A model generated the notes under the pieces. The model saw only the letters and a program-made list of their open reading frames with translations. It did not search any database and was not told where the DNA came from. A stretch of 64,000 nt of DNA. Origin: Cloeon dipterum (lineage: Eukaryota; Arthropoda; Insecta; Ephemeroptera; Baetidae). Below, one piece after another: positions 1-64,000 of this stretch (positions within the stretch are counted from its first letter, which is position 1; each line of letters starts with the position of its first letter). Location: assembly GCF_949628265.1 (NCBI RefSeq), contig NC_088790.1, positions 13,024,545 to 13,088,544 on the forward strand, read 5' to 3'. The position numbers were made by a program, and so were the translations under genes.

Positions 1-3000
1 ACTGCCAGAAGTTCAAGCGGAAGAAGCCAGTGGTGCATGGAGTGGAAACGCCGCCCATGCTCGCGAGGTACAGCCACTCGTACTCCAGATCAAGATCAGG
101 TGAGTGCTTTTCTCTTTCTCGCAGAGTTTTGCTGGCAACCCGCACGACCAGCATGCTCAGCGGGTCGCATACGAATTACCGCCAAACACGTAATTTTGCA
201 CAAAAGTGCCTAGTACATAGTTTTCTTAGAATTCGAAATAAGCTGTACTCCAAATAAATATTTTTGTATTAATTTGTTTAGAAACCTTGCGCACATATTG
301 TAATTAATTTCTGTTTAGTAATTTTGTTCAGGATTTGTAAAGTTCCATTACCAAAAATAAAGAGATATCTCACTAATGATTCCCGTTTGGTTGATAAAAA
401 ATCAAGCGAACTTTCCTCAGAAAAATCTTTTGGAAATATTTCCTTTGCATTTTTTGTTGCTTATATTATATTTCCTAACATTATAATTATCTGTTGTCAT
501 AACTTGACATGGTTTCCACGGGTATCCACGGTTTCACTCCAAAACAATATTTATTATTGCAGAAAATTTTATGTCTCGTTGGGACGAGGCGAATCATATT
601 TTTAATCAGGTCCACGCACTCACTTTTGCTTTTGGTTGATTTGATTCACATTCAGGATATTTAGTTTGTACCCCACCGCCATTAAGCTTGTCAAGAGCAA
701 TGCGGCCCGCAAACCATCGCCGAAATGTTTTTTATGTTCAAAGGAAAACATTGGTGTGTCTGTAAGTTGTAAACTACGCTCCCTATACACTTGTGTTTAA
801 TAAACAAAGGATTCCAGGAACTTATATTCGAGCAACAGCAAAAAAAAATTCAATTTCCAATTCTCAATTGTAATATGTCAAATGCTTTTGATTCGAAATT
901 AAACGCATTTGATAGCAATATTGGCCTATTTTACGTGATATTTCGAATGAACATAAGAGATTCCATTTTTATTGCCTTTATGTAGTAAAATATCGGCACC
1001 AAAAAAGCAATATAATGATTTACGATCGTAGCGTAGTAGCAAAATTCTAACGTGCGTAATTGATGGAAAGAATTCAGATTTAACGAGCAAAATTTGATAC
1101 GGAACATCAGCATGCATCAACTTTTTTGTCCGTAACAAAAGCTGCTGTTGAGAAATAAAGGGTATAACTAAATAAAAAGACATTTCCCAATTTCCCCTTT
1201 TGGCTATGTTTGTTTTACGAAGTTTTACAGTCACAAAATATCTTTCGCCATGGGGATCAAACAATTTTTCGCGTGTCACGGAAAACAACGGAGCAAAATC
1301 GATTCATGTTGTTTATCTAGGACAGGCAAAAATCGGTAATACTTCCTTCTCGCAGTGAGCAGCCTAAAGCGTTTTTCGATCTATATCGATGCTTGTTTGA
1401 GCGTTTCGTGGATATCTGAAAATAGAATTTCTGCTCACGTACAAAAAAGGAACATAGGAGGCACGTTATCCATATTAAAATGAGCTGTCGGATTTTAATA
1501 GCGTTTTTTGCATCACTGACTTCAGCTCGCGACGATGGAGCAGCTTTTCGAAATGCTCGCAATGTTTGTATTTTTCGTCTCTGACGAAGCTTCACACGCA
1601 AGCATATTGTGAACGTGCGTTACGTGCGGTTCTCGCTCACATTTTGTATTCCCAGCAACAATGACAGTGGCAAGGATTTATTTCCTCGACGCTACTTATT
1701 TGCTCTTTCATATGAATGCAAATTGCAGTGCTTTACACATTCAGCACATTTTATTATGTGCTCGATAATATTCAACTAATGCAACGTGACGCTTGAAAAC
1801 TGTTCACTCTCTTGTTAAGACATGGTTTTATATTGTTCATTCATTTTTTACAAGATCATCCATTTTCAAACTTCATGGTAAAAACATTTCAAATTTTCTC
1901 TCATTCAACAACAGTAAAAACTAAAAGCTTAAAAGCCAGGGATAGCACAAGGAACAATTATTTTAATGGTTGAATTCTACACAATACAAATCTTGCGCCT
2001 TCTTCAGCTTGCTCAGGAATATTCCTATCAACTTTCATTCATATACAGTATATTCATAAAATCCATTCTGCGCTCTATAATGTTTAAAACTCACCATTTG
2101 CGAAAACTTAATAATTTAAAATTTCTGTAACAAAATGATCGGTTATACCAAATATAACACTAAAAATACCCGTTTTTTTATCTGCATCACAAGTAAATTT
2201 GATCCTCGTGGATTGAGTAAGGTTAGCAATAAAATTGATTCTCTTCTACCACAAATTAAAGAGTCATTTGAAAGGACGCATTAACTTTTGAAAAATACTC
2301 AATTCACCCAATTTTTTTTCATGAGCAGGATCCAGAAAATAGAATCATTGGGTACTGAAACAAAGAAGACTTATAAGAAAAAATAAACTGGTAGGAAAAT
2401 GTAATGAATGAATTTAAAATAAGTGAACTACTTTGTACCGTGACGATTGAAAGCTATAGAATTTTTCAATCAATCATTTCACAGCCATTAATTAATATTT
2501 ATATCTACTCAAATTTTTTTCACAAAACTGTTACATACAACATGCAAATAGCCACTTCTGCATTGATCATGAAACCAAAATGATTTGTTTCAGGAACAGC
2601 GGACGATGGGCAGGTGCGAAATGGCGGAGGCAATCGCGGCAGCAGCAACGGCAACAACAACCCCGGTCGGCAGGTTTGCGTGTGCATCGAGCACCCTCCG
2701 GCGACGGTGCGCGTCGGTCAGAACAGCAGCCGGCCGATCCACGACCTGAGCGGCAACGGCACGTCCAATAGCCGCTCAGGCCGCCACCTGCACCACTCGA
2801 GTAGGCGTTGTCGTTTCGCCGGGCGGAACAACAACGGCGGCACGATCAACAACGGCCGGCGCGATGGCCGCCGCGATCCCGACTACTGGCGTAACCGCAA
2901 CAAGTTGCTCTTCGAGATTAACGAACGCAAAGAGGGCAGCAGCGCTGGCGGCGGTAGCAGCGGGGAGGCCTCCAAAGGGTCCAAGGAAGAGATAGAGTTT

Positions 3001-3069
3001 AAGGAAGTCCCGGCTCGGATACCGACCGCCAGCAGGAAGGAAACGCTAGAGACGTCGATCGACGTATGA
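1..3069 (+). CDS. 3' end of an unrecognised gene (last two coding exons, partial)
   Basis: I do not recognise this gene. Two exons can be joined: 1-99 (cut by the window edge) and 2594-3069, separated by an intron with donor gtgagt at 100 and acceptor ttgtttcag ending at 2593. The first exon ends one base into a codon, and the second continues in frame to a TGA at 3067-3069. The visible protein is basic and low in complexity: a Lys/Arg-rich start (FKRKKP), a Ser/Arg stretch, Asn/Gly-rich tracts, a short VCVCIEH segment, His/Arg-rich and RRDGRRDPDYW segments, and a charged tail ending TSIDV. No signal peptide, membrane segment or known domain is visible, so this may be the cytoplasmic or nuclear tail of a larger protein. 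The exons are much GC-richer than the intron. The poly(A) signal is at 3129. The exon pair is well supported, but the function is unknown. Confidence 0.7.
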
Positions 3070-3128
3070 CGTCGATATTAGTTAGTGGCCCTGCAACCTT
3101 TTGTCTCTCCAACCGACGATGCTTTAAA

Positions 3129-3134
3129 AATAAA
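3129..3134 (+). terminator. Poly(A) signal of the first gene
   Basis: AATAAA lies 60 bases after the stop codon at 3069. Confidence 0.6.
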
Positions 3135-6100
3135 TTACTGATTCAAAATGATGTTACAAAGACGTCGCCGATTTTTTGAGTGTTTACGTGTCTGTTTTAT
3201 GGATAATTGTTGTGTTGATCAAGGTTTCAATATTGCATGCAGGAAAAAAGGTAAATTTTTTCGGTAATAATTAGAGATCTAGAAAAAATGTCAAGTGCAG
3301 CGTACGTAACCGTATGTGCCGGGTCCAGAATTTTATATGCATAAATGACTGTACAAAAGGCGGGTTATTGGCTTGAACAATAATTTCAGATAAAATATTT
3401 TAAAAAGAAGATGAATGAAGACCTAATGAAGATGTTCCTACACAAGGGAATTATTACTATTTTAAACAGTGGTTGGGTAGTTCAAGAATTTAGAACAAGA
3501 TGTTGATTACAGCAAGATTGTTCGTTTCACTTTCCATCTGTTAATATGAGTAATACAAAATATTGGTATACACGTAAAATGAGAAAATATCATGAATTTT
3601 TTTTATTTTTTAATTATATTATCAACAGACGCATCGAATGTTGGAATTTCTCCTCACATTTAGGGCATTTTTCAGATTTTACCTGGGCAGTATTTTATGA
3701 TTTTGTAAAATTTATAGGGTGCATTGCGATCGTGACAATTTATAGATATTTATAAACATAAAAATAATTTTACAAATTCATGATATTTTCTCATTTTTGT
3801 GTATGCCAATGTTTATTGCTCGAATTAACAATACCTTGTTACATTGTTTTACCTTCTGGACCTCTAGTTGAAATTCAGGATGAAAGTTTGAAGAGCGTAC
3901 AGGGAGCCTTCCTGAAACTCGCAATTCAGCGATCGTGAGCGCCACTCGTTCCGAGAAACCAATTCTCATTCCGCAAATTAAATTAGTTGTATGTATTAGA
4001 AAGAAATTAAGTCGTCTAATTTATTTCGCTTTATAATAATGCTTGAATTCAGTGAAAACGTTTGCTTTTAATATATTGATTGTTGGGACATGCGTGAGGG
4101 CAGAAGCACGTTTATATCTACGCCACTGTATATTGTTTCGAGTTAATTTAAGATTACTTTAAAACTAATTTACGAAGGGCTTTTTAACACATTTGTTTTT
4201 ATCACCTTTTGGATTTAACAAAAAATACAACTGGCGTTTCAAAAATTTAATCTTTGCACGCGTAACATTACAAATTTGAGGGGCATAAACTTTTCCTTTT
4301 CCATTTCAAAGGTATAATGCGATCCTGCAAAGCTGTGTGCGGATTTTCGCACCCATTCTATTTTTCGGAGTATGTATATGTACTTCTTTCGCTATTTTAA
4401 CGTGCTGGTGATATTCACAGCTGTGCATAAGAGATAACGCGTGGAACATTTGTCAGAATTTTATGTGCGGAGCTGGCGAAAACGCTTAAAAATATAGCAG
4501 GCAGACGACCATCTCTGTCACACACTCACAACAGAGGAGAGAATATTCAGCTGTTGAGTGCATGCAGACGGCGGAATTGATGTCAAAAAGTATAAAAAAC
4601 ATTTCTGCGTAAGAGATGAAAGCGAACTGATTCACGCAAGCTCAATCTCGATGCTTTTTAAGTCCTGAATCGACTAAGTCTACATGTGTGTGTTGAAATC
4701 AAAAAGATTAGTTTGCTCAAGTTGATTGCCAATATAAGAATTGTTTGAAGGTTTGCTGATCGATGAGCAAGTATTTGATCTCTTTGTTGTTTCCATGTAC
4801 TCTTTTAACTGATGCGTGGAAGGTTGAGATCGCTGTTGTGTTCAAAGCACGAAAGTTTAACTGTAAACGACTGAACCAATGAATATTTAATTTAAGAAAT
4901 AAATACGTGAGTGAATATACAGCGAAAATGAACAGAAATCAGATTCTTAAAATGATAAAATTGAAAATATTGAATGCGATTATAGGTCAATATGAAGAGC
5001 ATTTTAAAAACAGTTAATTTCTAGATGCAACAGCAAAAACTGAATGAAAAATATTCATGAAATGTTTTTATCTGAGAAAAATAGAAAATGTTTAAAATTT
5101 GCTCATAATAGGTGTCAGTCTGTGAAATCTTCCATTTCGTTAAATAGTGTTGCCTGTGAAGGTGAGACTGGCGCTTGAAATTTTGACGTAGCAGGGAAAT
5201 AAAAGATGTTCATTTAATAAATGGAAAACGTGACATTCAAACAGACCATGTGTGGCGTGTACGAGGAGAGATATAAACTAATTCAAATCGAAGCTCCAAA
5301 GGTATATTGTTGAACTGAGACAGGGTAATAAAACATCTAAAAATGCTTCTGTATGAAACGCTTTTCATTTATTTTCGTGATCCCCTCAATTTTGTAAGAA
5401 TAGTGTAACAGCAGGGAGTATAAGATCTTTTTATAATTTAAACACATTTGAATATGTTTGTTTTCTTAAAAATAATATATACACATGAATTTAAATCACA
5501 ACAACTGTTTCAATCTTTTTCCTGTCACTTGACAACAACAAAATATTTCAAAGCATAGATTGAACTCGGCAAAAAAATTATACAGAGGTAAATCAAATAA
5601 ATGACAGAACGTGCAAAAAGCTACTTGTGATTGCACAGGAAACACCAATTTGTTTGCCCCGCGGGCGCAATCAGTGTGAAAGCGACTTTTTTTCAATGCT
5701 CGCAGCAAATTAATGAAGCCCAACACATGCTGCAAATACCATTACGGTTATTATTTGCTCGTTATTTACGTTCATAAATATAGGCTGGATCCACACAAAC
5801 GAGTTGCAACCTAATCAGGCCGTTTTAAACATGATCTATAATGAAGGATGGTTTCATTTTACGCGCGTTGGCAGCTATCATTTTTGGGTTCTATAAAAAT
5901 TGAACAAAAGAAAAATTGAGTGATAATTTTTCTCAAGCAAAATTTTCCTCAAAGTCCCTTTTAGTGCTCTTGAAAAAGCTTTCACAACCAAGATGCTGAA
6001 ATTCAAGAGAAGGTTGTAATTGTTCATGAACATAATAATTATAATCAATATTGAAATATAGGCTTCAGGTTTGACTGAAATGATGCGCGGGTTGTCTATA

Positions 6101-8297
6101 TTCCAACCATTCTAACTTATCAACAGCAGAGGAACAAAACAGTTCGTCCGCAAGAATAACACTGATTTTTGCTTTCAATCTGTTTCAATCGATTTTATTT
6201 CTTACAGATCTAGACTGAATCGTTTATTCATACAGAAAGCCACTGCCCAATTTTCTTGATGAAAAACTTTATAAATATCAAGTTTGATAACGAAATGGCA
6301 CAAATACAATCAACGCAACTCATCGATTTCAACTGGAATAGTTTGAACCCCTTGTGTGCAGCTGTATTAATTTAAATGTACCAACAGTTCAAACACTCTG
6401 TTTGTTTTATTCTGGGGCATGAGATGATGTGGATGAGAAAACTTTTCAACAATTTCTATGCCAATATAATCTTTGGCCAAAACCACGCATGGAATTGAAT
6501 AAATGCGTATGGCCATCTCATGCACGTAAAAGAAGTTCGCGTCAGAGGCTATCAATGACCCTTTTCTCATTGCCGACTGATTAGATAGAAAGCCAGCCAG
6601 TGAGGGGAGAGGGGAGTTAGAGGCCCCGTCGAGGAATTCCAGCGCGTCAGGCGATGTGTCCCAATATCATCGGCACTCTCAATGCTAATCTCGAGTGGTC
6701 AACCGAACGCCGACGCAAAATTTGGTGGTGTGACGCAATTATTGTTGTAATTATTCCAAAGCGAATGAACAAGTCGCTAATGTGGGAGTATATTGATCTC
6801 TTTCATACATCTTTCCCTTTTTTCAAATTTGTAGTTCCACACTTTATCGAGATTTTGTTTATATATCCAGCAGAATGTGCGTTTAAGCAAATTGTAATTT
6901 TCGCCTTCCATTGATGAGGATAGAAGGACTAAAAATTATTTAGCTAAGAAGGTTTATTGCCTTGAGAGTGCACAGATGCAAATTTTGCAATAAAAAGGCT
7001 CAAGAAAATGTTTAATCTATAAACAGCAGATTGTATTGATTATCTTTCGGACTGAAGAGTGAAGTCAACATGCTTGAAAAACTGACAGCTCATTGGTGGA
7101 AATACGAGCAGGAAAACAAAATTGAAATATCTTTTTAAAGTTTGCTATGAAACAGTGTGAGTAAATTTGTGGTTTTAAAGCAATAAATTTCTTTGAAAAT
7201 ATAGCACTTAGTGTTGAAAACAGTACTAATATTTGCTCAGTAACTATTCTCTGTGTGGATTAAATTTAAAGCCAGGATGGCAGCGCAATTTTACTAACTT
7301 TTAACAATTAATTCAACTTTTTGGATTTATAAATCACTTTCGATCTTACTTTAAAATAAAATTTGCGTTAATATGAATTATTATAACCAAGAGACATGAT
7401 CTCTGCAGGTAGCAAATGGTTGGTCTATTTAAATTCGTGTTAATTGATTACATTAAATCAATTTCAAGCTACTTTGAATTGCTGTCTTACTATTTAAGTT
7501 GAATAATTGTATAATTTTTGGATTAAATAAACAAATCTATTGCATCTAGGTTGAAATGATTATATTATTATAAATAATGACATATTATATTTTGAGCTAT
7601 CAAACCAGACTCCCTTCAACCAGGTATTTCACAAAAGTAAAGATCGAAGTATCAATTTAAAGCTGAGTCATTTGCAGCGAAAACTCTAACGCGATTATTT
7701 GCAATATTGCATGAAGTACTTTTGATTCATTACTCAAAAAGAATCAAATCAAGACCCAGCAACGAGCGGCTCTTTTCAATCAGCACTAATATCGCTAATC
7801 TGTCGTGTTATTGAATTCGAACGGGCACGGCATAATTGTTATTGATAGATTTGGCCTCGATAAGGAAAGTAACGAGTACTTTATAACTGATTGGGGAAAA
7901 CAACACGAGACTGATTCTGCTTGAGAGGCATCACGGTGTCGCCCACGTCACTACGCTACCAAATAATCTTACACATGTAGCAGTAACGTGCAACTGCAAA
8001 TTGCAACATTAAATGTTATAATATCACGAATGCATTACGTCAGAACATGTGTAGTTATAGAGCTATGTTCTCATGTAAAAAGTACCGCTGGTTATTTTTA
8101 TGATTGATTATTTTAAGAAGTCAAATATTTACTATAGGATACAAAATCTGTTTCCATCCTCTTCGTCGACACTGGATGTGATAAATGGATGAGAATGGAG
8201 TCAGCTGATGAAGGAGTATGTTTTATAAAATATTAATAAAAACAAATTTTATGTATTTATTTACAGTGATCCTGAGGTCACAATTTTTTTGACAGTG

Positions 8298-8352
8298 CCA
8301 TTCCCTACTGCACTGAAGAAGGGAATGGACCGACAAGGCTTAACCTTGGTCC
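8298..8352. repeat. Two adjacent hairpin-forming sequences
   Basis: CCATTCCCT at 8298-8306 is repeated as its reverse complement at 8320-8328. Directly after it, CAAGG at 8334-8338 pairs with CCTTG at 8344-8348, flanked by GGACC and GGTCC. The closely spaced stems suggest a structured RNA or the end of a mobile element. No gene is associated. Confidence 0.35.
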
Positions 8353-9249
8353 GACCTCTAAAAATAATAAATTCCGGAAACCAGATGCCATGCATGTATA
8401 AAAATCAAAGCGTTAGATAAAGAGAAAGGGTAACTTGCAAAGAGATCAATAACTGAGGCAGTAGAGCTCTGATTGGAAACATTGATTGACAGTTCCCTTT
8501 TCCGACTATTGTTTTACTTTCCCTATAATTCTATTTGTAGATGTAATTTGAATTTGTCCATTAGCAAGAAACATCAAGATAACTGTGTTGCAAGCCATTA
8601 AATATTTCGCAGTCCCATCTTCGGCTAAAAGCAAAACAAGATCCCATTTACTCCCATGCTTGCTAGTGTACGTAATATTTTATACAGTATTCATGCCCCT
8701 GTCTGTTGTACACCGTTGGTATTTCTTTAAAAAATAAATAAAAATTTAATCTAAAGCAAAGTAGATCAGAAGAACCGAAGATTTATTTTATAACAAGTTT
8801 TTCAATCCAGAAATTTCACTCTGATAGAGTTTACCAAGTTGATAAAAATTGCTCTGCTGCCACTGGCTGACCCTTCAAAGCACATTTCAGCAACAGGTCA
8901 ACTTGTGTCTGCTTGTAATGTGCCATTTTCATTGAGTTCAATAAAAAATAATGATAGATAGCTTATTTAACACCAACGGATTAATTTTTTACAGACAGGA
9001 AATATCTACTAAACACATCATCAAAATTTACACATTCTTTGAAGTGATTTGACACGTCTAAATGAAAACTTTTAGAACTTTTATTGGTACAAATGAGAAA
9101 ATAGTATCCATGGAAAGAGTATCATATTACTACATGTAGCTCAATCTTTGCAATTTTTCCATTATTTTGTTATTTTACATTTCTGGAGTAAGATAAAAGG
9201 GACAAAAGTTATAGGACTGAATTGATTAATTTTTTATCCTCCTGCTCAG

Positions 9250-9600
9250 TACTTCCCATGGGCTATAAGCTCACCGGATCCCAGGTCCCGATAACACCGC
9301 CAAGCGCAGAACATGGAACAAGTGGCCCGAGTGGCCGCAGAGCAGAAGCTTAGGCCCAATGTGGCCATATTTTTGCTTCCTTGCACCGAGGTCTTTTATT
9401 GAAACGCCAGAAATTTCCCCCTAAAGCAAATGGAAAAACAGCACGTGGCGAGTCGGCGCCGGTGCGCCTACCAACCCGTTGAGCTATTATTTGTACCTTT
9501 CGAGTCGCTTGGCAGCCAGTATTAGATCTCCGAACTACTAAAATATCTCCCATTACTTTGACACTCTTGAGAATGTCTTTACAATGCGAGCCAACGCGCT
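9250..9600 (-). repeat. Dispersed repeat, copy A (inverted relative to copy B at 45.5 kb)
   Basis: The reverse complement of this stretch aligns along about 350 bp with 45480-45840. Shared blocks in order include TTGGCTCGCATT, ATGGGAGATATTT, CGGAGATCT, GCTCAACGGG, CTTTAGG, TCTGGCGTTT, ATGGCCACATT and CTCTGCGGCC. The copies are diverged, so the duplication is old. One part (TAGCTCAACGGGTTGGTAG on the minus strand) resembles a tRNA-type A box, which would fit a SINE, but this is weak. A short open frame on the minus strand is not conserved in the other copy. The family is unidentified. Confidence 0.65.
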
Positions 9601-11085
9601 GGTTCTAATTCATGTTAGAGAACAATGTTCATAGTCTGTTGCACAAGCCAGAGAATATTTTGATTTTAAATCGATTACAAAAAGGTCTGTTCAAACAAGA
9701 TGAGGCCAAATAGCCATGTGGAGCAATTGGCGAAGTTACTAAATTTAAAAAAATGAATGAAGTACTAACGGAAGACCTTGACAAAATATTACATATTAAT
9801 TTTTTATCTATATTTTAATTTGTGACACATATCGAATATACTGCGCTCCGATTAATTAGCAGCTTTAAAATATTTTGGCCAAGGCTGCTGATAATTTTTA
9901 GCAGATCACGAAAACTTATGAAAATTATCTCGCAGATTTAGACAGATTTCCATCCATCATAGCTGACATGGAAAATTATGAAGATGGAGGCAGTATAACT
10001 TTGAAGCATATTAGGGATTTAAAAGAAAAAAATGTCCCTTGCACCGTCAAGGTTTACCCAATGCAATTCAATTTCAGTTTTATTTCTCCATACAAATCAA
10101 TTATAAATTAAAATTAGAACAATAAATATTACATTAACATTTGGGAGAAATAATGCCTTTTTTAATCTAATGCTTTTAATATTAGCGAACAACTCGCTGC
10201 TGATCAACTTGTCAGCATATAAGTCCTATTCCACTCAAACGGACTCTTCACTTATTTAATGAAATTATCGGTTCTCTATCAAGCAAAAATATTGCATCAA
10301 AGTGAAATTTCCAGACGATTTATATCAATAGCATAAATAATTAGGTCGTACCATAATTGCCTTAATCAAAATGATCAAAATCAATAGTAATCAGGCAAAT
10401 AGACTGAAGTACATTATTATTTTCTTTATGAAAATCAGATTTACTCACTGGACTTCAATTTGATTGACACGTTATCAGATTAATTGACAGTATCGTGAAC
10501 CATATCGAATCCTTTGGGCAATAATCAAATTAATTTTTAGGGGAAGGTAATTTCACACTTGACATCATTCACCACGGAATTGTTCAGTTAGCTAGTTGGC
10601 CATTTCTTCATGCTCTGCGACACCGCAATCAAAAATTGTTTGTGAGAGGTAAAGGTGAGATAATTTCAAGGTTGATTAAGAGCCCGTAGCGCTTTAAATG
10701 TAAACATTTCTTTATATGCTCGTACCAACGTAAAATTAATGAGAGTATTAGGTCACTAATAATTAGCAATTCAAACTAACATATTTGTTCTATTATTATC
10801 TATCGACCTTTAAGGCAATGACTTGAAGTCCACAGAGCATTATAAATTAATTAAAAGTCAGGCAGATTAAAAATCAATCAACATATTCGACATGTGTCCA
10901 TCATGAAAATAGGATTTTACGCGAATCCTAGATTATAATGTGATTCTAATGACGTGCGCTAATCTGACGGTCGTGCATTCTAAAAGTGACGATTGTTAAC
11001 ACCTAATCAGCCGGACTGGTTTCAGGTGTGAACATATGTTATCAAATTCTAGAGAGAGGTGTCAGCTTTTGATCATCGCCGAAGC

Positions 11086-11092
11086 TATAAAA
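11086..11092 (+). promoter_or_regulatory. TATA box of the CBM14 gene at 11176
   Basis: TATAAAA lies 84 bases before the ATG, a spacing close to that in the other cluster genes. A TTATCA (GATA-type site on the minus strand) lies about 45 bp upstream. Confidence 0.7.
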
Positions 11093-11175
11093 GGAAAACA
11101 GTCCACGTTATATTCCAGATCGAGAACAGAGAAGTCTAGAGCAGTTCTCGAGTCCTGTTCCAAAAAGAGGCCGAA

Positions 11176-14100
11176 ATGAGAGGTAGCGCAGTGAAATTGT
11201 TCTTAACGTGACGATCAGTATGACACCCTCTTTATCTACAGGCCTCAAGGTGGTGTTCTTGTGTGTCCTGCTGGTGACAGCAGTTTCCTGCCAGGGTGGA
11301 GGCGGTGGCGGAGGAGGTAGTGGAGGAGGTGGCGGTGGAGGTGGTGGAGGCGGCGGAGGTGGAGGCGGTAACTACATAGATTTATTTACACTCTCAAAAT
11401 TATATATTTTCAAAGATAATTTCTTCAAATTAAATTATTATTAGAACGAAAAGATTTGATTTATTAATTTGCAGGCGGCGGTGGGGGAGGCGGAGGCGGC
11501 GGAGGCGGTGGCGGTGGAGGAGGTGAGTAAAATATTTTAGATTGAAAATGGTAAAAATATTGCCTGAAATGATTGATAGCGAATTATTTGAGTACAAATA
11601 CAAACTTTTTGCTTTATTAGTTTGAATTTGCAAGTGTGAGGAATTGTAATATTGCGAAACATTAGTTTAATATCAAAAATGCTATTTTCAAGATGTAGCA
11701 CGTTAAACTATATAAAATAGAAATCTTTGGAAAGTTAAATTAATATGCTCTGGGATAAACAGGAGGCGGTGGAGGAGGTGGAGGCGGCGGCGGCGGAGGA
11801 GGTGGAGGCGGCGGCGGAGGTAATTTATATAAATGCATAATAGTTTATATAAATTACATATTAAATGATAATCTACTCCACCTTCAATTGACCTTGAACA
11901 TTTTGATGTGATTAGATTTGAGCTTATCCCTGAATCCAATTTCCAGGTGGTGGAGAAGTAACGGATCCTCCGTGCAACTGCGTTACAACAACCACTCCTG
12001 CACCGTAAGACTTGCTTTGTTGAGATATTAACGAACAAAAATTCGGCTAAAAAAATCGCAAACAATAAATTACAGTTGCCTCACGACGACAGTTTGCCCG
12101 ACAACTGCCCCTCCTTGTCCAACACCTACTACAACTACACCAACAACCACAACAACTAGGTATCCAAAGAGACACGTGAAACGAAACCATGAGTCAATAG
12201 TCACAATTATACATTTATAGGACAGAAAAAACATTGTAATTCGTCACTGCTAGCAATAGTTTTGAAACTACTTGCCTATTAATAACAAAAGATATACTCT
12301 TACTGACAAATAATCAAGCCCTTCCTTTCAGAACTACAACCACCACTACGCCGACAACTACTACCACCAGGTATACATGCGGTCAAAAAAAAAACATAAT
12401 TTAATCAAGGCTTTTTTTCGGTGCTCTAATCATATCTTTCACTTAAATTAAAATCAAATTAAAAATATAATATTTTATACATTTTTTTGTTTACTCATGA
12501 TGTACAAGAGGTAGAACACATAACATCTTAAAAGTTTTTAATGATACTATTCACACCAGAGCAAATTTTTGGTTCGATTTAAAAACACATTTCAAGTAAA
12601 ATACTCTCACAAACATTGAGTTTGAAATCTTAAATAATTTCCAACATTTACCTACTTGTTAAATTTTCTTCAAAACTTTACAAAATTTTCAACTGCACAA
12701 ATTTCCAAAATAACTTCCTTAATTTCAGAACAACAACAACGCCAACAACAACTACAACAACACCAACAACTACCACAACTCGTACGACAACTACCACGAG
12801 AACAACTACCACTACCACTACACCTACAACAACTACAACTAGGTAGATTTTCAACGCATGTGAAGGCGACGAGCATGATTGAAATTCATGATATAATTTG
12901 TCGCCTTCAAATACACACATATAACTACACTTTTCACACTCAATCACTCTAATTACACATTTCTACAGTGCAACAACTAAATCCACATTACCAAATTATT
13001 ATTATTATGGATTAATTTTTACTCTATGAGACTCTCAGATTCTCTTTTTCTTACCCAAGTTTGAAACAAACTGAGGGAGAAAAATGTTTCTGTCTCGAGA
13101 GCCATTTACAAAACAACTGCAAGCACTACCACAACGCCGTAAATAGTTTAAATCAACTCAGATGAAAACATAAATCACAAAAACATTGCTTAATGTTGCT
13201 AAATTTCAAAATATTTTCCTGTCTAAAAAGTTTCATATTGACAAAATTACATAAAAATTACTGCTACTACAATTCCAAACTATGCATGTCCAATATATCT
13301 GAACTTGCAAAATTACAAATTTACGGCATTTTTTCCTAATTTGTTTGAAAAAAAATTTTAATTGGACAAAGCACACACTAATAACACAATCCACGAACAC
13401 TTTGACAGAACAACTACAACACCAACTACAACAACTACAACGCCGACCACAACAACTACAACCCCAACCACAACAACCACTCCAACCACAACCACAACCA
13501 CCCCAACCACAACCACCCCAACCACAACTACCACCCCAACCACAACTACCACCCCAACCACAACTACCACCCCAACCACAACGACTACCACAGCCACAAC
13601 TACCACCCCAACCACAACCACCCCAACCACAACTACTACCACAACCACAACTACCACCCCAACCACAACCACCACCCCAACCACAACAACTACACCAACA
13701 ACAACCACTACACCGTAGGTTTCCTTTTATACATCACGAAGACAGGTTAAGATTCATAACTTCACGAGAAAGTTTCTTGATTTTTCTTTCTCTATTGCCA
13801 AACAATTATTATTATGGTACAAAATCGAGGGGGATATATTCAGAGAGATTTTATTTTTCTCTTAAACATTACCTATATTAAATGTTTAACAAACACATTT
13901 TACACCTCTATAAAAAGCTCGACAACGTACGTCATTACAAATATATTATTTGTATATGGCAGTATCTTAAAATTATTTGGGGACGTTTAGAAAAATTGGC
14001 TGCTTCCATCATCGTGATTTATTTATTTTTTCCTTTTTTGTTGATGATGTAGTCATGCAGACAATTTCAATTTAACATTAAGACTGTAAAATACACTTAT

Positions 14101-15477
14101 TCAAAAACTATTTTACAGAACAACCACTACCACAACCCCGACCACAACAACCACAACACCAACCACAACAACCACAACACCGTAAATATTTTAAAACTAT
14201 TTTTGTTTAATAATTGCGAAATACACATGATTCAAAAATGCTCTATCGAGCGTCAAAGTGACTAAATTATTAAAATCTTGCACAAAACCAACAGTGCAGG
14301 TATCAAAACTAAAATTTCTACACTTCTAGGACGACAACAACAACAACTCCAACCACGACGACAACAACTCCTACCACGACAACCACAACACCGTAAATAC
14401 ATTACCATTACACATACAAACACATATTTTAAACCAACAAAAAAAAGGTTTCAAATTAATCCGAATTCAGGGATCAAGTTTGCGTCGGTGGAACCTTTAT
14501 TATTAGCACATGATGACCTTAACTTTAATACAATATTTTTTTTTAGGTTTGTATGAGGAGCAATTTAAGGTTACATCATGGCTTAAATCAGTACTTTTTT
14601 ATATTACGTTTTCACACTTTAGTCAAAAATTATATTTAGAGATCTGAAAATTAGCCGTAAATCAACGCGAAATGTCTATCAACTAGACTTTGAACAAATG
14701 ATTAGGAGGACTTTGAACCAGTGCACACCTGATATCTTATGATAAAATCAAATCGGTTCTAGAGAAGAATTCAATCTATTTTGCCATCACGAGGGAAACA
14801 TGTTTTCAAATTTATACCATCAAAGAGCAAAATTTCCGACATCTTGTAAAATTCCCTTGATTTGAAGAGTTTGAAAATACGCTAACTTCCTAATCTGATC
14901 TACCTCATCTTGAAATTTAGCTATTTAAATGTTCTAATTGGCCTCTAGTAGTGAGCTATCTTGCATATTAATTTTTATCATTAATTCTGCATGGAAACTC
15001 AATTTTTTAGGCTATTTAAATTTATAAGTACCATTATTTGGACACATTTAAAAAAGAGATAAATAACATGAGGTTTGGAGAGGACTGCGAATGCTTGCAA
15101 ATAATTAAACAAATTGTCTTCTATAGACAAAATAAAAATATTAAATAATCGATTTTTACAACAGGACTACCACAACTACCACACCGACAACGACCACCCC
15201 GACAACAACGACCGAGGGTGACCCACCGACCGATCCTGATCCATTCTGCCCAAGGATGGTCCTTGAGAAGTGCGGCCAGGCCGAGACGGTGACCTACTTC
15301 AACAAGTTGTTGCTGCCCTATCCAGGTGACTGCTCGCGCTTCTGCCGCTGTGTGTCCCAGATGGCGACGCAACACGCGTGTCCCAAGGGTCTGCACTTCA
15401 ACGCCGACATCCAGGCGTGCGACCTGCCCAACCTGGCCAGGTGCTCCGCGACAGGCACCATGTCCAGGTACCAGTGA
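11176..15477 (+). CDS. Secreted chitin-binding protein with poly-Gly and Thr/Pro exons and a C-terminal CBM14 domain
   Basis: There are twelve coding exons: 11176-11182, 11242-11367, 11475-11522, 11763-11819, 11947-12004, 12076-12159, 12332-12370, 12729-12842, 13409-13714, 14119-14181, 14330-14392 and 15165-15477, giving 425 residues. The protein starts with a signal peptide (MRGLKVVFLCVLLVTAVSC), followed by about 75 Gly with one Ser (exons 2-5). A linker EVTDPPCNC leads into a long Thr/Pro region (exons 5-12), a mucin-like stretch likely to be O-glycosylated. The last 80 or so residues are a CBM14 domain (YPGDCSRFCRC, then GLHFNADIQACDLP). The Gly introns are phase 1 and the Thr introns phase 2, so middle exons are frame-neutral. 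Unlike its paralogues it lacks the second Cys of the CPxC motif and the C-terminal Cys, and it has CDLP in place of CDWP. It is likely an extracellular chitin-anchored structural protein. The poly(A) signal is at 15585. Confidence 0.88.
12969..13138 (+). pseudogene. Two decayed Thr-type exons inside an intron of the preceding gene
   Basis: At 13112-13138 there is a 27-nt frame-neutral Thr exon followed by an intact gtaaat donor. The base before it is A (position 13111) where the sister exons have the G of the AG acceptor. At 12969-12992 a second Thr-like stretch follows an intact ttctacag acceptor, but the expected donor after ...TTACC is replaced by aaatta. Both sit between the used exons 12729-12842 and 13409-13714 and look like dead copies of the repeated exon. 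Confidence 0.5.
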
Positions 15478-15584
15478 TCAACAAGAAGATGTAATCTTTT
15501 ACGTAACTGTAAGCCTGTTTGCTGTAAGTAGTTTTACTAAACGTGCATGATGTTAATTTGTAAGACGTGAAGTGTTATTTATTG

Positions 15585-15590
15585 AATAAA
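15585..15590 (+). terminator. Poly(A) signal
   Basis: AATAAA lies 108 bases after the stop at 15477. Confidence 0.6.
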
Positions 15591-16126
15591 GAATAAGGCT
15601 AAAATTGGCTCATTTTTAACTCAAACAACCCTTGCTGTTTTTTCACAGCATAAAACTAACCGCATTATATTTATTAGTCAGAAAACTTGCCCCACCAAAA
15701 AAATAAAAAAATGGCGGATATATAAAAAAATAATCATCTGCATTACTCAGAATCATTCAGAGGTGTGAATAATTTTTCTCGCATTGATAAAAAATCTGTT
15801 CATCTTGTTCAATTCCAAACTAAAGTTTCAAGAACAATAAAAAATACGCAGATTCAAATTCGCGTATCAGCTAACAAAGTAGACTTTTTTGTCTTGTACG
15901 ATAAAAACGCTCATACATGACATTTAATCTAATCTTCCTATGAGGCACTTGAAGGTGATTCTTATTTTGAATTCTTTTTGGCATTGAGGGACGGCGCGTG
16001 CTGTGATTGTCATTGTATGAGTGACAGGCACAAGCTTTTAAAATAGATTTCAATGAAATCCATCTCCACACCTCAGAAATTATCTTGCGAAACTCTGGCT
16101 GCGTAGTAGAGGGCGTTGTCGTCACA
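15591..16126. other. Intergenic, AT-rich
   Basis: I see no gene here, and no clear TATA box for the small gene that follows. Confidence 0.5.
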
Positions 16127-17521
16127 ATGCAGGGTACAACAGGTAATATTATACCGACGGTGTGATGATTTCCTACTCATTTTTAACAGATTTCATCAGA
16201 TAAGAATATCGGTTGCACTTCAATTGACGAGCACATATAAGTGTTTAAGTTGTTCAGATTTTAATTAGGTTGTTTTTAAGGTCAGAAAAATGTTAAGTGG
16301 GGCGCAATATGAATTTTTGTTTGTGGTGGGGATTCCAGGAAATGCACTCAGCGTTTGAATGACTTTATTTCACAATTTTCAATAATCACCAGACTAGATC
16401 TCTATATTAAAAAGATTCTATTTTAGGCAAGCCTGAGCGATTATCAAAAATTGTCAGTGAAACAATAGACATGACATGCATAATATGACAAAGATTGTAA
16501 GATAAACAGGTTTTTAATGACATTTATTAGAAGTGACAAAATAGTCATCAAGGGGAATAAATATTGGGTTTCTTTCTGATTGTGAATAAGAGGGATTAAA
16601 AAAACCACTGGTCTTTTAGACCAAATTACGTATTTTTATCGATTGGGAATCCCTTAAAACATTATATCATTTAAAACTTAATAAAATGATAAAAAAATCG
16701 CATTTTTTGGTTAAATTTTTTGCACTTCTTTGCTATTCAATTGATCTTTCATTACAGCTTAAAATTGCATGATTCAATCATGCTAAATAGATAAATATCT
16801 CATAGATTGGAAAGCTATCAGAAATATACTGAGTTCGGTAGACTAAATTTGATGACCTACTTTACTTTAAATAAAGTAATATATATACCCAATGCCATTT
16901 TTGTTCCACTTTTGATTGACTTCTTACAGGTGTTTATTTATTTTTAATAATGATCGTTATCAGATCCTGTAATGGAATTAGACGGAAATTTTGGAAATTG
17001 ATAAGTGCGCAAATCCGTTTTCTTTTCAGATACGATTGATGGTTGTTTCCTTTTAGCTCGAAATGCGCTCTTCCAATCTTCGAAGAGCTCGTAAAAAGGG
17101 ATAAATCATGATGGCAATTTTATAAATTGCAGGATGCTGGATTTTGATGTTTTTACTACCGGTAATGATTTCGCCAATTGCTGAAAACTACGCTGGGGGA
17201 GGCGGCGGAGGCGGGGGTGGTGGAGGCGTAGGTGGAGGTGGTGGCGGCGGTGGCGGATGGGGTTAGTCGTAAATTTGTTCATTGAAATTACTCTAAATAT
17301 GCGCACATTTCTTACGTCTTTTATTGCCGCTGCCATTATTTCGAATTCCAGGTGGAGCTAGCACCTACCACAATCAATACCATCCCCAACAGCAGCCGAA
17401 CGCGAACGAGACTCCAAAAAGCAGTCTAGATTCTACTCTTAACAACTTTGTTGATATAGTAAAATATATTTTTGAAACTATTGTTAAATACGTGGTGAAA
17501 CAATTATTTGCAGGGATCTGA
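16127..17521 (+). CDS. Small secreted Gly-rich protein with an amphipathic C-terminal helix, no CBM14
   Basis: The family is not recognised. The best model has exons 16127-16142, 17133-17261 and 17352-17521, giving 104 residues. Exons 2 and 3 are well supported: acceptor aaattgcag, donor gttagt, acceptor attccag, phase-1 junctions and stop TGA at 17519. Exon 2 encodes a hydrophobic secretory signal (WILMFLLPVMISPIA), then ENYA and about 20 Gly with one Val, ending in Trp-Gly. Exon 3 encodes a polar His/Gln/Asn segment, then about 30 residues (from LDSTLNNFV to KQLFAGI) whose hydrophobic residues recur every 3-4 positions, as in an amphipathic helix. The first exon (ATGCAGGGTACAACAG) is inferred only from phase and a gtaata donor. 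A phase-1 intron before the signal and the Gly exon link it to the neighbours. An antimicrobial or membrane-active role is possible but unproven. The poly(A) signal is at 17547. Confidence 0.55.
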
Positions 17522-17546
17522 AGTTAAAAATGAGGTTCCTTTACCA

Positions 17547-17552
17547 AATAAA
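17547..17552 (+). terminator. Poly(A) signal
   Basis: AATAAA lies 26 bases after the stop codon at 17521. Confidence 0.5.
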
Positions 17553-18730
17553 AAAAATGGTAACTGTGATGTAATCAACGCAGTGTGTAAAGATATTTTA
17601 TAAAGTACACAACATGTATTTCTGTTGGAATTTAAATGAATAAATTTTTATTATGAGAAATTAAAATTATTTTAATAAAATATGAATGATGTCACATTTT
17701 ACCAACGAAGAAAAATAATACGGTGTAAGTTAAATAAATACAAAAGGGATTCGATTGTGGCAAACACAAAATCTATTATTTTTAGCTAATCTATTTAAGA
17801 TGGAAGGAAAAGCTCAGAACTTGATAATATTACAATAATAACGTTTGTCGTTAATTACCCAACGATATCACCGGGAACGAGAAAAATTCCTAGCCATAAG
17901 CTAACACTGAAACAAAAATAATGTTATATAACCAGTAAACTGAAAGGATTATCGTGTATTTATAGCATAAATCGGTCATAAAAACCGTCAATGAAAATGC
18001 TCCAAAGAGGAGAAATCTTCAATCAAATTAATCTAGTGACATTTTCTTTGAATTGTGGAAATTGAAAACCTAAATAAATCAATCGAGGCCACAGTTTTTC
18101 TTCATTTTTGGAAAGCAGTTAACTAAACCATCACGAAAACTAAATATTTAACTGCTTACTTTTATTAATAAAACCTTGAAACAACAAAGGACGTGTCCAA
18201 AAGTCTAATTTCAAATCTAAAAATTATGTCTAACACACGAAATCACTTGTACACATATGTTTTTCAATTAGATTAAATAATCTGATATGTAAAACCTGTC
18301 ACACAGAGACAAGCAAGGATATGCTTTTTTCTCGTGCCGACAATATAATTACAGGTGCAATTCAACTTATCTTATTTGCTATTATCAACTGTGTGCTAAA
18401 TAAATGAATTAATATTGAGCAATTTTAGTAAAAAAAAACTCCTCTTGAAATAGATTTCAAACTATCGCTTGTATATAACTGATTAGTTCCGCAGCGATTG
18501 GGTCCAAATCTATTTAGCTATTAGAATAGTATAATAGAGTTAGTCTAACACGAAAATTAGTGCTAATCGACGGCGGCCTCTCGACAGGAGCGAATTATCA
18601 ATTTGATTGACATAACTAAGATGTGATATCAGTAGTAATTCAACGTTCAATTGGCATAGTTCAATTGGCCGTTGATTAAGGCAATTAAGGCGTTTGAATT
18701 CTTAAATTTTTGCGGGGGTAAATAATCGCG
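17553..18730. other. Intergenic, AT-rich
   Basis: No gene is seen. The 3' end is the promoter region of the next gene and carries repeated CAATTGG motifs at about 18648-18670. Confidence 0.5.
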
Positions 18731-18738
18731 TATATAAA
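18731..18738 (+). promoter_or_regulatory. TATA box of the CBM14 gene at 18816
   Basis: TATATAAA lies 78 bases before the ATG. Confidence 0.65.
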
Positions 18739-18815
18739 CTGATGCAAAACATGTATTCGGCACAGTCGGTGGATTTACTCTCAGACCTGCTGTGCGGAGG
18801 ATTTCCGATAACATC

Positions 18816-20730
18816 ATGAGAGGTACTGATCATTATTTTTATCTTGCCATCTTTAAAGGAATTACGATTCCACCCCCATTTATATCATTTTGATCTGCTT
18901 ATTCCATATCTGGTTAACGTAGGTATGGTCAGAAAAATCAGCATATATCAATAGTATTTTTGATAGCCTTAACTTTTAATAATTATATTGACAATATAGT
19001 GATATAAAATTTACCATGTTTGAACAACATAGTTACACACATCAATTAGCTTTCAAATTTAATGCTATAAATGTGATTGCGGAAGTACAGATGAAAATAT
19101 GTTTATATTGAGTTTCGGTTTTTAATTGCATCTAAGTTCCAAACTAAAAATTGAGCAAAATTGCAGAAGATAAATAGTGATTTTTTCAGCAAAAAAAAAT
19201 GCTGCAGTTTTTACAGATTTTCTATGTGTATAAAAAATAGATCGATCTTCATATAGATAAATATAATTTTAGCTCGGATGTTATTTACATTGGCTAGACA
19301 ATAATAGACTGAACCCAATTTTTGTTCCAGCTTACAGGCTAGCAGTAGTTGCCCTGCTTTGCGTTGCAGTTGCCACTGGTGTCAGTGGAAAGGCAGCGAT
19401 GCTCAAAAGCGGAGGAGGAGGAGGCGGTAAATGCAAAGCAGCATAATGTAGTGCAATGTTACATTTGATTGTTTTAATAGGAGGAGGCGGAGGAGGAGGA
19501 GGCGGAGGTGGAGGCGGCGGCGGTGGAGGCGGAGGAGGTAAAGATTGATACTTGTCAAATGCATCATAAACTTGTGTGATCAATGCAAAAAAAATTTCCT
19601 TGAGATAAGTGCGAAGTCTATTGATTAAATTACAGCATATCTTTTTAAAATAAATGTCAGAAACAAAAAAAAATGTGGCTGGATTAATGACTAATTTGAA
19701 ACATTATCAACAATAGATATTTTGCAATTAAGTAAATTAATGAAATATATTAAATTGATTTTTCTTACTGATTTAATAAATCTATTCTTAAGGTGGTGGA
19801 GGCGGCGGCGGAGGCGGTGGAGGCGGCGGCGGAGGTGGCGGAGGCGGAGCAGTTGGTAAGTTACATGTTGTGAAAATCATTTATGGTGAATCTAGCAAAA
19901 TTTTAATGTTGCAAGATAACGAGCAACAATTAAAGGCCATTTTGCTACAATATTTAAATTTTGAGAAACGTGTTTATTTTAATTTGGTTAAATATGAATT
20001 AAAATTGATTTCAGATCCCCCACCACCAACATCTTGCCCAACAACAACACCACCATGCACTCCAACAACCACCCAATGCACCAAACCACCAACCTCTTGC
20101 ACCACAACACCCCCTTGCACCACAACCACCACCACTTGTACACCAAAACCCACTTGCACCACCACCACTTGTACACCAAAACCCACTTGCACCACCACCA
20201 CCACTTGTACACCAAAACCCACTTGCACCACACCAACCCCCACTTGCACCACACCGAAACCCACTTGCAGCACAACAACCCCCACTTGCACACCGAAACC
20301 CACTTGCACCACAACATCCCCTTGCACCACGAAACCCACTTGCACCACAACATCCCCTTGCACCACACCAACCCGCACTTGCACCACCACCCGATGCACC
20401 CCGAAACCAACCTCTTGCACCCCGCCAAGACCAACTTGCACCACCACCCGATGCACCCCGAAACCCACTTGCACGACGAAGCCGCCATGCCCGCCGGAAA
20501 AGTGCCCTGAATGCGTCAACTACAACTGCACACCAGGCGATTGTGACTGGGGTAGAAATTTGCCCCACCCTGGTGACTGCAGCAAGTTCTGCAAGTGTGA
20601 CGTCACGGGAGCCATAGCATTCAAGTGTCCGGCAGGACTTCACTTCAACGCCGCGCTTGAAGTTTGCGACTGGCCGAGCAACTCCTGCTGCACCTATTCC
20701 AGCACCTTCGTCGGAAGATGTTCCGCATAG
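18816..20730 (+). CDS. Secreted CBM14 protein with poly-Gly exons and a Cys-rich Thr/Pro repeat domain
   Basis: Five coding exons (18816-18822, 19331-19426, 19481-19537, 19793-19855, 20015-20730) give 312 residues. The signal peptide is MRAYRLAVVALLCVAVATG, followed by a short KAAMLKS segment and then about 43 Gly in three phase-1 exons. The large last exon encodes about 160 residues of Thr/Pro repeats (units such as TCTPKP and CTTTT) in which a Cys occurs every few residues, unlike the Cys-free Thr regions of the neighbours. It ends in a CBM14 domain (CPECVNYNC, HPGDCSKFCKC, GLHFNAALEVCDWP, GRC). The regular Cys could cross-link the mucin-like part by disulfides; that is inference. It is likely secreted and chitin-bound. 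Long open frames on the minus strand here only reflect the repeat. The poly(A) signal is at 20745. Confidence 0.9.
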
Positions 20731-20744
20731 TTCAACACGCCCAC

Positions 20745-20750
20745 AATAAA
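20745..20750 (+). terminator. Poly(A) signal
   Basis: AATAAA lies 15 bases after the stop codon; a second one lies about 70 bp further on. Confidence 0.55.
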
Positions 20751-20829
20751 GGCGAACTATGTCCCTGTGAACAACCGTGTTTATTTATTTTCTATTACAC
20801 TATATTACACTACTGCTGAATAAAAGCTT

Positions 20830-23310
20830 ATCTTAACTTTAGTTGAAGGTTTGAATTACTTGAGAGTTTAAAACCCTATAAAAATGGATGATTCCGAAAA
20901 TTTCTTAACTTACATTTCTGGGTCGAAATCAGGGTGTACTCAAGAGAGAGCTTGAAAAAAATTGGGATGGAACGAAATTAAATATTAGCTATACATATCA
21001 AACAAGAGTTGGAAAATCCTACCAGTAGCCTGGCTACTCAAAGATGTTGGCCATTTTTAATTTTAAAAGTGGTACTCATCAGGTGCAATTCAAGTGGATT
21101 ATATGGTTATCAGTGAGTACACTTCAAATCAATTCAGTAGCGTATTGTGGCTGCAAATGCGCGTCATTGCGAATGGCGAGTGACTATAATTTGGAAATCA
21201 AATCACTAATCACCTCTTCGGTTATCATCTCTCATTATACAGTTTTTGTCAGGGTAAAATCGAAACCACTGACAGCATTAAATTTTATAGAAGTATTTTT
21301 GGATTGAATTAGCAGGGTGATTTAAAAAATCGTTATTAAAATCTACGTTATATAATACGGCTATTTCATATATATAAAAATATGTATGCATTCAACTTTT
21401 CTATTTATTTTTTTCTTTCTGGAATTGGAAATTATTGGTAGTATTTTTGAAGTTTCCACGTTATGCCACCTAACAGAGTGAACTGACATTGATGAAAGAG
21501 TGATTTACCACTGCAACGCCCTTGTCACCCCAATGATAAAAAGGCTGAAGAGCAAAAGTCACGGGTCGCAGCGTCGCATGATGGTTCTAGCGGTGCCAAG
21601 ACAATCTGACGAAATTCACTGAATCGATCAGTCTTAACTCAAAGAATATTCATGAAAATATTTCAACATCAATATTTTTTGCAGGTTTTACGGGACATTT
21701 TCAACGAATTTTGATAATGCAATAAATTAATTTGAGTTGGTACAACTTAAGGTATGCATCGAACTTCTCTCGTCAAGCTCAATTAAATGAACACCGAATT
21801 TGAGGTCAACGTTAAAGATAAAAGTTCACCAAGGGTCATTTCGAAACTTTCCGGGTATTTTTTTGGTATTTTGAAAACCAGAACCATACTTTAAAATTCC
21901 GACACTCTCCTCAAAAGTGGTCACAGGGTACGTGAAAACCTTTGTGAAAATTTCAAGGTTGTGTTTGGCTTCGTTTTCGAGAAGTTAATTTTTAAACCTT
22001 AAAAAACACGAATTTTTCAAAATTTGCAAATATTGTGACCATCCAATATCGGGTTATGCAAAATTGAATAATGTTCGACTTGGCCTGACTTGAGCCCCTG
22101 GTGAGCTGAATGGTTTTTGGAGTGCTCACTCCTCAACCCCTATCGGCCCCCGAGTTGAAAAGCTAATATTTTAAATCATTTTATTTTATTTTGTGTTTTA
22201 TTATATTATCTAAAATTGGGAAATTTGACGCCCCTGTTTTTAAAATAGGTAGAGGGTAATAATACAGGATAATTTTACACATTTTTTAATTGGTAAGATG
22301 TATAAGACGTTTTAACTGCCAACGCACCTGACTGTGAAGCGTTAGACAGGGTAGACTCTTGAAAAGTTGAGACCAGCAATAAAATAAATAAAAGTAGTAA
22401 ACCACTGCATAATTATAATATTTAATATCCATGCTTTACTTAAGCCTTGAAAAAGCTTAATTATGGATGCTAGAACAATGAAACCATCTCTAGCTGCAAA
22501 AACTCCTGAAGGATCAAATCGTCTTGGCGGTCTCTAACGGAACAGAGCAGTTTTAGGGTGCCACTCGGCCCTCAAACCAAGTGAAATTAAAATAAATTGA
22601 CCATCTACTCACAATGAAGGACAGGCTTAAATATCACAGCGTAGTATCCTTATGCTCTTGTAGCAGGCATAAGAATAAGAAGTATCAATAGCACTGCTCA
22701 ATTATAATAAAGATCAATTTTAAATTTAAGTACAATTTGAACGCATCATAAAACTAATAAATGAATAAAGTTCTGAAACATCTTGATTTAATAGTGAATC
22801 AAAGTTTAGGAAAATACACTTCCTGAAACTCGAAGTAAACCACACTTCCCGAAATCCTTCACTCATCTGAGTGAGAAATAGACAAACTTTTAGCTTTGAT
22901 TAGCTTTAAAGTGCAAATTCCTAATTATGTTATTTTTCTCACGCGCGTTTCGCAAACTGTTCTGTCCTTTTAATCTATTTTTTCTTATTAGTTAAGTGCG
23001 GGAAAGGATCTCAAAATATCCAAAACATAATAAAGTTAATTGAGCCATCATAATATTTGCTAAACCTCTTTAATGCGTCAAAAAACTTCCATTTGTGCAA
23101 TAACAACAATTAATTGCAGCATGCTGCTTTCCATTGGAGCAAAAAGTGAACGTTCACAACAAAAACAATCTTACACGTGTACATTGTGAGTGGTGCTTTT
23201 AAACCTTTGATCTCGTCATCTCAACCTCAATGTTTGTTCTTACGACTTGCCAATCATTAAAAAAATTACATTTAATCTAATTTGATTAGCGAAATTTGTA
23301 CAGCGTAAAA
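20830..23310. other. Intergenic region of 2.5 kb
   Basis: No coding exon or CBM14 relic was found. The stretch 21840-22200 has a composition unlike its surroundings (AATTTC/GAAAAC-rich, with GC-richer patches near 22080-22150) and could be an old interspersed repeat, but I cannot identify termini. Confidence 0.45.
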
Positions 23311-23369
23311 CAATCAATTGAATTGGTTTTACATAAATCGAGATAAGAGTAATTTGGCATTATATAAAA
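23311..23369 (+). promoter_or_regulatory. Shared promoter block: CAATCAATTGAATTGG, GATA site and TATA box
   Basis: CAATCAATTGAATTGGTT is followed by AGATAAG at 23341-23347 and TATATAAAA at 23361-23369, 80 bases before the ATG. The same elements, in the same order and at nearly the same spacing, precede three other genes of the cluster. Confidence 0.7.
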
Positions 23370-23449
23370 GACGTGAAAAAGAATGGGCACACTCAAAGCT
23401 TATTTGTTGGTGGTGGATTCTGTCAAACTAGCAGAGGACGGATCAGGAA

Positions 23450-24769
23450 ATGAAAGGTTTGTTACTAAAAACATTTTTGACGTTTCATTGATATGACTTT
23501 ATGTACTAGTATATTTTTCCTAAATTTTTATCAAAGTGTTTTAAACTATATGGGCAGTCGTTTGCAAAAAATCATATATCATATACATAAAATTACTTTT
23601 GTTCCAAAACTAAACAGGTAGATTGTAAGTGAACTGTAACTGCACTTAGGTCAAATGTTCAACAAGATCACTTTGGTTGTTCTGATCGCAGGATTAAAAT
23701 TTATATCTAATGGATCAGAGTTTATTTAATTATAAATTATTTTCGATTCTATAAGTGAATTATATCAAACATTTTGCAGCCCTCAGGCTCGCAGCAGTGG
23801 CCTTACTCTGCGTCGCTACCGTCAGCATCAATGCTGCGAAGTTGCCAATGAAAATAGGTAGACATGGGGGTAACGAATGAAACCAAAAGGTTTTTTGTGG
23901 TATTCATATTACTCCCTTTCAGGTGACCTAATCACAACTCCTTGCCCGACGCCGACGCCGCAAAAAATGAGGTCAGGTGTCAAAATTACAACTCCTTGCA
24001 CGCCTCCAGCTCCGCAAAGGAGGAGGTCAGATGACCAAATCACAAACACTCCCATGAGGCCGACACCAACACCGCAAGAAATTAGGTCAGGAAACAAAAT
24101 TTCAACTCCTTGTACACCACCAGTTCCACACAAAAAGGTGTCAGGAGACCAAATCACAACTCCTTGCCCGACGCCGACGCCACAGAAAACGATGCCAAAA
24201 GCTGAAGTTTTAGGCGGTTCTTCGGGTAAGACATTTTTTTCTCGAAAAAAAAGAAAATGTTAAGTCTTTTAACTCAATCTTTCAGATAATGATGTAACAA
24301 TCCCTTATCCAACAACAACACGAACACCTTCTTCAAACGCTAAAATTTCTTCTAGAGGTAAAAATAGTCCCTATGAAATTTTACATCTCCACAAATGGTG
24401 AAAGGGGGACTCTCATTGAGATATTAGCCTAACTGGTAGTGATAATAACCGTTAAAATTATAATAGATTTATATTTTCAATTTAGAACCACTTCCGGTTA
24501 AAATAAATTGGATTTTTTTTTGAAAAATTGGGAAAACACCAAATCCCTACAGCTAATGAAACTGGCCTTAATTTTTTCCCTTTACTATGTGACTAACAAA
24601 CATAAAGGATATCCAAATAAACAAGCCCTTTTTTCAAGGTGGAGGCGGAGGTGGAGGAGGCGGAGGAGGTGGCGGCGGCGGTGGTTTGTAGTCTGTTATT
24701 GATAAATGTACTTAATAAAAAAGGTTCACAGGTGGTGGTGGTGGTGGAGGTGGAGGCGGTGGGAGGTGA
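23450..24769 (+). CDS. CBM14-family paralogue that has lost its chitin-binding exon; Pro/Thr repeat plus poly-Gly tail
   Basis: Exons 23450-23456, 23780-23857, 23923-24225, 24286-24357, 24639-24683 and 24732-24769 give 180 residues. The signal peptide (MKALRLAAVALLCVATVS) is nearly identical to those of the next four family members. Exon 3 carries five diverged repeats of 18-20 residues around ITTPCPTPTPQK, exon 4 is Thr/Ser-rich, and exons 5-6 are poly-Gly. The last Gly exon runs into GGGAGGTGA and stops at 24767-24769. In the paralogues at 25689 and 31596 the matching bases GAG|GTGATT are the donor that leads to the CBM14 exon. Here the donor motif is one base out of phase and no CBM14 sequence follows before the next promoter. 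The gene may make a short secreted protein or be decaying. The donor after exon 5 (gtttgt) is weak. The poly(A) signal is at 24862. Confidence 0.62.
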
Positions 24770-24861
24770 TTTTTGAACTTGATTTTGAGAACTAAAAAGC
24801 TTCATTTCCAACACCTATATCGGCTTTTGTACTCCATAAAATATATTGCTATTAAGAACTG

Positions 24862-24867
24862 AATAAA
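24862..24867 (+). terminator. Poly(A) signal
   Basis: AATAAA lies 93 bases after the stop codon at 24769. Confidence 0.4.
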
Positions 24868-24869
24868 AG

Positions 24870-25533
24870 AAATTTATCCGTCAAACAACAATACTTTTGA
24901 TTTTATTAAATAAAATTTACCTGGTCAAGAAAATAAATAAAAAAGACTTCATGCTAATTGATTGGAAGATTTTTGGTTAGTAACTTTAAATTTCTTGAAG
25001 TCTCAGTCAGCCGCACTACGCCGTGCCAGCTGGTAAATTTTTGGTCACGTACACAAGTCGCCAGCCACCATGAATTTGGCCAAGCTGTGCAGCCTACGCC
25101 AGCCGCCACATAAAATTACGCTGCTGAAAGTAGTGTGACTTCTATACAAATAAAACGCACTCTATTTCATGAGCGAGCCACGGTTGTTTTTTTTTTCGCG
25201 GAAACCTTGAATGGAACTCTTTTCAAGTATAATAATATATTCTTTAAGTCAGAAGTGCTAGGATTTTTTTCTAAATGATTATTTTCCAAACAAATATATA
25301 ACAGCGTGCTGCTTTTGAAATTTAATCGAACTGAGAAAGTTAGAAAGTTAAGAGGAGTTAACACTTGATAGTGATAATTTGATATATCAGATCAATTGTC
25401 AACTGGGACGTTTATGAAAAAAATTTCAAAGTTGACATTGAATGTGTTATTGTTTAACTTATGATTTCATCTCAATATGGCATGTCAATCATATAAAAAT
25501 TTGAATTTTATCGTATTTGATAGGCAATTATGA
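24870..25533. other. Intergenic
   Basis: No exon is visible. A GC-richer patch near 25000-25130 contains several short GCCAGCCGCC-like words; its identity is unknown. It does not encode a CBM14 domain in any frame I checked. Confidence 0.45.
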
Positions 25534-25600
25534 CTGCCAATAACAATAAATTGAATTGGTTACACTTGAACCGAGATAAGCTTTATTTGGCATATAAAAA
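25534..25600 (+). promoter_or_regulatory. Shared promoter block with GATA site and TATA box
   Basis: CTGCCAATAACAATAAATTG and GAATTGGTTACA are followed by AGATAAG at 25574-25580 and TATAAAAA at 25593-25600. The TATA box ends 88 bases before the ATG. The block resembles those at 23311, 28078 and 31449. Confidence 0.7.
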
Positions 25601-25688
25601 GACTTGAAAAGAAGGCTCATTCACACATTCACAGGATTCTATTGGTGAATATTGTCGGATCAACTAGCAGTATAGTCCACCTTTGGAA

Positions 25689-26426
25689 ATGAAAGGTTTG
25701 AGATATCAATTCTTTGCTACAAGATTTGGCCTAGTTCGATCTAATTTCTTTCAATTCAATTGATCAAATTGCTTCATTATGTCTGCAAATAGGTATTTTT
25801 AAACTTAAATTTGTTAAGAAACTTGCAGATTTGAATGCGTAGTTACGCACGGATTAAGTTTTCATTAAAAATTTAAAAAGCTGAAGTTTAGAAAATTATG
25901 TGACTGTATAATTACATTGATCTTTTCACTGGATTACTCATTGATTGATAACATTATACAACAAATTTTATTGATTTTTGTATAGTGAAAAAGTTAATTG
26001 AAAGAAATTTGCTGTTCACAGCCTTTAGGCTCGCAGCAGTGGCCTTGCTCTGCGTCGCTATTGTTAGCATCAACGCTGAAAAGGTTACGGAGGAGATAAG
26101 AGGAGGTGGAGGTAAGATATATTAAAAGAGGATCAAATTTTGAGCTAAAGAATGGTCATTCCTTGGCCAACCTCACTAAAAATTTAACTGAAAATCCCTT
26201 AATCTATGAAGCAACAAACAAAAATTATTTTTGAATAATCAAAATATCATTGCTTTCAAGGAGGAGGTGGTGGCGGCGGTGGCGGCGGTGGTAAGTTACT
26301 TTGTCATTGAGCGAACTTAGATATTTAAAGATACATATTTATAGGTGGTGGCGGTGGAGGTGGTCAGTCACGATGAAACATTTTTATACCTTGGTTATTT
26401 AAAAAAAATATATATATATATTTACA

Positions 26427-26464
<38 letters not shown>

Positions 26465-26994
26465 AGGAGGAGGAGGAGGAGGAGGTGGTGGTGGAGGAGG
26501 AGGTGGCGGTGGAGGCAGAGGTGATTTTGTCCATTTCGTTTTCAGATAATTATAGTAGTAAAAATAGATACGACGATAAAATACTTAACAATTTAATCTA
26601 AATTAATCACAATTAAAAAAATAAGTCAAGTGCGAAAATAATGAACATAAGTACAAATGAATGAATTTAACTTATCGTTTCGATATTATTCCCAGCCGAC
26701 TCCCAAGTCAACCCCCTTTGTGACCCGATCTGCGAGCCCACACCACCACCTTGCCCCCCAAAGCTCTGCCCTGACTGTGTGAACTGCGCATGCACCCCCC
26801 ACGACTGCGACCGTGCTAGGCTTCTGTACTACCCCGGAGACTGCACCAAATTCTGCATGTGCGACCACTTAGGCGCCAAGGAGTTTGACTGTCCGGCTGG
26901 TCTGCATTTCAACGCAGCACTCGAGGTCTGCGACTGGCCACACTCGGCCAATTGCTGCATTCCCAACACCTACATTGGCACCTGCACAATGTAA
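25689..26994 (+). CDS. Secreted poly-Gly CBM14 chitin-binding protein
   Basis: Exons 25689-25695, 26022-26111, 26261-26290, 26345-26362, 26428-26520 and 26696-26994 give 178 residues. The layout is signal peptide (MKAFRLAAVALLCVAIVS), a short acidic EKVTEEI segment, about 50 Gly from four exons interrupted near the end by one Arg, a Pro-rich linker (DPICEPTPPPCPPK), then CBM14. The domain reads CPDCVNCAC, YPGDCTKFCMC, GLHFNAALEVCDWP and GTC. Exon 4 encodes only six Gly and uses a gtcagt donor, so it could be skipped without a frame change. All internal introns are phase 1. The domain is almost identical to that of the next gene (28227), so the two are a recent tandem pair. The protein is likely chitin-anchored and extracellular. 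The poly(A) signal is at 27038. Confidence 0.88.
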
Positions 26995-27037
26995 TATAGT
27001 CTACTGTCACTGCCCATATGTTGATGTCGGATCTACA

Positions 27038-27043
27038 AATAAA
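27038..27043 (+). terminator. Poly(A) signal
   Basis: AATAAA lies 44 bases after the stop codon. Confidence 0.6.
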
Positions 27044-28077
27044 GTTATGTAGAACTTCATGTCATTTCTAACGAAAAGTTTTATTAAATAAAATTGAACA
27101 AAAATGAATACGATGAAATTTGATTCTAAAGGAAGATATGGGAAAAGGAAAAAAAATGATTTGCATGATTGCCACGTGGCGAGTATGATTTCTCTTTCAA
27201 CAAATGAATCGAAAAAAATACAAAAAGAGTAGAAATGACGCAACTAATGCATGAAAAACCACGTCAGAATAATACACATATTGCACGCACATAACCAATA
27301 ATAAATGCACCCAGTTTAGCTGAATTGTTGTCTTACAGTTAGACAGTGTTTTTTTTTTTAATTTGAAGCAACAAAATTCTATAATACTACCATTTTACCA
27401 TTCCATTTTTCGTAACAAAAATAAAGATTTTGAGACATTTTAAGTCAGTTTCTTTTCCTTTTCTATATGTTTGTGTCAAATGAGAACGCAAAATCGAGTT
27501 GAAAATTAAATCATCATGCATTTGACCTTGGATTGGAAGCTGATCTCAATCAGTCATCATTGCACGGCATATATCAATTGAATTCGGCTGTCTAAACGAC
27601 TGAGATATCACCTCTGGGATACAAAAACGATGACTGAAATGATAGACTTTTCTTAATTCAGTTTGATGGACCTAAGATAATGGGATGACACACATCTCCT
27701 GGAAGCCATTGATTTTGAGAAATTTATCGACTATTTTTTGCCATTTCAAGTCTGCTTAAATGTTTTTCTTTCCAGTTTATGGAGATGAAATACTAAACAG
27801 TTTCAAGGACGCTTGTCATTTCGAGATTTGAATGATCTGACAAAGAGAGTTCTAGTAGGGGTGATTATTACTTGCGATAATTTTGCACCTCAAATCAATC
27901 GGAGCGAGTGACACATATGCAAAAAACTCCTTAATTGTTGACATTGAATGAGTAGCTATTAATCTTTGGAACCCATCTCAACCTTAATACGGGTATTCAA
28001 TCTCAAAAGAATATGTCAATCATTACGATAATTTAAATTTTATCTAGTTGGATTGGCAATACAAATAATAATTCGGA
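27044..28077. other. Intergenic; part of the tandem duplication unit
   Basis: No gene is seen. The stretch around 27510-27560 (CATTTGACCTTGGATTGGA, then GATCTCAATC) is similar to 30175-30210, downstream of the next gene. This shows that non-coding DNA was duplicated along with the genes. Confidence 0.5.
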
Positions 28078-28143
28078 CAGCCAATAACAATCAATTGAAT
28101 TGGTTTTACACAGATTGAGATAAGAGTAATTTGGTATATAAAA
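28078..28143 (+). promoter_or_regulatory. Shared promoter block with GATA site and TATA box
   Basis: AGCCAATAACAATCAATTGA begins the block, with AGATAAG at 28118-28124 and TATATAAAA at 28135-28143. The TATA box ends 83 bases before the ATG. Confidence 0.72.
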
Positions 28144-28226
28144 GAGGCGAAAAAGGACAAGTGCACTCATAGGTTTTTTGTTGGTGGATATTGTCAGACC
28201 AACTTGCGCATAGGACGTCTTTCAAA

Positions 28227-30008
28227 ATGAAAGGTATTTGTGCTCGTTTCTTTCCAACTAGCAGTTTTATCTGCGTACTATTGTTTCATTTTACAGATTT
28301 TGAGTTGCATTGAAATTATTGATAATTTGCTTCAGGTCGTTGGCATCAAATGTCTCACAATTTTAAAATGGGAATTGTGATTTAGCTTTGAAAGGGGTCT
28401 GAAGCAGTTATGCTTTTCACAAGCAACAAAAATTTTGCTTCTCACAAAATACTCTAAATTTTTAAAGATATAATGCATTAATTAAACTTATCGATTTTTC
28501 GTTATATGAGCTTGCTAAATGAAAGAAATTTGACCATTTGCAGCCTTCAGGCTCGCGGCAGTGGCCTTGCTCTGCGTCGCAATCGTCAGCATCAATGCGG
28601 AAAAGGTGACAGAGGAAATTAAAGGAGGCGGAGGTAAGGAATCATTATATATGGATTGTCCCTTTTCCAATGAGTAAATTAAAAATTTTCTCCGTGCATC
28701 TTTCTTCTACCCAAATTTGTAGCTACGATATAATTTCTGATTAGCTTTTGCAGTCTCTTTAATTAGATTCTTTATCAAAATTCGATTGAAAGATTTCAAT
28801 CAGTTCCACTGCTATATCAATTTTAATTATTCATCTAGAATTTATTTTTGAACGGGATTATTTCACGTCAATTTTGAACTCCAGGAGGAGGCGGCGGCGG
28901 TGGTGGTGGCGGAGGAGGAGGAGGAGGAGGTGGTGGTGGAGGAGGTGGAGGCGGCGGCGGAGGTACGATATTTTGAAAAATTAGCAGTTTCAAATATCAA
29001 AGTAAAATTTTGAGCTTTAACTCTTTAAAAATTAGTCAGAGAAAACGTCAAAAATAAACGGTAAAACTAAGATTTAAGGCAGTTTGAGTAAACCGAAATA
29101 TCGTTCACTGTTGCCAAAAGTGGTGACAAAAATTAAATTTAATCTGATATTAGTTTGTCGTTGAAGTCAAGGGGCATAAACTTTATTACGAACTATTCAA
29201 GGACAGAAAAAGGATAAAGAAGAAAATTGGCAAACACCACATCCCTCTCAAGTGGAAAAATAGAAGGTTATAATCTATAGTTATCATTGATTTTAAGGAG
29301 GCGGAGGCGGAGGCGGAGGTGGAGGTGGAGGCGGAGGTGGAGGTGGAGGTGGAGGCGGCGGCGGCGGTGGCGGTGGTGGTAAGATCTTCCTAAGTTTGCA
29401 TACCTTTTGCTCTTTACTCATTTCACTATCAAATTTACAGGTGGCGGCGGAGGCGGAGGCGGAGGCGGTGGTGGCGGCGGCGGCGGTGGCGGTGGCGGTG
29501 GCGGTGGAGGCGGCGGAGGAGGTGGCGGTGGAGGTGGAGGCGGAGGTAATTTTGTTAATTCCTTATATCCAACTTAATATCAAAGTGCTAATTTTGCGCA
29601 TCAAATATCATTTGGGTGAAAAAATGGCCCACTACGAGTCCAAAATTTCTGGAAATCGAATGAGTTGAGCTTATGAGACCAATTTGATCCACAGTCGATC
29701 CCCCGCCCCCGGTCGATCCAACCTGCGAACCCACTCCCCCACCATGCACCCCAACTCCCCCACCTTGCCCCCCGAAACTCTGCCCTGACTGCGTGAACTG
29801 CGCGTGCACCCCCAACGACTGCAACCATGCCGTGCTCCTGCCTTACCCCGGCGACTGCACCAAATTCTGCATGTGCGACCACTTGGGCGCTAAGGAGTTT
29901 GACTGCCCTGCTGGTCTGCATTTCAACGCAGCAATTCAGGTCTGCGACTGGCCGCACTCGGCCAATTGCTGCATTCCTAACACCTATGTTGGCACCTGTA
30001 CTCCTTGA
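28227..30008 (+). CDS. Secreted poly-Gly CBM14 chitin-binding protein (about 91 consecutive Gly)
   Basis: Exons 28227-28233, 28544-28633, 28885-28962, 29298-29378, 29441-29545 and 29695-30008 give 224 residues. After the signal peptide (MKAFRLAAVALLCVAIVS) and EKVTEEIK, exons 2-5 encode an unbroken run of about 91 Gly using mixed GGA, GGC and GGT codons. A Pro/Val/Asp linker (VDPPPPVDPTCEPTPPPC) leads to the CBM14 domain with CPDCVNCAC, YPGDCTKFCMC, GLHFNAAIQVCDWP and GTC. Internal introns are all phase 1. Its closest relative is the gene just upstream (25689). The mixed codons argue that poly-Gly is kept at the protein level and is not simply a slipped triplet repeat. It is likely an extracellular structural protein that binds chitin at one end. 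Poly(A) signals are at 30033 and 30057. Confidence 0.9.
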
Positions 30009-30032
30009 GATGTATTCTTAATTGCCCCTTTA

Positions 30033-30062
30033 AATAAATGCGGCATGTATCTATCAAATAAA
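30033..30062 (+). terminator. Two poly(A) signals
   Basis: AATAAA occurs at 30033-30038 and again at 30057-30062, 25 and 49 bases after the stop codon. Confidence 0.6.
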
Positions 30063-30328
30063 CTTAAATATTTATTATATAAAAATATATTTGAGAGTAT
30101 ACTTATGGTTCATAATTCAAGATGTTCTTATCTTCACGTGGGAGTCCACAAAAACAGTTGATAATTAGATGTACTACATTTGACTTTGGACATAGAGATG
30201 ATCTCAATCGTGAGGAAAAACGCTAAATATCCATCGGTAACATCCATAGCTGGCACTCTCAACTAAAATAAATTGAAATTTGATTGAAATTATTGCTCGT
30301 GGACCCAGCATGGAAATCCCAACTTAAA

Positions 30329-30504
30329 ATGAATGGTAAGTTGTTTTTGTTATACATTACTTAACGAGGACCATTATATTTACAAATTTTAAACGATAAA
30401 TCCATAGTGTTTAACTAATAAACCAATATTTTTACAGCCCTAATTTGAACAGCTGTTGCCATTGGCAAGATCAAATCTGAGAGACGGTGATGGAGGTTAT
30501 GGAG
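30329..30504 (+). pseudogene. Relic of a cluster gene: start exon plus broken signal-peptide exon
   Basis: ATGAATG followed by gtaagt at 30329-30335 matches the 7-nt start exon of the gene at 33713. The next exon-like piece, 30438-30504, has a good acceptor (tttttacag) and donor (gtagga) and aligns with the signal-peptide exon (CCCTAATTTGAACAGCTGTT against CCCTCAGGCTCGCAGCAGTG). It contains an in-frame TGA at the third full codon and is one base out of phase. No Gly or CBM14 exons follow before 31400. Confidence 0.6.
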
Positions 30505-31448
30505 GTAGGAATAATTTAGTTCAATAAATTTACTAGATTTAACAAAATTTTGGAATAAGTTCAATCGTGGCTTGCGTCTACTAAATGAAATTCTATATTG
30601 AGAACAAGAACAAATTCATTACAAAACATTGTTTCAAGGTCCTCTGACAGTTGCAGTTTATTACGACTCAATAGAAGTCATTTGAAATTGGAATAACACA
30701 TCAGTCGGCTGTTATCGAGGCTGCTTAATTTGTGAATAAATATGTGCTCCATGGCGAATCTTCTGGATTTGTATCCACGCCATAGACTTATTGCACATCT
30801 TGCCATTCACTATGATCCATTTTTCTACACATCCAACATATAAATGAGAGTTTATGAAGCTTTTCTTCTTTCATTAACCTCTTAAAATAATTCTACCTAG
30901 CGATAAACTAGATTAATTTTGGTGAACTGATTACGCCAAGGATCTTTGACAATTGCTGCTTAAGCCTTGCGACTGCATGCATTTTCTGGCCTGTAAAATC
31001 TCCCCCCTCTCACTCATCAAACGATTTTGCAATCAATATGACACTGATATTATTTACCATTATCATTAATGAAATTATTAATAAACCAACTTTTTACACC
31101 ATTTCACTGGAAAGCGGCCACTATCGTGAGTAGTTTATTTGAAGTCAAGTGACTTAATGGCCAATTCCTGAATATGCAATTGACGCAAGCGCAGCGCTAA
31201 ACAAGATGTCTCAATTAAAATTAATCATTAATCAATTACGAGCAAGCAGTAACATTTGAGATTTTAGCAATCTGAGAGGAGGGGATCATTTTAATTTCAA
31301 CATTTTGGTTTATTGAATTGATTGAGGGCAAGTGACGTATGCAAAAAACAGACCATGCACCGTGCATATTAAGTGTGTTGTTAAGCTTTGGATCACATGA
31401 TAATTGGAATTTTATCTCGCTTGATTAGCATTATTAGTGGCATATTGG
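30505..31448. other. Intergenic after the relic
   Basis: No exon is visible. This is where the rest of the relic gene would be expected, but no Gly exon or CBM14 piece is left. Confidence 0.5.
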
Positions 31449-31515
31449 ACAGCCAATAACAATCAATTGAATAGGTTGTACATAGATGGAGATAAGAGTA
31501 GGGAGGCATATAAAA
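31449..31515 (+). promoter_or_regulatory. Shared promoter block with GATA site and TATA box
   Basis: ACAGCCAATAACAATCAATT is followed by AGATAAG at 31490-31496 and TATAAAA at 31509-31515. The TATA box ends 80 bases before the ATG. Confidence 0.72.
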
Positions 31516-31595
31516 GACGTGAGAAATCGGGTTCATCCAATAGGTTATTTGTTGGTGGATATTCTCAGACCAACCAGAATAGGACACATTTGGAA

Positions 31596-33273
31596 ATGAA
31601 AGGTATGCATGCTTCTTCGTTTTCCCTCCAGCAATATTCTCCATTACGCTATTTCACGATTTTTTTTAAATTGGTGTTCTAGAATGGAATAATTTACTGC
31701 TGTTTTTTCAAATTTAATTCATAGCTAAATTAATTTTATTTTTCAATTTAAGTTATCTGTTAGCCATCGAAGGAAAAAAATATCAAAGAAAATGATTTAG
31801 TCTAATGCTGTGTTTATCGATTTTTTGTCCAATAGCTATTATATCTAACAACATGAATTTATGCAGCTTTCAGGCTCGCAGCAGTAGCCTTGCTCTGCGT
31901 CGCTATTGTCAGCATCAATGCTGAAAAGGTGACACAGGAAGGAGGCGGTGGAGGTACGCAAAAATGATCAGTTGCTACTGGTTAGGAAGTTTCTCTTTTT
32001 CCTCTCTTTCTGAAGATTTGACGGACTTTCAGTGATTACTAAATTGTGTATTCACACATGAAAACTAATTTTTTTCTTGAATAAAAACTAAAATACTTTT
32101 TTGCAAGGTATATTTAGTTGTGAAAATTTAAAAAAAAAACTAAATCAATCCTTCAGGAGGAGGCGGTGGAGGTGGAGGAGGCGGCGGAGGAGGTAATCAA
32201 ATGTTTATTTATTATATTTTTTCTATTCAAGCACATAAAGTTACTAAATATAAAACCGAAAAGATTACGCATTTTGAGTTATTTATTTCAAAATTTAAGT
32301 TCGAAACATTGAATGATCCACAATTTTAAAATACGAAACAAAAGACTGATTTTTATTTCCATGAACCTAAGGTCTAGGGAAAAGTATATATCAATGAAAA
32401 GAGGAATATTCAGAGCACATTTAATTTTTTCGTCTAAAATGTCCCATTACTTTAAGGTGGCGGTGGAGGCGGCGGTGGAGGAGGTGGTGGTAAGTTGCAC
32501 CATTACCAGAAAAAAATTATTTTTCTAAAACAAAATACAGGTGGTGGCGGAGGTGGAGGTGGTGGTGGCGGCGGCGGAGGAGGAGGTGGTGGAGGCGGCG
32601 GCGGAGGAGGTGGTGGAGGCGGCGGCGGTGGCGGTGGCGGAGGAGGAGGAGGTGGTGGTGGAGGCGGCGGAGGTGGAGGCGGCGGTGGTGGCGGCGGTGG
32701 TGGTAAGTTCTTCAAATTTTTTTAACCTCACTTTATGCTCATGAGTCATGTGTAAAAAAATTACAGGCGGAGGCGGCGGCGGCGGCGGAGGCGGCGGTGG
32801 AGGTGGCGGTGGTGGAGGTGATTACACTGATTTCTTTATCCCGACTAATGAACAAATAGTGATATCTCTGACGCATTGAATGAATGTCAAAAAAGTTAAC
32901 AAGTCGAAGACCCCATGATATTAAACTGATAAGTCCACTCTCATCCACAGTTGGTCCCCCGGTCGATCCCCCAGTCGACCCTCCGGTCGACCCTGGTACT
33001 GAGGCACCACCATGCGCGACCGACCCTCCTGCACCCCCGAAATACTGCCCGGATTGCGTGAACGCCGCGTGCTCTCCCAACGCGTGCAACCTAGCCGTGC
33101 ACTTGCCCTACCCCGGTGACTGCACCAAATTCTGCCAGTGCGACCACGACGGCGCCAAGGAATTCAACTGCCCGGGTGGCTTGCATTTCAACGCTGTACT
33201 GGAGGTCTGCGACTGGCCTAGTGCGGCCAAGTGCACTGTCGCGAACACCTACGTCGGCACCTGCACAGCTTAA
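31596..33273 (+). CDS. Secreted poly-Gly CBM14 chitin-binding protein (about 98 consecutive Gly)
   Basis: Exons 31596-31602, 31867-31953, 32157-32192, 32457-32489, 32541-32702, 32767-32817 and 32951-33273 give 232 residues. The signal peptide (MKAFRLAAVALLCVAIVS) and EKVTQE are followed by an uninterrupted run of about 98 Gly spread over exons 2-6. The last exon begins with a repeated Val-Asp-Pro-Pro linker (VGPPVDPPVDPPVDPG) and ends with CBM14: CPDCVNAAC, YPGDCTKFCQC, GLHFNAVLEVCDWP and GTC. Every Gly exon starts and ends in phase 1, so inclusion or skipping would only change the length of the run. The long minus-strand frames through the Gly exons are shadows. It is likely an extracellular protein with a poly-Gly arm and a chitin-binding head. 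The poly(A) signal is at 33322. Confidence 0.9.
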
Positions 33274-33321
33274 GATGTATTTTGATAATTGCCACTATAT
33301 AAATGCGGCATTTATCCATCA

Positions 33322-33327
33322 AATAAA
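33322..33327 (+). terminator. Poly(A) signal
   Basis: AATAAA lies 49 bases after the stop codon. Confidence 0.6.
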
Positions 33328-33554
33328 TTGTAATATTTATTAAAATCTAAATTTTATATTTTGGACCCAACATTTCTGATTTTAAGTGAGATATTCTTAT
33401 CTGCACATTTGTGCGTCAAGAGAGACCGCAATATGCGTCGATATTCAGATATTCCGCAAGAGTTTGACTTTATACTTGATACTGATCTCTATTTGAGTGC
33501 CAATAATCTGTCACGTTTGAGAGGTGCTAAATATCAATTGACTTTGGATTGCAC

Positions 33555-33630
33555 CGATAAGCACACTCGGTCGATTCTTGATGCCTATTGGCTAAAATTT
33601 AAATAACACCTAGAGGTGTCAAATATAAAT
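33555..33630 (+). promoter_or_regulatory. Diverged promoter: GATA-type site and TATA-like box
   Basis: CGATAAG at 33555-33561 and TATAAAT at 33624-33630 lie upstream of the ATG at 33713. The CAATCAATTGAATTGG element of the sister promoters is absent apart from a short TATCAATTGA at about 33533. The 5' leader keeps the shared TTGTTGGTGGAT...GTCAGACCAACTTG sequence. Confidence 0.5.
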
Positions 33631-33712
33631 AGACAAAAATCTAGGGAATTCATAGAGTTTTTGTTGGTGGATTTTGTCAGACCAACTTGAGCATCGGAGA
33701 CCGTATCTTAAG

Positions 33713-36700
33713 ATGAATGGTAATAGTTCTTTTCTTATATGTCTTTAAAATTCTCTAGAACCCTAGAAAAATACTGTTTATATATTTCTGAATAATTGAA
33801 ACACACTTATTTATTGATTTGCAGCCCTCAGGCTCGCAGCAGTCGCCTTACTCTGCGTCGCCATCGTCAGTGTCAATGCTGAAAAGGTGACAGTGGAAGG
33901 AGGCGGTGGAGGAGGTAAGAGAATCGACTCTGAATTTTTACTTTTTTAAATCGATATTAAAAGTGTGTAAGTCTATTAAATGTTTTTTTATTTTTCTAAT
34001 TTTTTTTGGGGTATTTAAATAAAACATTTTCAGGTGGAGGAGGTGGTGGCGGCGGCGGAGGAGGAGGTATGATTTTGATTCATTTTTTTATTCTTCCTCT
34101 AGAAGTCACACATTTTAGAAATGCTACACGAGCTCAAGATAAAGGAAATGTCCACCCCATGAATTGTTTTTAGCCCTTAACTAGAGCCAATTCTACCAAA
34201 ATTTTAATGACATATTTCAAAACAGTTGAAAAACTGTATTCAAAAATGTTTCGAGTATTCACCATTATAGCACACATTTAATTATTAATAATGCAGTGTA
34301 TATTATTTTAAATTAAAGTCAAGAAGAGTGCTGCAGATACTCTTTTAATACATTCATTGGACAAAAATATGAAAAGCAATGTCTTGTTCAGACAATTTGA
34401 AAATTAAAAATAAATCTTGCATTAATCTCACCATACATGCGATTAGTTGAAAGCTTTTGGTAAAGCAAGGTGACTACCAATAAGTGATAATATAACGCAA
34501 CCGTGCTCAAAATCTCTTTAAATTTTAGATCAATATAATTCTAACAGTAGTTTCACTTAAACTGAACTTGAATTTAAAGGTGGAGGAGGTGGTGGCGGTG
34601 GAGGAGGAGGTGGTGGCGGCGGTGGAGGTAAGTTTTTGTTTCAAGTTTGTTTCGATTGGAAAATTAGACAGTAAATTAAAACGAACATTTCATTCTAATA
34701 AAATTATTTGCAATGATTATTGATTGAGAGAATATCAAGGTTGAAAAGATTGTAAAATAATAGACTTAAATACTGACTAGTAAAAATATGTTTGAAATGC
34801 AGCTGATTGTTTCCTATATTTTGTGTCTCTTAACAAATTTAACGAATCTCTTAACATAATATTATTTATTGTATATTAGTTTGATGCAATTACAAAAATA
34901 AAAAAGGTAAATACAGAAAATGTATTTTAGGCGGAGGAGGTGGAGGAGGAGGAGCAGGTGCTGGAGGTGGTGGCGGTGGAGGTAAGAGTTTGTGAATTTT
35001 TTTAAAATGAAATGGTGGATTTTAGGTAGTCAGTGACCACACTATCTTCAAGTGATACTTACGCCGTACTATCCAGATACTATAAATATTTTAAATAAAT
35101 CTATGGATTGAAATCCACCACTCTATTATGCTTTCAAACATTTTTTAACAAACTGTTTTTAAAATATGTGTATCTAAGGTGGAGGAGGTGGTGGTGGTGG
35201 AGCAGGAGGTGGAGGTAAGCAAACTCTTTCTGCTGATATTTTGAAATTATTTTGGGCATGCATTTGAGTAATTTTTATAAATTTAAGACAGACAATGTAT
35301 TTATATTTATTGGAAGCCCATAAAAGCAAGTACATTCAATGGTGTCATACTGTTCAGTTTAAATTAAACACGAGCTGTTTTAATTTCTACAATAATTTTC
35401 TGCTTAACTAGATAAACAGCTCGCTATACACCGAGGAAACTGCATTTAATCTCAACTGAAACAATTTAATTATTTTCTAGGATTATACTTCTTCTAAATA
35501 AAAAAAAGAATTAAATTTGAAGGTGGTGGAGGCGGAGGAGGAGGCGGTGGAGGAGGAGGTGGAGGAGGAGGTGGAGGCGGCGGAGGTAAGATTAACAATT
35601 TTTCAAGGCTAGGAAAATTTATTGAAATTTGCATTGGAATGGCAATGACCTTATGCTTTACTTTGAAAGGACAACATATATTGTCCCGTAAATTACGTAA
35701 TTCATCGTAAGCACAAAACAATAAAATATTAATAATTCGCAGGTTTTAAACAAAACTTTAAACTTTAAGTTAGTTAATTTTGCCACGCTTCCTAGCATAA
35801 TTAATCAATTTAGATTTTTTAAGTTTAGTTTTTAATTAATGCATGTACTTAATTTCTAGGAGGAGGAGGAGGAGGAGGAGCAGGAGGGGGTGGTGGAGGT
35901 ATTTAAGCAACAATTTTCAGCATAAAGTTAAATTCAAAATTAAATTTATCTTGATTAGTATTATTTGTCATATAAAAATAATGATAATAATCATGTTCTA
36001 TCTCAATATTGAATCAACTTGCTTCAGTGTAAGAAAAACATTTAAAAAAAACTCCTTTAAATCTTAATGCTTTTAATAAATATATCCTTCTCTGATTACT
36101 GTCGCCAAGTTGTCAATATAGTGAGACTTGCGAAAGCAACACACTTGATCTAATGATATGTTTTCCCTATATAAAAAGCAATTAGCCACTCTGTATGACC
36201 TTGGATTTGTTACGGGTGTCGCGTGCATTGTCCCATAATTATCAGTCTGAAATTTAAACTCTAATATAGAGAGAAAATATTGAAATAATAATTGTTAAAA
36301 CTTCTAGGTGGTGGAGGAGGTGGTGGAGGTAATACTGGAGGTGAGAATGATTTACTTTTAACGAGCTCTGACAAAAATCTGTTTTAATTTTTTCCAAATT
36401 TGACCCTAAGAGATATAAATATACACATTAAATAACTAACACAATTTTAGGTGCAGGCGGAGGAGGTGGTGGAAGTGGAAATGGAGGCGGAGGAGGTGGC
36501 GGGGGTGGCGGAGGTGGGTCTGGAAACGGCGGCGGCGGCGTCGGCGGTGGTGGTGGTGGAGGAAGTGGAAACGGAAGCGGTGGAGGCGGTGGGGGTGGTG
36601 GAGGCGGGTCTGGAAACGGCGGAGGGGGTGGCGGAGGCGGTGGGGGCGGCGGATCTGGAACCGGAAGTGGAGGCGGCGGAGGAGGTGGGGGTGGAGGAAG

Positions 36701-37766
36701 TGGAAACGGAGGAGGTGGGGGTGGAGGAAGTGGAAACGGAGGTGGTGGGGGCGGAGGCGGTGGGGGCGGCGGATCTGGAACCGGAAGTGGAGGCGGCGGA
36801 GGAGGTGGGGGTGGAGGAAGTGGAAACGGAGGTGGCGGTGGCGGAGGTGGTGGGGGCGGTGGATCTGGAACCGGAAGTGGAGGCGGCGGAGGAGGTGGGG
36901 GTGGAGGAAGTGGAAACGGAGGTGGTGGGAGCGGAGGCGGTGGGGGAGGTGGTTCAGGAAATGGAGGTGGTGGAGGAGGAGGCGGCGGCGGTGGCGGCTC
37001 TGGAAGTGGTGGAGGAGGTGGTGGCGGGGGTGGAGGTGGAGGAATTGGAAACGGAGGCGGTGGAGGTGGCGGTGGAGGCGGCGGTGGCTCTGGAAATGGC
37101 GGAGGGGGTGGTGGCGGAGGCGGCGGTGGAGGAAGTGGAAACGGAGGTGGTGGAGGCGGAGGCGGTGGGGGTGGTGGCTCCGGAAACGGTGGAGGGGGCG
37201 GTGGAGGTGGAGGGGGCGGCGGAAGTGGAATTGGAAATGGAGGCGGTGGAGGCGGCGGTGGTAGTGGGAACGGTGGTGGCGGCGGCGCAGGCGGAGGTGG
37301 CGGAGGTAGTGGAGGCGGAGGCGGAGGTGGTGGCGGAATAGGAGGTAATTGAAAATTTATGTGGAACGAATGTTCTCATTATTCTAAGACCCTAATTTAA
37401 ATCTTAAATGTGATTAAAATGTTAAACCCCTAATGATATGGAAAATATTTTATTTGACTTTCAATTCCAGTCGACCCTGGCATTCCCACGGTCAAACCAC
37501 CCAGCCCAACTAACCCACCTTCGGACACCTGCCCTGATTGTGTGAAATCAGCGTGCTACCCTGATCCCCTCGGTGTGCACCTCCCCTTCCCTGGCGACTG
37601 CACAAAGTTCTGCCAATGCGATAACGACAGAGTCGTTGCATTTAACTGCCCATCTGGACTGCACTTCAACGCTGTATTAGAAGTGTGCGACTGGCCACAA
37701 AATGCTCGATGCACCGTGTCAAACACTTATGTTGGCTCCTGCTCAGCACCCATGATTGTTCGATAA
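33713..37766 (+). CDS. Large secreted Gly/Ser/Asn-rich CBM14 protein
   Basis: Eleven coding exons (33713-33719, 33825-33914, 34034-34066, 34580-34627, 34931-34981, 35179-35214, 35523-35585, 35860-35898, 36308-36340, 36451-37344, 37471-37766) give 529 residues, the largest of the cluster. The signal peptide is MNALRLAAVALLCVAIVS. Exons 3-9 encode short Gly runs with occasional Ala, Asn or Thr. Exon 10 is an 894-nt exon of about 298 Gly/Ser/Asn residues with units such as GGGGSGNGGG and GSGTGSGGG; a 90-nt higher-order unit recurs from 36651. The last exon has a Pro/Thr/Ser linker and a CBM14 domain with CPDCVKSAC, FPGDCTKFCQC, GLHFNAVLEVCDWP and GSC. All introns are phase 1. Ser and Asn every 8-12 residues give a silk- or adhesive-like pattern, though the role is not known. 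The poly(A) signal is at 37809. Confidence 0.88.
36651..36925 (+). repeat. Higher-order tandem repeat inside the giant Gly/Ser/Asn exon
   Basis: A unit starting GGATCTGGAACCGGAAGTGG recurs at 36651, 36771 and 36861, each time followed by the same run of about 60 nt. The spacings are 120 and 90 nt, so all units are multiples of three and frame-neutral. They look like recent unequal duplications. Confidence 0.75.
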
Positions 37767-37808
37767 TCCTGAATTAAAGCGGCATTTATCTTCTAACTAC
37801 ATTTAGCT

Positions 37809-37814
37809 AATAAA
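37809..37814 (+). terminator. Poly(A) signal
   Basis: AATAAA lies 43 bases after the stop codon. Confidence 0.6.
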
Positions 37815-38001
37815 CTCTCTGATATTACAATATATATAGCTTTTTTATTTTTTTTGAGACTTTGAATTCTAATCTTGACCAAAGACTCTGTATTTTTAAA
37901 GAGTTAATTGAGACAAAAAAGAGCATACAAAATGCGTAATGCATGAAAGAACGCAGTAACTGATATCTAATCACGACAACGAATCTAAAATCGCGCCTTT
38001 G

Positions 38002-38002
<1 letters not shown>

Positions 38003-38077
<75 letters not shown>
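38003..38077. repeat. (TG)n microsatellite
   Basis: An uninterrupted TG dinucleotide repeat of about 75 bases lies in non-coding DNA. Confidence 0.97.
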
Positions 38078-38078
<1 letters not shown>

Positions 38079-41000
38079 CGATGAAATGTTGATTTCAGTT
38101 TTTTTCTGTTGTGTGCCGACGAATGATAAAGATCACTGGTACTTGAAGGCCACATCATGCATCAGAAAATTTTAACAAAACAGGACTAGACGTTGGCATC
38201 AAATAATAAAATGCGTCAACAGAACTCTTCTAGAATGATAAATAGGCTGATAGATAAAACTAGAGAACTTTTAACAACTCTTTCTGGGTCAGACCAAACA
38301 TTTTGGCTAATCAACACACAAGGCTTGATAATTATGTATTAGCCTTTTGCAAGTCGCTAAAAGATGCGTATATTCGGTTTATACACAAAAATATTGAATA
38401 TGTAATGCCTTCTGCATTGCCCAAAAGGGCACACACCTCTTAGTCTGAACCAAATAGAAAATATGAGTTAATAATTCCGACAGAAATTATTAATATTTAT
38501 CTCTGGTATTATAGAAATTAACGGGTTTGTGAATTTTTTTGCGGTGATGAGAGGGACCACTGTCTATCGTTCTCTCTTTGTTATATTGTACTAATGTACT
38601 CACAGAATCAAGTAGAGTAAATCGTTTTAGAAAGCCAGAGAAACGAATATCTTTGCGTTCAGAGGTTTTTTTGTAAATGTTGTACTTCTGTCACTGCTGA
38701 TGAGGCCTGAAACACCGACGTTCTTGATATTCGATAAAAAAAACAATTCTGCATCTTTAATTTGTAACTTTACTGCCCATCGATCCTGGTAACAGAGCCA
38801 GCCGAAAAATTGGCTTGAAATAAATACTTGATTCGTCTAATTTTTATATTCCCGTTGTTATCAATCAATGCTATCGAAAGATATAAAGATTTTAATTTGC
38901 ATGAGCCACAAAAGAGGACGCTACAAGTGCTGGTGCTATAAAACTATCTTCTCTAATCTTTATAAAAATTAATTCGAGTTTTCCCCTGATAAAAAATAAT
39001 TGGTATCAGAGGTCCGTTCAAATTTCAATCGCAATCCATACATCAGCTCGTGGAATCAAAACTGATTAACAATCAGTTCTCTCCGATTGTGATAGATCGA
39101 TTTAGCAAAACTGTCCAAACATTATTAATGTACGTTTTAGCAAGAGTAAACCCCATTAAAGGACAGGCGCGTGCTTGAGCAGAAACTTAATTAAAATGTT
39201 CCCTTCAGGAATACAAAGTAAAAAAAAAACAGATCGATTATTTTTTACACTCATTTGGAGGAATCGGCTCTTTGGTTTTCATTAGGGATTCCGTGCCTGT
39301 ACACTGACAAGTAGGGCTCTTTCTCGCAAAATCAACACTGCGCACAGCAATTAATTGAGTTTAAAACGCCGCTGGCAGAGAAAGAGAGTAAAGTCGCTCA
39401 GCCAAGTTGATTTTGTCTTAGTTGTTGGCTTGAAACTCTTTTAAGAAAAATTTTGCCCAAATCATTTTGGAAGGAGTTACGTAAAACTTATTTTGAAGAA
39501 AAACAACCAAATTTTAAAAAGTTATTGATTGCGCAGCTAGTTAGTATGTAAATTCTCTCACAAAGGATAGAGCAAATATTTTGCTATATTGAATTAAAGA
39601 AATAGAAAAATTAGATGCAAGGGAATTTGAATTACAAAAACGAAAATAATTGTGCATAGTCCAAGGACGACACGCAAGATTATTTTTCCCTTCAATTGTT
39701 TGCTTTTAGCCAGCAACAACAATCATAATTTTTAAAATCAGAACAATAGCGAGCCATTCCGTTGATTCAAAAACACATTTTCCCTGCAAATATTTCATTT
39801 CAATATGAAATGTGTGAAGGCCAAATAATTTGAAATTATTAGAGCTTACTGCGTGGAACTTTAATATATATGCGGTTGTTGGCAAACTAGATTAATTCTT
39901 TTGAATTTGACATGGCTCGTCACTATCCGAATAATACAGCAATCGCGTAAGACACGGGATTAAAAAGATTAAAGTCCTAATCTAGCGAGAACATTCGCGT
40001 CAAATCATTCGTCACCAGGAATTATGACGGCTTTGCGCTGCCTTCGTTTCACTGTGTCGAGATTAGTAAAAAAAATCTAGTCGACTGCCGCAATAGCTCG
40101 ATTTTTGACGTCACTGGACAACACGACCAAGCCACGCATAAACGGCACACTTCTGAATTTAGGGAGGAAATTTGCATGCCGAGCTGAAAACGATGCGTTA
40201 AACCTGTTGGTGTGTCGCATTACCCAGCCATGAAAAGAAGTCATTAAAAATTGAATGCCGAGTAAAACTGCTTTTTATGGTCTCGCCTCTCGCCGTAAAA
40301 TTTTTGATTCATCTGACGTCAAACGTTTTGAGTGGCGTTAGCAGCTGCGTTTTCTTATTTATATTTGTATACATATACACCTATAGGTGCACGTAGCCTA
40401 AAGAAAATACATATTAATTCAGTGAGTATAACAGAACTGTAAAATTATATCCTACTCAAACGTCTGCACGAATAATACAAAATAATCGAAGTGTTTTCAC
40501 TTCAAATATACGCAGTGAAACCCCTGGAAGTGATTGGTGCGCGCAGATAAATCGCACAGATAAATTTATTAATCCAATTTTTAAAATATTGACTCTACTA
40601 ATTGTTAGTTTGTTTGATATTAATTAAATACAAATTATTTTAAGGTTGTTCCTATCTTAATCGCAAATTGTGCTGTCATTTTAGCTGCTGTACAGTGAAT
40701 GACATATTTCTAGATTAAATTATCATTGATTTGACACCTGAAACTGCAGCAAAGAATAATGTACTAAAATCTCACAGCTTTTTTCTTAGCACTTAAATTC
40801 GAACTAAGGAAAATGACCATGAAAGATTTGGAAGGAGATAAAACATATTGCATCCCAAATCATACGAGAAAAGTGTAAAAATGATGAATAATTTATGTGT
40901 AGGTTTGATGAATCAATATCTTGACTGCGATCTAAATCAAGAAAAGAAAGGATTTTCAGGTACGTGTCATCAACGAGTAAAAATGTGAAGATCTGCAAAT

Positions 41001-41355
41001 CGCAGTTCATTGCTGAGAATATTCCTATTAAATGCTCTTCGCTGAAAGAGAAAAGCAAATATAGAGTCACCTCAATCTATTTGCTCATTAGTTCTCATAT
41101 CAGAATAAATAACGTTGCATATCGCGAATCTTTAAATTTAGAGTGCTAAAATGCCTTAAAAGGGGTCAAAAATTAAAAATTTAGTCTGCACACAAAAACC
41201 TGATTTTGATCGGCAATCTTATCTATGTCAATTAAATGTTAATTTCACTGTGTCTTCTGTCGCTCTAATGGGAAAGGAATATTTGATATGCACTTAATAA
41301 TCTGTAGGGGCAGAGGTGGGGCCTCGGATTAATGACAAATTATGATTGATTAGAG
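38078..41355. other. Intergenic region of 3.3 kb
   Basis: No coding exon was found. Open frames at 40804-41149 overlap on opposite strands, are AT-rich and have no recognisable content. This gap separates the Gly-type genes from the Thr-type genes. Confidence 0.5.
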
Positions 41356-41378
41356 GGATAAGCCAGATGGTATAAAAA
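41356..41378 (+). promoter_or_regulatory. GATA-type site and TATA box
   Basis: GGATAAG at 41356-41362 and TATAAAAA at 41371-41378 lie upstream of the ATG at 41499. Confidence 0.65.
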
Positions 41379-41498
41379 GGAATGTCAAGAAAGGCTGAAG
41401 ACAAGTTAACTCATTTACTCATTGCATATACAATCGGTGGGTGTCTCTCCGTAGAACCAGTACCCTTTGTGTCAGCATCAAGCCAAATTTGATTAGCC

Positions 41499-42526
41499 AT
41501 GCGAGGTGAGTAGATTAACTGTGGAAGAAAATCACATTGGGCCTCGGGGATAATTAAAGGGGAAGCTTCGCCGGTAACTTTCTGAAAATCGGCAAGCACG
41601 TCTTAAGCGGGAGCTGAATTCTCAAAGGACCAAAATAGTTAGCTTCGTTTTACATCTAATCCGCGGGACAGTGGAGGGACGAAAATCCACTTTTCCAAAA
41701 CTTGACACGGCGAAGAAAATTGTCAGAGGAAAGCTGGTGTTGATCATCATCAAATTTCAATTTAACACTTTTCGATGGCTAAATTTTGAACGTAAAAAAA
41801 TTTGAAGCAAATTATATTTCAGTTGCCATTGTTGGGTTCATCCTTTTCGTTGGGATTGCCAGCGGTCAATACAGACACCCTGGTCAGGGTCGCGATTTCA
41901 CGTTGACGACGCCGCAATGCCCTCCTTGTGACTGCGCCACCACAACCACCACAACCACCACGACCACACGCCGCCCGACCACCACGCGCACAACCACACG
42001 TCCAACCACCACGCGTACAACAACCACGCGTCCAACCACTACGACTACACCAACAACCACAATTGGTGATGAGCCACCTACACCACCCTGCGCTACTCCC
42101 CCAACTAGTCCTCCAAGGTTAGTTTACGCTTCCTGCTATTTTTCTCTTTCACAGCAAATCAAGTTTTTCTTACATTAAAACTAATTTAAATTAAAATTTT
42201 CACTTATTAATATTTTCTGAAAACATTATATTTCACATTTTGTAATTCTCAACCTGGTAGCTAAAATTCCCTATTGTTGCTCCAGGTACTGCCCGGATTG
42301 CGTGATGGCAAAGTGCACACCTAATGCGTGCAACCAGGGCGTGCAGGTGCCTTACCCGGGTGATTGTACCAAATTCTGCAAGTGCGAGCTTGACGGAGCT
42401 AAGGAATTCCTTTGCCCTGGAGGACTTGAATTCAACGAGGGATTGCAGGTGTGCGACTGGCCCAGCACTGCTGGATGCACCATTCCAGGCACTTACCTCG
42501 GTGGCTGCGAGGGCCTGGCGCCTTAA
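41499..42526 (+). CDS. Secreted Thr-rich (mucin-like) CBM14 chitin-binding protein
   Basis: Exons 41499-41505, 41823-42117 and 42286-42526 give 180 residues. The signal peptide is MRVAIVGFILFVGIASG, then QYRHPGQGRDFTLTTPQC, a CPPCDC Cys cluster, about 40 residues of Thr/Arg/Pro repeats (TTTRPTTTRTTT), a Pro/Thr linker, and CBM14 in the last exon (CPDCVMAKC, YPGDCTKFCKC, GLEFNEGLQVCDWP, GGC). Intron 1 is phase 1 and intron 2 is phase 2, the same phases that flank the Thr exons of the gene at 11176. There is no Gly tract. The gene at 44101 is its close sister (shared VAI.. signal and LTTP.CPPC.C). It is likely O-glycosylated and chitin-bound outside the cell. The poly(A) signal is at 42598. Confidence 0.9.
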
Positions 42527-42597
42527 CTCTTAGTTGCCCAGGAAGCTAAGTCCTCATAAAATTTTAATTCTTATATACTATATGCTTACTCTAATGA

Positions 42598-42603
42598 AAT
42601 AAA
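42598..42603 (+). terminator. Poly(A) signal
   Basis: AATAAA lies 72 bases after the stop codon. Confidence 0.6.
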
Positions 42604-43985
42604 GGTCTCGTGCTGGTAATTTATTTATTTATTTCAAATTCTTCTCTCATTATTTTCTTAACCCGTTTTAAGCTAAATTAAACACATTCAAATACGGTAA
42701 AAAATAAAGCGTTCAATAATTACGGCTTATCTTTAGAGAAGGTTCATCAATTACATCTTAATTTTGTCACCAGTCTGCGAACAATAATTGCCACCTTGTA
42801 TATCGATAATTAAGTGGAGTGGTGGTGGGGCTTGCAGTAGGAGTAAATACAATCAAATTGAGACAAACAGATTGACGACTATGATTGATTAGCTGATAAG
42901 TCGCCATGGACAAATATATTTTATTATATTTAATTATTTTTGTTTACAATTGTTGCAAAATCCATCGAATTTAATGTTTCCTTAATTTCTAAAATTTGGA
43001 AACTTTATGAACGATATTGAGACCATTAATAATTATGCCTTGATTTTTGGGCAAATCATCAAAGGGTGTGGTACTATTTTCTCTGCAATTCATTCACTCT
43101 TAGCCAACCATTCGAAATTTTTGTTTTGCATTTAGCCATTACAAAATCTTTAGCGTACTACCATATTGTTTTAATATAATTTTTTAAAGGAAATCTCCCC
43201 TTCATGTTTAATAAAACATTTTGAGAGGCAGTACGTTACTCTCTCTGGTTGTGTGAAGATTTGTTGCAATGTTACATTTTAGATGCAGGAAGCTCTTAAA
43301 GTGTGCCCGTGGCAGCTCAGATGAACTTGACTTGGTATAAATTACACAAGTGGCTTTTGCTTGCAAGGTAAAAGGCGAAATTCAGGTAGATTCTATACGA
43401 TGGCTTAAATTTGAAGAAATAATTTTTCTTGAACAGTGGTAATTGCAATCTCATTTTTTTACGTTAAAAACGAGTTAACTATATCTTAAATTAGTCCTTA
43501 ATTTAGCTTACAGAAACAATAATAATTTGAGTGTTATTTACATATTCTAAATTTAAATTAAGTTGAATAATTCAGAACAACTCATAGTTGTTTTCAATGT
43601 AACGATTGTTTTGATTGATATCTAATACTGGTACTTGAAAAGCTTTTGGAGGAAAATAATAGTATTTGTTCTATAAATTAAATTCAATAAAAAATATGGT
43701 TTTCAAGTTTAGGGAAACAATCGTAATTTTTTTTATTGAGAGATAATCACTTTTTAATTTGCATATCATTTCTGATGCGAAGGTTTTTGATATGAGTAGA
43801 GACAAATCACGAAACATGTCAATCTTGTGTGTCGAGCTTGTCACCGTTGATTTTTATCAATTGACAACCTTTATTGTCTATGTTTTCGCAGGTTTACACA
43901 TTTTTTAGACAAAAACCAACAAGTGGGGAGAAAAACACTCAAGCTGAATTGCAAAATGCGGCAACATAAAGGGAACGTCAATTTG
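42604..43985. other. Intergenic, AT-rich
   Basis: I see no gene or repeat that I can support in this stretch. Confidence 0.5.
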
Positions 43986-43993
43986 TATAAATA
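43986..43993 (+). promoter_or_regulatory. TATA box of the CBM14 gene at 44101
   Basis: TATAAATA lies 107 bases before the ATG. The leader contains CGGTGGGTGT, also found in the leader of the sister gene (near 41435). Confidence 0.6.
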
Positions 43994-44100
43994 GGGAACT
44001 TCTATCTGGATGAAATAGTAAAAAACGGCAGTTGCTGATTCGCTTTCAATCATTCTAATAGCAAACGGTGGGTGTTTGCCAGACCTTTTGCGCAGCAGAA

Positions 44101-45314
44101 ATGAAAGGTAATTAAGTGTTTGTCAACTTGCTTATGGGCCCTGCAAATCCACTTCTCTAATGCTCCCCGTCCGGCAAAATCTCAAAAGTTTTGGGCCAGA
44201 TTTTGAAGGTATTAATAAGAATGGAGTATTTCTGATAGTTTGCATTTTTGTGACGGAAATCTTTTAGAATAGAATAGAATATTTATTAAACGCCAACGGC
44301 GTACAACTATTTCCAGCATTTATTTGAGGCAGCTTTGGTTAAAGTCAAAGGTTTTAAAGGACAATCAAGAATGTGGTACATACTATACAGATCAGCATTA
44401 CAATAACTACATTTACATTTGTCGGTAACATCCAGGTGAAAACAAGAATTTGTGCAAATAAGAAAATGATACCCATGAAATGAATATCTGGTTAACATGG
44501 AACGATCCTTACAATTCGTTTTCTTCCAATCGGTATTTAACATTGCGGGAGTATAATAGAATTTTGGATCAATATTTTGCTTTTTAATATTCATATTACT
44601 TACAAACTTGACAAAAGCTTCGGAACAATTGAGAGCGACGGAAATCTTTTATAATCCCTTTTAATGTTAATCTTGTCAGAGAGTATTATGAATTGAATTT
44701 TACTATTTCAGTTGCCATTTTGAGTTTCGCTTTCCTGGTGGTGGCCGTCAGCGGCTACTCCATGTTTGATGACAAGTCCATCACATTGACAACCCCTGCT
44801 TGTCCTCCATGCGAATGTATCACCACAACCTCGACTACCACTACTACGACCACATCCACGACGACTACCCCGAGACCGACGATCAAGCCTGACGAGTAAG
44901 TTTTAAGTACGAGTAAAATTTGGTTGAATTAAAAATTGCAAACTTTTCAAATTGAAGTGTAATATTTAAACTTCTAAGTTCCATAAATTCCTTGCAATTT
45001 TTCATCAGGTGTGAATCTCTAAACTATTTTCAGTAAAGTAATACCACTTTTTTGCTTGGTTTAGCTACTGCCACTCGTGCGTCAGCAGCAGGTGCAACCC
45101 AGAAGGCGGCATCGACTACTCAATTCAGCTATCCTATCCAGGCGATTGCTCCAGGTTCTGCAAATGCGACAAGCCAAACTCGGCCATAGCTTTTAACTGC
45201 CCAGGAGGTCTGCACTTCAACCGTGAACTGCAGCTGTGCGACTGGCCCACTGCATCCAAGTGCTCTGTCCAGAGCACTTACGAGGGTGGATGCGAATCCT
45301 TGATCATCCCTTGA
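44101..45314 (+). CDS. Secreted short Thr-rich CBM14 chitin-binding protein
   Basis: Exons 44101-44107, 44712-44895 and 45065-45314 give 146 residues, the smallest intact CBM14 protein here. The signal peptide is MKVAILSFAFLVVAVSG, then YSMFDDKSITLTTPAC, a CPPCEC cluster, about 25 Thr/Ser residues, a short Pro/Lys linker (RPTIKPDE), and CBM14: CHSCVSSRC, YPGDCSRFCKC, GLHFNRELQLCDWP and GGC. The introns are phase 1 and phase 2, as in the sister gene at 41499. Intron 1 is 604 nt because a truncated retrotransposon has landed in it (44267-44636); without the insert and the duplicated target it would be about 219 nt. The poly(A) signal is at 45363. Confidence 0.9.
44252..44651 (-). mobile_element. 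5'-truncated non-LTR retrotransposon in intron 1, with 15-bp target-site duplication
   Basis: The 370-bp insert (44267-44636) is bounded by perfect direct copies of GACGGAAATCTTTTA at 44252-44266 and 44637-44651. Read on the minus strand, it encodes the tail of a LINE-type ORF2: an Arg/Tyr-Gly-His-like region, then a Cys/His cluster of the form C-x-C-x2-C...H-x4-C followed by Pro (44307-44594). It then ends in a short AT-rich 3' part with AATAAA and an ATTCTATTCTATTC tail. Truncation at the 5' end, a 3' repeat tail and a target duplication are the marks of target-primed reverse transcription. The clade (Jockey, CR1, I or other) cannot be fixed from this piece. Confidence 0.85.
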
Positions 45315-45362
45315 AAGTACCGCATGTGTCAAAATTATAAAATATAAATAATTCAAAAGAAC

Positions 45363-45368
45363 AATAAA
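45363..45368 (+). terminator. Poly(A) signal
   Basis: AATAAA lies 49 bases after the stop codon. Confidence 0.55.
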
Positions 45369-45479
45369 CATATCAATGTTATTTACGTGAAAACAAATAT
45401 TTTGATTAAGCTTATTTTTTCAAATCTCAATAAAGTTATTGAAAGTGAATAAATAGTAACAATAATAGCAATAACTAAC

Positions 45480-45840
45480 AACGCCCATTGGCTCGCATTA
45501 CGAAGGCATTCCCAGCAATTTCAATGCAATGGGAGATATTTGAGCATATCATCGGAGATCTGTTCCTGGCTGCCCAATGTCAGAGATGACAAAAGGGGGT
45601 CTATACAAAATGACTCAAAATTCTCAAATTATTGCTCAACGGGCTGGGAGGAATCGCAACTTGCTGATTTTGCACCTATCCAGTTGCTTTAGGCAAAAAT
45701 GTCTGGCGTTTAAATAAAATTCATTGGTGCGGGGAGGTGCAAAGATGGCCACATTCGGCCCAAGCTCCTCTGCGGCCTCTCGTGCCCCATGTTATCCGCT
45801 CGATGGTGTTGTTGGGACCCGATGATGTGCTGATGGGCAG
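45480..45840 (+). repeat. Dispersed repeat, copy B (inverted relative to copy A at 9.3 kb)
   Basis: This stretch aligns along about 350 bp with the reverse complement of 9250-9600, sharing blocks such as TTGGCTCGCATT, ATGGGAGATATTT, GCTCAACGGG, TCTGGCGTTTA and CTCTGCGGCC. Neither copy keeps an open frame of useful length in common. The two copies lie just outside the main gene cluster on either side. Confidence 0.65.
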
Positions 45841-48180
45841 AGGTTCAAGAAGAGAAAAAATAATGATCAATTCTTTCTAGCGTGGTGGCCTATCATGATT
45901 AAGAGTATAATAGATTGAAGAATTATTAATTAGAAACACTCATTTGTTGAGATTTATTGTGGCATGTTCATTAGAAGAATAATCAAGAAATGACGTTTAC
46001 AGATAACAGGGCATGCCAAAACACCAAATATCTGGACGAGTCGATTTAATTTAATGAAGAAACGCACCAGGGATCACTATAAGATTGTGCGCCATAGAGG
46101 TGTGAAGTGCGGGCGGTAATCAAAAAATTCTACCCGATATCGGCTAAGCATTGATTGACAGAAAGGCTGTAGCTGCTTAGCTCGACTGTCGCATCATCTA
46201 AGCACGATAATGATGCATGTTGCAACGTCACCCACCAACAAAACGTGTGTTTGACAACCTGGCATTAAATTGCCTCTCGCATGCGACATGAGAGCTTTGC
46301 TCAATTCGTTTACTGTGATGGAATGATGCGTTTCATGGAGATATTCTTCGCTGTTTTAATAATGCAATATGTGAAAAGTACACTGTTGTCACAGCGATCA
46401 CGCTGCGATGTAGGTAACGAGAAAAATATACCTTGGCACAAAACTGACATATTAAAATTATGAGCAAATAATTTGTTTAATATCACAATGAATTCCAATC
46501 ACGAACAAAACATAAATTATAAATAATAATATGTATACCTGCTGGATTTTTCTCTTAGTATGTGCATTTTAAATTCGAAACCTAATATGTATCAACAAAT
46601 ACAATAATTTTATTTTTAAAATAATTTGTCTTCGGCCATTCTACTGAATTTATAATCAAAGTGGAAATATATACTCCCACGTGTAAAAAATTCAGTCATG
46701 AAAGGCTTACAAGTAAAAAAATTGTAAAGTAAAAAATTAATATCACATGTTCTCGTATAACCGTTAAGATATTTTGCTTGTGGGAGTAGCTATTAAAAAT
46801 TCAAAAGAAGTAAGATCACCTCGCTTGATTTTTGTTTCTTTATTTTTAACAGAGTTTGTCTTAACATGATCAAATTCTAAAATTCTAAACTTGAAAGATT
46901 TAAAATGAACTAGATATCAAGTATTTCATATTTTTTTCGCTGAGTAGAGGAAATATAATCCTATTTTGCTAGGCTCCTATCTGTAGGGTTTCCATTTTCA
47001 TCAAGGAGTATAGAGTCTGATAAGAATTGTCTATCTGCAAAAATATACCGCATTGTGTCTCATGTGGAGTTGAACAATATGAAACAACCAATTTACTAAT
47101 AGAGGAGTGAGAAGGAGGCCATTATTAAGTTGGCGAAACGATTTGATAAGATTTAATCGTTTTAATGACAGTGATACGCGAACATGAGTGTAACATGGGA
47201 TAAAGAGTCACCAGTCTATGTGAAGGAGTTTGTGAATACAATTTATACATGTACAATGTGTAGTTGATTTTATACAGAGCTCGATAATTAATTTACATAA
47301 CCGTTAAGGATTCAGACAGTACAGGTTTGATAAAAAAAGCTAACAGAAGGCGTCGTTCGTCATTCTTTATTTAAGAAATGGAAATTGAAATAATATATAT
47401 GGAGAAATATAATAAATGCTAAGATTAATTTTAGATCTTTAGACCTACAGTAATAGTAACATCCATTGGAGCGAGAATTACACAAACTAGTTTTACGCCA
47501 AGGAGTACGGGAACCGCTTTAAACCAAAAATGGAACAGCAGGACCTGGTAGCCGGCTCGAATTTTGTTAGAAACATAATCTTCAAGCGTTAATGAGCCAA
47601 CAAAAAAATCCCGACAAAAATCTAATATTGGATGTTTATAGGGACTTATCAAGAAAGTCGTAAATTACCCATTGATCGATTAGAGTCTACCTATAAAATT
47701 TTCATCACGATTAAAAAAGTGGCTCTACATTTTTATTTTTTAACGTTTCCCATGTTAAATCCCGCAAGGATTTTTAACATTCGGAACCCCAGCATAATTC
47801 GTAAACTCCGTCGAATCCGTTGAATATAATTTTTCTCCGGCATATCTCCTAGCTCGTTTGATGCTACACGTTTTCGAAAAAATTGATCGTCACTTTTCAG
47901 TCCCGAAATTTTCTCTAGCATTTCTAATTTTTGACTAAATGGCGTGGCTGACTGAGACCTCATAAATGAATTTGAGGCATTCTCACTAGATTGTATAATT
48001 TTTAGGCCAACTATAAATTTTTAAATAAAGTTTGAATATATTTCTCTTAAGCATAAAAGATGATAGAAAAACAACCAAGCCTTTTAAACCTTTTTGAAGC
48101 AAATTCCTCTGCACACTAATTTTTACAGTAAAAATAATGTTACGGAGCAGCATACAACTAGAATCGCTTTTTTCTAAATC
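45841..48180. other. Intergenic, AT-rich
   Basis: No supported gene. Short open frames near 46281-46498 and 47431-47963 overlap on both strands and have no recognisable content. Confidence 0.5.
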
Positions 48181-48610
48181 CAACCCTGTGGCCCCTGCGC
48201 ACGCTTCTTTCCTGATCTGATTGCTTTGTGTAGGGCGCGAGAAGAGATCTTTTTTCGATATCGGTTTACACTTGACACAAAATGTATTATGTATGTGATG
48301 CCGATGCCGAAATCAGCTCGTTCTAATTTCCCTTGAGCGTCTGCGCGCTACTCCAGCGAAAAATTCGATTCATCGTCCGTCGGTGCGCAGCAGAGAGCTA
48401 TTTACTTTTTGTTTTTGTGCTCTCATTCAGCTCGGACACTTTCGCTCTCGACCCAAGCACCGGCACAATCGTAAAACGAGCGAGACATTTATTTGCTGCT
48501 TCTGCCCGGCGAGAGGGAGTAAATTGATTGCGATTTCACCAGTCATGGAATGCACTTTGCAGCCGAGGGCTCTATTGGCCTAGCCGGCGCTGAAGGGCCG
48601 ATAAAAGCAG
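48181..48610. other. GC-richer island of unknown role
   Basis: This stretch is much richer in G+C and CpG than its flanks. It contains short open frames but no splice-linked exon that I can support. It could be a promoter or first non-coding exon of a gene outside this window, or a repeat. Confidence 0.3.
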
Positions 48611-48951
48611 CTGACCGCTTTTATTAATATTACACAGGCTCACATTTCGTTTTATGGTACCTGTATTTTCGGTCGGATTTACGTTCCAATGTGGCAATAA
48701 TTAGTCGGATTTAGCGTCAATTATAGCCCTATATTCACGCCATCCCTTGCAATGGTCTGTTTAGCTAATTAGCTGGTATAGGTCGCTTCAAGCAATATTG
48801 ACGAATTGAAATGTGTCGGCTAGTTATAAATTCACCAAGTGTTTTACTGAGACTGCAAATTGGCCTGCAGTTGGTACGCTCGAGCTACGCAACTTGCAAT
48901 TCCATCTCATTTAGTAGGTCACACAGGAGCAGATTTTCAAAGCACAAACAG

Positions 48952-48953
<2 letters not shown>

Positions 48954-49010
<57 letters not shown>
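48954..49010. repeat. (CA)n microsatellite
   Basis: An uninterrupted AC/CA dinucleotide repeat of about 57 bases. Confidence 0.97.
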
Positions 49011-49013
<3 letters not shown>

Positions 49014-49179
49014 TATTTGCCCATGAAGCGCAGTTAGTGCTTCTTTAATGAAGGAGTGCAAATATGGTAGGATGGCTAGCAGAACACATAGAAGTGCATT
49101 TACTGCTTTTCATGGCAAGTTGCTTTTCAAGGCTGGTAACAAGGAGCGAGTTAGAACCACAAACAGATCTCAAAACCAC

Positions 49180-49578
49180 ATCCCGGCCAGGGTTCGCAAT
49201 AACCCGCATTTTTCCGGAAAATTCCACTGCTTTGCAAAAAACTGATTTTTGCGGGGGTTTCTGCAATTTTGCGCATTTGTCCGAAACCCATGCATTCTTA
49301 TGGGAGATAAAAAATTCTCATGATAAATGACCAAAATTAGGGATTTAAAAAAATCAGTATTTTAGCCACTGGTTTCACCAAGAGAGCGAAAATTTTAACT
49401 CTCTACGTAATTTTCCCAAAATTTCTGAATTTTACGGAGCGAAATCTGACTATTTTCGGGTTAAATCCGGAAAAATGCGGAAAAATCCAAAACTGGTGGG
49501 GTTTTCCAGCTGTTTTATGCGCAAAAAAACAGTGGCGCATTTTTGCGCATTGCAAAATTGGCGAACCCTGATCCCGGC
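49180..49578. mobile_element. hAT-type MITE (non-autonomous DNA transposon) with 8-bp target-site duplication
   Basis: The element spans 49188-49570 (383 bp). It begins with CAGGGTTCGC and ends with the exact reverse complement GCGAACCCTG. It is flanked by perfect 8-bp direct repeats ATCCCGGC at 49180-49187 and 49571-49578. An 8-bp target duplication and termini starting CAGGG are the signature of the hAT superfamily. It encodes no transposase; the open frames crossing it are not genes. The interior is rich in GCGCATTTTTGCG- and TTTTCCGG-like words. Confidence 0.88.
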
Positions 49579-51049
49579 GCTAGCAGAAAATGGAAAAAAA
49601 TTATTTTACTTGGCCTTTGTGGGAGAAAAAAAGCAGTTGGATCCCGTCTCATTAATTTCAAGCTTATAGTTCAAGTCACTCTGAAGAAAAAAAACGTAAA
49701 AGGGTATCAAATCATAAATATATACTTGAAAATTATGCATCCTTCATAAATTATTACATACACCACGTGCTTTGTTAGCTACCGGTTAACTGTATGCATG
49801 TTTATTCTTACATTTAGTCTCGTGAATAAATTAATGAATCTCAGTCAAAGTCGAAATCAAAAGCACGTGAGAAAGGGCAACACTTCAGACAAACTTTTAG
49901 TTAAGACCCTGTCCAGGAGAACAAAGTCAAAGTGAGCTCAGACTAGTAAAATGCAAAAAGCAAAATGACATTCGCTCAAAATCACACTTTAAAATTTCGC
50001 TGTCTCATATGCGTCACGCGCCTTACAAATAATAAGATGACAAACAGTAAAAATTAAAAATGAACTATAAAAATGAAAATTTACTAAAAAAACGTCACTT
50101 TTTTACCAAATTCGATTTTATCAAATATTTTTTTTATCATTTTTATGATGTTATAAATAAGGGAATAAATTTATCCACTTTCGCACGGTCAGTAATCAGT
50201 TATTGAAATTAACAGCTCTTAATGTAAGATAAATTTGGTTGAAATAAAAAAAATCAATTTTAAACGATACTATAATGGAAAATTTCCTTTTCAATACATA
50301 AAGAAGGTAATTTATTTCCCCTTAAAAATCTTACAATTTTAATTCTTGTTTAGTCTTCAAACCATAATATTCCCTGGTGGAAGAATTGTAATTTTAGCTT
50401 CATTTTAACATATTTAGAAATCTTTAGATCAGTTATAAGAGATGATCGAGTACCGATAACAAATTCTTTTGATCTCCCTTATTTTTAGGAAATAATTATT
50501 TCTTGGGAGAGTTAAATTTTACATTGATTTAGTGACAGCTCCAGTTATATTGGCAAAACAAATAATTCAGTTATGTAAACAATTGTTCTTGAAGTAGAAG
50601 CAACTCTGCTTTTAAAAACAATTCAGTCTTTGCAAACTTTTATTTAGACTTTATCAAAGCCAGGCGCGTGAATTTCCATTTCCACGTTCCTCGCACCGCA
50701 GGCGAATATAATTTGCAATTAAATGTAATCGGCACGTTTTCGTGGAATGTGCGAATCGGATCGCACCTCCAATTGTATGGTAATTGCTGCGATAAAGGCA
50801 GGGCTTCAGATTCGGCGAAACGGCGACTCTCGTACACATCCCAAGTCGCGCAGTTGCCGCCGTAAGACGCGTGTGCTGTTATCATGCTAATGGCTTTTCA
50901 ATGGCGTGATTAAACGGTTTGGCCTCTTTTGTTTTGAGAAGGACCTGCCAACATTAGTGGTAATTGAGCAGCAATTCTAATCTAATCAAAGTATGCGATT
51001 TATGTTTGCCGGTGTGTTTCTTCGGACGTGCGATACAAGTAGCAGAAGC
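49579..51049. other. Intergenic, AT-rich
   Basis: No supported gene. A GC-richer patch at 50640-50880 has overlapping open frames on both strands, which gives no reason to call one. Confidence 0.5.
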
Positions 51050-51056
51050 TATATAG
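51050..51056 (+). promoter_or_regulatory. Possible TATA box of the outlying CBM14 gene
   Basis: TATATAG lies 119 bases before the ATG. The context (AGAAGCTATATAGAG) resembles the GAAGCTATAAAAGG of the first cluster gene. Confidence 0.45.
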
Positions 51057-51175
51057 AGAACCCGATTCACCTTAGCGCTGACAGTCCGCCGCAGACCCGT
51101 TGAAAAGTTTAAGCTGCACCAGGTGCGCTGTAATTACTAAGCATCGCCGGCCTGCTAATTACCTCGGAGGTGGCC

Positions 51176-53126
51176 ATGAAAAGTAAGTCGCTCATCGTGG
51201 ATATTTATTTAAATCTCGTAGCTGCTGGCCTAGCGAAGCGGCCGGTGAAATTACTTCTTCTTAGTTAATTAATATTGCAAAACTTCATAAGATTTCACTC
51301 AAAGAGATGACGCAAGTTCCCCTTCGCAAATTTTGCCAGCAAAAATACAGAAGTTGATGGTGAGCAGGCAGATTCCCGGTTTATTTCATTTCAAAAGTGT
51401 GTGTGTATATAGGGTATATTATATAGTAGCCTTGCCAATTCACATTGCACAAATTAATTCGTCTTTTGCGTAAGCATCAGAAACTGCACAGCCTCAACAA
51501 GTTTCAGACACTCATAAACTGCGTTCTAAGTTCAAAGCTGACTCACTCACAAAGTTGCTTGTGCAATCCGTGAATGAATACTCATGAGTCATGCTAGAAG
51601 TCTTAAAACGAGTGTATTTATAAATGAAAATTCACCAAAACTCTTTAGGCTTGTCCATTTATTTTTATTTCATTCAGTGTTAGAAACATTTTACTTTTGT
51701 TTTTTCCATGGCCTAATATTTCCAATAAAAAGCAGAATTGTTCTAGACAAGATAGATACTTAAAATAAAATGTTTGTTAAATTTCTTGAAAATTACCAGA
51801 AAAGTGTAGATCAAAAGCTTAGAGTGGAGAAAATATATTCTGACCAGAATAATAATATATAATATTTTATCCCTTTCCTGTACATGAAAATGCCTCGTTT
51901 AGACTGACAATTTGGTGACCCAAAGGTTAACGTCATCAGGTAGCGAGCACTGCAACAAAAGTTTGTAAATAACTTTTTGAATGTCACCAAATTCTAAAAT
52001 TGTAGGGTTATGTAATTTTGATAAATATTAAAATAAATTATTGCAGAACAGGGGAATCGTTTAACAGTATTATTGTCGTTTTCCATCCTTTTGTCAAACC
52101 CTGATTGTAAGGAGTAGTTGCAAAACTGTTAATTAAAATCCATACTATATTGAAACTTCGAAAAAGAGTTCTGATTTTTAAATATTCCATTCGTTTTCAG
52201 AACTCATTCTGTGCACCGTCTTCCTCGCGTTGGCAGTCTCAGCGCACGCGTGGTCCTGGTCCTGGCTTCTGCCGTGGAGCGCCAACGATCAGGACGCAGG
52301 ACCATGGGACGGTTACGGAGGAGGTGGCGGCGGATTCCGGCCTAACACCACGACCGCTGATCCAGGTCCGACGACCACGGACGCAGCAACAACAACAGAG
52401 GAAGCAACAACTACTGAAGAAGCAACAACCACGGAGGAAGCAACGACAACCGAGGAGGCAACAACCACGGAGGAAGCAACGACAACCGAAGAGGCAACAA
52501 CCACGGAGGAAGCAACGACAACCGAGGAGGCAACAACCACGGAAGAGGTGACAACCACGGACTACCCAACTGAAAGTCCGACAACCACCGAGGACCCATG
52601 GGGTACCACCACAAGCGAATGGTCCACGACGCCTGCTGAAGAAACCACAACTGAATTCTGGCCCAGCTGTCCGACGCAAGAGCCCTGTCCGACGTGCGAG
52701 CCTGCCACCTGTCCCCCGCTGGTGTGTCCGACCCCTCCGCCGTGCGAGTGCTCCTCCACTTCCAACCTTTGGACGTCAACGACGGAGCTGAACTCGAGTC
52801 CAGTGAGCCCGTCCTCGGCGACCGAGGAATCTCCAGGCACCACCACCACCTCTTTACCCCAGGGCGGGGAACTGCGGTACTGTGACCCCTGCGTGATGGC
52901 CAGGTGTCCGCAGAGTCCGTGGACCACCAACGTGTACGCCCCTGGCTCGTGCGGACAGTACTGCAAGTGCCAACCCGACAAGGCCATCCTGTACGAATGT
53001 CCCACTGGACTCCATTTCAACGGCGTGCTTGAAGTGTGCGACTGGCCAGCAAGGGCCAAGTGCACCTTGGAACTCACCTACCGCGATGGCTGCGAGCATA
53101 TGATGTCCGGACGCATAGCAATTTAA
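51176..53126 (+). CDS. Secreted Thr/Glu-repeat CBM14 chitin-binding protein (outlying family member)
   Basis: Two coding exons, 51176-51182 (ATGAAAA, then gtaagt) and 52201-53126, give 310 residues. The signal peptide is MKKLILCTVFLALAVSAHA. It is followed by a Trp-rich WSWSWLLPW segment, a short Gly patch, and nine TTTEEA repeats (about 52387-52551) that make the region both acidic and Thr-rich. Next come a Thr/Ser/Pro region, a Cys-rich segment (CPTCEPATC, CPTPPPCEC), a Ser/Thr linker and the CBM14 domain (CDPCVMARC, APGSCGQYCKC, GLHFNGVLEVCDWP, DGC). The 7-nt start exon, the phase-1 intron and the ten-Cys CBM14 tie it to the cluster, but the rest is diverged and GC-richer. Several long frames on the other strand and in other frames are shadows of the repeat. 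The poly(A) signal is at 53154, or 53125 overlapping the stop. Confidence 0.92.
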
Positions 53127-53153
53127 TAAACAGGGAATGAACCTTGATAACAT

Positions 53154-53159
53154 AATAAA
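53154..53159 (+). terminator. Poly(A) signal
   Basis: AATAAA lies 28 bases after the stop; another overlaps the stop codon at 53125. Confidence 0.55.
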
Positions 53160-54549
53160 ACTGTCAACGCCAAAAAACGCATATATGCTCACAGTGGAGG
53201 GAGGGTAAACAGGGAGTCGCTTCTTTGCTTCATGATTGCTGCTGTGGTGGACAAGAAGACTACTTTATTTTATCTCTATCACATCGAGTCGTTGTTGAAT
53301 TTTGTAAATCTGTTGCCAGGCGCCTCGCTGTTTACTTTCTCTCTTCTCTGAGAAGTCACAATCTCAAACAACATTTATATTTATAACGCAACTATCCGCA
53401 TTTAACAGCCTCAATCATTTTTCAGCAATATCTGTTTACAATAGCACGACCAATCTAAATACCTGATTTTCATGATTAAAATTTCAAATTTCAATGTTTA
53501 TTGTTTTATTAGATCAATTTACTTCTGTCTTTCCCAAGTTGATTGAAACGATTATGATATTGTTAATAAGCGTGTTAAGTATTTATAATAATTTATTAAG
53601 GTTATTATGGCATAAGTGATTAGATTACTGATGATTAATTAAACCGCACATTATAATCGACAAGAAATCCACAGCTTACGTTTTTATTTCATAAAACTGA
53701 TAAAAATATTTTCATATCAAGACTACTCGTAGTCTTGTAAGTTTGTGTCCGTTTGTAAAGCAGAATAAAGAAAATCATTTTGAATGAAAATTGAATGAAA
53801 TTCGCAAAAATCCAGAAAATTCTTTTTGTTGAAGTAATAACATAAACAGAGATCCTATAGTAATGAGCTCAAGCAAAACATTTCCCAGAACTTTTTTTGC
53901 TGTGAAATTGTGATATTTTCAAATTGAAATCGATTTCCAGCAATTTGCGGAATTATTTTCCATTTTTCCTTGAATCAATCAATCAAGTCATGATTTGGAT
54001 CTTAATTCATTGGTTTAGAAAAACTTTGTTTAAGTTAAGGAAAAATAGGGCTCATATATTTATTTAGATTTATTTTTCCGCTAAACCACAGGTCCCATAA
54101 AGTCATTTTTAAGCGTGACTCAAATCGCTTTTTTATTAAGAATCTTAGGCACAAATATTTTTTTATAACGATTAAAAATTAGGTTGGTTGCGAATATCAA
54201 TGGGGTATTTCTAGTGTTAAACGTAATTTTATTAATTTGTCATATCTTTTAAACACAACTGTGTCAGTCTTCTTTCACAGGGAAAATGTTACTACACATA
54301 CGAATAATAGTTTAAGACAAGTGCACCTTGATGGACCTCATTCCAAAAGCTTGACAGTAACAGAACAAATATTAAATCTTATCAATGGTGCACGATTGGC
54401 GGTACTGATTTGATTGAAGTAATATCGGTAGCATCAATTTAAATAATTCGTCCAACGAATGTGATACTAAATTAATACATACAGTATAGAGAACATCAAA
54501 TTTTATACAAGAAAAACCGAATTACACTGATTGCTGATTAGATTAATTG
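53160..54549. other. Intergenic, AT-rich
   Basis: No gene is seen in this stretch. Confidence 0.5.
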
Positions 54550-54976
54550 CAGCGCCTTCCAGTAGCTATAGCGGTATGATTCATGTCCGTACCCTTGAAC
54601 TTCGCCTCTCTCCCGAATTCATCGCGATGAGTGAGAGTATGCATCCCGCTCGCCAAGACAGTAGCGCGTGTTGCATGTCTTTGGATTTAGCAGGCGCTCG
54701 AGAGGACGCAGCACCAGCTGTTGGCGCCGCTACTCCCTGGATAAGTAGTTTGTCAGCCATCCACGAGGTGGTGCAGGCGTGCGAGTGTCGCAACCAGCAT
54801 CGCGCAATGCGGCTCGGAGGCGAATCAGGTGTGCGTGTGCGGATCACATGGTTATTGATGTTTTCCTTGCTGCAGCAGCCCACCTCTTGTTAGCGCCGCC
54901 GTCGCCGCCGAAATTCAGCGTCGGCCACCGGCCACCGTGATTTGGCGATTCGGCCGCGTGACTCGCCAACTCGACC
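54550..54976 (+). promoter_or_regulatory. GC-rich promoter / 5' leader region of the GGPP synthase gene
   Basis: G+C and CpG rise sharply here and continue to the ATG at 54977. No TATA box is obvious, as is common for housekeeping genes. Possible leader splice sites exist (for example an acceptor-like TTTAGCAG near 54693), but I cannot place a leader exon. Confidence 0.4.
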
Positions 54977-57900
54977 ATGGACATCCAGCCGAATGGCATT
55001 CCCTTCAGCAAGTCCGGAGATAACGACCAGGACAAGGTGGATTTTAATTTAAATTTTAAAATTTCCTTTGAAATCATCGTATGCTTAAAGTTTTTTTTTA
55101 AGATTTAGTATTGATTTTTTTCTGTGGAGCCTTGTTTTATCGACTAAGAATCGCTATTTAGAGAAAATAATCAAGTAAATTAACCCTATGAAATTTTTTC
55201 CAAATCAAAGTGATTCATGTTGTATCATATCTAGCAGCTTTTGCGCAATAAATGAGTCATGAGTCATGACAGTGCGATTAATATTTACGTTTTGCTACAG
55301 AAATTGCTGCAGCCGTTCTCGTACATCCTGCAAGTACCTGGCAAACAAATCAGAGCGAAATTGGCTCACGCTTTCAATTACTGGCTCAAAATTCCCGACG
55401 AGAAACTGTTTGTCGTTGGCGACATCGTACAAATGCTGCACAACTCAAGTCTTCTGTGAGTGCTGGCTCTTGTGTACATACTCTGATTCCTTCGTCTTTT
55501 TTACCGACTCGGCAAAATGCATGACATGCTTTTTTTCTGCAGAATCGACGATATACAAGACAACTCCATACTTCGCAGAGGCATTCCAGTCGCTCACTCA
55601 ATTTACGGTGTGGCAAGCACCATCAACGCGGCCAACTACGTTTTGTTCCTAGCTCTAGAAAGGGTTCTCGGCCTCGGACATGCAGAAGTAAGGATTAAAT
55701 TAAATAAGGACAGTCTGGCAATAGGCTCTTACTCTAAATATTTAATAGTTTTTGCTTGCTATTGCAGCAAAACATTTCTGACGCATAAATAACAATTTGC
55801 GGTTGAAATTATAATTATCTATTGGCCGGTTTTAATTCAATGCGAAATCTAAATTAAAAAATTTAAACTAAACCTAAAAACTTATTGATATTTTAGATTT
55901 ATTATTGAAGTTGAAGAAAATTACTCATTTCCTCTGCCAATCATTTCTAGACAATAATTGATAAATTATTTTATAAAGTAAGACCTATTTGATTTAAATG
56001 TCAACTAATACAATTTCATCCTTATTTAAATGACCAAAAGCAAATCCTACATGACACAAACTTTAATTTCAGGCAACAACTGTGTATACGGAGCAACTGC
56101 TCGAGCTCCACCGTGGCCAGGGAATGGAAATATACTGGCGGGACAACTACGCCTGCCCAACAGAAGAGGAATATAAAGAAATGACAAAAAGAAGTGAGCC
56201 CTTTGACCGAAGTAATGAAGAAACGATTTAACTTGATGTTGTTGTCACAGAGACTGGCGGTCTGTTCATGCTTGCCATTCGCTTGATGCAGCTGTTCAGC
56301 GAATGCAAAGCTGACTTCACCAAGCTGGCCGGCATCATCGGTTTGTACTTCCAAATAAGGGATGACTATGGCAATCTGTGTTTAATGGAGGTAGGAATGA
56401 TCAGGTCTGAAGGTGAATTACGAGCTGAAGAATGTATATTTTTCAGTACTCGGAGAATAAGAGTTTCTGCGAGGATTTGACAGAGGGAAAATTCAGCTTC
56501 CCAATTATCCACGCCATCCACAGCCGGCCTGATGACAGACAAGTGATTCGTATCCTTTCAAATATTCAGGAAAAACTTGCCCAAATAGATAAATTTGAAT
56601 ATTTATAACTTATAACTCTTTTGTTTTGACAAGTGAGCACGTTGAAATGGAAATATGACGGGGAATTATTCAAACCCTTTTTGAATGGCCAATTTTTGTT
56701 CTATCAGGAAGAAATAATATTTTATGTATACTCCATTTGATGAGTTTAGACCCACCAATTATAAATCATTTTAGAATTCTAGGAAAATTCCCTAAATTCA
56801 AGATCACTGAGGAAACCGCAAAGTTTGTAAAAATGAGTTCAAGATAATTCTGAGATGACTTGTTGGAACCCTCGCTCTAATTTCATTAATAGGAAACAAT
56901 ACATTATTCAAAATTTAAGTTATCAAATGGCTTAGCTCTGCGTGGATTTTTCCAAGGATGAATAGAGTTATTAGTCAAAATTTCAAAGAAAAATTTAAAT
57001 TACATGCTTGTAATAAATTGGCCGTTTTTTAAATTGAGTTTGACTTTTATCGATAATTTAAACTGCAACGAATTTTTCCATGACATGTGCAATAGCTAGG
57101 ATACATCACCAGCTTTCCCTTTTCTTAATGTTTGTAGTTTAAGAGCAAAAAGAACCATAAACTTAACTTTTGGACACATTTTATATGCATTTTCATATTG
57201 GAATTCATTAATTTTTCTGGCCAAACATTGTTTTTCTACCCCATATTACACCAATTTTGAACATTAACCGGATTTAATGAACCAATTTCCATAGTGTAAA
57301 ACAAATTAGTACCCCTAAATTGACAAATCCAAAATTTTGACTCTGACAGGATTCACTAATTTGACTAATTCTGAGCTTGCTGTTGTTTTCCTCGCATGGC
57401 ATATTTTTCAGGGGTTTTCTGCAAGTTTCCTAAACATCTATTAATTTTTATAGTAGATCATATAACAAAATATAATAAATATAAATATATATATATATAA
57501 TAAATGTCAATTCAAGTATTTTCAAGTTTATTTAAGTATTTTCATAAAATGTGATAAAAAGTAATATCTCATACTATCTGTCTTGATTCGTTCACATTGT
57601 AATCATTTAAAGAATCAAATTAAGAAAGAACGCGAAAAATTGCCAAAATTGTTGGATATTCCAACTGGTTTTATGCACTGAAAATCTGTAGTGCTCTTTT
57701 GTTGATTGCTAAATTGCCGACCGCTGTTTTTCCTTTTCTACTGGACCTCTTGTGACTTAAATATATCGCTATTTAAAAAATGCGTGCTAATAAATAGAGG
57801 TGTCAAATTAGTAGAACAGTAGAAAAATTTAATTATTGCTTCTTAGCAGTATTTTCCTTCCTTTAAATTTCATCATACAATGATAATCCTAAAATTGTTA

Positions 57901-58213
57901 CTAACCATACATATAAAGGGCAAATATTTTACTAACTAGCATTGAAATATTTCACAGTAAAGATTGTTTCCTTGACTCACAATTTGCAGACATTATACGA
58001 CAGCGAACCAAAGACACCGAGGTGAAAAAGTACTGCGTCAACTTGTTGGACAAATTCGGCTCGTTCGACTACACTCGCCAGGTGCTGGCCCAGTTGGACG
58101 CTGAGGCCAGAGAAGAGGTGGCTCACCTGGGGGGAAACCCCCTGATGGAAGCTCTGCTCGATGAGCTGCTCAGCTGGAAGGAAACCCCTGAGAGTCCATC
58201 GAAGAGAAACTAG
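54977..58213 (+). CDS. GGPS1: Geranylgeranyl diphosphate synthase (farnesyltranstransferase type)
   Basis: The enzyme condenses isopentenyl diphosphate with farnesyl diphosphate to make geranylgeranyl diphosphate, used for protein prenylation; it is normally cytosolic. Seven coding exons (54977-55036, 55301-55455, 55543-55687, 56073-56193, 56251-56390, 56447-56549, 57990-58213) give 315 residues, the usual size for animal enzymes. Visible family marks are LLQPFSYIL near residue 22, KIPDEKL near 50, the first Asp-rich motif DDIQD at 74-78 followed by [31 protein letters not shown] at 161-166, the second Asp-rich motif QIRDDYGN ending at 202 (DDYAN is more usual), and [12 protein letters not shown]. 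The residue before the first Asp-rich motif region is small and polar (Ser70, in HNSSLLIDD), consistent with a long-chain product, though this was not modelled. The start at 54977 gives a short N-terminus like insect orthologues. The Drosophila orthologue is quemao. It is not functionally related to the chitin-binding cluster. Confidence 0.97.
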
Positions 58214-60350
58214 CCCCAGGTTGTGTAACTTATTTGGTCACCATACTTAAGAATCTCCCTCTTTGGATAATCATGCTTTCTAGATGAGTTTAGAGTTTCG
58301 TAAGAAACTTCTTTTAAAAGACAAGCCCAAGAACCTCAGCCCTGTTGAGCATTTGTTACGGAATTTTGATAGTATTCCTCGCACGAGTTGTTTTTCTCTA
58401 AATTGAAAGTTTGAGTAAACTTTACTAAGCTTCTATTTAATCCAGTCAAAACTCTCTTGGACCCCCTTGCCTCTGTATATGAGGATCAATCGTTAGCTAA
58501 TCAAAAGAATGATGCACCACTTTTTCTATAATGTATAGCTTTTGAGAAAATCCCTATTTGCAACGATGTGTAAAGCGTCAATGGCGCTAAGAAGCTACGT
58601 TTGTCTCTGCTCAATCCACTCGGATGGACTAAGATAAGTTTTAATTTTCAATAATTATTATTGTTAGACTATATCCAGAGTGTTGTTGTTTTAATTTTTT
58701 CCTATTCCAAGATCTCTATATTAATTTTACGCGAAATGCATAAATACATATTGTAACCGTATCGAACCAACACTTTGAGCTTGAAAATTCTAAATAACTT
58801 TGTGTGCATATTAGTCATTCCTGTAGAAGACGGCCTCCCAGCTATCCACACGCAGTACACACAATGAAATGAATATGCATATCTATCGGCGCGCGCACTT
58901 CTGATGAATTATTCACTCTTGTTTGCATACTGCTTTCGGCCAAATGAGGGAAGGAGAGGAGGCAAACTCCAAAACTGCTCTTTTCCCGAATTTAATTACG
59001 CAAATTGTGTGCCGCGTAGAATTTGCAGACATATCGGAAGTGTAACTAGCTCCTCAGCCTAGGCGCCTTGGCTCTCCCAAAATGGCGTATGTATTGTCTC
59101 TATAGTGCCAATTAAAACTTGCACAACAACTTGTCTCTTGCCAACTTGCAGCCCAACAACGGCAAGTAATTTAGATCTTCACGAGACAGTGCGCAATTTA
59201 ACCAGATAGATTAGAATTGGAGGCTATTTCAATTTACTCGTTTTTGCAAAACTTTGATAAGTGAGAGACAATAACAATTTAATCAATTAATGTATCTACG
59301 TGAACAGGAACAGACAATATTCGAGCGTGAATTCTGCATCTCGTTTTGCAATTTCATGCTTTCACTTCGGGCCCCCACTATTTACACAATCGAGTCAATT
59401 TAGCGCGAATTAATAAATTAGATGTTTGCGAATTTTCTCTAAAATGATTGCGTCATGTTATGAAAAATAGGAGAACTGCACTATATATGCTACTGCAATA
59501 CGACTTCGGTTATTTAGGTGCTAAGTTTTGAAATCTCAAGACAAATAAAGTAATATGCTTGTTAGAACAAAATAATTGTGTTTGATTAAGTTACACCCAA
59601 TACAGCTAAGTTTACAGATGAATAATTTACTTTGGGCTGGGTAAAATTATTAATAAATAAAGTAACTAAGGGTGAAGCTAATTTAAAAAAAAATCGATTG
59701 ATGTGTTTAAATGCCATATTTTGCTGGCTCATTTACAAAAACGGTGGCTAGAAATATAAATGAATTTTAACTGTCAAGTTTTCCAATTGAGCATTTAAAT
59801 CAGAAGCACGGATTTAACTTTTAGATTTGTGATACCAACACAAAAATCGTTTATTATACAATTTAAGGCTAAATTTATCTAGGGTGTCTCTTTTATTTTG
59901 CTCTGGATTTAATTGATGGCAACGTTTTCCAGTTGCCATAACTGTCTCATACTGTATAAAATTTTATTTCCTCGTAAGGAGATAATTCGTTACCTTACAA
60001 CTCAGTAATTAAATTCTTTGAAACTAAATTCACCCATATGGATAATTTGTGTTTTCAATTTTAAAAGTAAACGCTTATTTCTAAATGGGAGAAAAATTAA
60101 TTTCGTACGGCACTTCTCCATTAGCCATTTTAATCTATATTTTCCCTCGATATTTTTTCTCGTGTTATTAGGAGAAGATTTTCACTCTTTTTAAAATATC
60201 TCACAATAGAAATGATGGAATTTTTGTTGCCTATTGTTAGTTATAATGAGAAATAGACAGATTATCGCAGCAGGGCAGAACGAAAACTGTAAATTTGGAA
60301 TTATTTAATAAAATATCCTTAATTTTTGCTGAGAAACCTGCAATGACTTT
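58214..60350. other. 3' flank of the synthase gene and intergenic DNA
   Basis: No further gene is seen. No canonical AATAAA lies close to the stop at 58213; the first clear one I noted is at about 59544, so the 3' UTR may be long or use a variant signal. Confidence 0.45.
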
Positions 60351-60960
60351 GAATGAAAATTTTAAATCCAACAGAGTGGCAGCTGCAGCAGTGGGATCTC
60401 TGCTCTCACTGTCTGAAAGCATACCGCAGTGTATCGACGAGAATTGTAAGCGTTGCATTCAGCGACGACCACGTATCTCTTCAAAGTACACGGCGTGTAT
60501 TATCCTGCTCAGCACTCAGCAGTTGAAAATAATACCGTTCGGTCCGTGCATATGTGGCGCACATCTGCAAAGGCTGTGTGTTAATTGTGTTGGCCGAGTT
60601 GTGCAGGCATAATATCGGGTCAAGAGCCGCGCGTGTGTTTGCCAGAGCGCCGTCTGTGCGGTGGCCGGTGGGCGGTGGCGAAAGAGAGGGTGCGGTGCGC
60701 CCAGATTCCGACCGGCAGTGGCAGTGGGTGGCGAACCGCGGCCTGCACCCTGGATAAGACGAACTACATCAAGCGTGGCCGGCCCGAACAAGCACCCTCT
60801 CTGCACTCATCCATCTCTGCCCCTCTCGGCTCGTGGTCACTCTTGTGTAGCGCAAATGACCAAGATATGCTCCGTATCACCGCCGCCGCGCGTGCAATTA
60901 TTGCAGCAGGGCTTCACCCCTACACCCCATCGTGCCGGGTTGGGATCCGAACATGATAGC
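60351..60960. other. GC-rich island of unknown role
   Basis: This is a sharp G+C and CpG rise with open frames in several phases and on both strands (60516-61026), none with a splice-linked partner or recognisable domain. A promoter or leader exon of a gene beyond the window is one reading. Confidence 0.3.
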
Positions 60961-63900
60961 ATCGACTGCTACATTATTGCTTCTGCTATGGCTGCAGAGA
61001 ACTCGCGAATTATACTAGAAATTTGAACTGTTCAATTACATAACTACCGCAATAATTAATACATATAGCTCACTACCCTTCTTTCCCGCAAAATAATTTT
61101 AAGGGCTGGGAAATTAAGATAATAGGTATATTTTATGTATTTTATCAAACTTCCCATCGTTATAGGAGCAATAATTTTGCAAGAATCATGCAATTTCCAT
61201 TTAAACCAGATTAAAATTATCTGAAAAAATAATTATAACTATTAAAAGTCAGTTGAACCAAGTGAAATCATCAAATCAAATTATTTCGTAGGTGGAAATC
61301 AGGTCACTTTTCCAATTTAGGGTTAACTTTTAGTTGATATTTTTTCATTTATCTTTTCATGCCTCACTCAGATAAATACTTTATTTTACGTGCAAAAAAC
61401 TTTGGCTGTACACCACAAGCGTTGTATTTTATTATTTTTAACCGCTACCTCTGTTGCCATTTGTGGTTACAAAATGTTATTAAAAAATAATAGGTTCACC
61501 GCATGATTTACAATTGAATTAACTTCTAATATTTAATTTCCTGAAATAGTTCAGATTTTAACGAAATCTAACAGTGAAAATACATACATACTAAGTTAGA
61601 ACAAATTCTTTATTTATTAGAATAGCAAAAAAAGATCGCAAAATTGATGAAATGCCAAAAGGACAAGAACACTATCAAAACAAAGCCGCATGCAAAAATT
61701 CTGCAAATCCATATCGCAATATTTTCTTTTGCTTTCGGGGTTTAACGATTTCCACATTAAGTTCGAGTTGAATTGCTAACGTGCGACGCGTATATAACTC
61801 GCGGTATGTGCGGCAAGAGGGTAGAAAAGGGGTCTCACTCTCTCCAGTTTCCTCGGAACCAAGGGGGATATAATTTGGGCTGACCTCAGCGCTTTAATTT
61901 AGCTGCTGACGTAACACTCTGCCGCCAACCGGTGAGACTTTAATATAAAATATTTCGTGCGCCAGTTCTTTTTTCGTCAAAATGCAAAATTTTGCGGAGG
62001 AAGCTGATGTTTCACTTTTTGCCCGACACATTTCTGTTTAATTAATTGATCTGTTTTATTTGGTCTCCTGACGAGAAGTCCATATTATATGCTCAAATAA
62101 AATATTAACTCCCTAATAAATTTGCTGAAGTAAAAAATTAACCAGTTAGCCGGGTACGTTTTAATAAAATCAATTCGTGATTCTCTTGAGAATTACTTTA
62201 TTGTTAAATAATCCAGTAAAATACAATGTCCCTTAATAACCATGTGTTAATTTTTACAGGCATTCTAATTACTATTTGACACATTCACAATAATGTTGAG
62301 AAATGCATGTCCCATTGTCAGCTGATTCAGAGTCACTTTGAATGATAAAGTGACAGCACATAAATTTGAACGGCGTTGCGAACGTGTCAATGGACTAATG
62401 GGCTCGGGAGCGAGGTGAGGGTCAGTTTGATATGGTAATTCTCCTGCGGGCATGGGCTCGTCAGAAGAGGCGCAATTTAAGCGGTCGGCCGTAGGTGAAT
62501 TAGTGCGGCCGGCGCACGCTCTACAGCAGGCCGTGATAGTGAGACTGTGTTTGAAGAGATTTGAGGATTGAAAATTAGTTGGGGCAACCGGCTGCTCATC
62601 TTGTTCCTGCCTCGAAACTTTCCCGTTGATTTTGCACACATCGTATTATGTACTCAGGCTTGTATTTACTGCGTCAAACTCGACCAGGTTTGTTAAAACT
62701 TATCGAGAGCGCACAAAAGCCGTTCTTGCTTGTTTAGTTTGGCTCCTGGCGAAGGAAAAGGGAAGCAGTTATAGTCGGCACTTTTTCCTTGCTTTTGTTG
62801 ACGCCTGACATGAAACCATGGGGCCTGAGTAAATCTCATTTTATTTCAAGGCACTGAGGAGAAATGATTGGTTAAGAAATTATAAGAGATTGTGTTAACA
62901 ATGCTATTTATCTACCGTTTACTTGCTTTTTAAATAAAAACATGTAATTATAATCTCTGCAATCTTCGACTTCTTTTCATTTTTGCACTAATTTCTTTCA
63001 AAAATTCTGTAGGTTTGAGTTTCTAGTTCTTTTGGGAGTTAAAAAAATTATAATCATGATTTTATGGAAATTGTAAATTTCTCCCCCTTCTTCCATTACT
63101 TGTTTTATAGACATAAATTTACAAACACGTTTTATCAATTGAAATTTATTAAAGTCTAAGAGAACTTTCATTCCGTGAAGTTGCTAGCCGTTTATTTAAG
63201 AGTTGAAGCCATATTACGAACATATCTCGCACTGTAATATAATATGAAATTTTAAACATTCATTTGGTGCGACACATTTAATTAAAATCCAGCACATTTT
63301 AACACAGTTGAAATTTTTAATGACTTTCCCTTCAGCGAACTGTAAGGAAAAAAATATGAAATCTGAGGAATGTTCTCACTCCTTTGTTCTCGGCGGCTCA
63401 CAATTTTGGTGCGAGAGAGAGCGGAGCGCTGGGCCGAAAGAGACGCCTTTATCATTTGTCAGCTGGCAAAAGTCTCCTTTTTGGACTGGCGGTTCCCGGG
63501 GAGTTTTCACATTATTTTGGCTTTGCGGGGGATGTGGCAGAGTTTAGGCCGCCACCAGCAGCGGCATGTGACAGCCCGCGAATGGGGAAGAATTGGGAAA
63601 GAAAGGCACGCCTGGGAGAAAAATAAGGCGCGCACTGCACGTCTCTTTTCCTCTCGTTCTGGATGAAAAGAAACCAAGCCAGCCAGTCCTTTTGATCTGC
63701 TCTTCCCCATTCCCCAACACGGTCTAGTTAATTTAAAAAAGGGTGCTGCAAAAGAAACCGCAATTAACGCTGCCTTGTATACAGACCGGCACAATGTGTC
63801 TAATTAAAATGTTTCTCAGTTGAATTGAATAGTTGGAAATGTGTAGCCAAGGCGAGAAAAAATAGAAATCTACAGTTGCGTTGCATTTGCTAACCCTCTT

Positions 63901-64000
63901 TCCGGAAATCTCGACTCTTGAGAAGTGTTTATAGTTCTGGAACTCAGAGATTGATATAAATTTTTTACTAACTAAAATAGCAAATTTTATGAGGAATAGT
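60961..64000. other. Intergenic, with GC-richer patches
   Basis: No supported gene. A TATATAA at 61790-61796 lies about 140 bp upstream of a donor-like CCG|gtgaga at 61931, which could mark a promoter and leader exon, but this is weak. GC-richer patches at 62390-62560 and 63390-63720 hold overlapping open frames without recognisable content. Confidence 0.35.

Follow-up and report, generated by a model that had tools for sequence, protein, structure and literature searches.

A tandem array of genes coding for a single C-terminal CBM14 domain behind polyglycine or threonine-rich arms

Gene models, promoters and neighborhood of the array

The window analyzed was a stretch of 64,000 nucleotides on contig C5 of a 190.1-Mb assembly, 187.3 Mb of which are contained in five large contigs. 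Between positions 11176 and 53126, its plus strand carries nine intact CBM14 genes (Table 1). An earlier note on this DNA had proposed these nine same-strand genes, and the gene models plus Pfam matches for 9/9 bore this out. Each gene codes for a signal-like start, followed by a low-complexity arm and a single CBM14 domain at the C terminus, the latter position holding in all nine cases as the note had stated. Eight models were calculated with a splice-and-codon dynamic program that made the signal and CBM14 exons obligatory and favored Gly codons, and each exon end in these models bears GT or AG. The models of g4, g11, and the Gly-rich gene were built by hand. A 15-nt exon at positions 13124-13138 is the weak part of the g1 model. 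The common start exon described previously is common in structure, being 7 nt long and of phase 1 in all nine CBM14 genes and in the CBM14-less g4, but not in its letters, which read ATGAGAG, ATGAAAG, ATGAATG, ATGCGAG, or ATGAAAA depending on the member.

Table 1. Features of the array and of its neighborhood, with positions in the window
Feature	Position	Strand	Exons	Protein (aa)	CBM14 domain	Description
g1	11176..15477	+	13	430	15313-15444	Signal, polyGly arm (53-Gly run), followed by an extended Thr/Pro arm; 210 Thr in total; PF01607 with 44.1 bits
Gly-rich gene	16127..17521	+				Signal-like start, no CBM14; hand model
g3	18816..20730	+	5	312	20557-20691	43-Gly run; Cys/Thr/Pro arm with TTTCTPKPTC repeats
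g4	23450..24769	+		180		Intact frame; family promoter, start exon, and signal; without CBM14
g5	25689..26994	+	6	178	26818-26955	49-Gly run
g6 promoter and 5'UTR block	28060..28226	+				CCAATAACAATCAATTGAATTGG, GAGATAAGAG, TATAAAAG, TTGTTGGTGGATATTGTCAGACCAAC
g6	28227..30008	+	6	224	29829-29969	91-Gly run
Possible relic	30329..30450	+				Start-exon look-alike; second exon with early in-frame stop
g7	31596..33273	+	7	232	33103-33234	98-Gly run
g8	33713..37766	+	11	529	37569-37712	354 Gly, for the most part in GSGNGGGG-type repeats
g9	41499..42526	+	3	180	42335-42478	Thr-rich arm
g10	44101..45314	+	3	146	45132-45263	Short Thr-rich arm
g11	51176..53126	+	2	310	52929-53063	Thr/Glu arm of ATTTEE repeats

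Three further loci had been assigned to the family by the earlier note, with different outcomes. The gene g4 had been regarded as a truncated copy, an assignment that was given up: the frame is intact over its 180 codons, promoter and signal of the family are present (73% and 84% identity to the promoter and signal exon of g6, respectively, by blastn), the arm contains TTPCPTPTPQ-type Pro/Thr repeats plus 26 Gly, and the stop codon is located where the next splice donor would be. The gene may be a real CBM14-less member. Kinship of the Gly-rich gene could not be upheld either, with a start exon of 16 nt and a signal sequence unlike that of the family, leaving the Gly content as the only common feature. 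As for the putative relic, the start-exon look-alike and the early stop are present, but there was no blastn match to it from the upstream and signal regions of g6 or g8.

A TATA[A/T]A motif was present 83 to 128 bp upstream of the ATG in 10/10 genes when 180 bp were scanned, compared to a TATA background of 23% of random 180-bp stretches in the window, or 6% for the stretch from -128 to -83. Similarly, AATAAA occurred within 150 nt of the stop codon in 10/10 genes, with a background of 22%. The promoter and 5'UTR block of g6 recurs, more or less completely, in g4, g5, and g7, and g8 has the 3' part of it. A 26-nt motif of the 5'UTR had three matches in the genome at up to three mismatches (g6, g7, and g8), all of them inside the array, and the reversed control had none. 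The sequence AGATAAG occurred 14 times in the entire window and within 300 bp upstream of five of the ten genes, at aligned positions -106 to -115 in g4 to g7 and at -281 in g9. A GATA-type gut promoter signal was considered and rejected: the four aligned sites are recent copies, so that they provide no independent evidence for expression in the gut.

Long TG and CA dinucleotide repeats are located between family members at positions 38003-38077 and 48943-49010. Downstream, an exon on the plus strand (55256-55456) matches polyprenyl synthetase PF00348. On visual inspection, the adjoining plus-strand open reading frames (ORFs), which extend to about 56.6 kb, resemble the remainder of a gene for a geranylgeranyl diphosphate synthase. 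Ten ORFs of the flanks, when compared with Pfam, were all below the cut-off.

The CBM14 domain and the probable chitin matrix

The earlier note had proposed a search with PF01607 as a check, and all nine predicted domains exceeded the gathering score, with 37.7 to 53.8 bits compared to the cut-off of 22.1; likewise, nine matches of the genome-wide PF01607 search fell into the window. The Pfam scan returned one CBM14 for each of the nine last exons, while the repeats in the last exon of g11 additionally matched MARCKS below the cut-off. The six core Cys residues are present in 9/9 domains. Published spacings are CX13-18CX5CX9-11CX10-13CX7-8C for peritrophin-A and CX11-17CX5CX9-14CX12CX6-7C for the peritrophic-matrix type (PMC7663561, in the part cited). 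Each of them was found in eight of the nine domains; g1 deviated from the former by an X19 and was also outside the latter.

An extra Cys pair occurs in the array domains beyond the six core residues, and a further pair in most members. This places them into an 8-cysteine subgroup of CBM14 that includes two peritrophin-like ORFs of the same genome, L038 (C5:31.64 Mb, 587 aa) and L039 (C3:29.67 Mb, 637 aa), with six and seven domains by pattern, several of which pair up between both genes in the tree. The nine array domains plus one dispersed copy formed a single clade with g11 branching first, and the deeper forks were weak. A structure model of the extended g6 domain had a predicted fold that resembles chitin-binding proteins, tachycitin (1dqc) being similar by fold. 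By sequence profile, the best match among the solved chains was 8in3, followed by 1dqc and, in third place, chitin binding beak protein 3 (7bwe). Tachycitin is a horseshoe crab protein, and the beak protein is from a squid. Unlike the array proteins, these two chains, with 74 and 64 aa, have no room for a long arm. The array domain represents a variant within the known peritrophin-A family.

On this basis, the array proteins are probably chitin-anchored coat proteins of a peritrophic matrix or of the cuticle. The gut peritrophic matrix is the most likely location, at somewhat better than an even chance, because the Cys signature is shared with the multi-domain peritrophin-like ORFs and the peritrophic-matrix spacing fits in 8/9 domains. 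The cuticle is the less likely location, and a glue- or silk-type secretion would be surprising. With peritrophin-A proteins of the peritrophic matrix, the array has in common a CBM14 domain above the cut-off, this Cys spacing, and mucin-like Thr-rich arms in five genes; it differs by pure polyglycine arms, the extra Cys pair or pairs, and a single domain positioned C-terminally behind the arm.

Alternatively, the genes may code for cuticular proteins of the CPAP1 type, secreted by the epidermis and using the arm to link chitin to other cuticle proteins, although this is rather doubtful. CPAP1 proteins are defined by one ChtBD2, a variable rest, and no other identifiable domain, as in CPAP1-A to -J of Tribolium, and the single CBM14 in each of the nine last exons would fit the ChtBD2 count of this definition (PMC3504105, in the part cited). 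The Gly-rich arms also recall the CPG cuticle proteins, which are marked by GXGX or GGXG repeats and share with the array a high Gly content, a signal-like start and, in the case of g8, GGX-type repeats (PMC12426002, in the part cited). In g3, g5, g6, and g7, the arms consist of nothing but Gly and are joined to CBM14, unlike those of CPG proteins. On the other hand, unlike CPAP1 genes, the array is tandem and has a common promoter block, Gly arms, and the 8-Cys signature of ORFs with six and seven peritrophin-like domains, a relationship to be read with the weak deeper forks of the tree in mind. Also against this reading, ten CPAP1 genes are described for Tribolium, in a paper that nowhere uses the word "cluster" (PMC3504105).

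The glycine and threonine arms

Three types of arms can be distinguished, consisting of Gly in g5, g6, g7, and g8, of Gly followed by Thr/Pro in g1 and g3, and of Thr-rich sequences in g9, g10, and g11. Between the first and the last GGG of g3, g5, g6, and g7, 276/276 positions are Gly. The third bases in the longest Gly runs of these four genes are A in 102, C in 102, and T in 77 cases, and never G. When the six genes with Gly arms are taken together, G makes up 94 to 95% of codon positions 1 and 2, and the third position is divided among A (37%), T (31%), C (29%), and G (3%), values that should be read with the caveat that the choice of exons during modeling itself favored Gly. Silent changes have been free and glycine-altering ones rare, which argues, with the same caveat, that the Gly runs are translated and selected at the protein level. 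A mere DNA repeat was rejected on this codon-position test. Selection apparently acts on both the domain and the arms.

The window contains 41 GGN runs of at least eight codons, of which 41/41 are on the plus strand within modeled exons, 17 in g8 and two in the Gly-rich gene at 17.2 kb. For comparison, eight loci of 9.9 kb were sampled, six around other CBM14 genes and two in the flanks of the window, and 7/8 were without a GGN run of this length. The sole exception, L043, contains three such runs beside CBM14. All 22 internal Gly exons have a length divisible by three, and any of them could be skipped in frame in the genes with all-phase-1 introns.

An adhesive, a silk, or another secretion, in which polyglycine makes a fiber or gel and CBM14 sticks to chitin, is an improbable reading of these arms. 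Polyglycine II is known from sawfly silk, and pure polyglycine plus the GSGNGGGG-type repeats, located by a tandem-repeat scan in an 894-nt exon of g8, resemble the repeats of fibrous proteins; the third rank of the beak protein among the matching solved sequences would also be in line with it. However, Gly runs of 43 to 98 residues and a maximum of 529 aa are short for silk, and the presence of Thr-arm paralogs within the array speaks for a coat. That the Gly runs are G-rich intronic microsatellites and the true proteins short signal-plus-CBM14 products is very improbable, since the frame-neutral Gly exons and a modeling program favoring Gly codons, which would allow it, are opposed by freely varying third bases next to invariant G at positions 1 and 2 in four genes, the restriction of all runs to the coding strand, the splice signals at each exon end, and the seven sampled loci devoid of long runs.

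Polyglycine elsewhere in the genome and proposed function

At least 125 CBM14 matches were found in the genome, and a minority of the genes concerned was inspected. At L043 (C1:12781500-12791400, 12.785 Mb), two neighboring ORFs on the minus strand each combine one CBM14 with polyglycine; their domains are of the ordinary KFYxC and KFIQC types, one of the ORFs has a Thr/Ser-rich stretch, and both may represent one gene or two. A single ORF at C2:8.12 Mb contains a CBM14 domain of the KFYHC type followed by 20 Gly. At C3:8.07 Mb, where ORFs only were read, two Gly runs are positioned upstream of an ORF with an 8-Cys type CBM14 on the same strand, and the CBM14 at C1:33.09 Mb is joined to an arm that is rich in Gly without being pure. 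Within 2-kb regions at other CBM14 matches, Gly runs of at least eight residues were present in 2/8 and absent in 6/8. The C1, C2, and C3 loci, at the level of their reading frames, indicate that two or more kinds of CBM14 domain are combined with polyglycine in this genome. They also ruled out that the array is the only home of the design. The suggestion of the earlier note that the family may be undescribed stands in so far as no insect CBM14 with a polyglycine arm was named in the titles and abstract openings of the open-access papers that the searches found, a set outside of which most subscription papers lie, but the type of domain is known and the design extends beyond the array.

Other observations concern the host genome. 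Orco-like C-terminal exons at L011 (C2:29.67 Mb) read SCPWYNGSEEA and QRPLSVSG, where the solved Orco chains used for comparison read SCHWYDGSEEA and QKAMSISG. The segment thus departs from these chains, one of which is from Drosophila bipectinata, at sites that they share; the others are presumably from a mosquito and a fig wasp. By their sequence, these exons show the host to be an insect. Exact 24- to 25-nt patterns of the TTAGG and TTATTGGG telomere types had no match in the genome, and a telomere motif was not found in the mayfly Cloeon dipterum according to the cited part of PMC8977481. The published C. dipterum assembly comprises 180.3 Mb with 39.9% GC (PMC10924456, in the part cited). 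A search of the genome for the odorant-binding-protein family gave one weak match with stops, a number that introns may have lowered by hiding genes; 191 such genes have been reported for C. dipterum (PMC7250882, in the part cited). The host may be a mayfly, but the odorant-binding-protein result argues against C. dipterum in particular, unless introns concealed these genes.

The array is a real, apparently selected, and unusual design inside a known domain family. Uninterrupted stretches of as many as 98 Gly are, to our knowledge, rare in secreted proteins. Returning to the chitin-anchored coat, tandem duplication would have generated a family of presumably secreted extracellular proteins. 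The C-terminal CBM14, probably stabilized by additional disulfides, would anchor each protein on chitin, and tethering of the arm to chitin would be the natural mechanism; the domain model resembles chitin-binding folds. A Gly arm may be a neutral polyglycine chain standing off the chitin surface, either self-associating or flexible, and a Thr/Pro arm a likewise protruding chain that is probably O-glycosylated and mucin-like. Together, the arms would form a Gly or mucin layer on the chitin. Arm type and length may vary from copy to copy because small Gly exons with lengths that are multiples of three can be gained, lost, or possibly skipped in frame.

A more specific version is put forward tentatively, as a rather doubtful one: the array proteins may be a separate class that builds chitin-anchored polyglycine brushes. 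Here, the pure Gly arms would associate in a polyglycine II-like manner into a protein layer fixed on chitin, with arms composed of symmetric phase-1 mini-exons and therefore tunable in length by exon gain or alternative splicing, while the sister genes with mucin arms would make a hydrated layer, and polyglycine would have been combined with two or more CBM14 lineages in this insect.

The array provides natural paralogs that possess the same chitin anchor but arms differing in length and chemistry. With these paralogs, it is directly testable what a Gly arm or a mucin arm contributes to a chitin matrix. If the host is a mayfly, comparative work on peritrophins and cuticle proteins would also gain an early-branching lineage.
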